This document shows positions 1 to 39,193 of a stretch of DNA of 39,193 nt, in pieces. Numbering within the stretch: the first letter of the stretch is position 1; every line of letters begins with the position of its first letter. Both the position numbers and the translations under genes were made by a program. Source of the DNA: Roseisalinus antarcticus. GTDB lineage: Bacteria; Pseudomonadota; Alphaproteobacteria; Rhodobacterales; Rhodobacteraceae. The DNA lies in assembly GCF_900172355.1 (NCBI RefSeq), contig NZ_FWFZ01000029.1, positions 1 to 39,193 of the forward strand, written 5' to 3'. The notes beneath the pieces are model-generated. The model was not told where the DNA came from. It saw nothing but the letters and a program-made list of their open reading frames with translations, and made no database searches.

Positions 1-31
1 AGGGCAGTTTCTTGACAATAAAGTCGGTCAT
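1..31 (-). CDS. 5' end of an unidentified gene leaving the window
   Basis: On the minus strand an ATG at 31 opens a frame reading MTDFIVKKLP before the window ends. An AGGTGAG sequence lies about 8 bases upstream and could be a ribosome binding site. It lies 128 bases after the ykoE stop on the same strand, where the ATPase gene of an ECF thiamine-precursor transporter might be expected. Ten residues are too few to assign a family. Confidence 0.3.
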   Translation of the reverse strand, partial: MTDFIVKKLP

Positions 32-159
32 CTGAGCTCACCTGCAGGGTTAATCTCAGATGAAGGCTAAGTGCTTTACCTCAATAGGTAAATCAACAAA
101 TGTCGACTGCGAAGTCACCGATTCAGGGAACAGCCACCTCTCGCCAAGCCGCAACCGGT

Positions 160-731
160 TCAGTCAAGTGGGGCCTGGCGGTCACGGTCGATGCCCAGCC
201 CTGCCAGTGTCCCGGTCTTGTAAAGCGCCTGGACGATGAGATGACCCAGCAAGCCGCCCAACAGCGCCCCGCTCGCCAGACGCAAGGTGAACATCACCAC
301 AAGGATTGCAGGCTCCAGCGCGCCGTAGTCAAAGCGCACCCAAGTATACGCAAACGAAAACACTGCCGCCCCGGCCCCAGCAGCCATCAGCACCGGCAGT
401 CGGTAGTTGCGCCAACCGGTCGCCGCGAAAACTGCTTCGGCACCCGCGCCCTGCACCAACCCTGTCAGCAAAAGCAACAACCCGGCAGGACTGCCCAACA
501 GAATCTGCACCGCCGCCGCAAGCACTTCAGCGGCCAGCGCCACACCGGGCTTGCGGATGATGCTGGCTGCGATGATCGAGACGATAACATCACAACATCC
601 ATCGTCACAGGGCCAAAGATCGCCTGAGCCACCAGCCAGACCTGCACCCAGCCAAGATAGAGAACGCCAAAGACAGCTCCCAGAAAAACGACAATCAAAG
701 TCTCACGCATGGTCCATGTTTGTGCCGACAT
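160..731 (-). pseudogene. ykoE: Frameshifted ykoE, membrane S-component of HMP/thiamine ECF transporter
   Basis: YkoE is the substrate-binding membrane component of an ECF-type importer for hydroxymethylpyrimidine/thiamine. The start ATG at 731 has a good site (AAGGAG) upstream. The first reading frame runs MRETLIVVFLGAVFGVLYLG and on to MDVVM. Family similarity then continues in a different frame (IVSIIAASIIRKPGVAL, then the LLGSPAGLLLLLTGLVQGAG region) to the stop at 160. The switch lies at about 585-590. There the GLWF-like residues that YkoE proteins normally have before IVSII are missing, which fits a deletion of about 10 bases (inferred from family knowledge). The hydrophobic segments are otherwise well kept, so the lesion is probably recent, or an assembly error. 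The gene sits 58 bases behind ykoF under the same riboswitch. Confidence 0.75.
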
Positions 732-789
732 CGCGACAACTCCTTTTTCAGGTCAGTCAGGGGGATGCCGCCCGCCGGGCGGCGGCGGA

Positions 790-1398
790 TCAGCGTGCGC
801 TGGGGCTGTTGGCCGATACGGTCACATCAAGAACGACATGCCCCGCCACGGTGCCAAAGTTGGTGAAGGCTTCGCACAACGTGGCAAACACCGGCCCCGC
901 GTCGCCCCGCAGCCTCGTGCAGAAATTCTTGGAGCGGTCAAACGTGCCCGACGCTTTCAGAAAGTCGATACAGCCATAGATCTCGTCCATATGTGGGCCT
1001 TCACCCAAGGGATACAGCGAGAATTGTGCCGCAACGTCCTGCCCCGTGACGGCGGCAAGTCCAACATTGGCCCGCGCCGCCGCGATGCGATCTGGCAGCG
1101 CAAGGTCGCGGGCAAACCCGCCTTGGGCCATGCAGATCGGATCGTCCGGTTCCCCCGGACAGCCGCGCGACACAGCCGCTGACAACACGCAATGCACGCC
1201 GGTTTGAGCAGCACGGACGAACAAATCACGCATTGCCGCAAACAATACCTCTGGCGGACCAACCAACAATGTCGAGATATCGTCCGTCTCGATCCGAAGC
1301 GCCTCGCGCCAGGGATCAAGGCCCGTTAAGGCAGCCATGATCACAGACACGAAATCGTCCGCCATGGGATACAAAGAAATCTGTGCGCCGGAAAACAT
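790..1398 (-). CDS. ykoF: YkoF-family thiamine/HMP-binding protein
   Basis: YkoF proteins bind thiamine or its pyrimidine precursor and are encoded with the YkoE(D)C ECF importer. The 203-aa product has the family's opening GAQISLYPMADDFVSVIM and a second, similar half (GQDVAAQFSLYPLGEGPHMDEIY), matching the known two-domain repeat with ACT-like folds. I chose ATG at 1398 because GAGG lies 6 bases upstream; GTG at 1404 is also in frame but leaves no room for a ribosome binding site. The gene lies directly behind a TPP riboswitch, so it should be off when thiamine pyrophosphate is plentiful. It reads intact although its partner ykoE is broken. Confidence 0.85.
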   Translation of the reverse strand: MFSGAQISLYPMADDFVSVIMAALTGLDPWREALRIETDDISTLLVGPPEVLFAAMRDLFVRAAQTGVHCVLSAAVSRGCPGEPDDPICMAQGGFARDLALPDRIAAARANVGLAAVTGQDVAAQFSLYPLGEGPHMDEIYGCIDFLKASGTFDRSKNFCTRLRGDAGPVFATLCEAFTNFGTVAGHVVLDVTVSANSPSAR

Positions 1399-1403
1399 TT
1401 TCA

Positions 1404-1492
1404 CCTCGCTCCGCTGGCATTACCCAGATCAGCTAAAGGGTCCGCAGGCTTGCGCCCGACATCTCAGCCCCGACATTACGGAGCACCCCTGA
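1404..1492 (-). promoter_or_regulatory. TPP riboswitch (THI element)
   Basis: The minus strand carries the conserved THI-box parts in order: AGGGGTGC (around 1484-1491), GGGGCTGAGATG (around 1460-1471), then ACCCTTTAGCTGATCTGG and GTAATGCCAGCGGAGCGAGG next to the ykoF start. The GCTGAGA and CTGATCTGG...CCAGCG segments are the pyrimidine- and pyrophosphate-sensing parts. The GAGG ribosome binding site of ykoF is the last few bases of the element, so ligand binding probably hides it and blocks translation. Its place ahead of ykoF-ykoE agrees with control of thiamine-precursor uptake. Confidence 0.92.
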
Positions 1493-1501
1493 TTGAGCTG
1501 G

Positions 1502-1529
1502 ACGCTATCAGTTCGCCGTCGCGATGCAA
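1502..1529 (-). promoter_or_regulatory. Weak sigma-70-like promoter for the riboswitch operon
   Basis: On the minus strand a TTGCAT (-35, 1524-1529) and TAGCGT (-10, 1502-1507) are 16 bases apart. This would start RNA a few bases ahead of the riboswitch aptamer. The boxes are imperfect; the call rests mainly on position. Confidence 0.35.
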
Positions 1530-1976
1530 CAGTAAACCCGAACCTGCGCAAGGATTTGTGAATGGACTGCATTCATCTTGTGGGAGCCACGCCCATTACC
1601 AACTGGATCACGTACTCGGCAGATCAACAGTCAAGAGGCGCCGTCTACCTTGCGTTTTGGTAGTGGGTATATCGAAAGGCCTCCAAGAAGACGAAATACT
1701 ATGGAACAGTCTATCCGGGCTGAACCGTTCGGTCGCACTTTACTGCCCGGCGCTCGGGCAGCTCCGACAGGACGACCTTTTGGCTTTGCGGGATCAAGTG
1801 CAGGGCGGCATGTCGTCGGCTGAGCTTGCCACGCTACAGATCAGCCTTCGCTCCGGTTGAGCGCGGCCTGCTGCGGTTTTGGCGCGGTCGGGGTCCTGCG
1901 TGGCTACTATCCGACTGGATTCGCTGCGGTTTTCGCGATTTTGTTGACCTATTGTTGACCTGGGTTGCGGGCATGC
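1530..1976. other. Intergenic stretch without a recognisable gene
   Basis: Open frames cross this stretch, but none has a convincing start, ribosome binding site or recognisable family. The frame ending at 1860 has a codon-like tail (LRQDDLLALRDQVQGGMSSA) that could be a gene remnant. The region separates the riboswitch promoter from the terminator that followed the tRNA gene. Confidence 0.4.
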
Positions 1977-2000
1977 AAAAGCCCCGCGGTTAGGCGGGGC
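1977..2000 (-). terminator. Rho-independent terminator of the former tRNA-fMet gene
   Basis: Read on the minus strand, GCCCCGC, a 6-base loop and GCGGGGC are followed by TTTT. It lies 28 bases past the encoded CCA end of the tRNA remnant, in the same direction, as expected for the original tRNA transcription unit. Confidence 0.8.
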
Positions 2001-2027
2001 GCATGTCATTGATAATGATAAGGATTT

Positions 2028-2077
2028 TGGTTGCGGGGACAGGATTTGATCCTGTGACCTTCAGGTTATGAGCCTGA
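2028..2077 (-). pseudogene. 3' half of initiator tRNA-Met(CAT); probable attachment site of the element
   Basis: On the minus strand this 50-base stretch contains the anticodon arm TCAGGCTCATAACCTGA with CAT anticodon, a T arm ACAGGATCAAATCCTGT, the acceptor strand CCCCGCA, the discriminator A and an encoded CCA. An acceptor strand ending in A72 is the initiator-tRNA signature (C1-A72 mismatch). Upstream of the anticodon stem (beyond 2077) tRNA similarity stops at once; there is no D arm or 5' acceptor strand. A 3'-only copy followed by its own terminator is what remains at one end when an element inserts into a tRNA gene and restores the whole gene at the other end. The complete copy should lie beyond the right edge. 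Confidence 0.85.
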
Positions 2078-2104
2078 TACGATGGCTGGTGCTATCACCA
2101 TGTA

Positions 2105-3172
2105 TCAAAACGCTGCGCGCCACATCCGAAACCTGCCGCTTCCCGTCACCTCCCGGATCAGGCAATGCTCTTCCATCCAGGCGAGGTTACGCTGAACGGC
2201 CGCGCGACTGGAGCTGGTTATGGCCTCGGCCATCGCAGCGGAAACGATGGGCCAATCAGTCAGCACGACACGCAGGGCCCGGGGCGTCTTGCCCGAAAGC
2301 GGGGTCATTTCAGTTTCTGCTCGCGACGCCCAAGCCTCGATATCATCAAGGTGCCGCATCGCGGCCAGGCATGCCGTCTCCGTTCCCTCGAGCCAACGTA
2401 CGAAGCGTTCAGCTGGTGGGCCCCCGGCGCGCAGCCCCTTTGCCCCGCCCATTGCCAGAGGTGCGAAGGCTGCCCCTTTCCCTTCGCTGGCCGCAATGCG
2501 CGCGGCGGTAACCGCTGCTTCCATCCGATCGCCCTGCTGCCCGAGGCCAGCGAGGCTCCAGAGGTGAAAGCCCATGCAGGCGCGGGTGATCGGATGCAGG
2601 TCGGCGGCTTGCGCCATCAGGTTGAGCCAACCACCCGCACGATCTGCGAAGGGCTCGGCTTCATCGGCCATGTTTTCGGGGTCACGGCGGTCGAGGAATG
2701 CGGACAGGTCAACCTCCGGGCCGGGACCACCGGTAAGACGCCGCACTGCCCATCCGACACGCGCGAGCGCCCCGGTGTCATCCTGCACGCCGGACAGGCG
2801 CATGGAAACCCAGAGCGCCAGCCGATCCGGGCCGATCCGATCGCCCGCAAACCAACTAAGGTCAGCCGCCTCGGTCAGCGCAAGGCGGTGTCGCCATCCT
2901 TCCGGGCCGCGCATCAGGCGGTCGTCCAGCGCGCCGATCCGACCGGCCACACGGGCGAGAGGGGCGGCATTGCCCGCCTCGGCGCGTCGCCAATCGTCGA
3001 GGACTGAGGTTTCACGCGGTTCTACTCGTGGTCCGTGCGGCAGATAATCTGGTTCCTCTTCCATAGGACCGGGCAGGAACCACAGGTCGCCCTCGGACGT
3101 CTGTTCGGTCTCCTCCGCAGCGATTACGAAGTCGCCAGATTCATCATACTGAGAAGGCACTTGAGGTTTCAT
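2105..3172 (-). CDS. RHE_PE00001/DUF1612-type helix-turn-helix protein
   Basis: 355 aa. The family occurs on alphaproteobacterial plasmids near repABC; its function is not established. Recognisable are the N-terminal half around RIGALDDRLMRGPEGWRHRL and DLSWFAGDRIGPDRLALW, and a C-terminal winged-helix-like segment (SAAMAEAITSSSRAAVQRNL, then EVTGSGRFRMWRAAF), which suggests DNA binding. The ATG at 3172 sits directly behind a perfect 7-bp-arm inverted repeat, so autoregulation is plausible. The stop lies 28 bases from the tRNA half-site, making this the outermost gene of the island on this side. Confidence 0.75.
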   Translation of the reverse strand: MKPQVPSQYDESGDFVIAAEETEQTSEGDLWFLPGPMEEEPDYLPHGPRVEPRETSVLDDWRRAEAGNAAPLARVAGRIGALDDRLMRGPEGWRHRLALTEAADLSWFAGDRIGPDRLALWVSMRLSGVQDDTGALARVGWAVRRLTGGPGPEVDLSAFLDRRDPENMADEAEPFADRAGGWLNLMAQAADLHPITRACMGFHLWSLAGLGQQGDRMEAAVTAARIAASEGKGAAFAPLAMGGAKGLRAGGPPAERFVRWLEGTETACLAAMRHLDDIEAWASRAETEMTPLSGKTPRALRVVLTDWPIVSAAMAEAITSSSRAAVQRNLAWMEEHCLIREVTGSGRFRMWRAAF

Positions 3173-3175
3173 ATG

Positions 3176-3197
3176 TGCAAAATACGGCGCTTTTGCA
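3176..3197. promoter_or_regulatory. Inverted repeat, candidate operator of the HTH gene
   Basis: TGCAAAA and TTTTGCA form perfect 7-base arms around an 8-base centre. The site ends 4 bases ahead of the minus-strand ATG at 3172. Its position and symmetry suit binding of a dimeric regulator, possibly the product of that gene. Confidence 0.45.
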
Positions 3198-3343
3198 TTT
3201 TACCCAAGGGTTTTGTCGGGGTGCGCCCGCATACGTCATATAGCACGCGCGCGCGATGCTTTGCGAGTGCTCTCTCATTGCGCTGGCTGTATGCAAACCA
3301 AGGGATTTCTAGTGGGTAGCCGCAGAAAGCATGTCCTTGCACT

Positions 3344-3355
3344 CGTTTACAAACG
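3344..3355. repeat. Short inverted repeat ahead of the recombinase gene
   Basis: CGTTT-AC-AAACG is a perfect 5-base-arm palindrome, followed three bases later by another CGTTT. It lies 44 bases ahead of the serine recombinase ATG and could be part of a resolution site or an operator. It is short, so it may be chance. Confidence 0.3.
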
Positions 3356-3398
3356 GTCGTTTAGTGGCGCTATATGAAACTGCAAAAAGACTGTTTTG

Positions 3399-4283
3399 AT
3401 GCCCTTAATCGGCTACGCCCGCGTTTCAACCGAGGATCAGACCCCCCTGCCCCAGTCGCAGGCCCTGAAATCCGCGGGTTGTGCCGAGATTCATGAGGAA
3501 CAAGCCTCTGGCGGCAATCGTGCGCGGCCAGTCCTCGCGCGCGTGTTGGAGCGCGTGACCAAGGGCGACACGCTGGTTGTCGTGCGCATTGATCGTCTGG
3601 CGCGATCGCTGTCGCATCTCTTGGAGGTGATCGAGCGGCTTGAGGCGAAGGGCGCGTTCTTTCGTTCCATTCAAGACCCGATCGACACTGCCTCGCCGCA
3701 AGGCAAGTTCACGCTTCAGGTCCTCGGTGCTGCAGCCGAGTTTGAGCGCGCCCTGATCCGGGAACGCACGAAGGCCGGCTTGGCGAGCGCAAGGACCAAA
3801 GGACGCGTGGGCGGGAACCCTGGGCTGCGTGCCCGCGATCCATCGGCGCTGCGCAAAGTACGGCTGGCGCGGCAGGACGGCTACATGCAGCGGCTGAACG
3901 AGACGGCGCAAGATTGGGTGCCCCATGTGCGCCGCCTTCGCCCCGACATGGCTTGGGAAGACGTGCTGCGCATCGTCAATGGCCCCTTGCCTGAGGCTAG
4001 GCGCTGGACGCAAAGTCGCCTGCTTCGCGCCGTGAAAACCTATGTCCGCGACGGCTTTCTGCCTGAATCCGTCTTGGCACGTGCCGGACGCCGCGAAACG
4101 GACGACCGCCTACCCGCCATTATTGCTGGCATCAAGGGCGCAGATCCCAACATGACGCTTCAGGCGATTTCTGATCGGCTAGAGACTATGCGTGAGCGGA
4201 CACCGCGCGGAAGATCCAAGTGGCAGCCGTCATCGGTGAAAATGCTTCTAGAACGCGCAGAGAAACTGGGGTTGCTTGACTAA
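3399..4283 (+). CDS. Serine recombinase (resolvase/invertase family) with extended C-terminus
   Basis: 294 aa. The N-terminal catalytic domain is complete: IGYARVSTEDQ with the nucleophile Ser10, the VVVRIDRLARSLSHL arginine motif, and AAEFERALIRERTKAGLASA leading into helix E. Typical resolvases end about 45 residues later. Here about 140 residues follow, including a segment (ADPNMTLQAISDRLETMRER, KWQPSSVKMLLERA) that could be a second helix-turn-helix. ATG 3399 is preferred over the adjacent TTG. Next to repABC its likely job is resolving plasmid multimers. It is not the kind of enzyme that usually integrates into tRNA genes. Confidence 0.85.
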   Translation: MPLIGYARVSTEDQTPLPQSQALKSAGCAEIHEEQASGGNRARPVLARVLERVTKGDTLVVVRIDRLARSLSHLLEVIERLEAKGAFFRSIQDPIDTASPQGKFTLQVLGAAAEFERALIRERTKAGLASARTKGRVGGNPGLRARDPSALRKVRLARQDGYMQRLNETAQDWVPHVRRLRPDMAWEDVLRIVNGPLPEARRWTQSRLLRAVKTYVRDGFLPESVLARAGRRETDDRLPAIIAGIKGADPNMTLQAISDRLETMRERTPRGRSKWQPSSVKMLLERAEKLGLLD

Positions 4284-4426
4284 ATTCAGCAGTGCCTTCG
4301 CTTGTGTCTATGTGTCTGAACCACACCATATCTAGAAAGTGCTTGCGCGAATCTAATAGCTGAGGCAATAGTCTCGATAAATAACGCGCGGACACATAAA
4401 AAACGCGCCCACGAATCGAGGCAGGG

Positions 4427-5620
4427 ATGAGCGAAGCTGAGCAGGACCTAGACATTGCCATAGGGCACTACGCAGAGCTTCTCGCGTCTAACCTCCATGC
4501 GCAACGTGCGGCCCACTTTCCTCCCGACGCCAAGAAAGTCATGCGCAGCCTGACTAGCGGAGAGGCAGCCGAGTTGCTTGGCGTCGATCATACCTACCTT
4601 CGCAAGCTCCATCGAGAGGGAAAGATAGCTGACGTCGAAACCACCGCGGGCAGCCACCGGCGATATACACTCGATGATATTTGGGAGATACGCCAGGCCC
4701 TCGAGGCAAACGCGAAGAAGCCTGGAACCTACGTTCCGGGGCGTCGTGCCGGTGACGAGCTTCAGATTGTTTCTGTTGTGAACTTCAAAGGCGGCTCCGG
4801 GAAAACGACAACATCCGCTCACCTTGCACAGCGTTTGGCTCTCAAAGGATATCGTGTTCTTGCGATCGATCTGGATCCCCAAGCATCCTTTTCCGCGCTG
4901 CATGGCATCCAGCCTGAGCTGGACCTGATGGAAGGAGGCACGCTGTATGACGCGGTTCGCTACGATGAACCGGTCCCGATCTCGGAAGTAATCCGTAAAA
5001 CCTATATCCGAGGTCTCGACCTTATCCCCGGGAACCTAGAGCTCATGGAATTTGAACATGAGACGCCGGCAGCCATCCAGCGCGGCGGCGCCCGCGCGTT
5101 TTTTGCCCGTGTGCGTGACGCACTCGATAGTGTCGAAGCGGACTATGACGTTGTCGTCATCGACTGTCCGCCGCAGCTTGGTTTCTTGACCATGTCCGCC
5201 CTTTCAGCATCCTCCGGCGTGCTTGTAACCGTTCACCCGCAAATGCTCGATCTGATGTCCATGTCGCAGTTTCTGCGAATGACCGCTGATCTGCTTGGCG
5301 TCATCCGGGACGCTGGCGCAAACCTTCGCTTTGACTGGCTGCGTTTCCTGCCAACCCGATACAAGGTGGGAGACGCCCCGCAAACCGAGGTCATTGCCTT
5401 CATCCGGGGTCTGTTCGGCAGGTCGGTCCTGACCAACCATATGGTTGAGTCGACTGCGATCTCGGATGCGGGGCTTACAAAGCAGAGTCTCTACGAGGCC
5501 GACAAGAAGGACTTCACTCGCCAGACTTTCGATCGCGCGATCGATTCCATGAACGCCGTAAACGACGAGATTGCAGCGATCATTCAAAATACGTGGGGAC
5601 GCAATGGCAAGAAAGCCTAA
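4427..5620 (+). CDS. repA: RepA, ParA-type partition ATPase of a repABC replicon
   Basis: 397 aa. RepA with RepB segregates the replicon and represses the repABC promoter. Residues about 42-92 form a winged-helix/MerR-like DNA-binding segment (GEAAELLGVDHTYLRKL, SHRRYTLDDIWEIRQAL). The ATPase follows: deviant Walker A NFKGGSGKTTTSAHLA near residue 120, A' motif LAIDLDPQASF, Walker B YDVVVIDCPP. Upstream, ATGTGTC (4310-4316) and GACACAT (4391-4397) form a long-spaced inverted repeat that could be an operator. A purine-rich GAGGCAGGG precedes the ATG. The end overlaps repB by 17 bases. Confidence 0.95.
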   Translation: MSEAEQDLDIAIGHYAELLASNLHAQRAAHFPPDAKKVMRSLTSGEAAELLGVDHTYLRKLHREGKIADVETTAGSHRRYTLDDIWEIRQALEANAKKPGTYVPGRRAGDELQIVSVVNFKGGSGKTTTSAHLAQRLALKGYRVLAIDLDPQASFSALHGIQPELDLMEGGTLYDAVRYDEPVPISEVIRKTYIRGLDLIPGNLELMEFEHETPAAIQRGGARAFFARVRDALDSVEADYDVVVIDCPPQLGFLTMSALSASSGVLVTVHPQMLDLMSMSQFLRMTADLLGVIRDAGANLRFDWLRFLPTRYKVGDAPQTEVIAFIRGLFGRSVLTNHMVESTAISDAGLTKQSLYEADKKDFTRQTFDRAIDSMNAVNDEIAAIIQNTWGRNGKKA

Positions 5621-6536
5621 ACTGGGCCTGCCATTGCAGACCCTGCGCAACGCGCCTGACGCTCTTGAGGGACGCAGGCTCCGTGGTGGTGTTTTCGAAA
5701 TCGACCCCGACCATATTGAGACTGCAGGAAGGCTTGATGACCGACTGCAGATCGAGATTGAGGGTCTGAAGGCATCAATATTCAAAAACGGCCAACGTGT
5801 TCCGATACTGGTGCGCCCGCTTGAGGGTGATCGCTATAGCCTGATCTATGGCCGCCGTCGCCTTAAGGCTTGCAGAGAACTTGGGATCAAGGTCCGCGCA
5901 ATTGTCACGGAAATGGAGGGCGATCAGGCGCTCCGCGATCAGCTGCTGGAAAACCAAGAGCGGCGAGATCTGAGTTTTATCGAACGCGCGCTCGTAGCCG
6001 CTGCCTTGCTTGATGGAGACCATCTGGGCGAGTCAGAGCGCACCAACAAGGGCGTTGCCGAGGTTCTTAATCTGACTGAGGCTGGGGTTTCGCAGCTGTT
6101 AAGTGTTGTCCGCACAGTAGGAGAGGATCTTGTCTTGGCCATCGGTGCGGCACCTGGGATCGGCCGGCCCCGATGGGAAGAACTCAAGAAGTGTCTCGGG
6201 GCTGCGGATGTGGACCACGCGCGTCTCGCAGCCTTGGCCAATGAAACCAAGTCGGTCCAATCAGGTGGAATCGATGAGAAGTCCGACAGGGCGTTTTTGG
6301 CGGTACTTTCTGCGGCGGGAAAGACCGAGCATCCCACATCATCGACTCGCCCGCGCGGCCAACCCGGCATGGTCATTCCGGGGGTCGGTGCCGCAACCGT
6401 CACGACCGGACGCCGTGGCAAGCAACTCAAGCTTGAGTTGAAGTCCGAGGACACAGAATTTGTCAGCTGGCTTGAGGGCAACGCCCCGCAGCTGCTTGCC
6501 GAGCTTCATGAGCGCTGGAAGCGATCAGAAGACTGA
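5604..6536 (+). CDS. repB: RepB, ParB-type centromere-binding protein
   Basis: 310 aa from ATG 5604 (MARKPKLGLPLQTL), chosen because it overlaps the repA end in the usual repABC manner. An earlier in-frame start at 5571 would lengthen it by 11 residues. ParB-like core: FKNGQRVPILVRPL, YSLIYGRRRLKACRELG (box I), LLENQERRDLSFIERA (box II), then a helix-turn-helix (VAEVLNLTEAGVSQLLSVV). It should bind the parS palindromes behind repC and spread, with RepA as motor. Curiously, at about 6093-6103 the gene contains CAGCTGTTAAG, part of that parS palindrome, inside the HTH codons. Confidence 0.95.
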   Translation: MARKPKLGLPLQTLRNAPDALEGRRLRGGVFEIDPDHIETAGRLDDRLQIEIEGLKASIFKNGQRVPILVRPLEGDRYSLIYGRRRLKACRELGIKVRAIVTEMEGDQALRDQLLENQERRDLSFIERALVAAALLDGDHLGESERTNKGVAEVLNLTEAGVSQLLSVVRTVGEDLVLAIGAAPGIGRPRWEELKKCLGAADVDHARLAALANETKSVQSGGIDEKSDRAFLAVLSAAGKTEHPTSSTRPRGQPGMVIPGVGAATVTTGRRGKQLKLELKSEDTEFVSWLEGNAPQLLAELHERWKRSED

Positions 6537-6580
6537 GGAAGAGCAACCAACAAAAAGGAGGCACGATACAGGCAAGAATG

Positions 6581-6612
6581 AAAAAGGCCCCGAGAAGCTA
6601 GCTTCACGAGAC
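6581..6612 (-). terminator. Terminator of the ctRNA
   Basis: On the minus strand GGTCTCGTGAAG and CTTCTCGGGGCC pair around a CTAG loop with two G-U pairs and one mismatch, and run into TTTTT. It reads against repC, so it ends the antisense RNA. Confidence 0.85.
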
Positions 6613-6664
6613 CTTTCTTAGGTTTCGGACGGGACCAGCCCGCTACAAAACTTCAGTTTTCGCA
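6581..6664 (-). ncRNA. ctRNA, antisense regulator of repC (incompatibility RNA)
   Basis: Known repABC plasmids carry a small counter-transcribed RNA in the repB-repC gap that limits RepC. Here the minus strand has a promoter (TTGCGG, 17 bases, TACATT), and about 84 bases later a strong terminator. The RNA's 5' part can fold at AAAACTGAAGTTTT. Position, direction, size and both signals agree with the family; the exact 5' end is estimated from the -10 box. Confidence 0.8.
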
Positions 6665-6670
6665 CCTCTG

Positions 6671-6699
6671 AATGTAGCGATCTGGCCCCTATCCCGCAA
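6671..6699 (-). promoter_or_regulatory. ctRNA promoter; overlaps the repC leader hairpin
   Basis: TTGCGG (-35, 6694-6699) and TACATT (-10, 6671-6676) on the minus strand are 17 bases apart. On the plus strand the same area begins a hairpin (CCCGC 6693-6697 with GCGGG 6714-6718) followed by an AT-rich run. It could act as the attenuator of repC when the ctRNA is bound. Confidence 0.65.
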
Positions 6700-6749
6700 G
6701 CGCAAAGCGATTCGCGGGCCACTCAAATTTTGCCTTCGTGAATATTTTC

Positions 6750-7961
6750 ATGGAGTACACACCGATTTCGCCGTTTATGCGGCCGATCTCGCACGCCCAT
6801 CTGCGCGTGATCGAGCGACCCGAGGCATCTGTCCCGAGCAAGCCTGTCAACAAGTGGGAGCTTTTGCGCGAGCTATCCAAGGCGCAAGCTGCCTTCGGGA
6901 TTTCTGAGCGCGATCTGACCGTTCTTCAGGGGCTTCTCAGCTTCTTTCCGGATGATGCGCTTGGCGGGAACACCGAAATGGTCGTCTTCCCATCCAACAA
7001 GGCGATCTGTGAGCGGTTGAACGGGATGCCTTGCTCTACGATGCGCCGTCATTTGGCCCGCTTGGTGGAGGCAGGCCTGCTCATGCGGCGGGATAGTCCC
7101 AATGGGAAGCGCTATGTACGCAAGCGTGGTGAGGAGCGCGTGGCCTTTGGCTTCGACCTATCCCCCCTCTATTGCCGCGCAGAGGAGATTGCACGGGCAG
7201 CAGAGGCTGTGCGAGAGGCCGAAGACCGAGTGCGGCGCCTTAGGGAGGTCGTAAGCCTCATGCGTCGCGACCTGGCCGCTCTGGCGGAGTTCGGTGATGA
7301 GATTCAGCCCGGGCTTGGCCTATGGGACCAGCTCCGCGATACGGCGGCCCTCACAGCCCGTGCTCTTCGACGCAAGCTTTCACTAGAGGATCTATCGTCC
7401 TATCGGACCGAACTGGAGACCCTTCTCGATCAGGCGCGCAACGTCATTGATGGTCCTGAAACAGAAGAAATGAACACCAATGATGCCCATTTTGAGCGTC
7501 ACCATCATAATTCAAATAAAGAATCTATAGATATTGAACCAGCCTTAGAAAAAGGCGGGGCGGCGGCCGGTGCGCCAGAAGCTGATGCATGTGGGCCTGA
7601 GGCTGACGTGGAAGAGCCGGACACGAGGCGGGTGCCGAAAATCCCGCTCCATCTGGTAATCGCAAGCTGCCCGTCGCTCAAGACCTTCTATCAGGGCGAC
7701 GTCCGACATTGGCACCAGCTTTTCGACGCGGCCTGTCATGTGCGGCCCGCCATGGGGATCAGTGTTTCCGCTTGGGAAGAAGCGCAGCGCTGTATGGGAC
7801 CAGAGCAAGCCTCGATTGTCGTCGTGGCCATGCTGGAACGTTTTTCAGACATCAGATCACCGGGTGGGTACTTGCGGGCGCTGACATCCAAGGCAGCGGC
7901 GGGCGAATTCTCTTGCGGTCCGATGGTGATGGCTCTGATCGGTCGGCGAAGTGCGGCTTAA
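6750..7961 (+). CDS. repC: RepC, replication initiator of the repABC replicon
   Basis: 403 aa from ATG 6750; GTG 6738 is in frame 4 codons earlier, and neither has a clear ribosome binding site. RepC initiates replication at an origin inside its own gene. The N-terminal half has the typical winged-helix part (KWELLRELSKAQAAFGISER, then LTVLQGLLSFFPDDAL, FPSNKAICERLNGMPCSTM, RHLARLVEAGLLMRRDSPNG). A low-complexity linker around residues 240-290 is followed by the C-terminal domain (GYLRALTSKAAAGEFSCGPM). Expression is probably limited by the ctRNA. The stop codon overlaps the first parS palindrome. Confidence 0.95.
   Translation: MEYTPISPFMRPISHAHLRVIERPEASVPSKPVNKWELLRELSKAQAAFGISERDLTVLQGLLSFFPDDALGGNTEMVVFPSNKAICERLNGMPCSTMRRHLARLVEAGLLMRRDSPNGKRYVRKRGEERVAFGFDLSPLYCRAEEIARAAEAVREAEDRVRRLREVVSLMRRDLAALAEFGDEIQPGLGLWDQLRDTAALTARALRRKLSLEDLSSYRTELETLLDQARNVIDGPETEEMNTNDAHFERHHHNSNKESIDIEPALEKGGAAAGAPEADACGPEADVEEPDTRRVPKIPLHLVIASCPSLKTFYQGDVRHWHQLFDAACHVRPAMGISVSAWEEAQRCMGPEQASIVVVAMLERFSDIRSPGGYLRALTSKAAAGEFSCGPMVMALIGRRSAA
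7465..7555. other. AT-rich stretch inside repC, probable origin of replication
   Basis: The linker codons of repC include a clear AT-rich island (CATCATAATTCAAATAAAGA and following bases) in otherwise GC-rich DNA. In studied repABC plasmids oriV lies within the repC coding region at such a stretch. The assignment rests on that precedent. Confidence 0.55.
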
Positions 7962-7972
7962 CAGCTGTTAAG
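7957..7972. promoter_or_regulatory. parS-like palindrome 1 (RepB centromere site)
   Basis: CTTAACAGCTGTTAAG is a perfect 16-base palindrome that contains the repC stop codon. It resembles the 16-base repABC parS form GTTnnnnGCnnnnAAC in length and in the central GC and TT/AA positions, but its outermost bases are C and G. Confidence 0.8.
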
Positions 7973-8001
7973 TTTGGATGGCGACGGGGCTGAGTTGGCA
8001 T

Positions 8002-8021
8002 GACTTAACAGCTGTTAAGTC
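8002..8021. promoter_or_regulatory. parS-like palindrome 2 (RepB centromere site)
   Basis: GACTTAACAGCTGTTAAGTC is a perfect 20-base palindrome with the same 16-base core as the copy 45 bases upstream. Two identical cores right behind repC are a strong sign of the partition site. Confidence 0.82.
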
Positions 8022-8130
8022 GTCCCTCGGCAACCATACGGTCATCGAAAAGGAAAGGAATGTTGGTTTGAGGGTGCCGGGAAATGAGATCGGGAGAGTG
8101 ACTTCCTGCGCCCGTCGTGGAGAATATCTG

Positions 8131-9360
8131 ATGACGAAAGCTGCCCAGAAAATTACCCTGTCCCCATCCCGGGATATCCCTTTCGACAAGCTCTTGCTGA
8201 GCCAGTCCAAAGTCTGGCGCATCAAGGCTGGCGTGTCCCTCGAAGAACTGGCCGAAGACATCGCTCGCCGCGGTCTTTTGCAAGGCCTGAGCGTGTGGCC
8301 CGTATTGGGTGACGATGGCGCAGAAACCGGCAAGTTCGAAATCCCTGCCGGGGGCCGTCAGTTCCAAGCATTGTCACTGCTGGTGAAGCAGAAGCGTTTG
8401 GCGAAGACGACGCCCATTCCCTGCATCGTGCGCGATGCTGCGTTCGACATCCTTGCCGAGGACGATTCCCTTGCTGAAAACATGCAGCGCGTCGCCCTCC
8501 ACCCGCTCGACCAGTTCCGCGCGTTTGCGTCCCTGCGCGACAAGGGTCAGAGCGCTGCAGAGATTGCTGCCGCCTTCTTCGTCACGCCGCAGATCATGAA
8601 GCAGCGCCTCAAACTTGCCTCCGTCGCCCCTGCCCTGCTTGAGGTCTATGCCGGGGATGGCATGATGCTGGAGCAGCTCATGGCCTTCACTGTGAACCCC
8701 GATCACGCGCGTCAAGTTCAGGTCTGGGATGTGATCCAATCATCCTGGAACAAGGAGCCATTCCAGATCCGGCGCATGCTGACCGAGACCTCGGTCCGGG
8801 CCTCAGACCGGCGCGCGGTCTTTGTCGGTGTTGATGCCTATGAAGCCGCGGGTGGCACGATGCTGCATGATCTCTTTCAGGGCGATGATGGTGGCTGGCT
8901 GGAGGACCCTGCCCTGCTCGATCGGCTGGTGACGGAGAAAATCCAGGCTGAGGCTGAAACTGAGACGACTGCGGTTGAAGGCTGGAAATGGATCGAGGCC
9001 GCACTTGACCTGCCCTGCGGCGACAACCACGCGCTGCGGCGACTGTCCGGTGACCCGGCGCCAATGACGGATGATGAAGGTGCGGGACGGCTCCCGGACA
9101 AGCTACATGAGGCTTCTGCTGTCCATGATGTTGATGACGCAGGGGGCCTATGCCGCGGTGTCCGGCTGGCAGCTGTCGGCGACCTAGGTGCGGGCACCGT
9201 CGTCACCCCCGGTGGAATGCCGATCGGCACTGACCTCTCAGAACATCAGGATGGTGGCGCGCTAAGCAAGCTTTCTTACATCCGGGACAGTCGGCCTTCA
9301 TCATCCACGACGTCAAGTCTGCATCCTTCGCCAGTCCAGCGCCACAGAACAATGTTGTAG
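8131..9360 (+). pseudogene. ParB/RepB/Spo0J-like protein with decayed C-terminus
   Basis: ATG 8131 opens a ParB-like protein: FEIPAGGRQFQALSLLV (box I-like), DSLAENMQRVALHPLDQFRA (box II), and a helix-turn-helix (SAAEIAAAFFVTPQIMKQRL). The family of large plasmid ParB-like proteins usually reaches 600-700 aa. Here recognisable sequence stops soon after AVEGWKWIEAA and PMTDDE (about residue 315). The rest to 9360 is Ser/Pro-rich, looks like out-of-frame reading, and runs 85 bases into the opposing RES gene. So the gene was probably truncated when the toxin-antitoxin pair arrived. The DNA-binding part might still be made. Confidence 0.6.
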
Positions 9361-9788
9361 TCTACCGCCGATGTCCCCTTGGCAAAGCTTCGGATCAGAA
9401 GGCCTGCAAAGCCGTCAGTGATGAGACTGGCGGCAAAGTCCTGCGTCGGAACAGTTTGCCCATCGAGCATCCTTGCGCGCCAGCCCGGATCTGCGAGTGT
9501 GCCTTTTGTCATTCCGTATTGCGCAACTGCGTCTGCGTTGCGGGTATCAAGAATCGGGCCAAGGTCGGCAGCGTAGGACACAAGGATCGTGGGCTGCAGG
9601 CTTCCCACCTGGTTGGCTTCGCGCAACGCCGTGGTTGGGTCGAGCGCGGTGTAGAGGGCCGGGGTGCCCTTCGCGTTGAATCGCCCTCCATAGAGTTCAG
9701 CACCACGCCCAGAGAGAGGTTCACGCGCATAGACAGGGTTGAGGGCGCGGTAGAGCGGACCTGTATAACGCCCAGCGTTAAGAGGCAT
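9276..9788 (-). CDS. RES-domain toxin
   Basis: 170 aa. RES toxins degrade cellular NAD+ and pair with Xre-type antitoxins. The name-giving conserved residues are visible: RALNPVYAREPLSGRGAELY followed by GGRFNAKGTPALYTALDPTT (R-G-G-R-F and the Y-A-L-D strand), and a C-terminal NIVLWRW strand. Its ATG shares one base with the stop of the antitoxin gene (TGATG), so the two are translationally coupled. The 3' end overlaps the end of the decayed parB-like gene on the other strand. Confidence 0.88.
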   Translation of the reverse strand: MPLNAGRYTGPLYRALNPVYAREPLSGRGAELYGGRFNAKGTPALYTALDPTTALREANQVGSLQPTILVSYAADLGPILDTRNADAVAQYGMTKGTLADPGWRARMLDGQTVPTQDFAASLITDGFAGLLIRSFAKGTSAVDYNIVLWRWTGEGCRLDVVDDEGRLSRM

Positions 9789-10138
9789 CAGGCAAACACG
9801 CCTGCGTCGACCGCGTCTATGTATTCGAGAACCTGCTGCGCCTTGCCGTCCTGCACCAACTGCATCGCGGTCCGGCCGTCAAACCCGGGCAGGGGCTCTG
9901 AGCGATACCAGGCATAAGCCATCAGTTCCGACCCGAACCGCGGCTCGACCTTGTTGAGCACTTCGACCAGTTCGCGCAAACGGCGCTGTGTCTTGTCCGA
10001 GCTGATACGGCTCCGCCGCTGCATGGCATCCTTGCCAAGACCAACCGTCATTGCGATCTCCTCTGCCGAGGTGCGCAGCGCTGCTGCGATCTTGCGCGGT
10101 TCAAACTGTCCGCCTTCTGCAAAGTTTGTGATGTGCAT
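9788..10138 (-). CDS. Xre/MbcA/ParS-type antitoxin (DUF2384)
   Basis: 116 aa from ATG 10138 (MHITNFAEGGQFEPRKIA), chosen because GGAG lies 6-9 bases upstream. An N-terminal helix-turn-helix region (KIAAALRTSAEEIAMTVGLG) is followed by the toxin-binding domain (RLRELVEVLNKVEPRFGSEL, AWYRSEPLPGFDGRTAMQLV) of the Xre-MbcA-ParS family. It neutralises the RES toxin and should repress the shared promoter, where two imperfect inverted repeats lie. Confidence 0.88.
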   Translation of the reverse strand: MHITNFAEGGQFEPRKIAAALRTSAEEIAMTVGLGKDAMQRRSRISSDKTQRRLRELVEVLNKVEPRFGSELMAYAWYRSEPLPGFDGRTAMQLVQDGKAQQVLEYIDAVDAGVFA

Positions 10139-10151
10139 AACGTTACTCCAT

Positions 10152-10196
10152 ACGGTCATTATGACGGTATATAGCGGCAATATTACCGAATATCAA
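10152..10196 (-). promoter_or_regulatory. Promoter/operator of the Xre-RES pair
   Basis: Minus strand: TTGATA (10191-10196), 17 bases, TATATA (10168-10173). The spacer holds CGGTAATATTGCCG, an imperfect palindrome. Just downstream, ACCGTCATAATGACCGT is a second near-palindrome. Repeats overlapping the boxes fit repression by the antitoxin. Confidence 0.65.
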
Positions 10197-10343
10197 GTCA
10201 ACAGCAGTGAACTCCGCGTTTCTCCCAAGAAATTCATGTCCCGGTAACACGCACATCTTGGAAAATGCCGCAGGTCTTGGTGCTTTGAGCACTGCCTGAG
10301 ACGTATATTTGAAGAAGCTGCCAGCCCTGTCGGTTCTGCCCGC

Positions 10344-10377
10344 CAAAAAGTGAAAGTGTCCTTCGGGTTTTGTGACT
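10344..10377 (+). repeat. Dispersed leader motif, copy 1 (diverged)
   Basis: AAAAAGTGAAAGTGTCCTTC followed by GGGTTTTG. This is the least perfect of six related leader motifs (GAAAG, 3 bases, CCTTC). Downstream GAGGG...CCCTC can pair before the start of the next gene at 10457. Confidence 0.5.
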
Positions 10378-10456
10378 GACGGATGAGGGCCTTTGGGGTC
10401 CCTCAAATGGGTCCGGGCCGGATTCCGGTCTGTCTTTCTTGACGAAGGGCATTCCC

Positions 10457-10927
10457 ATGCAAACAGGTGTCTTGCGCGTGTTGCGCGCGACCGCTGCCTC
10501 CTGGTGGCGGCACAAGGAATTGCGCCGAACCGGCAAGACCGAGCTGGCGCGGCGGCTCGAACGCGAGACTGTGTTGCGCGATCTCGGCTATCTCAGGCAG
10601 GCGGCGACATTGCCGGACGCGCATGTGATCTGCGGACATGGCGGGACGTTCATCCATCTCGGTTGGACCACCGTGTCCACGCTCGCGCCGATCGAGCGCT
10701 TGCCCTTGGCCGCTCTTGCGGTCGCACGAAGGACGCCCTTCATCGATATCCGACCCGTCACCGATGTGATCGCCTTCGCGAACCTGCCCCGCGTGCCGCG
10801 GGACGGATCGATCGACCCTGAATCTTGGGGTCCCGGCAGGTCCATCCCACTGACCACCTACATCGACATGGTCGAAAAGCTCGGTGCGAGGATCGCCAAC
10901 GACCCGCGCACCCGTCGGTCAACCTGA
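10457..10927 (+). CDS. Conserved-looking plasmid protein of unknown function
   Basis: 156 aa; I do not recognise a family. ATG 10457 is preceded by GAAGGGCATTCCC, the same CCCATG start context seen in most genes of this block. The N-terminus is basic (WWRHKELRRTGKTELARRLE). The rest mixes hydrophobic strands with an ICGHGGTFIHLGW segment and a proline-rich tail. No signal peptide or membrane helix is evident. It is the first gene of the plus-strand backbone module, 41 bases ahead of ardC, so the two are probably co-transcribed. Confidence 0.65.
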   Translation: MQTGVLRVLRATAASWWRHKELRRTGKTELARRLERETVLRDLGYLRQAATLPDAHVICGHGGTFIHLGWTTVSTLAPIERLPLAALAVARRTPFIDIRPVTDVIAFANLPRVPRDGSIDPESWGPGRSIPLTTYIDMVEKLGARIANDPRTRRST

Positions 10928-10967
10928 ATCCCATTCTCTCTCATCAACACACGAAAGGACGCCAGCC

Positions 10968-11906
10968 ATGGCCCGATCCCGCACGCCCAAATTCGATGCC
11001 TCCGAGGTCATCACAAACGAAATCATCCGCATCATCGAGCGCGGCGTCCTGCCGTGGCGCAAGCCCTGGACGGCAGGTGGCAGCTCTCGTCCCCTGCGCG
11101 TGGGCGGTGAGCCCTACCTGGGGGTGAACAACTTCCTGCTGACCATGCGGACCGTGATGGCAGGCCACAGCTCGCCCTTCTGGATGACGCTGCCGCAGGC
11201 CAATGCGTTGGACGCAAAGGTCCGCAAGGGCGAAAAGTCCTCCGTCGTGGTGTATTACGGCCAAAGTCGGAAAGGCGCCGATAACGACGACGACTGCGGC
11301 GATGGCGATGATCACTCCGAGGAGGCTCGGATCTTCCGCTTCCAGAAATCATATCGCGTGTTCAATGGCTGCCAGATCGAGGGTCTGCCCGACAGCTTCT
11401 ACCCAGACCCGGAGCCAACGCCCGAACATCCCCCTGCAGAGCCCATCCCGTATATGCAGACATTCTTCGATGCGATCGACATCACCACGGTATTCGCGGG
11501 CGGCGAGGCCTACTACCTGCCGCCGGTGGACAAGGTTTACATGCCGCAGGTCACGCGGTTTCAGGACCCGCGCAATTTCTACGGGGTCTGGGCGCATGAG
11601 CTTGCCCATGCCACGAAAGCCCCGCATCGGCTGAACCGCGATTATGGTCTCTCGCGGTTCGGCAATACTTCTTATGCCCGCGAAGAGATTGTGGCCGAGT
11701 TGACCTCCTGTTTCCTGGGACAGGAGCTTGGGTTCACGGCGCATACGCTCGAGATGAATGCCGCTTACCTCTACAACTGGCTGCGCGTTTTGCGCTCGGA
11801 CAAAACCGCGATCTTCAAGCACGCCGCGGATGCGCAGCGCGCCTGTGACTACCTGATCGCCAGCTCGGAGGCGGGCAGGGCAGGGGGCAGCGCCGAGGCT
11901 GCCTGA
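10968..11906 (+). CDS. ardC: ArdC-like antirestriction protein
   Basis: 312 aa from ATG 10968 (AAAGGACGCCAGCC upstream). ArdC proteins bind single-stranded DNA and protect incoming plasmid DNA from host restriction. The N-terminal DUF1738-type domain shows ITNEIIRIIERGVLPWRKPW and LRVGGEPYLGVNNFLL. The C-terminal zincin-like domain has the metal-binding HELAHATKAPHRL motif (HExxH), then REEIVAELTSCFLGQELGF and NAAYLYNWLRVLRSDK. An acidic insert (NDDDCGDGDDHSEEA) interrupts the first domain. Such genes are expressed early in conjugation; here it opens the backbone module. Confidence 0.9.
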   Translation: MARSRTPKFDASEVITNEIIRIIERGVLPWRKPWTAGGSSRPLRVGGEPYLGVNNFLLTMRTVMAGHSSPFWMTLPQANALDAKVRKGEKSSVVVYYGQSRKGADNDDDCGDGDDHSEEARIFRFQKSYRVFNGCQIEGLPDSFYPDPEPTPEHPPAEPIPYMQTFFDAIDITTVFAGGEAYYLPPVDKVYMPQVTRFQDPRNFYGVWAHELAHATKAPHRLNRDYGLSRFGNTSYAREEIVAELTSCFLGQELGFTAHTLEMNAAYLYNWLRVLRSDKTAIFKHAADAQRACDYLIASSEAGRAGGSAEAA

Positions 11907-11931
11907 TAACACCCCGCAAACGGAGATTCCC

Positions 11932-12141
11932 ATGTCACACAAGGACCCAAAGACGCTGCGGGTCGCCTGTTTCCCTGGTGGTCACCGCAGGATCATCACC
12001 TTCGAACGCGGTGCCTATTGGTGGAGCCAGTCCGAGGGTGCTTATCCGCTCTCGGCAGCGCTTGAGAGCATCACGGAAAAGGGCGGCTGGATCGAAACCA
12101 TCCCCAACCCGAACTACAGAGGCAGACGGCTGTTCGGGTAA
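11932..12141 (+). CDS. Small hypothetical protein
   Basis: 69 aa, unrecognised. It starts 25 bases behind ardC with CGGAGATTCCC ahead of the ATG and is probably in the same transcript. Visible features are an aromatic GAYWWSQSEGAYPLSAAL stretch and a basic C-terminal end (NYRGRRLFG). No membrane segment. Confidence 0.6.
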   Translation: MSHKDPKTLRVACFPGGHRRIITFERGAYWWSQSEGAYPLSAALESITEKGGWIETIPNPNYRGRRLFG

Positions 12142-12173
12142 GGCACCTTCGGCCTCGGTTCTTCCGCCACGTG

Positions 12174-12219
12174 GAAAAGAAAAAGCAGGCTTTGAGAAGG
12201 GTGTTTCAACTTCTCAAAG
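12174..12219 (+). repeat. Dispersed leader motif, copy 2, with hairpin
   Basis: GAAAAGAAAAAGCAGGCTTT (AAAGC-AG-GCTTT) followed at once by a perfect stem TTTGAGAAG / CTTCTCAAA around 10 bases. The stem ends at the AAAGGAG ribosome binding site of the next gene, so folding could limit its translation. Confidence 0.6.
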
Positions 12220-12228
12220 GAGAGCCCC

Positions 12229-12618
12229 ATGACCAGTACCGCTCAATCCCAGACAGACCGCCCGGACCCGACCGTAATCGCCGCACAGAACGACGCGTTC
12301 CGCCAGCTCGCCTGTCTCGGCATCCCGCCCGCGCAGCCCATCCAGGGCCGCATGCATGTCACCCGTTCGCTCATGGAGGCCGATGATGGCTTCATGGCGG
12401 AGGCAGTAAAGGCCACGGGCACGTTCGAGACGTTTGAGCCCGAAAACGACCCCGAAGGCTGGCACGATTTCGGGGCGGTCGAGATCCGGGGTGAGACCGT
12501 GTTCTGGAAAATCGATCTCTACGAGGCTGACTCGGATTTCCGATACGGGGCCGAGACCCCGGACAACCCCGCGACCACCATGCGCGTGCTGACCATCATG
12601 CTGGCGCGCGACTGGTAG
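12229..12618 (+). CDS. DUF3768 family protein
   Basis: 129 aa. The conserved DUF3768 core is plain: NDAFRQ near the start, FEPENDPEGWHDFGAVEIRG, VFWKIDLYEADSDFRYG and the C-terminal TTMRVLTIMLARDW. Function unknown; the family is typical of alphaproteobacterial plasmids and integrative elements beside ArdC, ParB and DUF736 genes, as here. AAAGGAGAGCCCC precedes the ATG, inside a hairpin. Confidence 0.85.
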   Translation: MTSTAQSQTDRPDPTVIAAQNDAFRQLACLGIPPAQPIQGRMHVTRSLMEADDGFMAEAVKATGTFETFEPENDPEGWHDFGAVEIRGETVFWKIDLYEADSDFRYGAETPDNPATTMRVLTIMLARDW

Positions 12619-12671
12619 GGCAGGGGGCAGCCTCAATCCTACACCTCCGACACTCAAGGCCCGCTGACCCT

Positions 12672-12722
12672 CAAAGGGCAAAGCAGGCCTTTTGTCGTTT
12701 TGATCCCCGAACCCGGGGATTG
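12672..12722 (+). repeat. Dispersed leader motif, copy 3, with hairpin
   Basis: CAAAGGGCAAAGCAGGCCTT then TTGTCGTTTTG, followed by the hairpin ATCCCC-gaaccc-GGGGAT. It lies 52-103 bases ahead of the large ParB-like gene. Confidence 0.6.
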
Positions 12723-12774
12723 GTCGCGCGGATGATCGCGCAGACCGTTTCATACCTATCGAAAAGGACATCCC

Positions 12775-14757
12775 ATGACCGCAAACTTTGCCCCTTTCAC
12801 TGTCGCAATTGGCGAGCTAATTGCGCATCCCGCCAATGTGCGTAGCAAATCCCCGGAAACCTATGACCCCGAGAACATCGCGCATCTCAAAGCCAGCATC
12901 GCCGTGCTGGGCCTGCTCCAGCCGCTCCTGGTCCAGAAGATCGATGGTAAATACGCCGTGCTCGCCGGCGGCCGGCGTCACGCCGCGCTGAAGGAGCTGG
13001 TCGCTGACAAGGCTGCCAAGGGGTTCACCGCGAAGACCAAGGTGGACTGCCGACTTGTTCCGGACGATTGCGACGTGACCACAGCCCTGTCGCTCGCTGA
13101 GAACGTCACCCAGGCACCGATGAACGCGATCGACGAGTTCGAGGCCTTCGCCCGGATGATGGAGGTCGACGGCCAGACGCCCGAGACGATCGCCAAAACA
13201 TTCGGCACGACCGTCGCTGCCGTGAAAGGCCGGTTGCGCTACGGCCTGATCCACCCCGACATCCGCGCCGCGGCCCGGGCCAAGGTGATCACGCTCGACA
13301 CGATGAAGGCTTTCGCCGAGCACCCGAGCCAGGAGGCGCAGCGCGAGGTCTTCGAGGCGCTTACGAAAGACGGCGGCTATCTGCAGGCCTATACCGTCCG
13401 TCAGTCGCTCAAATCCCGCGGGGTGCAGGTCAGCGACGATATCGGGGCCTTCGTGCGCGAAGACTACGTGGCACGAGGCGGCGCTGTCGCGGCTGATCTT
13501 CTGGAAGAGCATTCCGTGCTCGAGGATGCGGCGCTGGTTGAGACCATCCTGCTCGAGAAGCTCGGTGCCGCCGCCGAGGACGCCCGTATGAGGCTGGGCT
13601 TTGCCTGGGCGGATGCGATGGTGCGCTATGATTACGCGACCATGGCCGACTTCGGTCGCGTCTATCCCGGCCCGATCGAGCCGGATGAGGCCGCCCAGAA
13701 GCGCATCGATGAGATCACCGCCGAGCTCGAGAAACTGCAGCTCGAGATGGAGGACGAGGGGCTCGAGGAGGACGCCTACACTGCTCTCGACGACCGCGTG
13801 GACGCCCTGGAAGAGGAAGCCCGCGACCTGCAGGAGGCCTACAGCGCCGAGGACCTCGCGCGCTCTGGGGTGATTGCGTCGTGGTCGGGCGGTAAGGTCA
13901 CGCTCCATGTGGGACTCGTGCGCCCCGAGGACACCGTGAAAGAGGAGGGCGCGCGCGGCTCCTCGAGTAACCAGACGGGGGAGGAGGCCCCGGACGCTGG
14001 CGAGATCAGCTACCCGGCCTCGCTGGCTGAGGATCTCAAGACAGAGCGGGCCATGGCCCTTGGCGCCGCGATGGCGCTGCATCCGGAGGCCACGCTTGAC
14101 CTGACGCTCTTCAAGCTGGTGAGTGACGTTCTGTACAGCGGAATGGCCGTGACGCAGGCGATCAAGATCGAGGCCCGCAAAGAATACCGCAACCACGCCA
14201 AGATGGACGAGATCGACGAGACCTCGCTCGAGCAGGTGGCGGCAGCGCATGATGCGCTTGATCTGTCCTGGCTCGATGACGCCCGCGCGCCCGCCGATCA
14301 GTTCGCGGCGTTTCGCGCGCTCGATGCGGGTGAGAAGGCCAAGCTCGTGGCCTATGCCACGGCCAGCACCACGCAGTCCTGCTTCGCGCGGGATCCTAGG
14401 CGCGACAGCCTGATGCATGAGTTCGAGATCGAGGTCATGCCCGACATTCGCGCACATTGGACGCCGAACGCGGCGCTGTTCAACCGCTTCAAGAAGGCCT
14501 GGCTCCTGAAGATCCTTGGCGAGGATCTGGGTCTCGCCCAGGAGGCGGTAACGCTGGCCTCGTCGAGCAAGAAGGAGATCGTCGCCTTCTGCGACAAGCT
14601 CTTTGCCGAGCCCTTCGCCACGCTCACGGACGCGCAGCGCGCTGCGGTGGCCGCCTGGTGCCCGCCCATGATGCAGACCGCCGGTGTCGCCTGTGATGAG
14701 ACGGCGCCCATCGTGGAAACCCCGGAACCTGACGGAGAGGTCGCGCAGGCGGCCTGA
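12775..14757 (+). CDS. Large ParB/RepB/Spo0J-family protein
   Basis: 660 aa, about twice the length of RepB. Residues 1-200 carry the ParB core: IAVLGLLQPLLVQKIDGKYA, VLAGGRRHAALKEL, TTALSLAENVTQAPMNAIDE and a helix-turn-helix (ETIAKTFGTTVAAVKGRLRY). An acidic coiled-coil-like part follows (about residues 305-365: ITAELEKLQLEMEDEGLEED). The C-terminal half is unassigned. Proteins of this size are common on Rhodobacterales and Sphingomonadales plasmids in addition to the true partition proteins; they may regulate or process DNA rather than segregate it. The start has AAAAGGACATCCC upstream and a leader motif with hairpin further up. Confidence 0.88.
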   Translation: MTANFAPFTVAIGELIAHPANVRSKSPETYDPENIAHLKASIAVLGLLQPLLVQKIDGKYAVLAGGRRHAALKELVADKAAKGFTAKTKVDCRLVPDDCDVTTALSLAENVTQAPMNAIDEFEAFARMMEVDGQTPETIAKTFGTTVAAVKGRLRYGLIHPDIRAAARAKVITLDTMKAFAEHPSQEAQREVFEALTKDGGYLQAYTVRQSLKSRGVQVSDDIGAFVREDYVARGGAVAADLLEEHSVLEDAALVETILLEKLGAAAEDARMRLGFAWADAMVRYDYATMADFGRVYPGPIEPDEAAQKRIDEITAELEKLQLEMEDEGLEEDAYTALDDRVDALEEEARDLQEAYSAEDLARSGVIASWSGGKVTLHVGLVRPEDTVKEEGARGSSSNQTGEEAPDAGEISYPASLAEDLKTERAMALGAAMALHPEATLDLTLFKLVSDVLYSGMAVTQAIKIEARKEYRNHAKMDEIDETSLEQVAAAHDALDLSWLDDARAPADQFAAFRALDAGEKAKLVAYATASTTQSCFARDPRRDSLMHEFEIEVMPDIRAHWTPNAALFNRFKKAWLLKILGEDLGLAQEAVTLASSSKKEIVAFCDKLFAEPFATLTDAQRAAVAAWCPPMMQTAGVACDETAPIVETPEPDGEVAQAA

Positions 14758-14766
14758 CGCATCACG

Positions 14767-14800
14767 CGACCCGCGCGAAACATTCCGCCCGCGCGGGTCG
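14767..14800 (+). promoter_or_regulatory. Strong leader hairpin
   Basis: CGACCCGCGCG and CGCGCGGGTCG form a perfect 11-bp stem with a 12-base loop between the ParB-like gene and the DUF3085-like gene. No T-run follows, so it is not a standard terminator. It may stabilise or separate mRNA segments. Confidence 0.5.
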
Positions 14801-14831
14801 ACCCTCTCACACCCAACCGAAAGACATCCCC

Positions 14832-15425
14832 ATGGCTATTCTCAAGTTCTCTGCCTCCGCAGTCGCGGCGCAGATCGCTCATGCGCGCGCCTGCAAGACC
14901 TTCCTGCCCAACTGGAACGGGCCCATTGATCGGCCTGCCTTGATCCTCATCGTCGGCAATGGCGTGCATCTGCGCTCGAACGGCATCGATGGCACGACCA
15001 CCCGCATCGTCACCACCGAGCAGGCCGATCCCTCCTTCGCCTTCGCCGATGGCATGAACCCGATTCGCGATACGGATTGGATGGCGCAACGGCGCATCGC
15101 ATTCCGCGATCTGACCGGCCAGTTCTACACCGACATCCTCGATGATGTGCAGGTGCTCATAGACCGGGGGCAGGGGACGATCCGGCTCGCCACAGATGGC
15201 CACAGCATCCGTGTCTTCGTGCGCCGGGCCTCGGACTATCTCATCGGCGGGACCTACGAGGTGCCCTCGGGCCTTGGCGGTACCTTCCGGGTCATCCTCA
15301 AGGATGCCTGCGATACCTTCGCGATCGTGCAGAACTGCGGTAATTGCGAGGATTTCGACGCGATGCAGCCCTATCGCGTACCGCTCGATGCGCTGATGGA
15401 GATCGATGACCGGAGGGCGGCATAA
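14832..15425 (+). CDS. DUF3085-like protein
   Basis: 197 aa. The opening KFSASAVAAQIAHARACKTF and the segment GPIDRPALILIVGNGVHLRS followed by NGI resemble DUF3085 proteins, small plasmid-borne proteins of unknown role. The C-terminal third (GTYEVPSGLGGTFRVILKDA) is less familiar. ATG 14832 has GAAAGACATCCCC upstream. It follows the ParB-like gene and a strong hairpin. The family call is from memory of short motifs. Confidence 0.6.
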   Translation: MAILKFSASAVAAQIAHARACKTFLPNWNGPIDRPALILIVGNGVHLRSNGIDGTTTRIVTTEQADPSFAFADGMNPIRDTDWMAQRRIAFRDLTGQFYTDILDDVQVLIDRGQGTIRLATDGHSIRVFVRRASDYLIGGTYEVPSGLGGTFRVILKDACDTFAIVQNCGNCEDFDAMQPYRVPLDALMEIDDRRAA

Positions 15426-15447
15426 CGCGCCCTTTCTCAAACAAGCA

Positions 15448-15493
15448 TCGCCAATACCCTGCCGGGCCTGCGGCCCTCTCGGGACATTGGCGA
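15448..15493 (+). promoter_or_regulatory. Nested hairpin in leader
   Basis: Outer arms TCGCCAAT / ATTGGCGA are perfect; inside them GGGCC-tgc-GGCCC forms a second stem. The structure ends 35 bases ahead of the next ATG. No T-run, so a regulatory or mRNA-processing structure is likelier than a terminator. Confidence 0.5.
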
Positions 15494-15528
15494 CAACAAT
15501 TTTCCCCAATGAGAGAAAGGACTCTGAA

Positions 15529-16182
15529 ATGGGGTGGCTCTTCTACACCGACCGCCGCGTCCAGACCTACGCGGATGAGAAAGCGGAAATCGCTCGTCTT
15601 TGCAGCTTCGAGACCGACACGCGCAAGACCGAACTGGTGAAAGCCTGCAAGGTCGGCTCCACCTGGTATGCTGCGGCGCGGATCACCAATCTCGATGGCA
15701 CCCCAGTCGAGGACGCGACCTATGTCACCGATCCAGACGGTTCCATCACCTTCGGGGCGGTGTTCCTGACGCGCTACGACGACGGTTGCTGGGGCTACAA
15801 GGACATGGAGGAAAGCGCCGGCCCCGTTGAGTCCCGCGCGCCACTGTCTTTGCTCAACCTGCTCTCCGGTCTGAAAGACTCCGACAGCTACGCGCAGGCC
15901 TGGCGCCAGCGCTGCCGGGACTGGGCCGCGATCCCGGACTACGAGGAAGGCGACAAAATCAAGCTCGCAGCACCTGTGACGCTCACCGATGGCAGTACAT
16001 GCCAGATCGTCACGGCCACCCAATACAGGCGGGGGCGGCAAAAGCGGCGGTGCTATCGCATCGAAGAAACTGGCGGCCTCGTGCGCCTCTCGAAAGCCTC
16101 GCTCGCCGGATCGGCTCTCCTCAGTTCCGCGAAAGGCGCGTCAAGCCCGGTGTTGGCGGAGTTTCTGGCCGGGCGAGATTAG
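15529..16182 (+). CDS. DUF6927-like hypothetical protein
   Basis: 217 aa from ATG 15529 (GAAAGGACTCTGAA upstream). The MGWLFYTDRRVQTYADEKAE start and the middle GSITFGAVFLTRYDDGCWGY, KDMEESAGP resemble DUF6927-type plasmid proteins of unknown function. The C-terminal part has a strand-rich GDKIKLAAPVTLTDGSTCQI segment. No membrane or secretion signal. It closes the ParB/DUF3085 subgroup before a toxin-antitoxin promoter. Confidence 0.6.
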   Translation: MGWLFYTDRRVQTYADEKAEIARLCSFETDTRKTELVKACKVGSTWYAAARITNLDGTPVEDATYVTDPDGSITFGAVFLTRYDDGCWGYKDMEESAGPVESRAPLSLLNLLSGLKDSDSYAQAWRQRCRDWAAIPDYEEGDKIKLAAPVTLTDGSTCQIVTATQYRRGRQKRRCYRIEETGGLVRLSKASLAGSALLSSAKGASSPVLAEFLAGRD

Positions 16183-16233
16183 GTCCTGCGTCGGACGGTT
16201 GATCGACCTGCCCGGCGAGAGCAAATTCTGCGG

Positions 16234-16268
16234 CTTGTCTTGACAAGGCAATGCAAATGCATTACCTA
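16234..16268 (+). promoter_or_regulatory. Promoter and double operator of prlF-yhaV
   Basis: TTGACA (16240-16245), 17 bases, TACCTA (16263-16268). Two perfect palindromes sit on it: CTTGTC-TT-GACAAG (16234-16247), covering the -35 box, and AATGCA-AA-TGCATT (16250-16263) in the spacer. This layout fits tight autorepression by the AbrB-like antitoxin. Confidence 0.72.
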
Positions 16269-16307
16269 ACGCAAGCAGTAAAGACCCCTTTCTTTCAGGA
16301 AACTGCC

Positions 16308-16634
16308 ATGACAGCGCTCGCACAAGATGTATCGAAACTCACGGATCGGTATCAGACGACCGTTCCGGCGGGTGTGCGCAAGCAGCTCAAGCTGGGCAAG
16401 GGCGACCAGATTCGCTACTGCACCGAGCCGAGTGGCAGGGTCTATATCGAGCCCGTGCGCAGCGACGAGGAAGATCCCGTGCTTGGCGCCTTTCTCGATT
16501 TTGTCGAGGCCGATATCAAGGCGCATCCGGACCGCATTCGGGCGTTCGATGGCGCTTTGCATGACCGTCTTGCATCACTGGTCAGAGACGTTGACGTCGA
16601 TCTCGATGCCCCGCTTTCGCTCGAGGATGAATGA
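16308..16634 (+). CDS. prlF: PrlF-family antitoxin
   Basis: 108 aa from ATG 16308 (AGGAAACTGCC upstream). An AbrB/SpoVT-type swapped-hairpin domain opens the protein (LTDRYQTTVPAGVRKQLKLG, KGDQIRYCTEPSGRVYIEPV). The acidic C-terminal part (DPVLGAFLDFVEADIKAHPD) matches PrlF/SohA antitoxins, which bind and silence the YhaV ribonuclease. Its stop overlaps the toxin start (ATGA). Two palindromes at the promoter suggest autoregulation. Confidence 0.88.
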   Translation: MTALAQDVSKLTDRYQTTVPAGVRKQLKLGKGDQIRYCTEPSGRVYIEPVRSDEEDPVLGAFLDFVEADIKAHPDRIRAFDGALHDRLASLVRDVDVDLDAPLSLEDE

Positions 16635-17149
16635 CTGGCGATACGGTGCCTGCCCAAGCGCCACTCGTCGTAAATGGATGGTCGATTTATGCGCATCCGC
16701 TCTTTCTTGATCAGCTCGAAGGGCTGACCCTCGAGGCCGAGGCGCGAAGAACGCGCGATCCCAAGACCTGGCGCAAAAAGAACTGCACGAAACGGCTGGC
16801 CGCTATCTTCAAGCTGGTGACCGAGGCCATACCGGCGGATCCGGGTGCCGCGGCATTCCGGCAAGGCGGCACACTCGGCGATCATCGCAAGCACTGGTTC
16901 CGGGCGAAATTCTTCCAACAGTATAGGTTGTTCTACCGGTTCAACAGTGACGCGAAGGTCATCGTGGTGGCATGGGTGAACGACGACAAGACCCTGCGCG
17001 CCTACGGCAGCAAAACGGATGCCTATGCGACATTCAAAGGGATGTTGGAAGATGGCAATCCACCTGACAGTTTCGACGCGCTCATCAAAGAAGCCGCGAC
17101 GGCAGAAAAGCGTTTCGAGAAGTCTCTTGAAGCGGCGCCTGGCCGTTGA
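16631..17149 (+). CDS. yhaV: YhaV-family toxin (RelE-fold ribonuclease)
   Basis: 172 aa, the usual YhaV length. Family marks: VVNGWSIYAHPLFLDQLEGL, RLAAIFKLVTEAIPADPGAA, QGGTLGDHRKHWFRAKFFQQ then YRLFYRF, and VIVVAWVNDDKTLRAYGSKT. YhaV cleaves mRNA in association with ribosomes. It is translationally coupled to prlF by a 4-base overlap. The reading frame is intact, so the module is probably active and helps keep the element. Confidence 0.9.
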   Translation: MTGDTVPAQAPLVVNGWSIYAHPLFLDQLEGLTLEAEARRTRDPKTWRKKNCTKRLAAIFKLVTEAIPADPGAAAFRQGGTLGDHRKHWFRAKFFQQYRLFYRFNSDAKVIVVAWVNDDKTLRAYGSKTDAYATFKGMLEDGNPPDSFDALIKEAATAEKRFEKSLEAAPGR

Positions 17150-17447
17150 GATGGCTTTGGGAGCGCCCGCGACGCACAGGCAGCGCTATGGCTGTCAACC
17201 AAATGCCCGAACGCCTGTATCCGCGCGCGCCACCTGCCAGCCTGGCAAAAGGCAGAGGAAGACGTCAAATCATTGCTCAAAGAGAAGCGATTGCCAGCTC
17301 TCTAGCGGGCCTCTCTCAAGGCGGAACGCGCGCGAATTCGCATCGTGATAGGGCAGATTTCGGGGGAGTAATCGGCCAAGATATGGTTTTGCCTTGGGCA
17401 GAACCAAACTTTCTGCAATGCAATGATGTCAACCGAGGGGGATCAGG
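17150..17447. other. Gap without a complete gene; possible remnant
   Basis: Directly after the yhaV stop, in the same frame, a codon-like stretch continues to a TAG near 17308 (it includes AALWLSTKCPNACIRARHLP and AEEDVKSLLKEKRL). It has no start codon of its own and I do not recognise it. The rest up to 17447 shows nothing beyond a GGGGATCAGG ahead of the next gene. Confidence 0.35.
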
Positions 17448-19556
17448 GTGGACGCGTTTCTTTCAAAGATGGTTCGGGCCGTGGAAGCGCCAAAGTTGCC
17501 GTTGCAGCAGTCAGAGCTTTTACGGCGGTGTGGCAAGGATCTTCTGACGCGCCCGGACCTCTGCGCTGCGCTGATCCAAGAGGCCGCAAGTGGCCCATTG
17601 TCGGACGGCCAGATGGCGATGCTGGTCGCCGCACTGGATGAGGCCCGCATGGCCGATGAGAACGGGCAGCGCAAAGGGCGCACCTTCCTGGATGACATGC
17701 GCGATGTGGTGGCCTTGCTCGACGCCGACCTGACATCCCAAACGGCCTTGTCTCTCTCCAGCGCCTGGACGCGTGCGGGCCTGACCCCGCCACCATCGCT
17801 GGCCCATGCGGTCATCTCCGAAGACCCGGATGCCTTTGCTGACATCAACGGTATTCCCGACATCCCCGATGAGATGTTCGACGGCATCTTCAAAGGCTTC
17901 AATGACATCGGCGAAGACTCGGTTTCGGCCATGCTGGCGATGCTGGACGAGATGCTGCCAACCTTGCCGCCAGAAGCGCGCTTTGCTTTCATTCGCAAAC
18001 TCGCTACCCGACCAGAGTCCCTATGTGGAGATGCCGCCGCAGCGCTGCTTCTTGCGACAGACGCCTCGGTGAGCTCCGGCGCGCTAACCGGTCTCGCTCT
18101 GCGCCAGCAGGCGGGTGATCTGTCTCAAACCTTGTTATCGCGCATCACCTTGATCCGAAGCTGGCTACAAGACCCTGACACCTTGCGCGGTATGGATGAG
18201 ATCATCCGATCCGCCCTCAAAACTGGGACGCCGGCAACTGACACGCGCTCAAAACCCAAGATCCACCGCGTTGTATCCTCGATGGTCGATGGCAGCGGTG
18301 CGCAGAGCCTCTCTATGGCCATTCAATCGGGTGGCCGACGTGCTTTGGCGGTGGTGCTGCTCAAACAGGGGTTTGGCGTGAAAGACGCTTTTGTGCTTCC
18401 GTGCACCAGCGCCTCCGAGCAAAAACAGATGATCGCGCAGATTGCAAATGAGTCAGGCGCCTTGGAGGCAACAACAGATTATGCGTTCACCGCTCTGTCC
18501 TGGGCGCTTGCGGACGGTCAAGCGAACGGGACAATGCCCGCCGCGGGTCTGCTCGATGTCGTCGAGACCGCAGGTTTTGCCGATCTGCGCCCGCGATCGG
18601 CAGATATTGCAGACATCGCGGCCATTGCTGACCCCGAAGGCGCCGTCTCCACTCTCTCCGTCCGCGCACGCGGCAGCCTGATCATGGCGAGTGAGCATTG
18701 GCCTGATCACTTCCCGATCTCGGACAGCTGGTTCGAGGACAGCGACGCATCGTCAGATGCCATCGAAAGTGCAACGACCCAAAATGCCATGACCCGCAAG
18801 CTTTGGCAGCATCTGGAGACCCGCCGCGACTTTTGGGCCATGATCTTTGCCCGCAATGCCGCCTTGCTGGCGGCTGCAAAGAACCCCACAACGCCTGAGC
18901 TTGTCGCCGTGGCCCAGGCCATGTCCGAGGGCCGCGACCTGAAGAAGGCCCCGATCATGCATTTCGTGCACGCCATGAGCTTTGAGGCGTGGGTTCATCA
19001 GGACGCGCCGCCGATGCCGTTCGGCGGTCTTGAGGTCACCGAAGAACGCGCGGCCCCGGGAACCTACGCCGAGGTCGCACCGTTCGGCACAAAGGAACAA
19101 AAGGCGCTGGATAAGCTTCTGCGTCCGGCCAAGATCACACCCGCCTGGATGGAAGGCTTTTTGACAGGTCTTTGCACCGCTCCCAAGTTCATCAAACCCT
19201 CCGAGTGGATCATCACGATTTTCAATGTCGTGGCAGAAGATCTCGCCTCCGATGCGGACTTGCAAAAACTCCTCGACCTGATCGTAATAGCCTACAATCA
19301 CCGTCTGTCCTTGCTGCGGGACGGCGCTCCGGCGGAGGCGCTGTTCCCGGCGGACCCGGTCCTGTTTTCCATCTGGGCTGACGGCTATTTAACAGCATGG
19401 GAAGCGCATAAACCCCATTGGCCTAACAAATCCCTCGGCAAAGACGGCAAAGCCATGCGCGCGCTCCTCGAACAGGCGGCGGATTTCAAAACCAAACCGG
19501 ACCAAGCTCCCGCCTTGCACAAATGGCTGATCAAGCAATGTGACAAGCAGAAATGA
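17448..19556 (+). CDS. 702-aa protein with C-terminal UPF0149 (YgfB-like) domain
   Basis: The last 150 residues or so match the UPF0149 form: ITPAWMEGFLTGLCTAPKFI, KPSEWIITIFN and LFSIWADGYLTAWEAH near the end. UPF0149 proteins normally have about 190 residues and an unclear role. Here about 540 residues precede the domain; they are rich in helices and acidic, Ala-rich repeats without a recognisable enzyme motif. GTG 17448 (GGGGATCAGG upstream) is the likely start; ATG 17469 is the alternative. It stands alone between two toxin-antitoxin modules, in a position typical of cargo rather than backbone. Confidence 0.7.
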   Translation: MDAFLSKMVRAVEAPKLPLQQSELLRRCGKDLLTRPDLCAALIQEAASGPLSDGQMAMLVAALDEARMADENGQRKGRTFLDDMRDVVALLDADLTSQTALSLSSAWTRAGLTPPPSLAHAVISEDPDAFADINGIPDIPDEMFDGIFKGFNDIGEDSVSAMLAMLDEMLPTLPPEARFAFIRKLATRPESLCGDAAAALLLATDASVSSGALTGLALRQQAGDLSQTLLSRITLIRSWLQDPDTLRGMDEIIRSALKTGTPATDTRSKPKIHRVVSSMVDGSGAQSLSMAIQSGGRRALAVVLLKQGFGVKDAFVLPCTSASEQKQMIAQIANESGALEATTDYAFTALSWALADGQANGTMPAAGLLDVVETAGFADLRPRSADIADIAAIADPEGAVSTLSVRARGSLIMASEHWPDHFPISDSWFEDSDASSDAIESATTQNAMTRKLWQHLETRRDFWAMIFARNAALLAAAKNPTTPELVAVAQAMSEGRDLKKAPIMHFVHAMSFEAWVHQDAPPMPFGGLEVTEERAAPGTYAEVAPFGTKEQKALDKLLRPAKITPAWMEGFLTGLCTAPKFIKPSEWIITIFNVVAEDLASDADLQKLLDLIVIAYNHRLSLLRDGAPAEALFPADPVLFSIWADGYLTAWEAHKPHWPNKSLGKDGKAMRALLEQAADFKTKPDQAPALHKWLIKQCDKQK

Positions 19557-19615
19557 TAGCTTTCTTGGGTTGACTATCAGGATAAGTCGCGGAAATCGGA
19601 AACTGCATGCTTTGC

Positions 19616-19696
19616 ACGCAAATCGGGGTGGAACCTGAATTCGACCAGAGCGCCGCCTATGTCGAAGGGTGGCTTGAGGCGATGAAAGAGATAGAG
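19616..19696 (+). pseudogene. Fragment resembling the ArdC C-terminus
   Basis: The reading VEPEFDQSAAYVEGWLEAMK matches the closing part of ArdC-type proteins; compare NAAYLYNWLRVLRSDK in the complete copy at 10968. No upstream part is present and the frame becomes meaningless soon after. It looks like the scar of a second ardC lost by deletion next to the UPF0149 gene. Confidence 0.4.
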
Positions 19697-19766
19697 ATTT
19701 CAAGGCTCTTATCGTTCGGGAAACTTTGCTGTAACGTTCGATCAACACGTCAATGGGAGACCCGAG

Positions 19767-19931
19767 TTGAAACAGCCTTCAGATCGCAAACAGGCCTGCG
19801 ACAAAGTCGACGGGTCCAAGGTCCAATCCCCCGACCGCCGGTCTCAGGTCGTTCTGAGCGTTACCGATATACCGAGTTACCTAGGCGAGCTTCTGGATAG
19901 GGGGCTCGACGACCATTTCCGTGACCGCTGA
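19767..19931 (+). CDS. Possible 54-aa protein ahead of a RelB-like gene
   Basis: TTG 19767 has GGGAG 8 bases upstream and opens a frame ending at 19931, with a tail QVVLSVTDIPSYLGELLDRG. Its end overlaps the GTG of the next small gene by 11 bases. The coding bias is plausible but the start codon is weak and no family is recognised. Confidence 0.3.
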   Translation: MKQPSDRKQACDKVDGSKVQSPDRRSQVVLSVTDIPSYLGELLDRGLDDHFRDR

Positions 19932-20067
19932 AACGAAGTCCCACGATGCCTGGTTTCGATCCAGGGTGCAGGAAGCGCTCAAAGACCCGCGCCCGCCGAT
20001 ATCGCACGCCCACGCGATGCATCAGTTGCAGACGTTGATTGACGAAAAGTGCCAGGAGCAAACTTGA
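19921..20067 (+). CDS. Short RelB/DinJ-like antitoxin fragment or orphan
   Basis: 48 aa from GTG 19921. The core SHDAWFRSRVQEALKDPRPP followed by ISHAHAMHQLQTLIDEK resembles the C-terminal toxin-binding part of RelB-type antitoxins (DAWFRxxVQxALxDPRP with a following helix). No RelE-type toxin follows; the Doc pair begins instead. It is either an orphan antitoxin or the end of a decayed module. The stop codon overlaps the -35 box of the next promoter. Confidence 0.5.
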   Translation: MTAETKSHDAWFRSRVQEALKDPRPPISHAHAMHQLQTLIDEKCQEQT

Positions 20068-20101
20068 CCTAGTGCAGAGGTTTCGTATATACATATGTAT
20101 A
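20064..20101 (+). promoter_or_regulatory. Promoter/operator of the MazE-like/Doc pair
   Basis: TTGACC (20064-20069), 16 bases, TATATA (20086-20091). The perfect 14-base palindrome TATACATATGTATA (20088-20101) covers the -10 box and the start site, a natural operator for the AbrB-type antitoxin. Confidence 0.7.
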
Positions 20102-20118
20102 ACCACGGGAGGCCTACC

Positions 20119-20343
20119 ATGATCGAAGCAAAAATCCGCAAAGTCGGCAATTCCGCCGTTGTGACACTCAGCACCGAGATGCTCGCGCTTCTGGATGCCA
20201 AGGAGGGGGATACCCTCTATGCGGTGCGCACGGATGATGGCGGGCTGAAGCTGATGACGGAAAACCCCGAGCTGCAGGCCGCACTTGCGGCAGCCGAGAT
20301 CGTCATGGATGAGAACCGCGATCTGCTTCAAGCACTTGCATGA
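20119..20343 (+). CDS. AbrB/MazE-type antitoxin of the Doc toxin
   Basis: 74 aa from ATG 20119 (CGGGAGGCCTACC upstream). A short AbrB-type domain (EAKIRKVGNSAVVTLSTEML, ALLDAKEGDTLYAVRTDDGG) is followed by a helical tail (ELQAALAAAEIVMDENRDLL) that would block the toxin's active site. The stop overlaps the doc start by 4 bases. Antitoxins of this fold, rather than Phd, accompany many Doc toxins in alphaproteobacteria. Confidence 0.85.
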   Translation: MIEAKIRKVGNSAVVTLSTEMLALLDAKEGDTLYAVRTDDGGLKLMTENPELQAALAAAEIVMDENRDLLQALA

Positions 20344-20735
20344 GCGATTGGGTCTGGGTTCCGCTGGCGGCCTTGTATGTCGTCCATGATCGCCAGATCG
20401 CGCGCCACGGCGGTGCGCCGGGGACCCGTGATCCGGCTCTTCTTGAAATGGGATGCGCCCGGGCGTTGAACCGGGCGTCCTATGAGGACGCAGATGTCTT
20501 CGCGATCGCGGCGGCCTATGCCTATGGCATTGCAAAAGCACATGCCTTTGTCGATGGCAACAAGCGCACCGCTTTCGTGGCAGCCTTTACATTCTTGCGG
20601 CTCAATGGCGTGTATCTGCGACCCGATCCCGGAAAGGGTGTCCGGATGATGGAAGACCTTGCCGCCGATCAGGTGAGTGAGGACGCATTTGCCACATGGC
20701 TGCGCGACCTATCCACGGAGACCGACGCAGTCTGA
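20340..20735 (+). CDS. doc: Death-on-curing (Doc) toxin, Fic fold
   Basis: 131 aa. The active-site motif HAFVDGNKRTAFVAAFTFLR is the Fic/Doc signature (HxFxDGNKR). Doc inactivates elongation factor Tu by phosphorylation. The opening ALYVVHDRQIARHGGAPGTR and DPALLEMGCARALNR is typical of the family. The gene is intact and coupled to its antitoxin by ATGA overlap, forming the third complete toxin-antitoxin pair of the element. Confidence 0.92.
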   Translation: MSDWVWVPLAALYVVHDRQIARHGGAPGTRDPALLEMGCARALNRASYEDADVFAIAAAYAYGIAKAHAFVDGNKRTAFVAAFTFLRLNGVYLRPDPGKGVRMMEDLAADQVSEDAFATWLRDLSTETDAV

Positions 20736-20801
20736 TCGCATTGGCGATCCTGTCTGGTCCTTTCTGATCTGACCCTGTTTTTGATTTCGGATACTCATCC
20801 G

Positions 20802-20853
20802 CAAAAGGGAAAAGTGGGCTTTTTGTCCTTTGGAACTCAGACCCTGATCCAAA
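20802..20853 (+). repeat. Dispersed leader motif, copy 4, with hairpin
   Basis: AAAAGGGAAAAGTGGGCTTT then TTTGTCC. CTTTGGA and TCCAAAG then form a 7-bp stem that ends at the AAAGGA ribosome binding site of the large helicase gene. Confidence 0.6.
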
Positions 20854-20864
20854 GGAAAATCCCC

Positions 20865-23800
20865 ATGTCCAGGCCCAAACCGGCAAACTCGGCTCTCTCA
20901 ATCTCCGACGCTGATCTCGTCTCTGCGCTGGCGCAAATCGGCGTGGAGATCGACAACCCACCCCTGCGTAGTTCAGCGCTCGCGCGGATCATGCGCGAGA
21001 CGTTTCATTGCAGCGATGCCGGGGGCGCCTGGGACTGGCGGATGGCCTACGACCTGATGCAGGCCGCGGCCATCCGGGTGCTGGTGTGTGGGGACGACGC
21101 GGCATGTGACGTCGCCACCGCAAAGCTCCTCGCCTCCCGGCTCCTGACAGAAACGCGTCGGTCAGAGCAGCAGATCCGGCTGCAGCAGTTTTCCACGCCT
21201 CTGCCGTTTGCCTCCCTGGCGGTGCGGGCGGCAGCCATTCGCAAGGACGAGACCGTGCTGGAGCCCTCGGCTGGCACCGGTGCCCTCGCCGCTTTCGCCG
21301 CCCAGGCCGGTGCCACGCTTTTGCTCAACGAGATCGACCCCTTTCGCCAGCGCCTCCTGCGCGCCCTCTTCGGCGGCGAGGTCACAGGCCATGACGGCGA
21401 GCATATCGACGATCTGCTGCAGACGCCGGTTCTACCCGACGTCGTGGTGATGAATCCGCCCTTCGCATCCTCGGTCGACCGCTCCCGGGACAAGCACATC
21501 GCTGCAAAACATCTCATCGCTGCCGCGAAGCGCCTGGCACCCGGCGGGCGGCTTGTGGCGATCATGCCGCCGGGGTTCAGCCCGGAGCGTGATGCCGCGC
21601 ATTGGTCTCGCGCCTGCGGCCTGCTTACGCCGCGCCTAGCGCTGACGATGCCCGGACAGGTTTACCGCAAGCTCGGCACCTCGGTGGAGACCCAGCTGAT
21701 GGTCTTCGACAAGGTGCAAGAGGACGGCGAGCTCATCCGCGCCACAGTACAGGATCTGGAGGAAGCCCTTCCTTTTGTCGACGCTGTGGCCGCGACCCGA
21801 CCCGAGTTGCGCCCCGCCCAACGGGCGGCGATAAGCCCTCATGCGCGATCGGTCGGTCCAGCATCTGTCGCGCGCAAGCACCCAGCTGATGTTGTCGCCG
21901 CCGCCAAGCCCCGCGCCAATGCCGCCATCCCGCTCAGCTTCACAAGCTTCGATGTCCCGCGCGACAACACGCCCGTCTCGGACATCTATGCGCGCTACCG
22001 CCCGCAGCGGATCGAGATCGCGGGCGCGCAAGAACATCCCACGCCACTCGTCGAGAGCATCGCCATGGCCTCTGTCGCACCGCCCATGCCCTCAGGCGCG
22101 GCCAGTGCGGAATTGCGCCTGCCCGCCAAGCTGATCGAGGAGGGACATCTCTCCGAGGCGCAGCTCGAGACCATCATCATGGCACATGATGCCCACGGGC
22201 GTGACTTGCCGGGGCGGTTTACGATTGATGACGACCAGACCAAGCTGACGCGCGCCGATGATGATCCCAACGCAAGCGCCTATCGCCTCGCCTATTTCCT
22301 CGGGGACGGCACCGGCTGCGGCAAGGGACGCGAATGCGCCGGGCTGATCCTCGTGAACTGGCTTGCCGGGCGCAGGAAGGCGATCTGGGTCTCCAAGTCC
22401 GCCACGCTCATCGAGGACGCCATTCGCGACTGGACCGATCTCGGTGGCTCGCCCGCCGACATTCAGCCGCTCTCCAAATGGAAACCGGACCAGCCCATCC
22501 CCATGGGCGATGGCATACTCTTCGCGACCTACGCCACGCTGCGTTCCGCGGGCAAACGCGGCACCACGCGGCTGACCCAGATCCTTGATTGGATGGGCGA
22601 GGGGTTCGACGGCGTGCTGGCTTTCGACGAGGCCCATGCCATGCAAAACGCTGCCGGGTCTGGTGAGGGCAGGGGGATCAAACCTTCCCAGCAGGGCCTT
22701 GCAGGGCTGCGGCTGCAACTGGCCGCGCCGCGTGCCCGCGTGTTCTACATCTCTGCCACGGGCGCCACCAGTGTTCACAACCTGGCCTACGCGGCGCGTC
22801 TCGGTCTCTGGGGGCAGGGCCCCGAATACCCCTTCCCGAGCCGCGAGAGCTTTGTCTCGGCGATGGAAGCGGGCGGCGTGGCGGCCATGGAGGTGGTCGC
22901 GCGCGATCTCAAGACGCTCGGGCTCTACACGGCCCGCGCGCTCAGCTTCGATGGCGTTGAATATGATGTGCTCGAACACGCGCTCACCCCGGCACAGATC
23001 GAAATCTACGACGCCTATGCGACCGCCTTCCGCACGATCCACCACAATCTCGAGGCTGCCCTGACTGCCACCGGCGTCAATGATGCCTCAGGCGAGACCA
23101 ATGCCTCGGCCGCACGCGCCTCGGCCAAGTCCCGGTTTGAAAGCACCAAGCAGCGGTTTTTCAATCATCTCCTGATGGGCATGAAAGCCCCGACCATCAT
23201 CCGTGCCATCGAGGAAGATCTGGCAGCAGGCCATGCCTGCGTCATCCAGGTGGTCTCGACGGGCGAAAGCCTGCTCAAGCGGCGGCTTGAGACGATGGAC
23301 CCGGAGGATGAACTCGTCGAGGGTGCCTTGACGCCGCGCGACTATGTTCTCGGCTACCTCGAACAGGCTTTCCCGATCCATGCGCAAAAGCTGGTCGAGA
23401 TCGATGGCAACATGGTGGCCGAGCCGCTCCGCGATGAGACCGGCGCGCTCGTCGTCTCGCGTGAGGCGCTCGCCCTGCGCGATGCGGCCATGATGGAGTT
23501 GATGACGCTCGCCCCGATCCCCTCGGCGCTCGACCAGATCCTATGGGCCTGCGGCGATGAGGCCGTCGCGGAGGTCACGGGGCGGTCGATCCGGCCCCTC
23601 AAGGCCGAAGACGGCCATCTCTTCATCGAGAAGCGTGCCGCCAGCAGCAATTCGTCTGAGACCCAAGCCTTCATGGACGGCGAGAAGGATGTCCTGATCT
23701 TCTCCGATGCGGGCGGGACGGGCCGCTCCTATCATGCCTCGAGATCGGCGAAGAACCAGAAGCGGCGGCGGCACTACCTGCTGGAGCCCGGCTGGCGCGC

Positions 23801-25127
23801 GGATGCGGCTATCCAGGGGCTCGGACGTACGCATCGCTCGGCCCAGGTCAGCGCGCCCTTCTTCCGGGTCTGCACCTCCGATGTGCATGGCGAGAAGCGC
23901 TTCACCTCGACGATCAGCAAGCGCCTCGACCAGCTGGGGGCTTTGACCAAGGGCCAGCGCGAGACCGGCTCGCAAGGCATGTTCCGCGAGGAGGATAATC
24001 TCGAAAGTCCGATCGCGCGGGCGGCGCTGCGCGGCTACTACGCCGATCTCGCCGCCGGGCGCGCCGAGGCGATGAGTTACGAGAGCTTCACCGACTGGAC
24101 AGCCCTGCGACTGATCGACAAGGACGGGGTGCTGCTCGAAGAGCTTCCGCCGATCCAGCGGTTCCTCAACCGGGTGCTGGCACTGCCCATCCATATGCAG
24201 AACGCGCTCTTTGCGGAGTTCATGCGACGGATTACCGATCAGACCGAACGGGCGCGGGCGGCGGGAACACTCGATCTCGGGGTGGAGACGCTGCGTGGCG
24301 AAAAGATCGAACAGGTCGGGGTGGAGGATCTCTGGACCTGCCCGAAATCTGGCGCCGTGACGCGGATCATCGGTCTCGAGGTGACCGACCCGGTCCACGT
24401 CCTCGGCGCCGAAGAGGCCATGTCGCGTAATCCGGACAAGACCATGATGGTCAACCGCGCCTCCGGCCGCGCGGCGCTCATCTCGGCGCGGCCCATGCAG
24501 ATGTATGACGAGGATATCGTCACCCTGATGCGCAAGGCGGTGCGGCCGAACGGGTCGAGCTATCTCGAGGAGGCGCGCTTTGAAGCTTCCGCCTGGGAAG
24601 ACATCGACAGACCCGAGTTCACCCGGCTTTGGGATGAAGAGGCCGCAGCTCTGCCCAAAACCACCACGACCAAGCTCTACCTGCTGACCGGGCTGCTGCT
24701 GCCAATCTGGAAGGATATTCCGACCACGAATGAGCGTATCTACCGGGTCACGCCCGACGGGGTGACCGCGATGATCGGGCGCACGCTGAGCGAGGAAGGG
24801 GCGGCAGCGCTACGCGCCCGCTTCCTCGTCTCTAATCCAAAGACGTTGCAAGAGATGCTGACTGCGGCCCTTGGCAGCACCGCGCCGGTCGATCTGGGCC
24901 GGGGTCTGACCCTGACCCGTCGCCGCGTCGCGGGCGAGATGCGCCTCGAGCTGGGTGGCGCGGACAAGGGCATGATCGAAGGCCTCAAGGCCCTCGGCTG
25001 CTTCACCGAGATCATCGCCTTCCAGCTGCGGGTGTTCCTGCCGCATCGGGAGGGGGTCGATACAGCGGGCATTCTGACCCGGATCGTGGGGCGGGGACCC
25101 GCCATGACGGCAGAACAAGCTGCCTGA
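20865..25127 (+). CDS. Strawberry-notch-type helicase fused to a DNA methyltransferase-like domain
   Basis: 1420 aa from ATG 20865 (AAAGGAAAATCCCC upstream). The N-terminal part has a SAM-binding motif (VLEPSAGTGALAAFAAQAGA) and the amino-methyltransferase motif VVMNPPFASS. The centre has the Strawberry-notch ATPase: Walker A-like FLGDGTGCGKGRECAGLI, DEAHAMQNAAG, and the SATGATSVHNLAY motif III region. The C-terminal helicase half has FSDAGGTGRSYHASR and AAIQGLGRTHRSAQ (arginine finger region). Such proteins are widespread on alphaproteobacterial plasmids and phages; they probably remodel and modify plasmid DNA, perhaps against restriction. The frame is fully open, so it is under selection. 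Confidence 0.9.
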   Translation: MSRPKPANSALSISDADLVSALAQIGVEIDNPPLRSSALARIMRETFHCSDAGGAWDWRMAYDLMQAAAIRVLVCGDDAACDVATAKLLASRLLTETRRSEQQIRLQQFSTPLPFASLAVRAAAIRKDETVLEPSAGTGALAAFAAQAGATLLLNEIDPFRQRLLRALFGGEVTGHDGEHIDDLLQTPVLPDVVVMNPPFASSVDRSRDKHIAAKHLIAAAKRLAPGGRLVAIMPPGFSPERDAAHWSRACGLLTPRLALTMPGQVYRKLGTSVETQLMVFDKVQEDGELIRATVQDLEEALPFVDAVAATRPELRPAQRAAISPHARSVGPASVARKHPADVVAAAKPRANAAIPLSFTSFDVPRDNTPVSDIYARYRPQRIEIAGAQEHPTPLVESIAMASVAPPMPSGAASAELRLPAKLIEEGHLSEAQLETIIMAHDAHGRDLPGRFTIDDDQTKLTRADDDPNASAYRLAYFLGDGTGCGKGRECAGLILVNWLAGRRKAIWVSKSATLIEDAIRDWTDLGGSPADIQPLSKWKPDQPIPMGDGILFATYATLRSAGKRGTTRLTQILDWMGEGFDGVLAFDEAHAMQNAAGSGEGRGIKPSQQGLAGLRLQLAAPRARVFYISATGATSVHNLAYAARLGLWGQGPEYPFPSRESFVSAMEAGGVAAMEVVARDLKTLGLYTARALSFDGVEYDVLEHALTPAQIEIYDAYATAFRTIHHNLEAALTATGVNDASGETNASAARASAKSRFESTKQRFFNHLLMGMKAPTIIRAIEEDLAAGHACVIQVVSTGESLLKRRLETMDPEDELVEGALTPRDYVLGYLEQAFPIHAQKLVEIDGNMVAEPLRDETGALVVSREALALRDAAMMELMTLAPIPSALDQILWACGDEAVAEVTGRSIRPLKAEDGHLFIEKRAASSNSSETQAFMDGEKDVLIFSDAGGTGRSYHASRSAKNQKRRRHYLLEPGWRADAAIQGLGRTHRSAQVSAPFFRVCTSDVHGEKRFTSTISKRLDQLGALTKGQRETGSQGMFREEDNLESPIARAALRGYYADLAAGRAEAMSYESFTDWTALRLIDKDGVLLEELPPIQRFLNRVLALPIHMQNALFAEFMRRITDQTERARAAGTLDLGVETLRGEKIEQVGVEDLWTCPKSGAVTRIIGLEVTDPVHVLGAEEAMSRNPDKTMMVNRASGRAALISARPMQMYDEDIVTLMRKAVRPNGSSYLEEARFEASAWEDIDRPEFTRLWDEEAAALPKTTTTKLYLLTGLLLPIWKDIPTTNERIYRVTPDGVTAMIGRTLSEEGAAALRARFLVSNPKTLQEMLTAALGSTAPVDLGRGLTLTRRRVAGEMRLELGGADKGMIEGLKALGCFTEIIAFQLRVFLPHREGVDTAGILTRIVGRGPAMTAEQAA

Positions 25128-25226
25128 AAAGTGAAAGCGGGCTTCGGGTCGGGCGTCGCGGATCGAGATTTGGCCGGTCTGCGCTTCCGGGGTGCGGGCA
25201 GACCAATGCCATGCTTGGCCCCGCCC
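25125..25226 (+). repeat. Dispersed leader motif, copy 5, with hairpin
   Basis: TGAAAAGTGAAAGCGGGCTT then CGGGTCGGG. It begins on the stop codon of the helicase gene. Further down GGTCTGC and GCAGACC form a 7-bp stem ahead of the DUF6878 gene. Confidence 0.6.
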
Positions 25227-25252
25227 CAAACTCCAGACAAGAGGACAGACCC

Positions 25253-25639
25253 ATGACCAATCCCCAGATCGATTATGCCGCGTTGGCGGCTGAGTGGCGC
25301 GCGGAGCGCGAAACCTCCCTGAAGGCATCCAGAGAAGCGCTGGTCGCGCAATTGCGCACGCTCGGCATCGCGCAAGTCACAGCAGAATACGAAGGCTATG
25401 GCGACTCCGGCAATGTCGAGGATGTGACGGTGCAGCCTGCGGAGGTCAAATTGCCAGAGGCGCTTGCCACAGAGGTTGGCGACTTCGCTTGGTTGCTCGC
25501 CTATCACCATCACCCGGGGTTCGAGAACAACGAGGGCGGCTATGGTACGCTGACCTGGGACATCGCAGCCGACAGTATCACCCTCGATCACGCGGACCGT
25601 TTCGTGGACTGCTCGCACAGCTATGACGAGGGGCTTTGA
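25253..25639 (+). CDS. DUF6878 family protein
   Basis: 128 aa from ATG 25253 (AGAGGACAGACCC upstream). The family pattern is visible: a helical start, EYEGYGDSGNVEDVTVQP, FAWLLAYHHHPGFENNEGGY and GTLTWDIAADSITLDHADRF. Function unknown. One base separates its stop from the next ATG, so the two genes form a translational unit. Confidence 0.75.
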   Translation: MTNPQIDYAALAAEWRAERETSLKASREALVAQLRTLGIAQVTAEYEGYGDSGNVEDVTVQPAEVKLPEALATEVGDFAWLLAYHHHPGFENNEGGYGTLTWDIAADSITLDHADRFVDCSHSYDEGL

Positions 25640-25640
25640 G

Positions 25641-26102
25641 ATGGCTCACCCGCTTCATCATGCAGAAAGCTCAGCCCGGAATTTCGGCGGGGTGCCGTCT
25701 GACTATCAGGCTGTGCACGACTGGTTCGACGCCTCGAAAGAGCGCCTCGCGCTCTTCACGCACAGGGCGCTGCGCCACCATGCCCAAGGTCTGTTCGAGG
25801 CCGAACGTGTCTTCGGCCTGACCCTGACCAATAGCGCGGGACGAGACATCCCCGTGCGCTGGATTGGCGAACAACATGTCCGCGAAGACTGTCAGGGCCG
25901 TATCCCGAGCATGGCGGATTGGCTGCGCCGGATCCAGCCCGAGCCGTGGATGGCCAATGGCCATATCGAAGGCCATGTCGGCATCGAGCCCTGCGGCGAT
26001 CCAAGGGCCGCCTGGGTATCCAAGGTCGCGGCCGGTCGAACGGTTCTCGGCCTGAAGGAATGGATGGCGGCGCGCGCGATGCAAGCGGCGCAAAACGCCT
26101 GA
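25641..26102 (+). CDS. DUF6915 family protein
   Basis: 153 aa. MAHPLHHAESSARNFGGVPS and YQAVHDWFDASKERLALFTH followed by RALRHHAQGLFEAERVFG are the hallmark of this plasmid-linked family of unknown function; the several conserved His residues may bind metal. ATG 25641 lies one base behind the previous stop; an upstream in-frame ATG at 25623 would overlap. A hairpin at 26138 follows. Confidence 0.78.
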   Translation: MAHPLHHAESSARNFGGVPSDYQAVHDWFDASKERLALFTHRALRHHAQGLFEAERVFGLTLTNSAGRDIPVRWIGEQHVREDCQGRIPSMADWLRRIQPEPWMANGHIEGHVGIEPCGDPRAAWVSKVAAGRTVLGLKEWMAARAMQAAQNA

Positions 26103-26137
26103 TAGCTACCGACTCCTTGCCAAACGAATGCTGCGCG

Positions 26138-26162
26138 GAAGCCCGGTTGGACACCGGGCTTC
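26138..26162 (+). terminator. Perfect hairpin, possible terminator or attenuator
   Basis: GAAGCCCGGT and ACCGGGCTTC form a 10-bp perfect stem with a 5-base loop, followed by a T-rich but interrupted TTGCATCGTTT. It stands between the DUF6915 gene and the next small gene. Confidence 0.5.
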
Positions 26163-26201
26163 TTGCATCGTTTCCCCACCAATCTTCTTGAGGAGGATCG
26201 C

Positions 26202-26507
26202 ATGACACTCGAAGACATCAAGGCGGCCGTCGATGCTGGCCAGACCGTGCATTGGGCCAATAACGGCTACGTTGTCCACAAAGACCGGCTCGGTCAGTAC
26301 CTAATCACCTATGTGCCGAACGGCAGCTGCATCGGACTAACCGACCGGAGCGGGCATCGGTTGAATGGAGATGAGATCGAGTTCTTCATCGTGGGCCCGG
26401 CGGAGGACTACGAGGAAAATCCGGGCCGCCAATCAAGACCAGACGGGCAGGGAAGGGGTACAGCACCCGGAGGCGCGGCGGCACACCCACTCAGACGGCA
26501 GCGCTGA
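26202..26507 (+). CDS. Small plasmid-type hypothetical protein
   Basis: 101 aa from ATG 26202 (GAGGAGGATCGC upstream). The compact first 65 residues (MTLEDIKAAVDAGQTVHWAN, GQYLITYVPNGSCIGLTDRS, GDEIEFFIVG) look like a complete small domain. The Arg/Gly/Pro-rich tail (about residues 70-101) looks like extra sequence, perhaps from a lost stop codon. Function unknown. Confidence 0.65.
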   Translation: MTLEDIKAAVDAGQTVHWANNGYVVHKDRLGQYLITYVPNGSCIGLTDRSGHRLNGDEIEFFIVGPAEDYEENPGRQSRPDGQGRGTAPGGAAAHPLRRQR

Positions 26508-26522
26508 GCCGGGGGCGGGGCA

Positions 26523-26568
26523 TAAAGGGAAAGCAAGCTTTCGGTTTTGCGACTCCTCAAGGGGTCGA
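26523..26568 (+). repeat. Dispersed leader motif, copy 6 (most perfect), with hairpin
   Basis: TAAAGGGAAAGCAAGCTTTC then GGTTTTG. It contains the perfect palindromic half-sites GAAAGC-AA-GCTTTC (26529-26542). GACTCC-tcaa-GGGGTC can pair just behind (one G-T). Confidence 0.65.
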
Positions 26569-26632
26569 GAAAGCAATCCCGGATGCGCTGGCAAGGACGT
26601 CAGGCACCGGCCAATCCAGAAGGAACCATCCC

Positions 26633-27361
26633 ATGTTCGCAGGAACCCTCACCCGCAATGTCGAGACCGCAGCCGCCGAGTACTCCGGCATGATCCACGG
26701 GACGCGCTTTGACATCGCCATCCAGCTCGAGGCACGGGCCAAGATGTCCGCGCGCAGCCCGGATTACGACGTCACGGCGGTGAACAAATCCGGTCGCAAG
26801 GTGCGCATCGGCACGGCTTGGAACGAAACCGGCAATACCAGTGGCAACCCCTACATCTCGATGCAGATCGATGTCGGCCTGGGCCCGTTCCGGGTCAACG
26901 CGGTGCAAACCAAAGAGGCGCGCGCGGCCCAGAGCGGCGCGTTCGAGATCATCCCGCTGGTCTCGAACGCCCTGATGAAATCCGGGTCGATCTCGGGCGA
27001 GATGACTGCGATGGATGCCGACAATGCCTTCACCGGCTACATCGCCAACATGATGTTCGATCTGGAGTTCATGCTGATCGAGAACAGCTACAAAGCCGAG
27101 GAGACCCACCCCGATTACCGGATCGAGGTCAGCTCGCCCCGTGGCACGCCGATCCGCGTTGGGTCGGCCTGGATGGCAAAAAGCAGCCGCACCGGCAACG
27201 ACTACCTGTCGCTGCTGATCAACACGCCCGATGGCGACCTGCGGGTCAACGCCGTGCAGAACGAAGAGCAGCGCGGTGGCCAGACCTTCTCGATCATCCC
27301 GTTCATTGACAGCGGTGAGCAGCCGCAGGACGCGGGCGCGGGGCTGTCACTGGTTGCGTGA
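26633..27361 (+). CDS. Tandem DUF736 protein
   Basis: 242 aa with two DUF736 units. Unit one, about residues 30-110: IAIQLEARAKMSARSPDYDV, KVRIGTAWNETGNTSGNPYI, FRVNAVQTKE. Unit two, about residues 145-225: LEFMLIENSYKAEETHPDYR, PIRVGSAWMAKSSRTGNDYL, LRVNAVQNEE. Single-unit DUF736 proteins are about 100 aa. Function unknown; the family accompanies conjugative plasmids. AGAAGGAACCATCCC precedes the ATG. A strong terminator follows, so this is the last gene of the backbone module. Confidence 0.85.
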   Translation: MFAGTLTRNVETAAAEYSGMIHGTRFDIAIQLEARAKMSARSPDYDVTAVNKSGRKVRIGTAWNETGNTSGNPYISMQIDVGLGPFRVNAVQTKEARAAQSGAFEIIPLVSNALMKSGSISGEMTAMDADNAFTGYIANMMFDLEFMLIENSYKAEETHPDYRIEVSSPRGTPIRVGSAWMAKSSRTGNDYLSLLINTPDGDLRVNAVQNEEQRGGQTFSIIPFIDSGEQPQDAGAGLSLVA

Positions 27362-27394
27362 TCCAGTAACGAGACTTGAGCATCTGAACCGAAA

Positions 27395-27425
27395 GGGGAG
27401 CCGTGGGAACACGGTTCCCCTTTTT
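27395..27425 (+). terminator. Rho-independent terminator ending the backbone module
   Basis: GGGGAGCCGTG-ggaa-CACGGTTCCCC (11 pairs, one G-T) followed by TTTTT. It is the only textbook terminator on the plus strand of the 10-27 kb block. The 218 bases between it and the methyltransferase gene show nothing recognisable. Confidence 0.9.
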
Positions 27426-27643
27426 GCTGTGCTGGCGTGGTTGAGAGATAATATCTGTAATCGCGGGACTTGGACTGAGTTCGGTCGTGGCAAACGCAAT
27501 GCCAGCTATGCTGGGGCTGCAAAATTGCGCGAAGGTTTGACCCAAAGCAGTCAGTCGGAGTGCGTTTGCTTACCCCAATGATGCTGTGGATCGTTCAGGT
27601 GGACGTACAAGATTGCCAATGGCTAAACGAGTAAGCCCACAAC

Positions 27644-28303
27644 TCAAGAAATCCGTCGTCCTGCCTGGGTGGTGGATCCCTTCTTCCTGAAGATGCTGTA
27701 CTGAAAGCTCTGCTGGTTACCCTTCGGCGTGATGTGCATATGCCGTCTCGTGTCGATCAGCTCGAACTGGCCGGGATGCAACCGGTCGAGTTCCTCTGCC
27801 AGAGCTTCGGGCGCATACCGAACTACCGAGAGCCCCGAGCACTTCTCGGGCCCATCTTCGGCAAAGGTCGCGATGATAGCGATCCCACCGGAACGGAGCG
27901 CCCGTGTCATGGCGCGCACATAAGCAGCGCGATCCTCGGCGTCGGTCAGAAAGTGAAATACGGCCCGGTCGTGCCAGACCGCGTATTGCCGATCAGCTTG
28001 CCACCTTGTCACGTCTGCTTCGACCCACGCGACCTTGTCGCTGTGCGAACCGAGCCGCTGCCTGCTCTGGGCCAATGAGGCGTCGGAAAGGTCCAGCGCG
28101 GTAAGCGGGCCGAGACCCGTCTCGAGCAATGCATCCACCAGCCGCGACGCCCCGGCACCAACGTCGATGAAAGCCTCGCCGGGTTTTAGATAGGTTCGCA
28201 CAAGATCCAGCGAGACCTCGGGCGTCGCCTCGAACCACGTCAGTTCGTCTTCTGCGCGCGCGTCATAGACGCCGTCCCAGTGCTTTTGTTCACCCGCCGT
28301 CAT
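27644..28303 (-). CDS. Class I SAM-dependent methyltransferase
   Basis: 219 aa. Motif I FIDVGAGASRLVDALLETGL, motif II TALDLSDASLAQSRQRLG, the acidic WVEADVTRW loop, and the post-motif WHDRAVFHFLTDAEDRAAYV are clear. The WFEATPEVSLDLVRTYL opening resembles small-molecule (thiopurine- or metalloid-type) methyltransferases; the substrate cannot be read from sequence. It is convergent with the backbone module and lies next to the metal cluster, which makes a detoxification role possible but unproven. ATG 28303 is the natural start. Confidence 0.8.
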   Translation of the reverse strand: MTAGEQKHWDGVYDARAEDELTWFEATPEVSLDLVRTYLKPGEAFIDVGAGASRLVDALLETGLGPLTALDLSDASLAQSRQRLGSHSDKVAWVEADVTRWQADRQYAVWHDRAVFHFLTDAEDRAAYVRAMTRALRSGGIAIIATFAEDGPEKCSGLSVVRYAPEALAEELDRLHPGQFELIDTRRHMHITPKGNQQSFQYSIFRKKGSTTQAGRRIS

Positions 28304-28695
28304 CGCTCAAACCTCCGTTGAAATCAGGGTATAGCTGAACGCGTCAAAGCTGGAAACCGGAACTGATCGGCCGATAACGTCAAGCACCCGGTATCTTTGA
28401 GCAACGCTGACAAGATGCCTCGATTTCACCATTGAAATTATCAGCAAAGCGTCTCGATGGATAGTTCATCCCTGAGTCTCACCAGGTCATGCGCCTTTGT
28501 ACCGGGTGAACACCTCGGTATTGGCATACTGGCGGATCAGGACGACATCATACGCCTCCCGTTGTCTTTACGGTCCCATAAACGTAAAATGCCAAAGATG
28601 GGTTGTGGAACGCCAGCTGCGATCGAGATGCTGGCGGCATTGCAGGCGAAGGCGGAAAACAGGTTCTGCTTGATCGCTAGTGCGCGGTGAAAGAG
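28304..28695. other. Gap without a recognisable gene
   Basis: On the minus strand a short codon-like tail (EAYDVVLIRQYANTEVFTRY) ends near 28489 without a start. On the plus strand a frame from 28457 to 28690 lacks any family likeness. The stretch probably holds remnants between the methyltransferase gene and the metal cluster. Confidence 0.35.
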
Positions 28696-28719
28696 GCACC
28701 TGCGGTTTCCCGCAGGTGC
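28696..28719 (-). terminator. Terminator of the metal-cluster operon
   Basis: On the minus strand GCACCTGCGG-gaaa-CCGCAGGTGC forms a perfect 10-bp stem with a GNRA loop, 7 bases behind the stop of the anchor-protein gene. The T-run is weak (CTCTTTC). Confidence 0.75.
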
Positions 28720-28725
28720 TATCGA

Positions 28726-29358
28726 TTAATTGCTTTGGACGATCTCGCTGTAATCGCCACGCAACTGGATCGTGATCGTGATCGCCGTGCTATCGCGGTT
28801 CCGCCAGAACCACCCGTGATTGCCGGCAAAGGGGGCTTCGATACTGCCCTCGCCAGCCGTTTCGCCGCGGCCACGCTCGTAATCGATCGACTCGCCGCCG
28901 CCATGGGCGTGGAGGTCAAAGTTGACCCGCCCCCCGGTCGCTGTCCATGCGTATTCGACGACATTCCCGGCTTCCATCGTCATCTTGACTTCGGCGCTGG
29001 CCCCGGGTTCGAGGGTGAATGTCACTTCGTCTCGCCAGACTTCTTGCGCCTCTTGGGCATGGGCAGTGCCGATAAACAGACCGAAGACGGCGTCAAGAAC
29101 GCTCGACGATTGGTCCTGACCAAGTTGCTCGTCCAGCAAGCGGTCTGCCTCAGCCTCTGCGGCAAGCTCTAGCTTGATCTCGCCCATTTCGGTCAGCCCG
29201 AGAACGCGACCAACTCCGGTCGGGTCAATGGCATGTTCTGCGGGCAGGTAGACGGTGACCAAGATCACCACTGCTCCGATCCCCGCGATGACGCTTGAGC
29301 GGAACAATTGCGCCTTGGTCGGCAGGTCTTCGAGGTTCGGTTTGGGTGCGTTGTTCAT
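28726..29358 (-). CDS. Transmembrane anchor protein of the metal cluster
   Basis: 210 aa from ATG 29358 (MNNAPKPNLEDLPTKAQLFR). One membrane helix (SSVIAGIGAVVILVTVYLPA) near residues 23-44 anchors the protein. The rest is probably periplasmic: an acidic helix, a small hydrophobic AVFGLFIGTAHAQ stretch, then a beta-rich domain with HAHGGGESIDYERG and GNHGWFWRNRDSTAIT. Proteins of this kind follow hupE-like genes in metal-resistance islands. It lies 19 bases behind hupE, so co-transcribed. The role is inferred from the neighbourhood. Confidence 0.65.
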   Translation of the reverse strand: MNNAPKPNLEDLPTKAQLFRSSVIAGIGAVVILVTVYLPAEHAIDPTGVGRVLGLTEMGEIKLELAAEAEADRLLDEQLGQDQSSSVLDAVFGLFIGTAHAQEAQEVWRDEVTFTLEPGASAEVKMTMEAGNVVEYAWTATGGRVNFDLHAHGGGESIDYERGRGETAGEGSIEAPFAGNHGWFWRNRDSTAITITIQLRGDYSEIVQSN

Positions 29359-29377
29359 GTGAATATCCAATCTATGC

Positions 29378-30106
29378 TTATGTTGAGGCGATGTAACCGG
29401 CGATCTGATAGCCGGTTAGCCAGATGCCGAGGCCCATCATCACCAGGTTTGCGACGGTGGCCTGCCGCATGAAGTCGGGGTGGCGGCGCCAATACCCCAT
29501 GACGATCAGGATCACGGCGAGCGCGAGCAGTTGGCCCACCTCGACCCCGACATTGAACGCCAGCAGGTTCGCCAGAAGCCCATCCTGCGGGATGTCATAC
29601 TCGAGGATCTTGGTGGCGAGGCCTGTGCCATGGAACAGGCCGAAGATCAGCGTGGCGGCCTTGGTGTTGGGCTGGAACCCGAACCATTTCTGGTAGTAAC
29701 CGAGGTTGTCGAGCGCCTTGTAGACCACGGACAGGCCAATGATCGCGTCGATGATGTAGGCGTTGATGCCCCAGCCATACCAGACGCCCAATAGCATCGT
29801 GACCGAATGGCCGATGGCAAACAGGCTGACGTAGATGCCGACGTCCTTCATTTTGTAGAGAAAGAAGACGACGCCCAGCAGAAACAGGATGTGGTCGTAG
29901 CCCGTCACCATGTGTTTGGCGCCGAGATAGATGAAGGGGATGATCTTCACCCCCCAGATTTCCTGAATATAGCCTGCGTCACCTGCGGTAACGTTATGGG
30001 CAAGAGCCTGGCTGACGGTCAGCATGAATGCCGCCAGCATAATTAAGGTCAGCGTGGCCAACTGGCGTGGTGCCAATGCCCGCAGGACCCGCGAAGTCGA
30101 GGTCAT
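29378..30106 (-). CDS. HupE/UreJ-family membrane protein
   Basis: 242 aa. HupE/UreJ proteins are linked to nickel or cobalt transport. After a signal-like first helix ending in SQALAHN, the protein has about six further hydrophobic segments. Conserved polar motifs typical of metal permeases are GYDHILFLLGVVFF, FAIGHSVTMLLG, IFGLFHGTGLATKI and FNVGVEVGQLLALAV, each with a His, Asp or Glu in the membrane. ATG 30106 has GGAG upstream. It sits between the His-rich protein and the anchor protein, transcribed away from the RcnR-type repressor. Confidence 0.85.
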   Translation of the reverse strand: MTSTSRVLRALAPRQLATLTLIMLAAFMLTVSQALAHNVTAGDAGYIQEIWGVKIIPFIYLGAKHMVTGYDHILFLLGVVFFLYKMKDVGIYVSLFAIGHSVTMLLGVWYGWGINAYIIDAIIGLSVVYKALDNLGYYQKWFGFQPNTKAATLIFGLFHGTGLATKILEYDIPQDGLLANLLAFNVGVEVGQLLALAVILIVMGYWRRHPDFMRQATVANLVMMGLGIWLTGYQIAGYIAST

Positions 30107-30163
30107 GATGGATCTCCGGTGTGTTGTTGACTGATCGGTGAAGCTGCGCGGAAGCGGCGCCGA

Positions 30164-30517
30164 TCAGACGCGCGGAGGTCGTTCGATCAGATATGCACGA
30201 TGCGGCCCGCTTGAAGAAGGGTGAAGCCGGAAATTGTCTCGGTACCCCCAGAGTGGGTGCGAGCTTGCGCCGAGCGCGAGCAGGGCCTGACTATGATCAT
30301 GGTCGGCAACATCATGGCTATGTCCATGGAGCGCCCAGTAAAGGTCCTCCTCGAGCCCGTGCGAATGGCCGTGTTCGGCAATCATTTCAGCATGATCGGC
30401 CACAACCTCGAACACCGACGGGGTGTGGCTTATGCTTGGCGCCAGAGACCAGACCATAAGCGACAGGCATAGAAGTGCCGCAAGCGCACTCCGTCCGTAT
30501 GTTCGCAAGGGTTTCAC
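30164..30517 (-). CDS. Secreted histidine-rich protein
   Basis: 117 aa. The N-terminus is a signal peptide (RTYGRSALAALLCLSLMVWS, cut probably near SLAPSISH). The mature part has a His/Asp/Glu-rich stretch, HAEMIAEHGHSHGLEEDLYW and ALHGHSHDVADHDHSQ, with about ten histidines; this is typical of periplasmic Zn, Ni or Co binding. First gene of the minus-strand metal operon, facing away from the repressor gene, 57 bases ahead of hupE. Confidence 0.75.
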   Translation of the reverse strand: MKPLRTYGRSALAALLCLSLMVWSLAPSISHTPSVFEVVADHAEMIAEHGHSHGLEEDLYWALHGHSHDVADHDHSQALLALGASSHPLWGYRDNFRLHPSSSGPHRAYLIERPPRV

Positions 30518-30574
30518 CGGTTTGCCTGCCTGCTCGTTTTAAGTTCGCGGCACGTTGGTCGTGCCAGCTTGTTC

Positions 30575-30593
30575 TATCCTCTGGGGGAGGATA
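30575..30593. promoter_or_regulatory. RcnR/CsoR-type operator
   Basis: TATCCTC-tgggg-GAGGATA is a perfect 7-base inverted repeat around a G-tract, the known operator form of the CsoR/RcnR/FrmR repressor family. It lies between the divergent genes, 11-29 bases ahead of the repressor ATG, so it can control both directions. A second inverted repeat GGCACG-ttggt-CGTGCC lies at 30549-30565. Confidence 0.78.
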
Positions 30594-30603
30594 ACTTCCT
30601 TTT

Positions 30604-30864
30604 ATGACAAAGCCCCATCTGCATGCAACCCATCCCGCTCTCGTTGCCCGGCTGAAGCGCGCCGATGGGCATCTTCGCGCCGTAATCGAAATGATCGAGG
30701 CGGGAAAGCCCTGCCTCGAGATCGCGCAACAGATGCAGGCGGTTGAAAAGGCCGTCGCGAATGCCAAGCGTGCACTGATCCACGATCACCTCGACCATTG
30801 CCTCGATGCCGAGCATTCGACTGCCGATCGCGACCAGTTGAAAGCCATTTCCCGATACCTCTGA
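30604..30864 (+). CDS. Metal-sensing repressor, RcnR/CsoR (DUF156) family
   Basis: 86 aa. All-helical DUF156 protein: HPALVARLKRADGHLRAVIE, MIEAGKPCLEIAQQMQAVEK, AVANAKRALIHDHLDHCLD. The conserved Cys in KPCLEIAQQ and the His-rich N-terminus and DHLDHC point to a nickel/cobalt or formaldehyde-type (RcnR/FrmR) sensor rather than copper CsoR. It would release the G-tract operator upstream when metal binds. The ATG overlaps the end of the leader; the truncated transporter gene starts 10 bases behind. Confidence 0.88.
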   Translation: MTKPHLHATHPALVARLKRADGHLRAVIEMIEAGKPCLEIAQQMQAVEKAVANAKRALIHDHLDHCLDAEHSTADRDQLKAISRYL

Positions 30865-30874
30865 GGACATCGCC

Positions 30875-31048
30875 ATGCTGGAAGTTCTTGCCGACCGCAC
30901 CTATCGCCATCTGTTCCTTGCTCAGGTCGTAGCCCTTCTGGGCACCGGGCTTGCCACGGTTGCGCTCGGACTTCTCGCCTACGATCTGGCGGGCGACAAT
31001 GCAGCGATGGTGCTTGGCACGGTTTTCACCATCAAGATGGTCGCCTAT
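30875..31048 (+). pseudogene. MFS efflux transporter, cut after 58 codons by a transposon
   Basis: The first 58 codons (MLEVLADRTYRHLFLAQVVA, LLGTGLATVALGLLAYDLAG, MVLGTVFTIKMVAY) are the first helix and a half of a major facilitator protein. At 31049 the left end of the Tni-type transposon begins and the frame runs on in transposon sequence to a stop at 31210. MFS exporters commonly follow such repressors and remove nickel or other metals. The remaining 350 or so codons are not found behind the other transposon end. Confidence 0.82.
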
Positions 31049-31114
31049 TGTCGCGTTGCCCTTAAATCTGAGACGCGGCGCGTTCGGCTACATTTTTTGC
31101 CCTTAATAGTGAGA
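31049..31114. repeat. Left transposon end with two transposase-binding repeats
   Basis: Two copies of the TTGCCCTTAA-nn-TGAGA unit at about 31055-31073 and 31095-31114, in the same direction. The inner copy contains the tniQ stop codon (TAA at 31103-31105). Confidence 0.8.
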
Positions 31115-31894
31115 TTCGACTGCCATCGGGCCTATGCTTCTTGCACGCCGTTGCGCGATGTGATCAACCGCAGCGAGCAAACGTTGCTCCTTCTCGAAGG
31201 TGCGCAGTAGAGCAACCCTTGCATAGTCGTCGATGTCGGAGCTGACGATGGCTGCTTTGACCAAGGGACGAGATCGAGCGGCAGCGATCGCTGCGAGGCA
31301 GAATAGCCTCACTTCCTGTCGATGGCTCTGAAGAGCGAACAACGGCTCCCCGCGGAAGGTCACTAGTGACATGGCAAAGGTGACCGCGCGCATGGCGCGC
31401 CGAAGTTGCTTGGGGCTGCTTAATTGGGCGGCGCACTCAAGCATCCCTGCCCCGCGGCGCGCACGATTTACCAGTTTTTCGGATATCTGTTCGCCTCTGG
31501 GCTTGCCAAGGGTCTGCACAAGTCTCGTGCCGCAAACCTGGCAGTCGAATGCCCAGGCTCGCCTCCAATGCCTGAGCAAAAGGCCCCGTCGGGAGCATTC
31601 CGGACAAGACTGGAACGGGACCCGGGCCGTCAGCAGGGCTTCTGCTGGCGTCATTGTCGGAAAAGTCAAAGACCGCACGATGTCGGGGTTGGTTCGTGCG
31701 GCGTCGGAAATTTTCTCCGCCGCAGCCGCGTCGACGTTGAAGTCCAAGGAGGCGCCATGTGTAGTATCGATTTCGATATGAGCCAGCAGTTCCGCGTCAT
31801 CACAGTAGTTGGCCGCAGCCAGCCGGGACAACCAACCTGACAACAACTCGTCTGGCAAAGGCGCGACAGTCTTCGGGAGCGGGCGCGGCGTCAC
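31103..31894 (-). CDS. tniQ: TniQ-family target-selection protein
   Basis: 263 aa from GTG 31894, which overlaps the tniB stop as GTGA. The start LPKTVAPLPDELLSGWLSRL and the zinc-binding CPECSRRG ... CQVCGTRLVQ pair define the TniQ/TnsD N-terminal domain. TniQ proteins guide where the transposon inserts. An upstream start at 31954 exists but would lie inside tniB. No helper or CRISPR gene is nearby, so targeting is by TniQ alone. Confidence 0.88.
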   Translation of the reverse strand: MTPRPLPKTVAPLPDELLSGWLSRLAAANYCDDAELLAHIEIDTTHGASLDFNVDAAAAEKISDAARTNPDIVRSLTFPTMTPAEALLTARVPFQSCPECSRRGLLLRHWRRAWAFDCQVCGTRLVQTLGKPRGEQISEKLVNRARRGAGMLECAAQLSSPKQLRRAMRAVTFAMSLVTFRGEPLFALQSHRQEVRLFCLAAIAAARSRPLVKAAIVSSDIDDYARVALLRTFEKEQRLLAAVDHIAQRRARSIGPMAVESHY

Positions 31895-32772
31895 ACCCCG
31901 GACTTCTCGAGCCGCCGCCCAGCGGACGCGTGACGCGACCAAACCGGCGTCCATCTGGCGATTGCGTCATCGGTGATGCATTCCTCGCCTGTGACGATGG
32001 CGTCAATGGAAAGATCCTTGACCAGAGCGAAGATGCGCGAGGTCACGCCACCGGTCAGTGCCAAGACCTGCTTGAGAGATTTGACCTTCAGGTTGGATTT
32101 CTTTTCGAGTGGCATGGCAGCAATAAGTGTCTGAATCATGTCTGAGAATTCGGCGTCGTCGCGCCAGTTTGGCAGGTGATGTTCGTCCAGCCGTCGAGCT
32201 AGCTGGATATCGCCGCGAATGGCATCTACGGCCTCTCTGACCCCGAGGCAGACCAGCGACACCTCGAGTTCATTGCTGAGATACCGAAGAACATTGAGAA
32301 AGCGGCGCTGTTCGCGATGGGTCCCGGCCAAGAGGTTGTGGACCTCGTCGATCATGATCATCCGCAAGCCAAGGTCGCGCAAGAGCGCGACGACACGGAC
32401 TTCGAGGGAGGCCACATTTTGAGCGCGCGCGCTCAGTGCCGTGGCCGGTGCCCCGACGGTCGCAAGGATGTGCAGATAGAACCGCCGTTCGTCGGGAGCT
32501 GGCGGTGCTTGTAACAGCAACAGCGGCGTTCGCGTAATTCCCGATGCTGGATCATATTCCGGTGCAAATCTGCGCGACAGGTTGCGGGCTATCATCGTCT
32601 TTCCGATCCCCGACGCGCCATGCACAAGAAGGCCAGGCATACGGGTTTGCCTTGGCGCTTCGATCATATCCTGCAAACGGTCCAGAACTTGTTCAGCCCG
32701 CGGAAAGCCAATCCAGATGTCCGATTGAATGAGGGCGATCCGACCGTCTTCCTCAGTTGTCCCTGCCCTCAA
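31891..32772 (-). CDS. tniB: TniB-family AAA ATPase
   Basis: 293 aa if started at TTG 32772 directly behind the tniA stop. A longer frame opens at 32889 but overlaps tniA deeply. Walker A LLVHGASGIGKTMIARNLS, Walker B RMIMIDEVHNLLAGTH, and the sensor region LVCLGVREAVDAIRGD are typical of TniB/TnsC, the ATP-dependent regulator that links target choice (TniQ) to the transposase (TniA). Confidence 0.88.
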   Translation of the reverse strand: MRAGTTEEDGRIALIQSDIWIGFPRAEQVLDRLQDMIEAPRQTRMPGLLVHGASGIGKTMIARNLSRRFAPEYDPASGITRTPLLLLQAPPAPDERRFYLHILATVGAPATALSARAQNVASLEVRVVALLRDLGLRMIMIDEVHNLLAGTHREQRRFLNVLRYLSNELEVSLVCLGVREAVDAIRGDIQLARRLDEHHLPNWRDDAEFSDMIQTLIAAMPLEKKSNLKVKSLKQVLALTGGVTSRIFALVKDLSIDAIVTGEECITDDAIARWTPVWSRHASAGRRLEKSGV

Positions 32773-32773
32773 T

Positions 32774-34408
32774 TCACCATCTCTCCACCTTGAACAATGG
32801 CCGCGATGTATCACCCGTGTCGATCGGGCGCAGCCCTTCGGTTGTCGCGACAGCCGAGTTAGAGCCCTTAATTGCAGTTTTTCGTTCACGCGACCGGCGT
32901 TCAGCCTTGGTAAGTCCCCGGCTTTCAGCCTCGATCTGGCGTTGCTGTCGGATCAGCTCAGCGAGAACCAGTTCATTCGACTCCGACTTTCCAAGGGCAC
33001 GTGCCTTCCTCATGGCTTCGCGGTATTCCCAGAGAGACACGGGTGGGATTTCCAGGTTTCGGTACCGAGCCTCGACGTATCGGCCGCCATCCAGTTCGAC
33101 CCAGATCACCGAGAGGTCGCGAGGGTCGTAGCGAACGACCACCCTTCCATCCCCGCGCCCAATATGGCCTGCAAGGGCATCGGACCAGTACCGTATCTGG
33201 AACAGATGGATGCCATCACGCCTGACCTTGCGCAGTTCGCTTGGCAGGAAACTCACCCAAAAGGCTTCCATCTCAAAGGGGATGTCGCCCATCATCTCCG
33301 CTGAGAGCGCCTCCCATTTGGCGACGGGCGTACAGCCAAGACTTGAATGAATGCTGTTGTTGTAGCGGCAGATTTCCAACGCGAACCAGCGATCGAATTC
33401 GCTTAACGTCATGGTGGCCATGCCTTCGGCATCGTAGTCGCCCTTGGCCAAGACCGAGGATTGCGTTGTTCCCGGCAACAGATGTACGGCCCCCATCATC
33501 GTACCGATCAACCGTTCGATGTGCCCTCCGAAATGAGGACTTCCCGGCGGCCTATAGACCAGATTGATCCCCCATTCCGCACATGCCGACCGAAAGGCAT
33601 GCGACCGGAAATCGCGGCCGTTGTCGACGTGGATGCTGTGCGGTTTACCCTGTGCGGGCCAAGAAACACTGCACTCCAATTCCGCCAGAAGCTCCGCCTT
33701 AGGGGTCACCGCCTGCGTCAGGCAAAGCGCCACTGACAGTCGAGAAGGTGCCTCGAGAGCGACGTAGTATCCGGTCACCATCCGCGTGGCGATATCGATC
33801 GCCAGAGTGACCCAAGGTCGGCCAATTGGGTGGCGATCAAAACTGTCGACAAGAATGATGTCCGCAGGCGTGTGGTCGATTTGAACGACCTCCAGTGGCT
33901 GCTTTGCCTTGTTCTCGCCTGTGACGGGCGCAAATTTCTGGCGGGCTGCCTTTGCGCCCACTCGTGCCTTGGCAACTTCGCGGGCATCCATTGCATCCAG
34001 CCTGCGCTGAACCGTCCGCCGCGTCGGGGGTTGCAAGCCCTGTTGCCAGCATGCGCTGCGGATTTCTGTCGCGACGCGCGACAGGCTCGGACGTTCACGC
34101 CGCAAGAAATAACGGCGAAGATGCTCTTCGATCACCGCTTCTACCTTACCGGATATCAAAGTCGTACCAGTCGGGCGGCCCCGTTTTCGCGAAGCCAGAG
34201 CGCTGGTACGCCCACCCTCCTCGGCCAACCGCTTTATCCATCGCCAGACTGTCGCTCTGCTTACACCGAGTTCCCAAACGGCATCATTGATGCCACTTTC
34301 CAGACTGCCAGTACCTTTGAGATATGCTTGGACAAGAGGACGCAGCACGGCCGCCCTGCGCACCTCTTCCGCACCAACGGCAACGGTGCCTTCGCCATCT
34401 TTGTCCAT
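32774..34408 (-). CDS. tniA: TniA/TnsB-family DDE transposase
   Basis: 544 aa from ATG 34408; GTG 34423 is an in-frame alternative. The N-terminal helix-turn-helix parts (NDAVWELGVSRATVWRWIKR, RRYFLRRERPSLSRVATEIR) bind the end repeats. The catalytic core has D in VVQIDHTPADIILVD, D in PHSIHVDNGRDFRS and E in FGGHIERLIGTMMGA. The C-terminal domain follows (GDGRVVVRYDPRDLSVIWVE). All three catalytic residues are present, so it may be active. Confidence 0.92.
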   Translation of the reverse strand: MDKDGEGTVAVGAEEVRRAAVLRPLVQAYLKGTGSLESGINDAVWELGVSRATVWRWIKRLAEEGGRTSALASRKRGRPTGTTLISGKVEAVIEEHLRRYFLRRERPSLSRVATEIRSACWQQGLQPPTRRTVQRRLDAMDAREVAKARVGAKAARQKFAPVTGENKAKQPLEVVQIDHTPADIILVDSFDRHPIGRPWVTLAIDIATRMVTGYYVALEAPSRLSVALCLTQAVTPKAELLAELECSVSWPAQGKPHSIHVDNGRDFRSHAFRSACAEWGINLVYRPPGSPHFGGHIERLIGTMMGAVHLLPGTTQSSVLAKGDYDAEGMATMTLSEFDRWFALEICRYNNSIHSSLGCTPVAKWEALSAEMMGDIPFEMEAFWVSFLPSELRKVRRDGIHLFQIRYWSDALAGHIGRGDGRVVVRYDPRDLSVIWVELDGGRYVEARYRNLEIPPVSLWEYREAMRKARALGKSESNELVLAELIRQQRQIEAESRGLTKAERRSRERKTAIKGSNSAVATTEGLRPIDTGDTSRPLFKVERW

Positions 34409-34437
34409 CGATATTTGCCGCACACGCCTGTGAACCC

Positions 34438-34554
34438 TGTCTCAGGTTTAAGGGCAAAAATATCGGAGTTAAAGGCAAAATCTCATATTTAAGGGCAAAG
34501 CACAGCCGTTGATCTCGTTGAATTTCTCATCTCACAATTAAGGGCTACGCGACA
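34438..34554. repeat. Right transposon end with four repeats
   Basis: Four copies of the same unit in complement (TCTCA-nn-TTTAAGGGCAAA), at about 34438-34460, 34461-34480 (diverged), 34481-34500 and 34525-34554. The 2-versus-4 asymmetry of the ends resembles Tn7-like elements. Confidence 0.8.
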
Positions 34555-36602
34555 CGGGCTGTCACCAACCAGTTGCTGAGGCGTTCGGCAAAATAGGCAT
34601 TGTCGAGCGCCTTCCATGCCTCATCAATTACGATGATCGTGGGCTTGCGGTCTTCGATCACCCGCTCCACGCGGCGGAAGAGATAGGACAGCACCGCCAT
34701 GCGTTCCCGCTCGCTTTCGGAATCGAGGATGCCGGTCAGATCGAAGCCGGAAACGTCGCCATCGAGGCTGAACGTGTCGTCGGTGTTCGCTCCGAAGATC
34801 CAGCCGTAGCGCCCCTCGGCCGTCCATTCCTGCATGCGCTCGAAAAGATCGCCCTCGTCATCGGTCGAGACCAGCAGCGAGGCGAAATCCGACCAGTTGC
34901 GCAAACCCGCATTCCCGGCACTGGCGTTCTGGCGCACAACCTCTTGCAGCCGGTTGGTCTGCACCGGGGTCAGGGGCCGGTCGCGGCGCTCAAGGAGGCT
35001 TGCAAGCCAGTCGGCGAGCCAGGCCTGACCGCGCGCATCGATCTCGGTCTGCAAGGGATTAAGCCCTGTGGGCCGTCCTGCCCGCACGGTTGAATAGCTG
35101 CCCCCCAAGGCGCGAACCGCCATCTCCATACCGGCGCGGTAATCGAAGACGAACAGTCGCGCGCCCGCACGTCGAGCCATGGTCATTAGAAAGGCCGCGA
35201 GCACGGATTTGCCTGAGCCGGGACGGCCCAAAATCAGCGTATGTCCGCCCGTGGGTTCCCGGTCTGGCGCGCCCTGTTCGTGGAAATTGAAGCGAAAGCC
35301 GCTGCGCTCTGGCGTCGGAAAAAGCGTGATAGGCACGCCCCAGGGCAGTTCCGCTCCGGTCTTGCCAAGTGGGGTGCGGTGGAACGTGGCGAGATCGGCG
35401 AAGTTGTGGTTGGTGATCGCGGCCTTGCGGCTCCGCGCGCCAGTATTCCCGGGATGTTGCGCCATGAAATGAGCCCGCGCCCCAAAAGCTTCCGAGATCA
35501 GATTGATGCCGGAGGTCGCAGCGATGTTGCGGATCTCGGACGCAATGTCGTCGAGGGCTGCTTGACTGCGGGCATAAACCGCCACCGTCATGTGATGCTC
35601 GCCAAAGATCAGGCGTTTGGATTCCAGATCGTCCTGGGCCAGTTCTAGTTCCTGCGCGAGACTGACGGCCCCGTCATTGGCGGCTTGCATCAGGCGGAGC
35701 TGCCGTTTGATACGGCCGGCCATGATGTTGACGTTGATCGGCACGAAAGAATGGGTGACCACCATGTCGACGGGCAGGTTCAGCTCGTCGAGCATCAGGC
35801 TGTCGGTCTTGGCGGGGTAGTTCTTGACCGCAAAGATTGCGCCGACTTTATCGCCGACGGCCCCGTCACTGAGCGCAATGGTTGTGCCCCGGAAGGTGAC
35901 GCGGGTATTGGCCACGTCTTCCGCAATCACCCCAAGACGTGAGCGGGGAAAGAGTGGATGCTCCTCGCCGGTGTTGAGCGAGCCGAGAAACCCCAGAAGC
36001 TCGCCGGTGCTGGCGGAGAGCAAGCGGGGCTTCAGCTCATCGAAGGACGACAGCAGAAACCCCACGACTTCATCGAGCTTGCGCAACCGGCGGGTCGTGT
36101 CGGCACCAAACCGCGTGCGGGAGGCACCAAGGCCAAAGGGCAGGCGGCTGCCGGTCTCGGGGCGTTTCAGAATCGAAAGGGTCAGTGTCTTGTCGCGCAA
36201 GCCCGCTTGCCCGAGATGGGCGCGCCAGCGCTGGTCGAGGGCAGAGGCAAACCCTTCACCCGGGATGGGGGGCAGGGTCACATCGACCGCTTTTGAAACC
36301 TTGTGCAGATAGAAAGAAAATCCGGTGCCAACTTGGGCGACGATCCCGGCCAGCAGGCTGCCGATCCGGTCAAGATGCGCGTCCTCGCTTGTGGTGCTGT
36401 TCACCCCCTCAAGGCGGATGCATTGCATCAGCTCGTTGCCCCGCGTCCGGATTGTCCGGTCAGTGACAAGGCTGACATAGGGCAGCATCGAGGAAAGCCG
36501 CTTCTCGCCCTTGACCCAAGGGGGCAGCGCAGTCAGCGGGTCGAGCCCGGCCTCATCCTGGTCAACTGCGTCTAGCAGTCTATCACGGGGCATAGCTGTC
36601 AC
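34545..36602 (-). pseudogene. virB4: VirB4/TrbE type IV secretion ATPase, 3' end removed by the transposon
   Basis: 685 codons. VirB4 energises conjugative type IV secretion and pilus assembly. The N-terminal membrane-associated half and the ATPase are clear: Walker A HTLILGRPGSGKSVLAAFLM, RLFVFDYRAGMEMAVRALGG, Walker B-like PTIIVIDEAWKALDN. After AERLSNWLVTAR the transposon end supplies Val-Ala-stop. Relatives continue for about 100 residues with the conserved K-Q-N/T-Q-Y region (motif III and arginine finger), lost here. The gene overlaps virB3 by 20 bases. Probably non-functional. Confidence 0.88.
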
Positions 36603-36861
36603 CTCCGTGGAGCTTGCGGTTCGTGGTGGGCGGGGTTTCTTGCAAGGTGATCATCAGGACATCGAGGAAGTTCGGATCCCAGTCCGCGGCTTTCCAGAGC
36701 GCAGGCCAAGCGAGGCCTGCGCCCACGGCCACCAACCCGCTCTGTACCCAGAGGAAGAGCAAGCTAGAGCCGAAGAGCCAGACCATGGCATACATGATCG
36801 GCAGACCCATGAGTTTGGGCGGCCTTAGAAGGCCAATGAAGACGCGGGACTGGTCAGCCAT
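36583..36861 (-). CDS. virB3: VirB3/TrbD-like inner membrane protein
   Basis: 92 aa. Typical VirB3: a short cytoplasmic start (RVFIGLLRPPKLMGLPIMYA), two close hydrophobic segments (MVWLFGSSLLFLWVQSGLVA, VGAGLAWPALW) and a polar tail with DPNFLDVLMITLQETP. It belongs to the inner part of the secretion channel and is coupled to virB4, which it overlaps by 20 bases. It starts 9 bases behind virB2. Confidence 0.85.
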   Translation of the reverse strand: MADQSRVFIGLLRPPKLMGLPIMYAMVWLFGSSLLFLWVQSGLVAVGAGLAWPALWKAADWDPNFLDVLMITLQETPPTTNRKLHGGDSYAP

Positions 36862-36870
36862 GGGTTTTGC

Positions 36871-37161
36871 TCAGGTCGTCCAGATCGCGGCGACAATGGT
36901 GGGTGCCGCAGCAATGCCGGCGATGGCCACCACTACCCACAGCGCTTGGCGGAAATCGAGGATGCCAAAGAGCCAGGACAGAAACACACCGATCAGCGCC
37001 AATGTGCCGATCACGATGCCCAAGGGACCAGTGATCGCATCGACGATGCCCTGCAGCAGGGTTTGCACCGGCGAAAGGTCGATGCTCTGCGCAAGGGCAG
37101 GCCCCGCCAGCACGATAAGGGCCACCGCGCCAAGTGCTGCAAAAGTAGGTTTGGACGTCAC
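36871..37161 (-). CDS. virB2: VirB2/TrbC-type pilin
   Basis: 96 aa. A signal peptide (PTFAALGAVALIVLAGPALA, cut after ALAQ) is followed by two hydrophobic helices (GPLGIVIGTLALIGVFLSWL and ALWVVVAIAGIAAAPTIVAA), the conjugative pilin layout. GTG 37161 overlaps the transglycosylase stop (GTGA) and has AGAGGAG upstream. Confidence 0.88.
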   Translation of the reverse strand: MTSKPTFAALGAVALIVLAGPALAQSIDLSPVQTLLQGIVDAITGPLGIVIGTLALIGVFLSWLFGILDFRQALWVVVAIAGIAAAPTIVAAIWTT

Positions 37162-37958
37162 GACAGGTCTCCTCTGAGCCGCTGGAACACGGCTGTCACA
37201 CGGGCCACATGGCCTTGGGTTTCTCTAAAAGGGGGAATGCCGCCGTGGCGGGTCACCGCTTCGGGACCGGCATTATAGGCCGCAAGTGCCAGCGCCGGAT
37301 CGCCAAACTGCTCAAGCAGCATCAGCAGGTACCGGGCGGAACCGTCGAGGTTCTGAGCCATGTTATGCGGATCGACGACAAGATCGCGCGCCGTCTCGGG
37401 CATGAGTTGGCCAAGCCCGATGGCGCCGACAGGGCTGAGCGCGCCTGGGTTATAGGCGCTCTCGACCTCGATGTTGGCGCGGTAGAACAGCGCCCAGTCG
37501 GTCACCGAGAGCCCTGCGCGGCGCAAGGCGCTGTGGCCTGCATAGCGCAGCGCCGTAGTCTCGATGGCTAGAAGGATTTCTGGGGGAGCGCGAACGGCGC
37601 GCGGGGCAATAATGGCAGCCGCCGCGACAGGGCTCAGAGGATCATTGTCTGCAGGGGTCTGCGGTGCTGCAAAAAGAAAAATCCGATCTGTTTGGCCCAC
37701 GCTCTGGGTCTCATCGTCGCCTCGGAACGCGCGCAGGGTGCTCTGTTCGGCGGTGACGGAGATCAGTTGGCCGTCAGGGCTAACCGAAAAGATAAAGCCG
37801 TTGGCGCCCGTCAGTGTTTCGGCGGTCAGTGGAGCGGCACAAACCCCGGTTGCCAGCGCAAAGACGAGACCAAGCGCGCGATCAGTCGCCCTTGACCAGA
37901 ACCGGGCCGGTCCGCGGCTCGGGCGTGCGCCCTGGTGCCGCGTGTCGTTCGCGCCCAC
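37158..37958 (-). CDS. virB1: VirB1-like lytic transglycosylase
   Basis: 266 aa if started at GTG 37958. A signal-like stretch lies at ALGLVFALATGVCAAPLTAE. The SLT domain has the catalytic Glu in YRANIEVESAYNPGALSPVG, then AIGLGQLMPETARDLVVDP and ALALAAYNAGPEAVTRHGG. It opens the peptidoglycan for the secretion channel. The start is uncertain because no good ribosome site is seen and the 5' end overlaps the parC-like gene by 77 bases. Confidence 0.82.
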   Translation of the reverse strand: MGANDTRHQGARPSRGPARFWSRATDRALGLVFALATGVCAAPLTAETLTGANGFIFSVSPDGQLISVTAEQSTLRAFRGDDETQSVGQTDRIFLFAAPQTPADNDPLSPVAAAAIIAPRAVRAPPEILLAIETTALRYAGHSALRRAGLSVTDWALFYRANIEVESAYNPGALSPVGAIGLGQLMPETARDLVVDPHNMAQNLDGSARYLLMLLEQFGDPALALAAYNAGPEAVTRHGGIPPFRETQGHVARVTAVFQRLRGDLS

Positions 37959-38247
37959 CCTCTTCGAGCGGGATGCAGGTCGTTTTGCAGCCCATGTCAG
38001 CCAGGAAGCTGACGAGGCCAACGATGGTCTTGAAATCGCGCAGCTTGAGGACGCTGCGGCTGGTGACGAGCATCTTGTCGTCACGCCCGTCAGCGGCCAC
38101 GGCCCGGACAACCCAGGTGCCGTACCAGCTGTTGTGGCGCTTTTCAGCCGCTTCCTTGCAGACCACCTCGATGAGGTAGCCGTCCGCAAGCAGGCCGCGC
38201 AATCCGTCTTCTGTAACCACATTCGGAGCTTCTTCTATCATGGCCAT
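37882..38247 (-). CDS. ParC-family partition-associated protein linked to T4SS
   Basis: 121 aa from ATG 38247; AAAGGA lies about 14 bases upstream, and ATG 38241 is also possible. The start MIEEAPNVVTEDGLRGLLAD, the middle KRHNSWYGTWVVRAVAADGR and DFKTIVGLVSFLADMGCKTT recall small proteins annotated as ParC-family partition-associated that precede virB1 on Rhodobacterales plasmids. The family name is from memory; the role is unknown. Confidence 0.6.
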   Translation of the reverse strand: MAMIEEAPNVVTEDGLRGLLADGYLIEVVCKEAAEKRHNSWYGTWVVRAVAADGRDDKMLVTSRSVLKLRDFKTIVGLVSFLADMGCKTTCIPLEEGGRERHAAPGRTPEPRTGPVLVKGD

Positions 38248-38354
38248 CCGCTTTAGGTCCTTTCCCTGCCTGAGGTGCAGTATCAGTCCCACGGAGTCGC
38301 AACACCATGGGAGATACAAGACAACATTAACGATAGCAAGACAATAAAAACGAC

Positions 38355-38382
38355 TTGACGAAACTCGCCTTGCTTCGATAAC
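38355..38382 (+). promoter_or_regulatory. Putative promoter between divergent genes
   Basis: TTGACG (38355-38360), 16 bases, GATAAC (38377-38382), ahead of the secreted-protein gene at 38439. The -35 is good and the -10 weak. Confidence 0.4.
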
Positions 38383-38438
38383 AGTGATACCTGACAACAG
38401 CGTGATCTTAAAGACGGCAAAGGAGTTTTGCCCTGCAC

Positions 38439-38714
38439 ATGACTAGTGCGCGCAACAGAGCCTTGCTGCTGATGATCATCGCTGCTTTGGCGGCAGGTCG
38501 AGTGGATGCCTGCACTCCGCCGGAGCGGCCGTTCCTTCCCCAAGCCCGAGAAGACATGCGGATCTACTCGGATCTGATTCGGGAAGATTTCGAGAGCTAT
38601 ATCGCTCAGGTGCAGGATTATTTCCGCTGCCTCGATGAAGAGCGTGCCCGGGCGTTTGTCGAGGCCCGCGAGGTCACCGAGGACTATGGACGGTTCATTG
38701 ACGCTCTTGAGTAA
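38439..38714 (+). CDS. Small secreted protein of the T4SS region
   Basis: 91 aa. A signal peptide (RALLLMIIAALAAGRVDAC) is followed by a helical mature part with two Cys (DACTPPERPF and DYFRCLDEER), which could form a disulfide or, with the first Cys, a lipoprotein. The stretch EDMRIYSDLIREDFESYIAQ looks conserved-protein-like. AAAGGAG lies about 14 bases ahead of the ATG. Divergent from the parC-virB operon; function unknown. Confidence 0.65.
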   Translation: MTSARNRALLLMIIAALAAGRVDACTPPERPFLPQAREDMRIYSDLIREDFESYIAQVQDYFRCLDEERARAFVEAREVTEDYGRFIDALE

Positions 38715-39026
38715 GGTGCCGCGAGAGCAGCCTGCGTTCTCTCAAGGATCCCGACCTGGAAATAACCCCGGCACCCATCTCCAACATACTTTGCCGGGAT
38801 CTGCCGTCTGAGCGGTGCTTCGCGGAGGTAAGGCCTGACCTCTGCAGCAATGAAGTCTGACTGCGGCGGCGTTTGAAGCCGTCGTGGCGCATTTGAGCCT
38901 ACCAAACCACTGCGCGGCTCACGCCGTTGCCGTTAACCGATGCTTCCCATCGCCCTACGATGAAATCTCCTTGCTATCGTCCGTGTTGTTTTGTATCGCA
39001 ACACTATTATAGAGGGAGTCGGAAAC
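38715..39026. other. Gap without a clear gene
   Basis: A GAGAG/CTCTC hairpin lies at 38732-38752, directly behind the secreted-protein gene, without a T-run. A minus-strand frame across 38684-38905 has no likely start site. Near the end TATTAT and GGGAG signal the beginning of the next gene. Confidence 0.4.
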
Positions 39027-39077
39027 ATGAAGCAAATGATCCGAAGCGCTGCGACTGCCGCAGCTAGTCGCCCGTGA
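39027..39077 (+). pseudogene. Start of a secreted-protein gene, cut after about 14 codons
   Basis: ATG 39027 with GGGAGTCGG upstream reads MKQMIRSAATAAASRP and stops. The opening looks like the positive start and Ala-rich beginning of a signal peptide whose hydrophobic core is missing. An insertion at about 39063-39068 (near CTAG) would explain it. Confidence 0.4.
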
Positions 39078-39193
39078 ATTCCTCGATTATGCGGCTACGC
39101 GGCGATCAGCTGTTGCGCTGTACGGCGTCGTCGGATTGCCGACGTTGTAGAGACGGCAGAGGATCCAGACGAAAAGCAACCTGATCCAGGCTG
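39066..39193. other. Possible end of an insertion sequence
   Basis: From just behind CTAG the composition changes and a minus-strand frame enters from the right edge and stops near 39093-39095 (codons reading RLYNVGNPTTPYSATADRRV). It could be the 3' end of a transposase gene. Too little is visible to name a family. Confidence 0.25.

Follow-up and report, generated by a model that had tools for sequence, protein, structure and literature searches.

Early control of leading-region genes has been studied in enterobacterial plasmids with Frpo and in the Bacillus pLS20 family (PMC11541004, PMC12826799, PMC8708921). EGeRS1 of the Bacillus plasmid pLS20 is described as a structured sequence whose copies lie immediately before the ribosome-binding sites of several establishment operons, including ardC. 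Its copies are ~420-750 bp in length and 62-95% identical to each other; according to that account no constitutive promoter was detected and the mechanism is not known (PMC8708921). The Frpo/ssi single-strand promoters of F, ColIb-P9 and relatives are reported as elements ahead of leading-region genes in one orientation (PMC11541004, PMC12826799), and EGeRS2 of p576 is described as a strong establishment promoter combined with a ribbon-helix-helix repressor (PMC8708921).

EGeRS1 and Frpo are the closest known systems to the element analysed here. As described for EGeRS1, one sequence stands ahead of several separate units including ardC (or the gene before it), but only ~21 nt are common to the units here and the rest of each leader is gene-specific; this comparison is by description and not by sequence. 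The element shares with Frpo/ssi, as reported, its single orientation ahead of leading-region genes, whereas no -35/-10 hairpin was found and the fold is better conserved on the mRNA strand in three families. As in the account of p576 EGeRS2, a regulon-like set of probable establishment genes has one common upstream sequence, but neither a strong promoter nor a ribbon-helix-helix repressor was found here. The KorB-type operators of the ParB family in IncP plasmids are likewise short dyads scattered over the plasmid backbone, with a ParB-family protein encoded nearby; unlike them, the present element has one orientation only and no promoter was seen. Riboswitches, thermometers and protein-controlled leaders are cis-regulatory RNAs that hide the Shine-Dalgarno sequence; the leaders here resemble them in that a segment further upstream is predicted to pair with it. 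In contrast to these RNAs, no Rfam family was matched above its gathering score in the module; the search gave only a TPP riboswitch, at 1389-1500 and thus outside it. No earlier description of this shared leader control was found in the literature searched, and its mode of action is one that we infer.

Materials and methods

The window is the 39,193-nucleotide stretch of Roseisalinus antarcticus contig NZ_FWFZ01000029.1 (positions 1-39,193; assembly GCF_900172355.1). A sequence model (R1) was built from 44 aligned copies of the element. Placement was assessed in 72 stretches (1.12 Mb) picked for holding matches, and matches of >=16 bits were taken as strong. Consensus folds were judged against 100 column shuffles, with z given as forward/reverse-complement. 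Small diverse alignments were used for the first gene (A6), ParB (A7) and DUF736 (A5).

Results

The features of the locus are listed in Table 1. Both gene content and gene direction of the module (ArdC, DUF3768, ParB-like, strawberry-notch helicase, DUF6878 and DUF736) are those of a conjugative leading (establishment) region. Judged by gene content, its six gene units probably help the plasmid to settle in a new cell. Three of 11 plasmid stretches extend as far as a relaxase gene, toward which the module genes are directed in all three; DNA shared with the module was found in 256 plasmid records. A Pfam search with the 156-aa protein gave no match. The 660-aa ParB-like protein has ParB/Noc-type N-terminal and HTH domains and is related to an enterobacterial-plasmid ParB-like protein encoded beside ssb-psiB-psiA(-ArdA); a relative is also present in an IncK-type leading region. 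The 197-aa protein is labelled 'regulator' in the annotation of several relatives and has the top median identity among the module proteins seen in many loci; its AlphaFold model (pLDDT 33) gives no usable structure.

Table 1. Module genes, element copies and leaders in the window. The AAAG-type core of each copy is at the first position given; distances run from the aligned element start to the start codon; n, family matches; consensus z, fold of the larger family alignment.
Feature	Position	Strand	Details
156-aa protein, family unassigned, first gene of module	10457..10927	+	ORF
ArdC-like antirestriction/zincin protein	10968..11906	+	PF08401, PF18818
DUF3768 protein	12229..12618	+	PF12599
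660-aa ParB-like protein	12775..14757	+	PF02195
197-aa protein	14832..15425	+	distantly DUF3085-like, below cut-off
DUF6927 protein	15529..16182	+	PF21992
Strawberry-notch type helicase	20865..25127	+	PF13872, PF13871
DUF6878 protein	25253..25639	+	PF21798
DUF736 protein	26633..27361	+	PF05284
Element copy 1	10347..10372	+	ahead of 156-aa gene preceding ardC; aligned start 10345; 112 nt; n=43
Element copy 2	12176..12196	+	ahead of DUF3768; aligned start 12174; 55 nt; n=49
Element copy 3	12674..12694	+	ahead of ParB-like gene; aligned start 12672; 103 nt; n=46
Element copy 4	20805..20825	+	ahead of helicase; aligned start 20803; 62 nt; n=30
Element copy 5	25128..25148	+	directly adjoins helicase stop codon; ahead of DUF6878; aligned start 25126; 127 nt; n=21
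Element copy 6	26524..26544	+	best dyad, GAAAGC-AA-GCTTTC; ahead of DUF736; aligned start 26522; 111 nt; n=36
Leader 1	10347..10456	+	minimum-energy RNA fold -46.8 kcal/mol, z -2.96; alignment A6; consensus z -4.9/-2.9
Leader 2	12176..12228	+	minimum-energy fold z only -0.92; no conserved fold in DUF3768 family alignment
Leader 3	12674..12774	+	hairpin GAUCCCCGAACCCGGGGAUU; minimum-energy fold z -2.88; alignment A7; consensus z -4.7/-0.4
Leader 4	20805..20864	+	UCCUUUGG...CCAAAGGA hairpin contains Shine-Dalgarno; minimum-energy fold z -2.33; consensus z -4.4/-3.7
Leader 5	25128..25252	+	least convincing structure; fold z -0.12; consensus z -1.6
Leader 6	26524..26632	+	fold z -2.21; alignment A5; consensus z -5.8/-1.8

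The initial annotation had placed six copies of an inverted-repeat motif ahead of separate backbone genes. All six are present on the + strand and are conserved in related plasmids. The dyad is as described in copy 6, but its arms are imperfect in most copies and are separated by 4 or 5 nt. A GGTTTTG-like run, said to follow the motif, can be clearly recognised for DUF736 and for the gene that precedes ArdC; in the remaining families it is mostly altered. Invariant among the 44 aligned copies are two A and the G in the left arm, together with the right-arm C; the conserved flanks are asymmetric.

The pattern GAAAGCNNGCTTTC (<=2 mismatches) was found five times in the window against 2.31 expected, and 5 of 100 shuffles reached five. 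With AAAGNNAAAGYRNGCTTTNNG (<=2 mismatches), which was derived from the same six window copies, seven matches were found in the whole 5.0-Mb genome against 4+2 for the reversed control pattern. Taken alone, these counts are weak evidence for the motif. Six of the seven genome matches lie on one strand of one contig within 16.2 kb; this clustering, together with conservation of the sites elsewhere, is above chance.

R1 matched 47 of 295 family genomes at E<=0.01, some with a single, weak match only. In the 72 selected stretches all 233 strong matches lie directly upstream of, and on the same strand as, genes of seven module families, and all have one orientation relative to the gene. None was found inside the 13 module genes tested, in agreement with the initial annotation, which had noticed no copies inside genes: these coding sequences hold no equal density of strong matches, and the sites are conserved in related plasmids. 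Matches had been expected only ahead of DUF736, DUF3768, ParB-like and helicase genes; all four are preceded by the element, but so are DUF6878 and the gene before ArdC, or ArdC itself (8/233 matches). An exact-pattern scan of 84,980 genomes of the GTDB collection found 84 stretches, and 78 of the 80 examined are in the module.

The distance from motif to start codon is tight within a family (DUF736, 107-111; ParB, 98-103; DUF3768, 54-59 in 47 of 49). Conservation of the element in related Rhodobacterales plasmids, in a single orientation and at near-fixed distances to the genes, is confirmed. Many genera share the element but not the non-coding DNA that directly precedes it. Over 22 distinct upstream contexts of the first gene, information was 0.08-0.26 bits per position at -150 to -11, 0.49 in the last ten and ~1.8 at the motif, and no conserved promoter was shared above the motif. 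Conservation begins sharply at the motif and then runs on into the leader; the motif is no isolated palindrome.

Structure is conserved on the mRNA strand in four of the six families (Table 1); it is weak for DUF6878 and absent for DUF3768 (forward z 0.3; the reverse value of -5.8 rests on near-zero energies in a gapped alignment). In fixed 110-nt windows the first gene gave z -1.9 on both strands and DUF3768 -1.3, and two of six element-free regions reached -4.7 and -3.7. Internal hairpins with compensatory changes on the mRNA strand were found in A5, A6 and A7. The covariation score was matched by 0, 7 and 2 of 500 shuffles in A6, A7 and A5, respectively; for weaker measures this rose to as many as 49 of 500, and relatedness can inflate such measures. 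G-U cells exceeded A-C cells (507 versus 20), as counted on structures picked on the forward strand. RNA pairing of the inner dyad is not maintained: 153 copies gave 51 A-C versus 12 G-T cells, in a count for which the script required the inner G-C, and its arms are predicted to be paired 0-5%.

In the minimum-energy fold of leader 1, 10355-10365 (AGUGUCCUUCG) pairs with 10443-10453 (CGAAGGGCAUU), which holds the Shine-Dalgarno; this pairing is absent from the larger alignment of the first-gene family. In leader 2, 12190-12199 (CUUUGAGAAG) is predicted to pair with 12210-12219 (CUUCUCAAAG), which overlaps the Shine-Dalgarno. In the minimum-energy fold of leader 3 the outer AAAGG of the motif pairs with the motif's own CCUUU, and in leader 4 (helicase) the Shine-Dalgarno is predicted to be paired at 0.86. 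In the consensus folds of all three small alignments the Shine-Dalgarno is paired with the 3' half of the motif. Larger alignments of these families yield consensus folds without this helix. There, the DUF736 dyad arms pair together, the ParB motif pairs with an internal segment and the first-gene Shine-Dalgarno pairs locally. Two leaders from other plasmids folded singly (L012, first gene; L014, ParB) also lack it.

In four of seven families the Shine-Dalgarno of most leaders finds its best partner in the motif (DUF3768, 41/43; ParB, 36/42; DUF736, 20/32; DUF6878, 13/18); this is rarely so in helicase (1/22), first-gene (5/37) and ArdC (1/7) leaders. Cross-family pairing roughly equals own pairing in strength, DUF3768 and the helicase being exceptions. 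Double changes in this helix did not exceed shuffles in DUF3768, ParB, DUF736 or DUF6878; the first gene passed the test, but in the wrong register. Covariation of the motif-to-Shine-Dalgarno helix is weak. For pairing between CUUY and the 5' part of the motif, the predicted values are 0.45 in ParB, 0.38 in the helicase and 0.33 in DUF6878.

Discussion

The regulon-like layout is real, because the element precedes separate backbone genes, is conserved in relatives and is absent from the 13 module genes. The proposal that the copies are binding sites of one regulator stands to this extent; a simple double-stranded DNA operator of the ParB-like or a DUF protein is unsupported, given the one orientation and the conservation into the leader. 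We tentatively favour a shared 5'-leader element that may keep the establishment genes translationally restrained and coordinated. The computed basis is a ~21-nt common motif that keeps one orientation, has a sharp upstream edge, lacks a conserved promoter above it and is followed by conserved mRNA-strand structure in most families. The element would be the 5' end of a cis-acting mRNA leader family that coordinates leading-region genes in conjugative repABC plasmids of Rhodobacterales. At rest, the motif's 3' half (CUUY...) or the bases just after it would pair with the Shine-Dalgarno and limit translation; in the open state the same CUUY could pair with the motif's own outer AAAG. A common factor (perhaps an RNA-binding protein, a small RNA or ribosome standby binding) would read the purine-rich 5' half and set all units together, giving brief expression on entry of the plasmid into a new cell.

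A plasmid-encoded DNA-binding protein (ParB-like, 197-aa or other) might instead repress or activate all units through the AAAG....CTTT dyad, with relief on entry (zygotic induction), the downstream leaders being structured for a separate reason. We consider this rather unlikely and keep it as a rival because the inner dyad is unlike a conserved RNA helix: arm changes occur on both sides without kept RNA pairing, half-site-like (again with the inner G-C required by the script). The dyad is present in multiple copies with an invariant left-arm G and right-arm C, the ParB-like protein has ParB/Noc-type N-terminal and HTH domains, and p576 is described as using such a repressor (PMC8708921). Orientation-independent sites would be expected both ways, yet every strong match points one way; the flanks are asymmetric, the arm spacing varies, no promoter is shared upstream and no sigma70-like signal above shuffles was found upstream or inside in five families. 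Nor does co-occurrence single out a module protein or tie one to the site, the 197-aa protein and DUF6927 being about equal (35 of 295 genomes each).

Single orientation, a sharp upstream edge that could mark a promoter boundary and element-gene cassettes that are apparently autonomous in many contexts would also suit a directional promoter of unusual type, at which host RNA polymerase would act together with an activator or sigma factor not yet recognised. That is unlikely, as no -10/-35-like signal exceeded shuffles in element or leader (crude E. coli-type score) and the motif's 3' half is part of the RNA in some consensus folds, although not in those of larger alignments. Still less probable is a single-strand DNA promoter of the Frpo/ssi kind, in which the transferred strand folds, allowing polymerase to transcribe the leading genes ahead of second-strand synthesis. 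The leading-region gene content, the direction of the genes toward the relaxase gene and minus-strand DNA folds that beat shuffles (ParB, z -2.77; helicase, z -3.19) agree with it. As for which strand is nicked, a weak nic-like candidate, judged against a nic consensus, lies on the minus strand only. Against the single-strand promoter, mRNA-strand structure is better conserved than its complement in the leaders of ParB, DUF736 and the first gene (although the fixed 110-nt windows do not show this for the first gene), and -35/-10 were not found by a crude sigma70 score. Chance or shared ancestry without function would fit the in-window and in-genome counts alone, but is very hard to reconcile with conservation across many genera while the adjacent upstream non-coding DNA varies.

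A wider form of the leader reading is doubtful, though conceivable. In it, a new cis-regulatory RNA family would serve a large group of alphaproteobacterial conjugative plasmids as one translational switch shared by the entire leading region, with the motif as anti-Shine-Dalgarno, its own competitor and recognition site; zygotic induction would act at the RNA level and not through single-strand DNA promoters, and leading regions of Rhizobiales and Sphingomonadales would have analogous purine-rich shared leaders of different sequence.

The activation of leading-region genes during the first minutes after a plasmid enters a cell is understood for few plasmids. The present locus poses the question of whether zygotic induction proceeds via single-strand DNA promoters, a repressor or RNA. 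For a common group of plasmids from marine Rhodobacterales, the element offers a control sequence that can be put to the test, and a marker with which to find and delimit establishment genes, including those of families without an assigned function.

Gene context of the element

The window lies at the start of contig C74 in a draft genome of 5.0 Mb and covers 39,193 bases; its plasmid relatives place it in Rhodobacterales. Genes were assigned by a domain scan of the ORFs and, for the module that carries the element, from the annotation of a 96%-identical plasmid. The module starts with the 156-aa gene, followed by ArdC, a 70-aa gene, DUF3768, the 660-aa ParB-like gene (ParB), the 197-aa protein and DUF6927; after several insertions (toxin–antitoxin, UPF0149) it continues with the strawberry-notch helicase, DUF6878, DUF6915, a 101-aa gene and DUF736. 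No relaxase was found among the scanned ORFs of the window, and an Rfam search of the module matched no known RNA.

Features of the window
Feature	Position	Strand	Basis or remark
repABC	in window		ORF and domain scan
TPP riboswitch aptamer	1389-1500	minus	56.1 bits, barely above the Rfam gathering score of 54.3
RES/Xre-type toxin–antitoxin pair	9276-10180	minus	domain scan
Module	10457-27361	plus	domain scan and annotation of 96%-identical plasmid
Element copy	10347		pattern search
Element copy	12176		pattern search
Element copy	12674		pattern search
GC-rich hairpin (CGACCCGCGCG...CGCGCGGGTCG) in the gap 5' of the 197-aa gene	14760-14831		conserved fold, no element
Element copy	20805		pattern search
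Element copy	25128		pattern search
Element copy	26524		pattern search
Transposon of the TniA/TniB/TniQ type, including HupE and methyltransferase genes	27644-34423	minus	between module and VirB-type genes
VirB4-type and lytic-transglycosylase-type genes	3' of module	minus	domain scan

Copies and conservation of the element

The six motif copies that the initial annotation had placed ahead of backbone genes were recovered by pattern search of the window. Their number is weak evidence in itself (five matches in the window versus 2.31 expected), and a search of the whole genome with two mismatches allowed gave seven matches, close to the six of a reversed-pattern control; six of these seven fall within 16.2 kb on a single strand. 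Judged from sequence comparison, conservation is stronger evidence for the element than counting. Eleven annotated plasmid stretches carry the motif at orthologous positions, not all of the genes being present in each plasmid, and a model based purely on the sequences of 44 copies (R1) matched 47 of the 295 genomes of the family set, several of them with a single weak match. The expected retention in related plasmids was borne out. In a class-wide set R1 matched nine of 385 genomes, comprising three from the family and six weak single matches elsewhere.

For a survey of gene context, 60 stretches were taken around R1 matches, giving a combined set of 72 stretches (1.12 Mb) selected for containing matches. 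All 233 matches of at least 16 bits in this set lay upstream of seven gene families on the same strand as the gene, and none lay inside the 13 module genes tested, in agreement with the absence from genes first noted; one match of 10–16 bits (L114) fell outside the assignment to gene families. The four families anticipated as sole targets (DUF736, DUF3768, ParB and helicase) were all found, together with three that were not anticipated (the 156-aa gene, DUF6878 and ArdC). The distance from element to gene was almost constant within each family, with outliers for DUF3768 (15 and 49), the 156-aa gene (88, 101 and, twice, 214) and DUF6878 (87 and 90, two matches); helicase distances formed two groups (53–54 and 60–62) and those of ArdC were 120–167.

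A less selected test was performed with one exact pattern against 84,980 GTDB species genomes, by which 84 stretches were found and 80 were examined. The pattern lay ahead of DUF3768 (43), DUF6878 (30) or ArdC (1) in 74 of the 80; four more, near a stretch end, were placed in the module by their neighbour genes, and two were unrelated (a Berkelbacteria MAG and a Spirochaetales MAG). Judged by record titles, the remainder were nearly all from Rhodobacterales. Element and module genes were also seen under the titles of an Aurantimonas MAG (L164 and L166; two copies) and a Marinobacter MAG (L176), representing either transfer or mis-binned contigs. The element was absent from the stretches (2.2–3.2 kb) of ten DUF3768 relatives of 35–52% identity.

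Element anatomy and upstream edge

The consensus of the element is AAAGNNAAAGYRGGCTTYNGG. Across 44 aligned copies the left arm has three invariant positions (two A and the G) and the right arm one (the C); four or five bases separate AAAG from this C, a spacing that the search pattern itself assumes. For the 156-aa gene (22 distinct upstream contexts), the information content was 0.08–0.26 bits per position from −150 to −11, 0.49 in the last ten bases and about 1.8 in the motif. The same abrupt edge was found for DUF3768 (26 contexts) and the helicase (14 contexts; 0.55–0.76 in the last twenty bases); it was less clear for DUF6878, the upstream sequence of which is helicase coding sequence. 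A σ70 promoter upstream of or inside the element was rejected, since a crude E. coli-type score gave no signal above shuffles, upstream or within element or leader (motif to start codon), in the five families tested. Direct repeats of the TTGCCGAT type were seen 5' of the 156-aa gene in nine stretches (L065, L077, L079, L084, L089, L093, L106, L118 and L014) and not in the part of the window inspected.

Leader structure and pairing models

Leader families were aligned (18–44 distinct sequences) and folded with RNAalifold.

Strong element matches and structure z scores by gene family; the forward and reverse-complement DUF3768 scores derive from energies close to zero and an alignment full of gaps
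Family	Matches (at least 16 bits)	Forward z	Reverse-complement z	Fixed 110-nt z
DUF3768	49	+0.3	-5.8	-1.3
ParB	46	-4.7	-0.4	-5.1
156-aa gene	43	-4.9	-2.9	-1.9
DUF736	36	-5.8	-1.8	-5.7
Helicase	30	-4.4	-3.7	-3.5
DUF6878	21	-1.6	-0.1	-2.1
ArdC	8

The same fixed 110-nt treatment of six genes that have no element immediately 5' gave z values of −4.7, 0.6, −3.7, −1.9, 1.2 and 0.3; as element-free windows reach −4.7 and −3.7, structure alone is not unique to element leaders.

Small, diverse alignments were folded for three families: DUF736 (8 sequences), the 156-aa gene (8) and ParB (10). In their consensus folds the 3' half of the motif pairs with the Shine–Dalgarno sequence, enclosing family-specific hairpins. 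The covariation score was above shuffles and slid controls (reached by 2, 0 and 7 of 500, in the same order); other pair-count measures were weaker (reached by up to 49 of 500 shuffles), and double changes lay mainly in the internal hairpins. When these families were aligned with more sequences, the motif/Shine–Dalgarno helix was absent: the DUF736 dyad arms pair together, the ParB motif pairs with an internal segment and the Shine–Dalgarno sequence of the 156-aa gene pairs locally. In single folds of window leaders it comprised 11 pairs (156-aa gene) and 10 pairs (DUF3768); it did not form in single leaders of two other plasmid stretches (L012 and L014). Pairing of element and ribosome-binding site as a family-specific covarying helix was discarded, own pairing clearly exceeding cross-family pairing only in DUF3768 and the helicase. 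Of the five families tested, four had no more double changes in this helix than shuffles, and the fifth had been tested in the wrong register. Sites elsewhere in the leader usually matched or beat the motif as Shine–Dalgarno partner for the helicase, the 156-aa gene and ArdC. The inner dyad was likewise rejected as an RNA hairpin (51 A–C versus 12 G–T cells in 153 copies), with a predicted pairing of the inner arms of 0–5%. Predicted pairing of CUUY with the 5' part of the motif, outer AAAG included, was 0.45 for ParB, 0.38 for the helicase, 0.33 for DUF6878 and at most 0.12 for the others; a hairpin with the outer AAAG is possible in these three leaders according to the folding models.

Since the inner dyad is not kept and the motif/Shine–Dalgarno helix covaries poorly, the motif may be read as DNA or as linear RNA, and leader structure may form a second layer beside it. 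The regulon-like layout proposed initially is well supported; its attribution to one regulator fared less well, a shared cis-acting 5' mRNA leader being tentatively favoured. The main rival, in which the motif is a double-stranded DNA operator, is considered less likely. The small GC-closed hairpin prompted a comparison with hairpin promoters of the N4 virion-polymerase type (PMC4496689, in excerpt); no such polymerase is named in the annotation tables of the plasmid stretches.

The 197-aa protein was evaluated as a regulator. It is distantly DUF3085-like (E = 0.042, below the cut-off) and has the highest median identity (95.9%; DUF736, 95.0%) of the module proteins present in more than two loci. 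It occurs in 35 of the 295 family genomes, all 35 among the 47 R1-positive genomes. DUF6927 also occurs in 35, of which 34 are R1-positive, the exception (G163) being without the element. As the two co-occur with the element nearly equally, which reflects module linkage, the 197-aa protein was rejected as a specific regulator. Its AlphaFold model was unusable (pLDDT 33), and PDB sequence searches with the 197-aa, DUF736 and DUF3768 proteins returned nothing useful.

Probable leading-region identity and related elements

Among the matches listed, the ParB-like protein is about 25–30% identical to ParB-like proteins of enterobacterial conjugative plasmids. In one of these plasmids the gene lies between ssb and psiB–psiA, with ArdA and another antirestriction gene close by; this region is a leading region. 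Three of the 11 Rhodobacterales stretches reach a relaxase gene, which the module genes face on the same strand; such an arrangement would be predicted for a module that enters first and has the transferred strand as its template. A strongly conserved non-coding region 5' of the relaxase accessory gene (L009, about 26990-27160, and equivalents in L010 and L012) contains the inverted repeats AGATTTGGC-AA-GCCAAATCT and AAAAACC...GGTTTTT and is a possible oriT. The conserved region 5' of the relaxase operon holds no more than a weak nick-site candidate, judged against a consensus.

Other alphaproteobacterial leading-type modules carry purine-rich words of their own (GGAGGAAGAGGGGGG-like; GRGGGAGGGGGNGGG-like) 5' of several genes: in Agrobacterium pAt1 (L124) at 9874-9956 and upstream of 13027 and 18601, and in Sphingobium pF2 (L122) upstream of 11983, 21433, 23554 and 24426. 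Shared words numbered 25 versus 1–3 in shuffles for pF2 and 15 versus 1–11 for pAt1. Similarity to the Agrobacterium ParB leader starts at one and the same base, about −82 at the purine tract, in four Rhizobium records among the matches listed.

No description of the element was found in the excerpts returned by a literature search, and 'DUF3768' occurs nowhere in the literature searched. In Dinoroseobacter shibae the module is found on plasmid pDSHI03 (L010). Excerpts of two papers on D. shibae plasmids (PMC5513947, PMC4886583) do not mention the element, and a term search of a third (PMC9426580) gave no occurrence. In the excerpts, DUF3085 is treated as a plasmid protein with no known function (PMC12826799) and DUF736 genes are present on every Mesorhizobium element compared (PMC8627217). 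Frpo promoters are covered, likewise in excerpt, by PMC11541004 and PMC12826799; nearest to the element in design, from the excerpt of PMC8708921, is EGeRS1 of pLS20. The element is real, multi-copy, lineage-specific and probably regulatory, and is located ahead of probable establishment genes.
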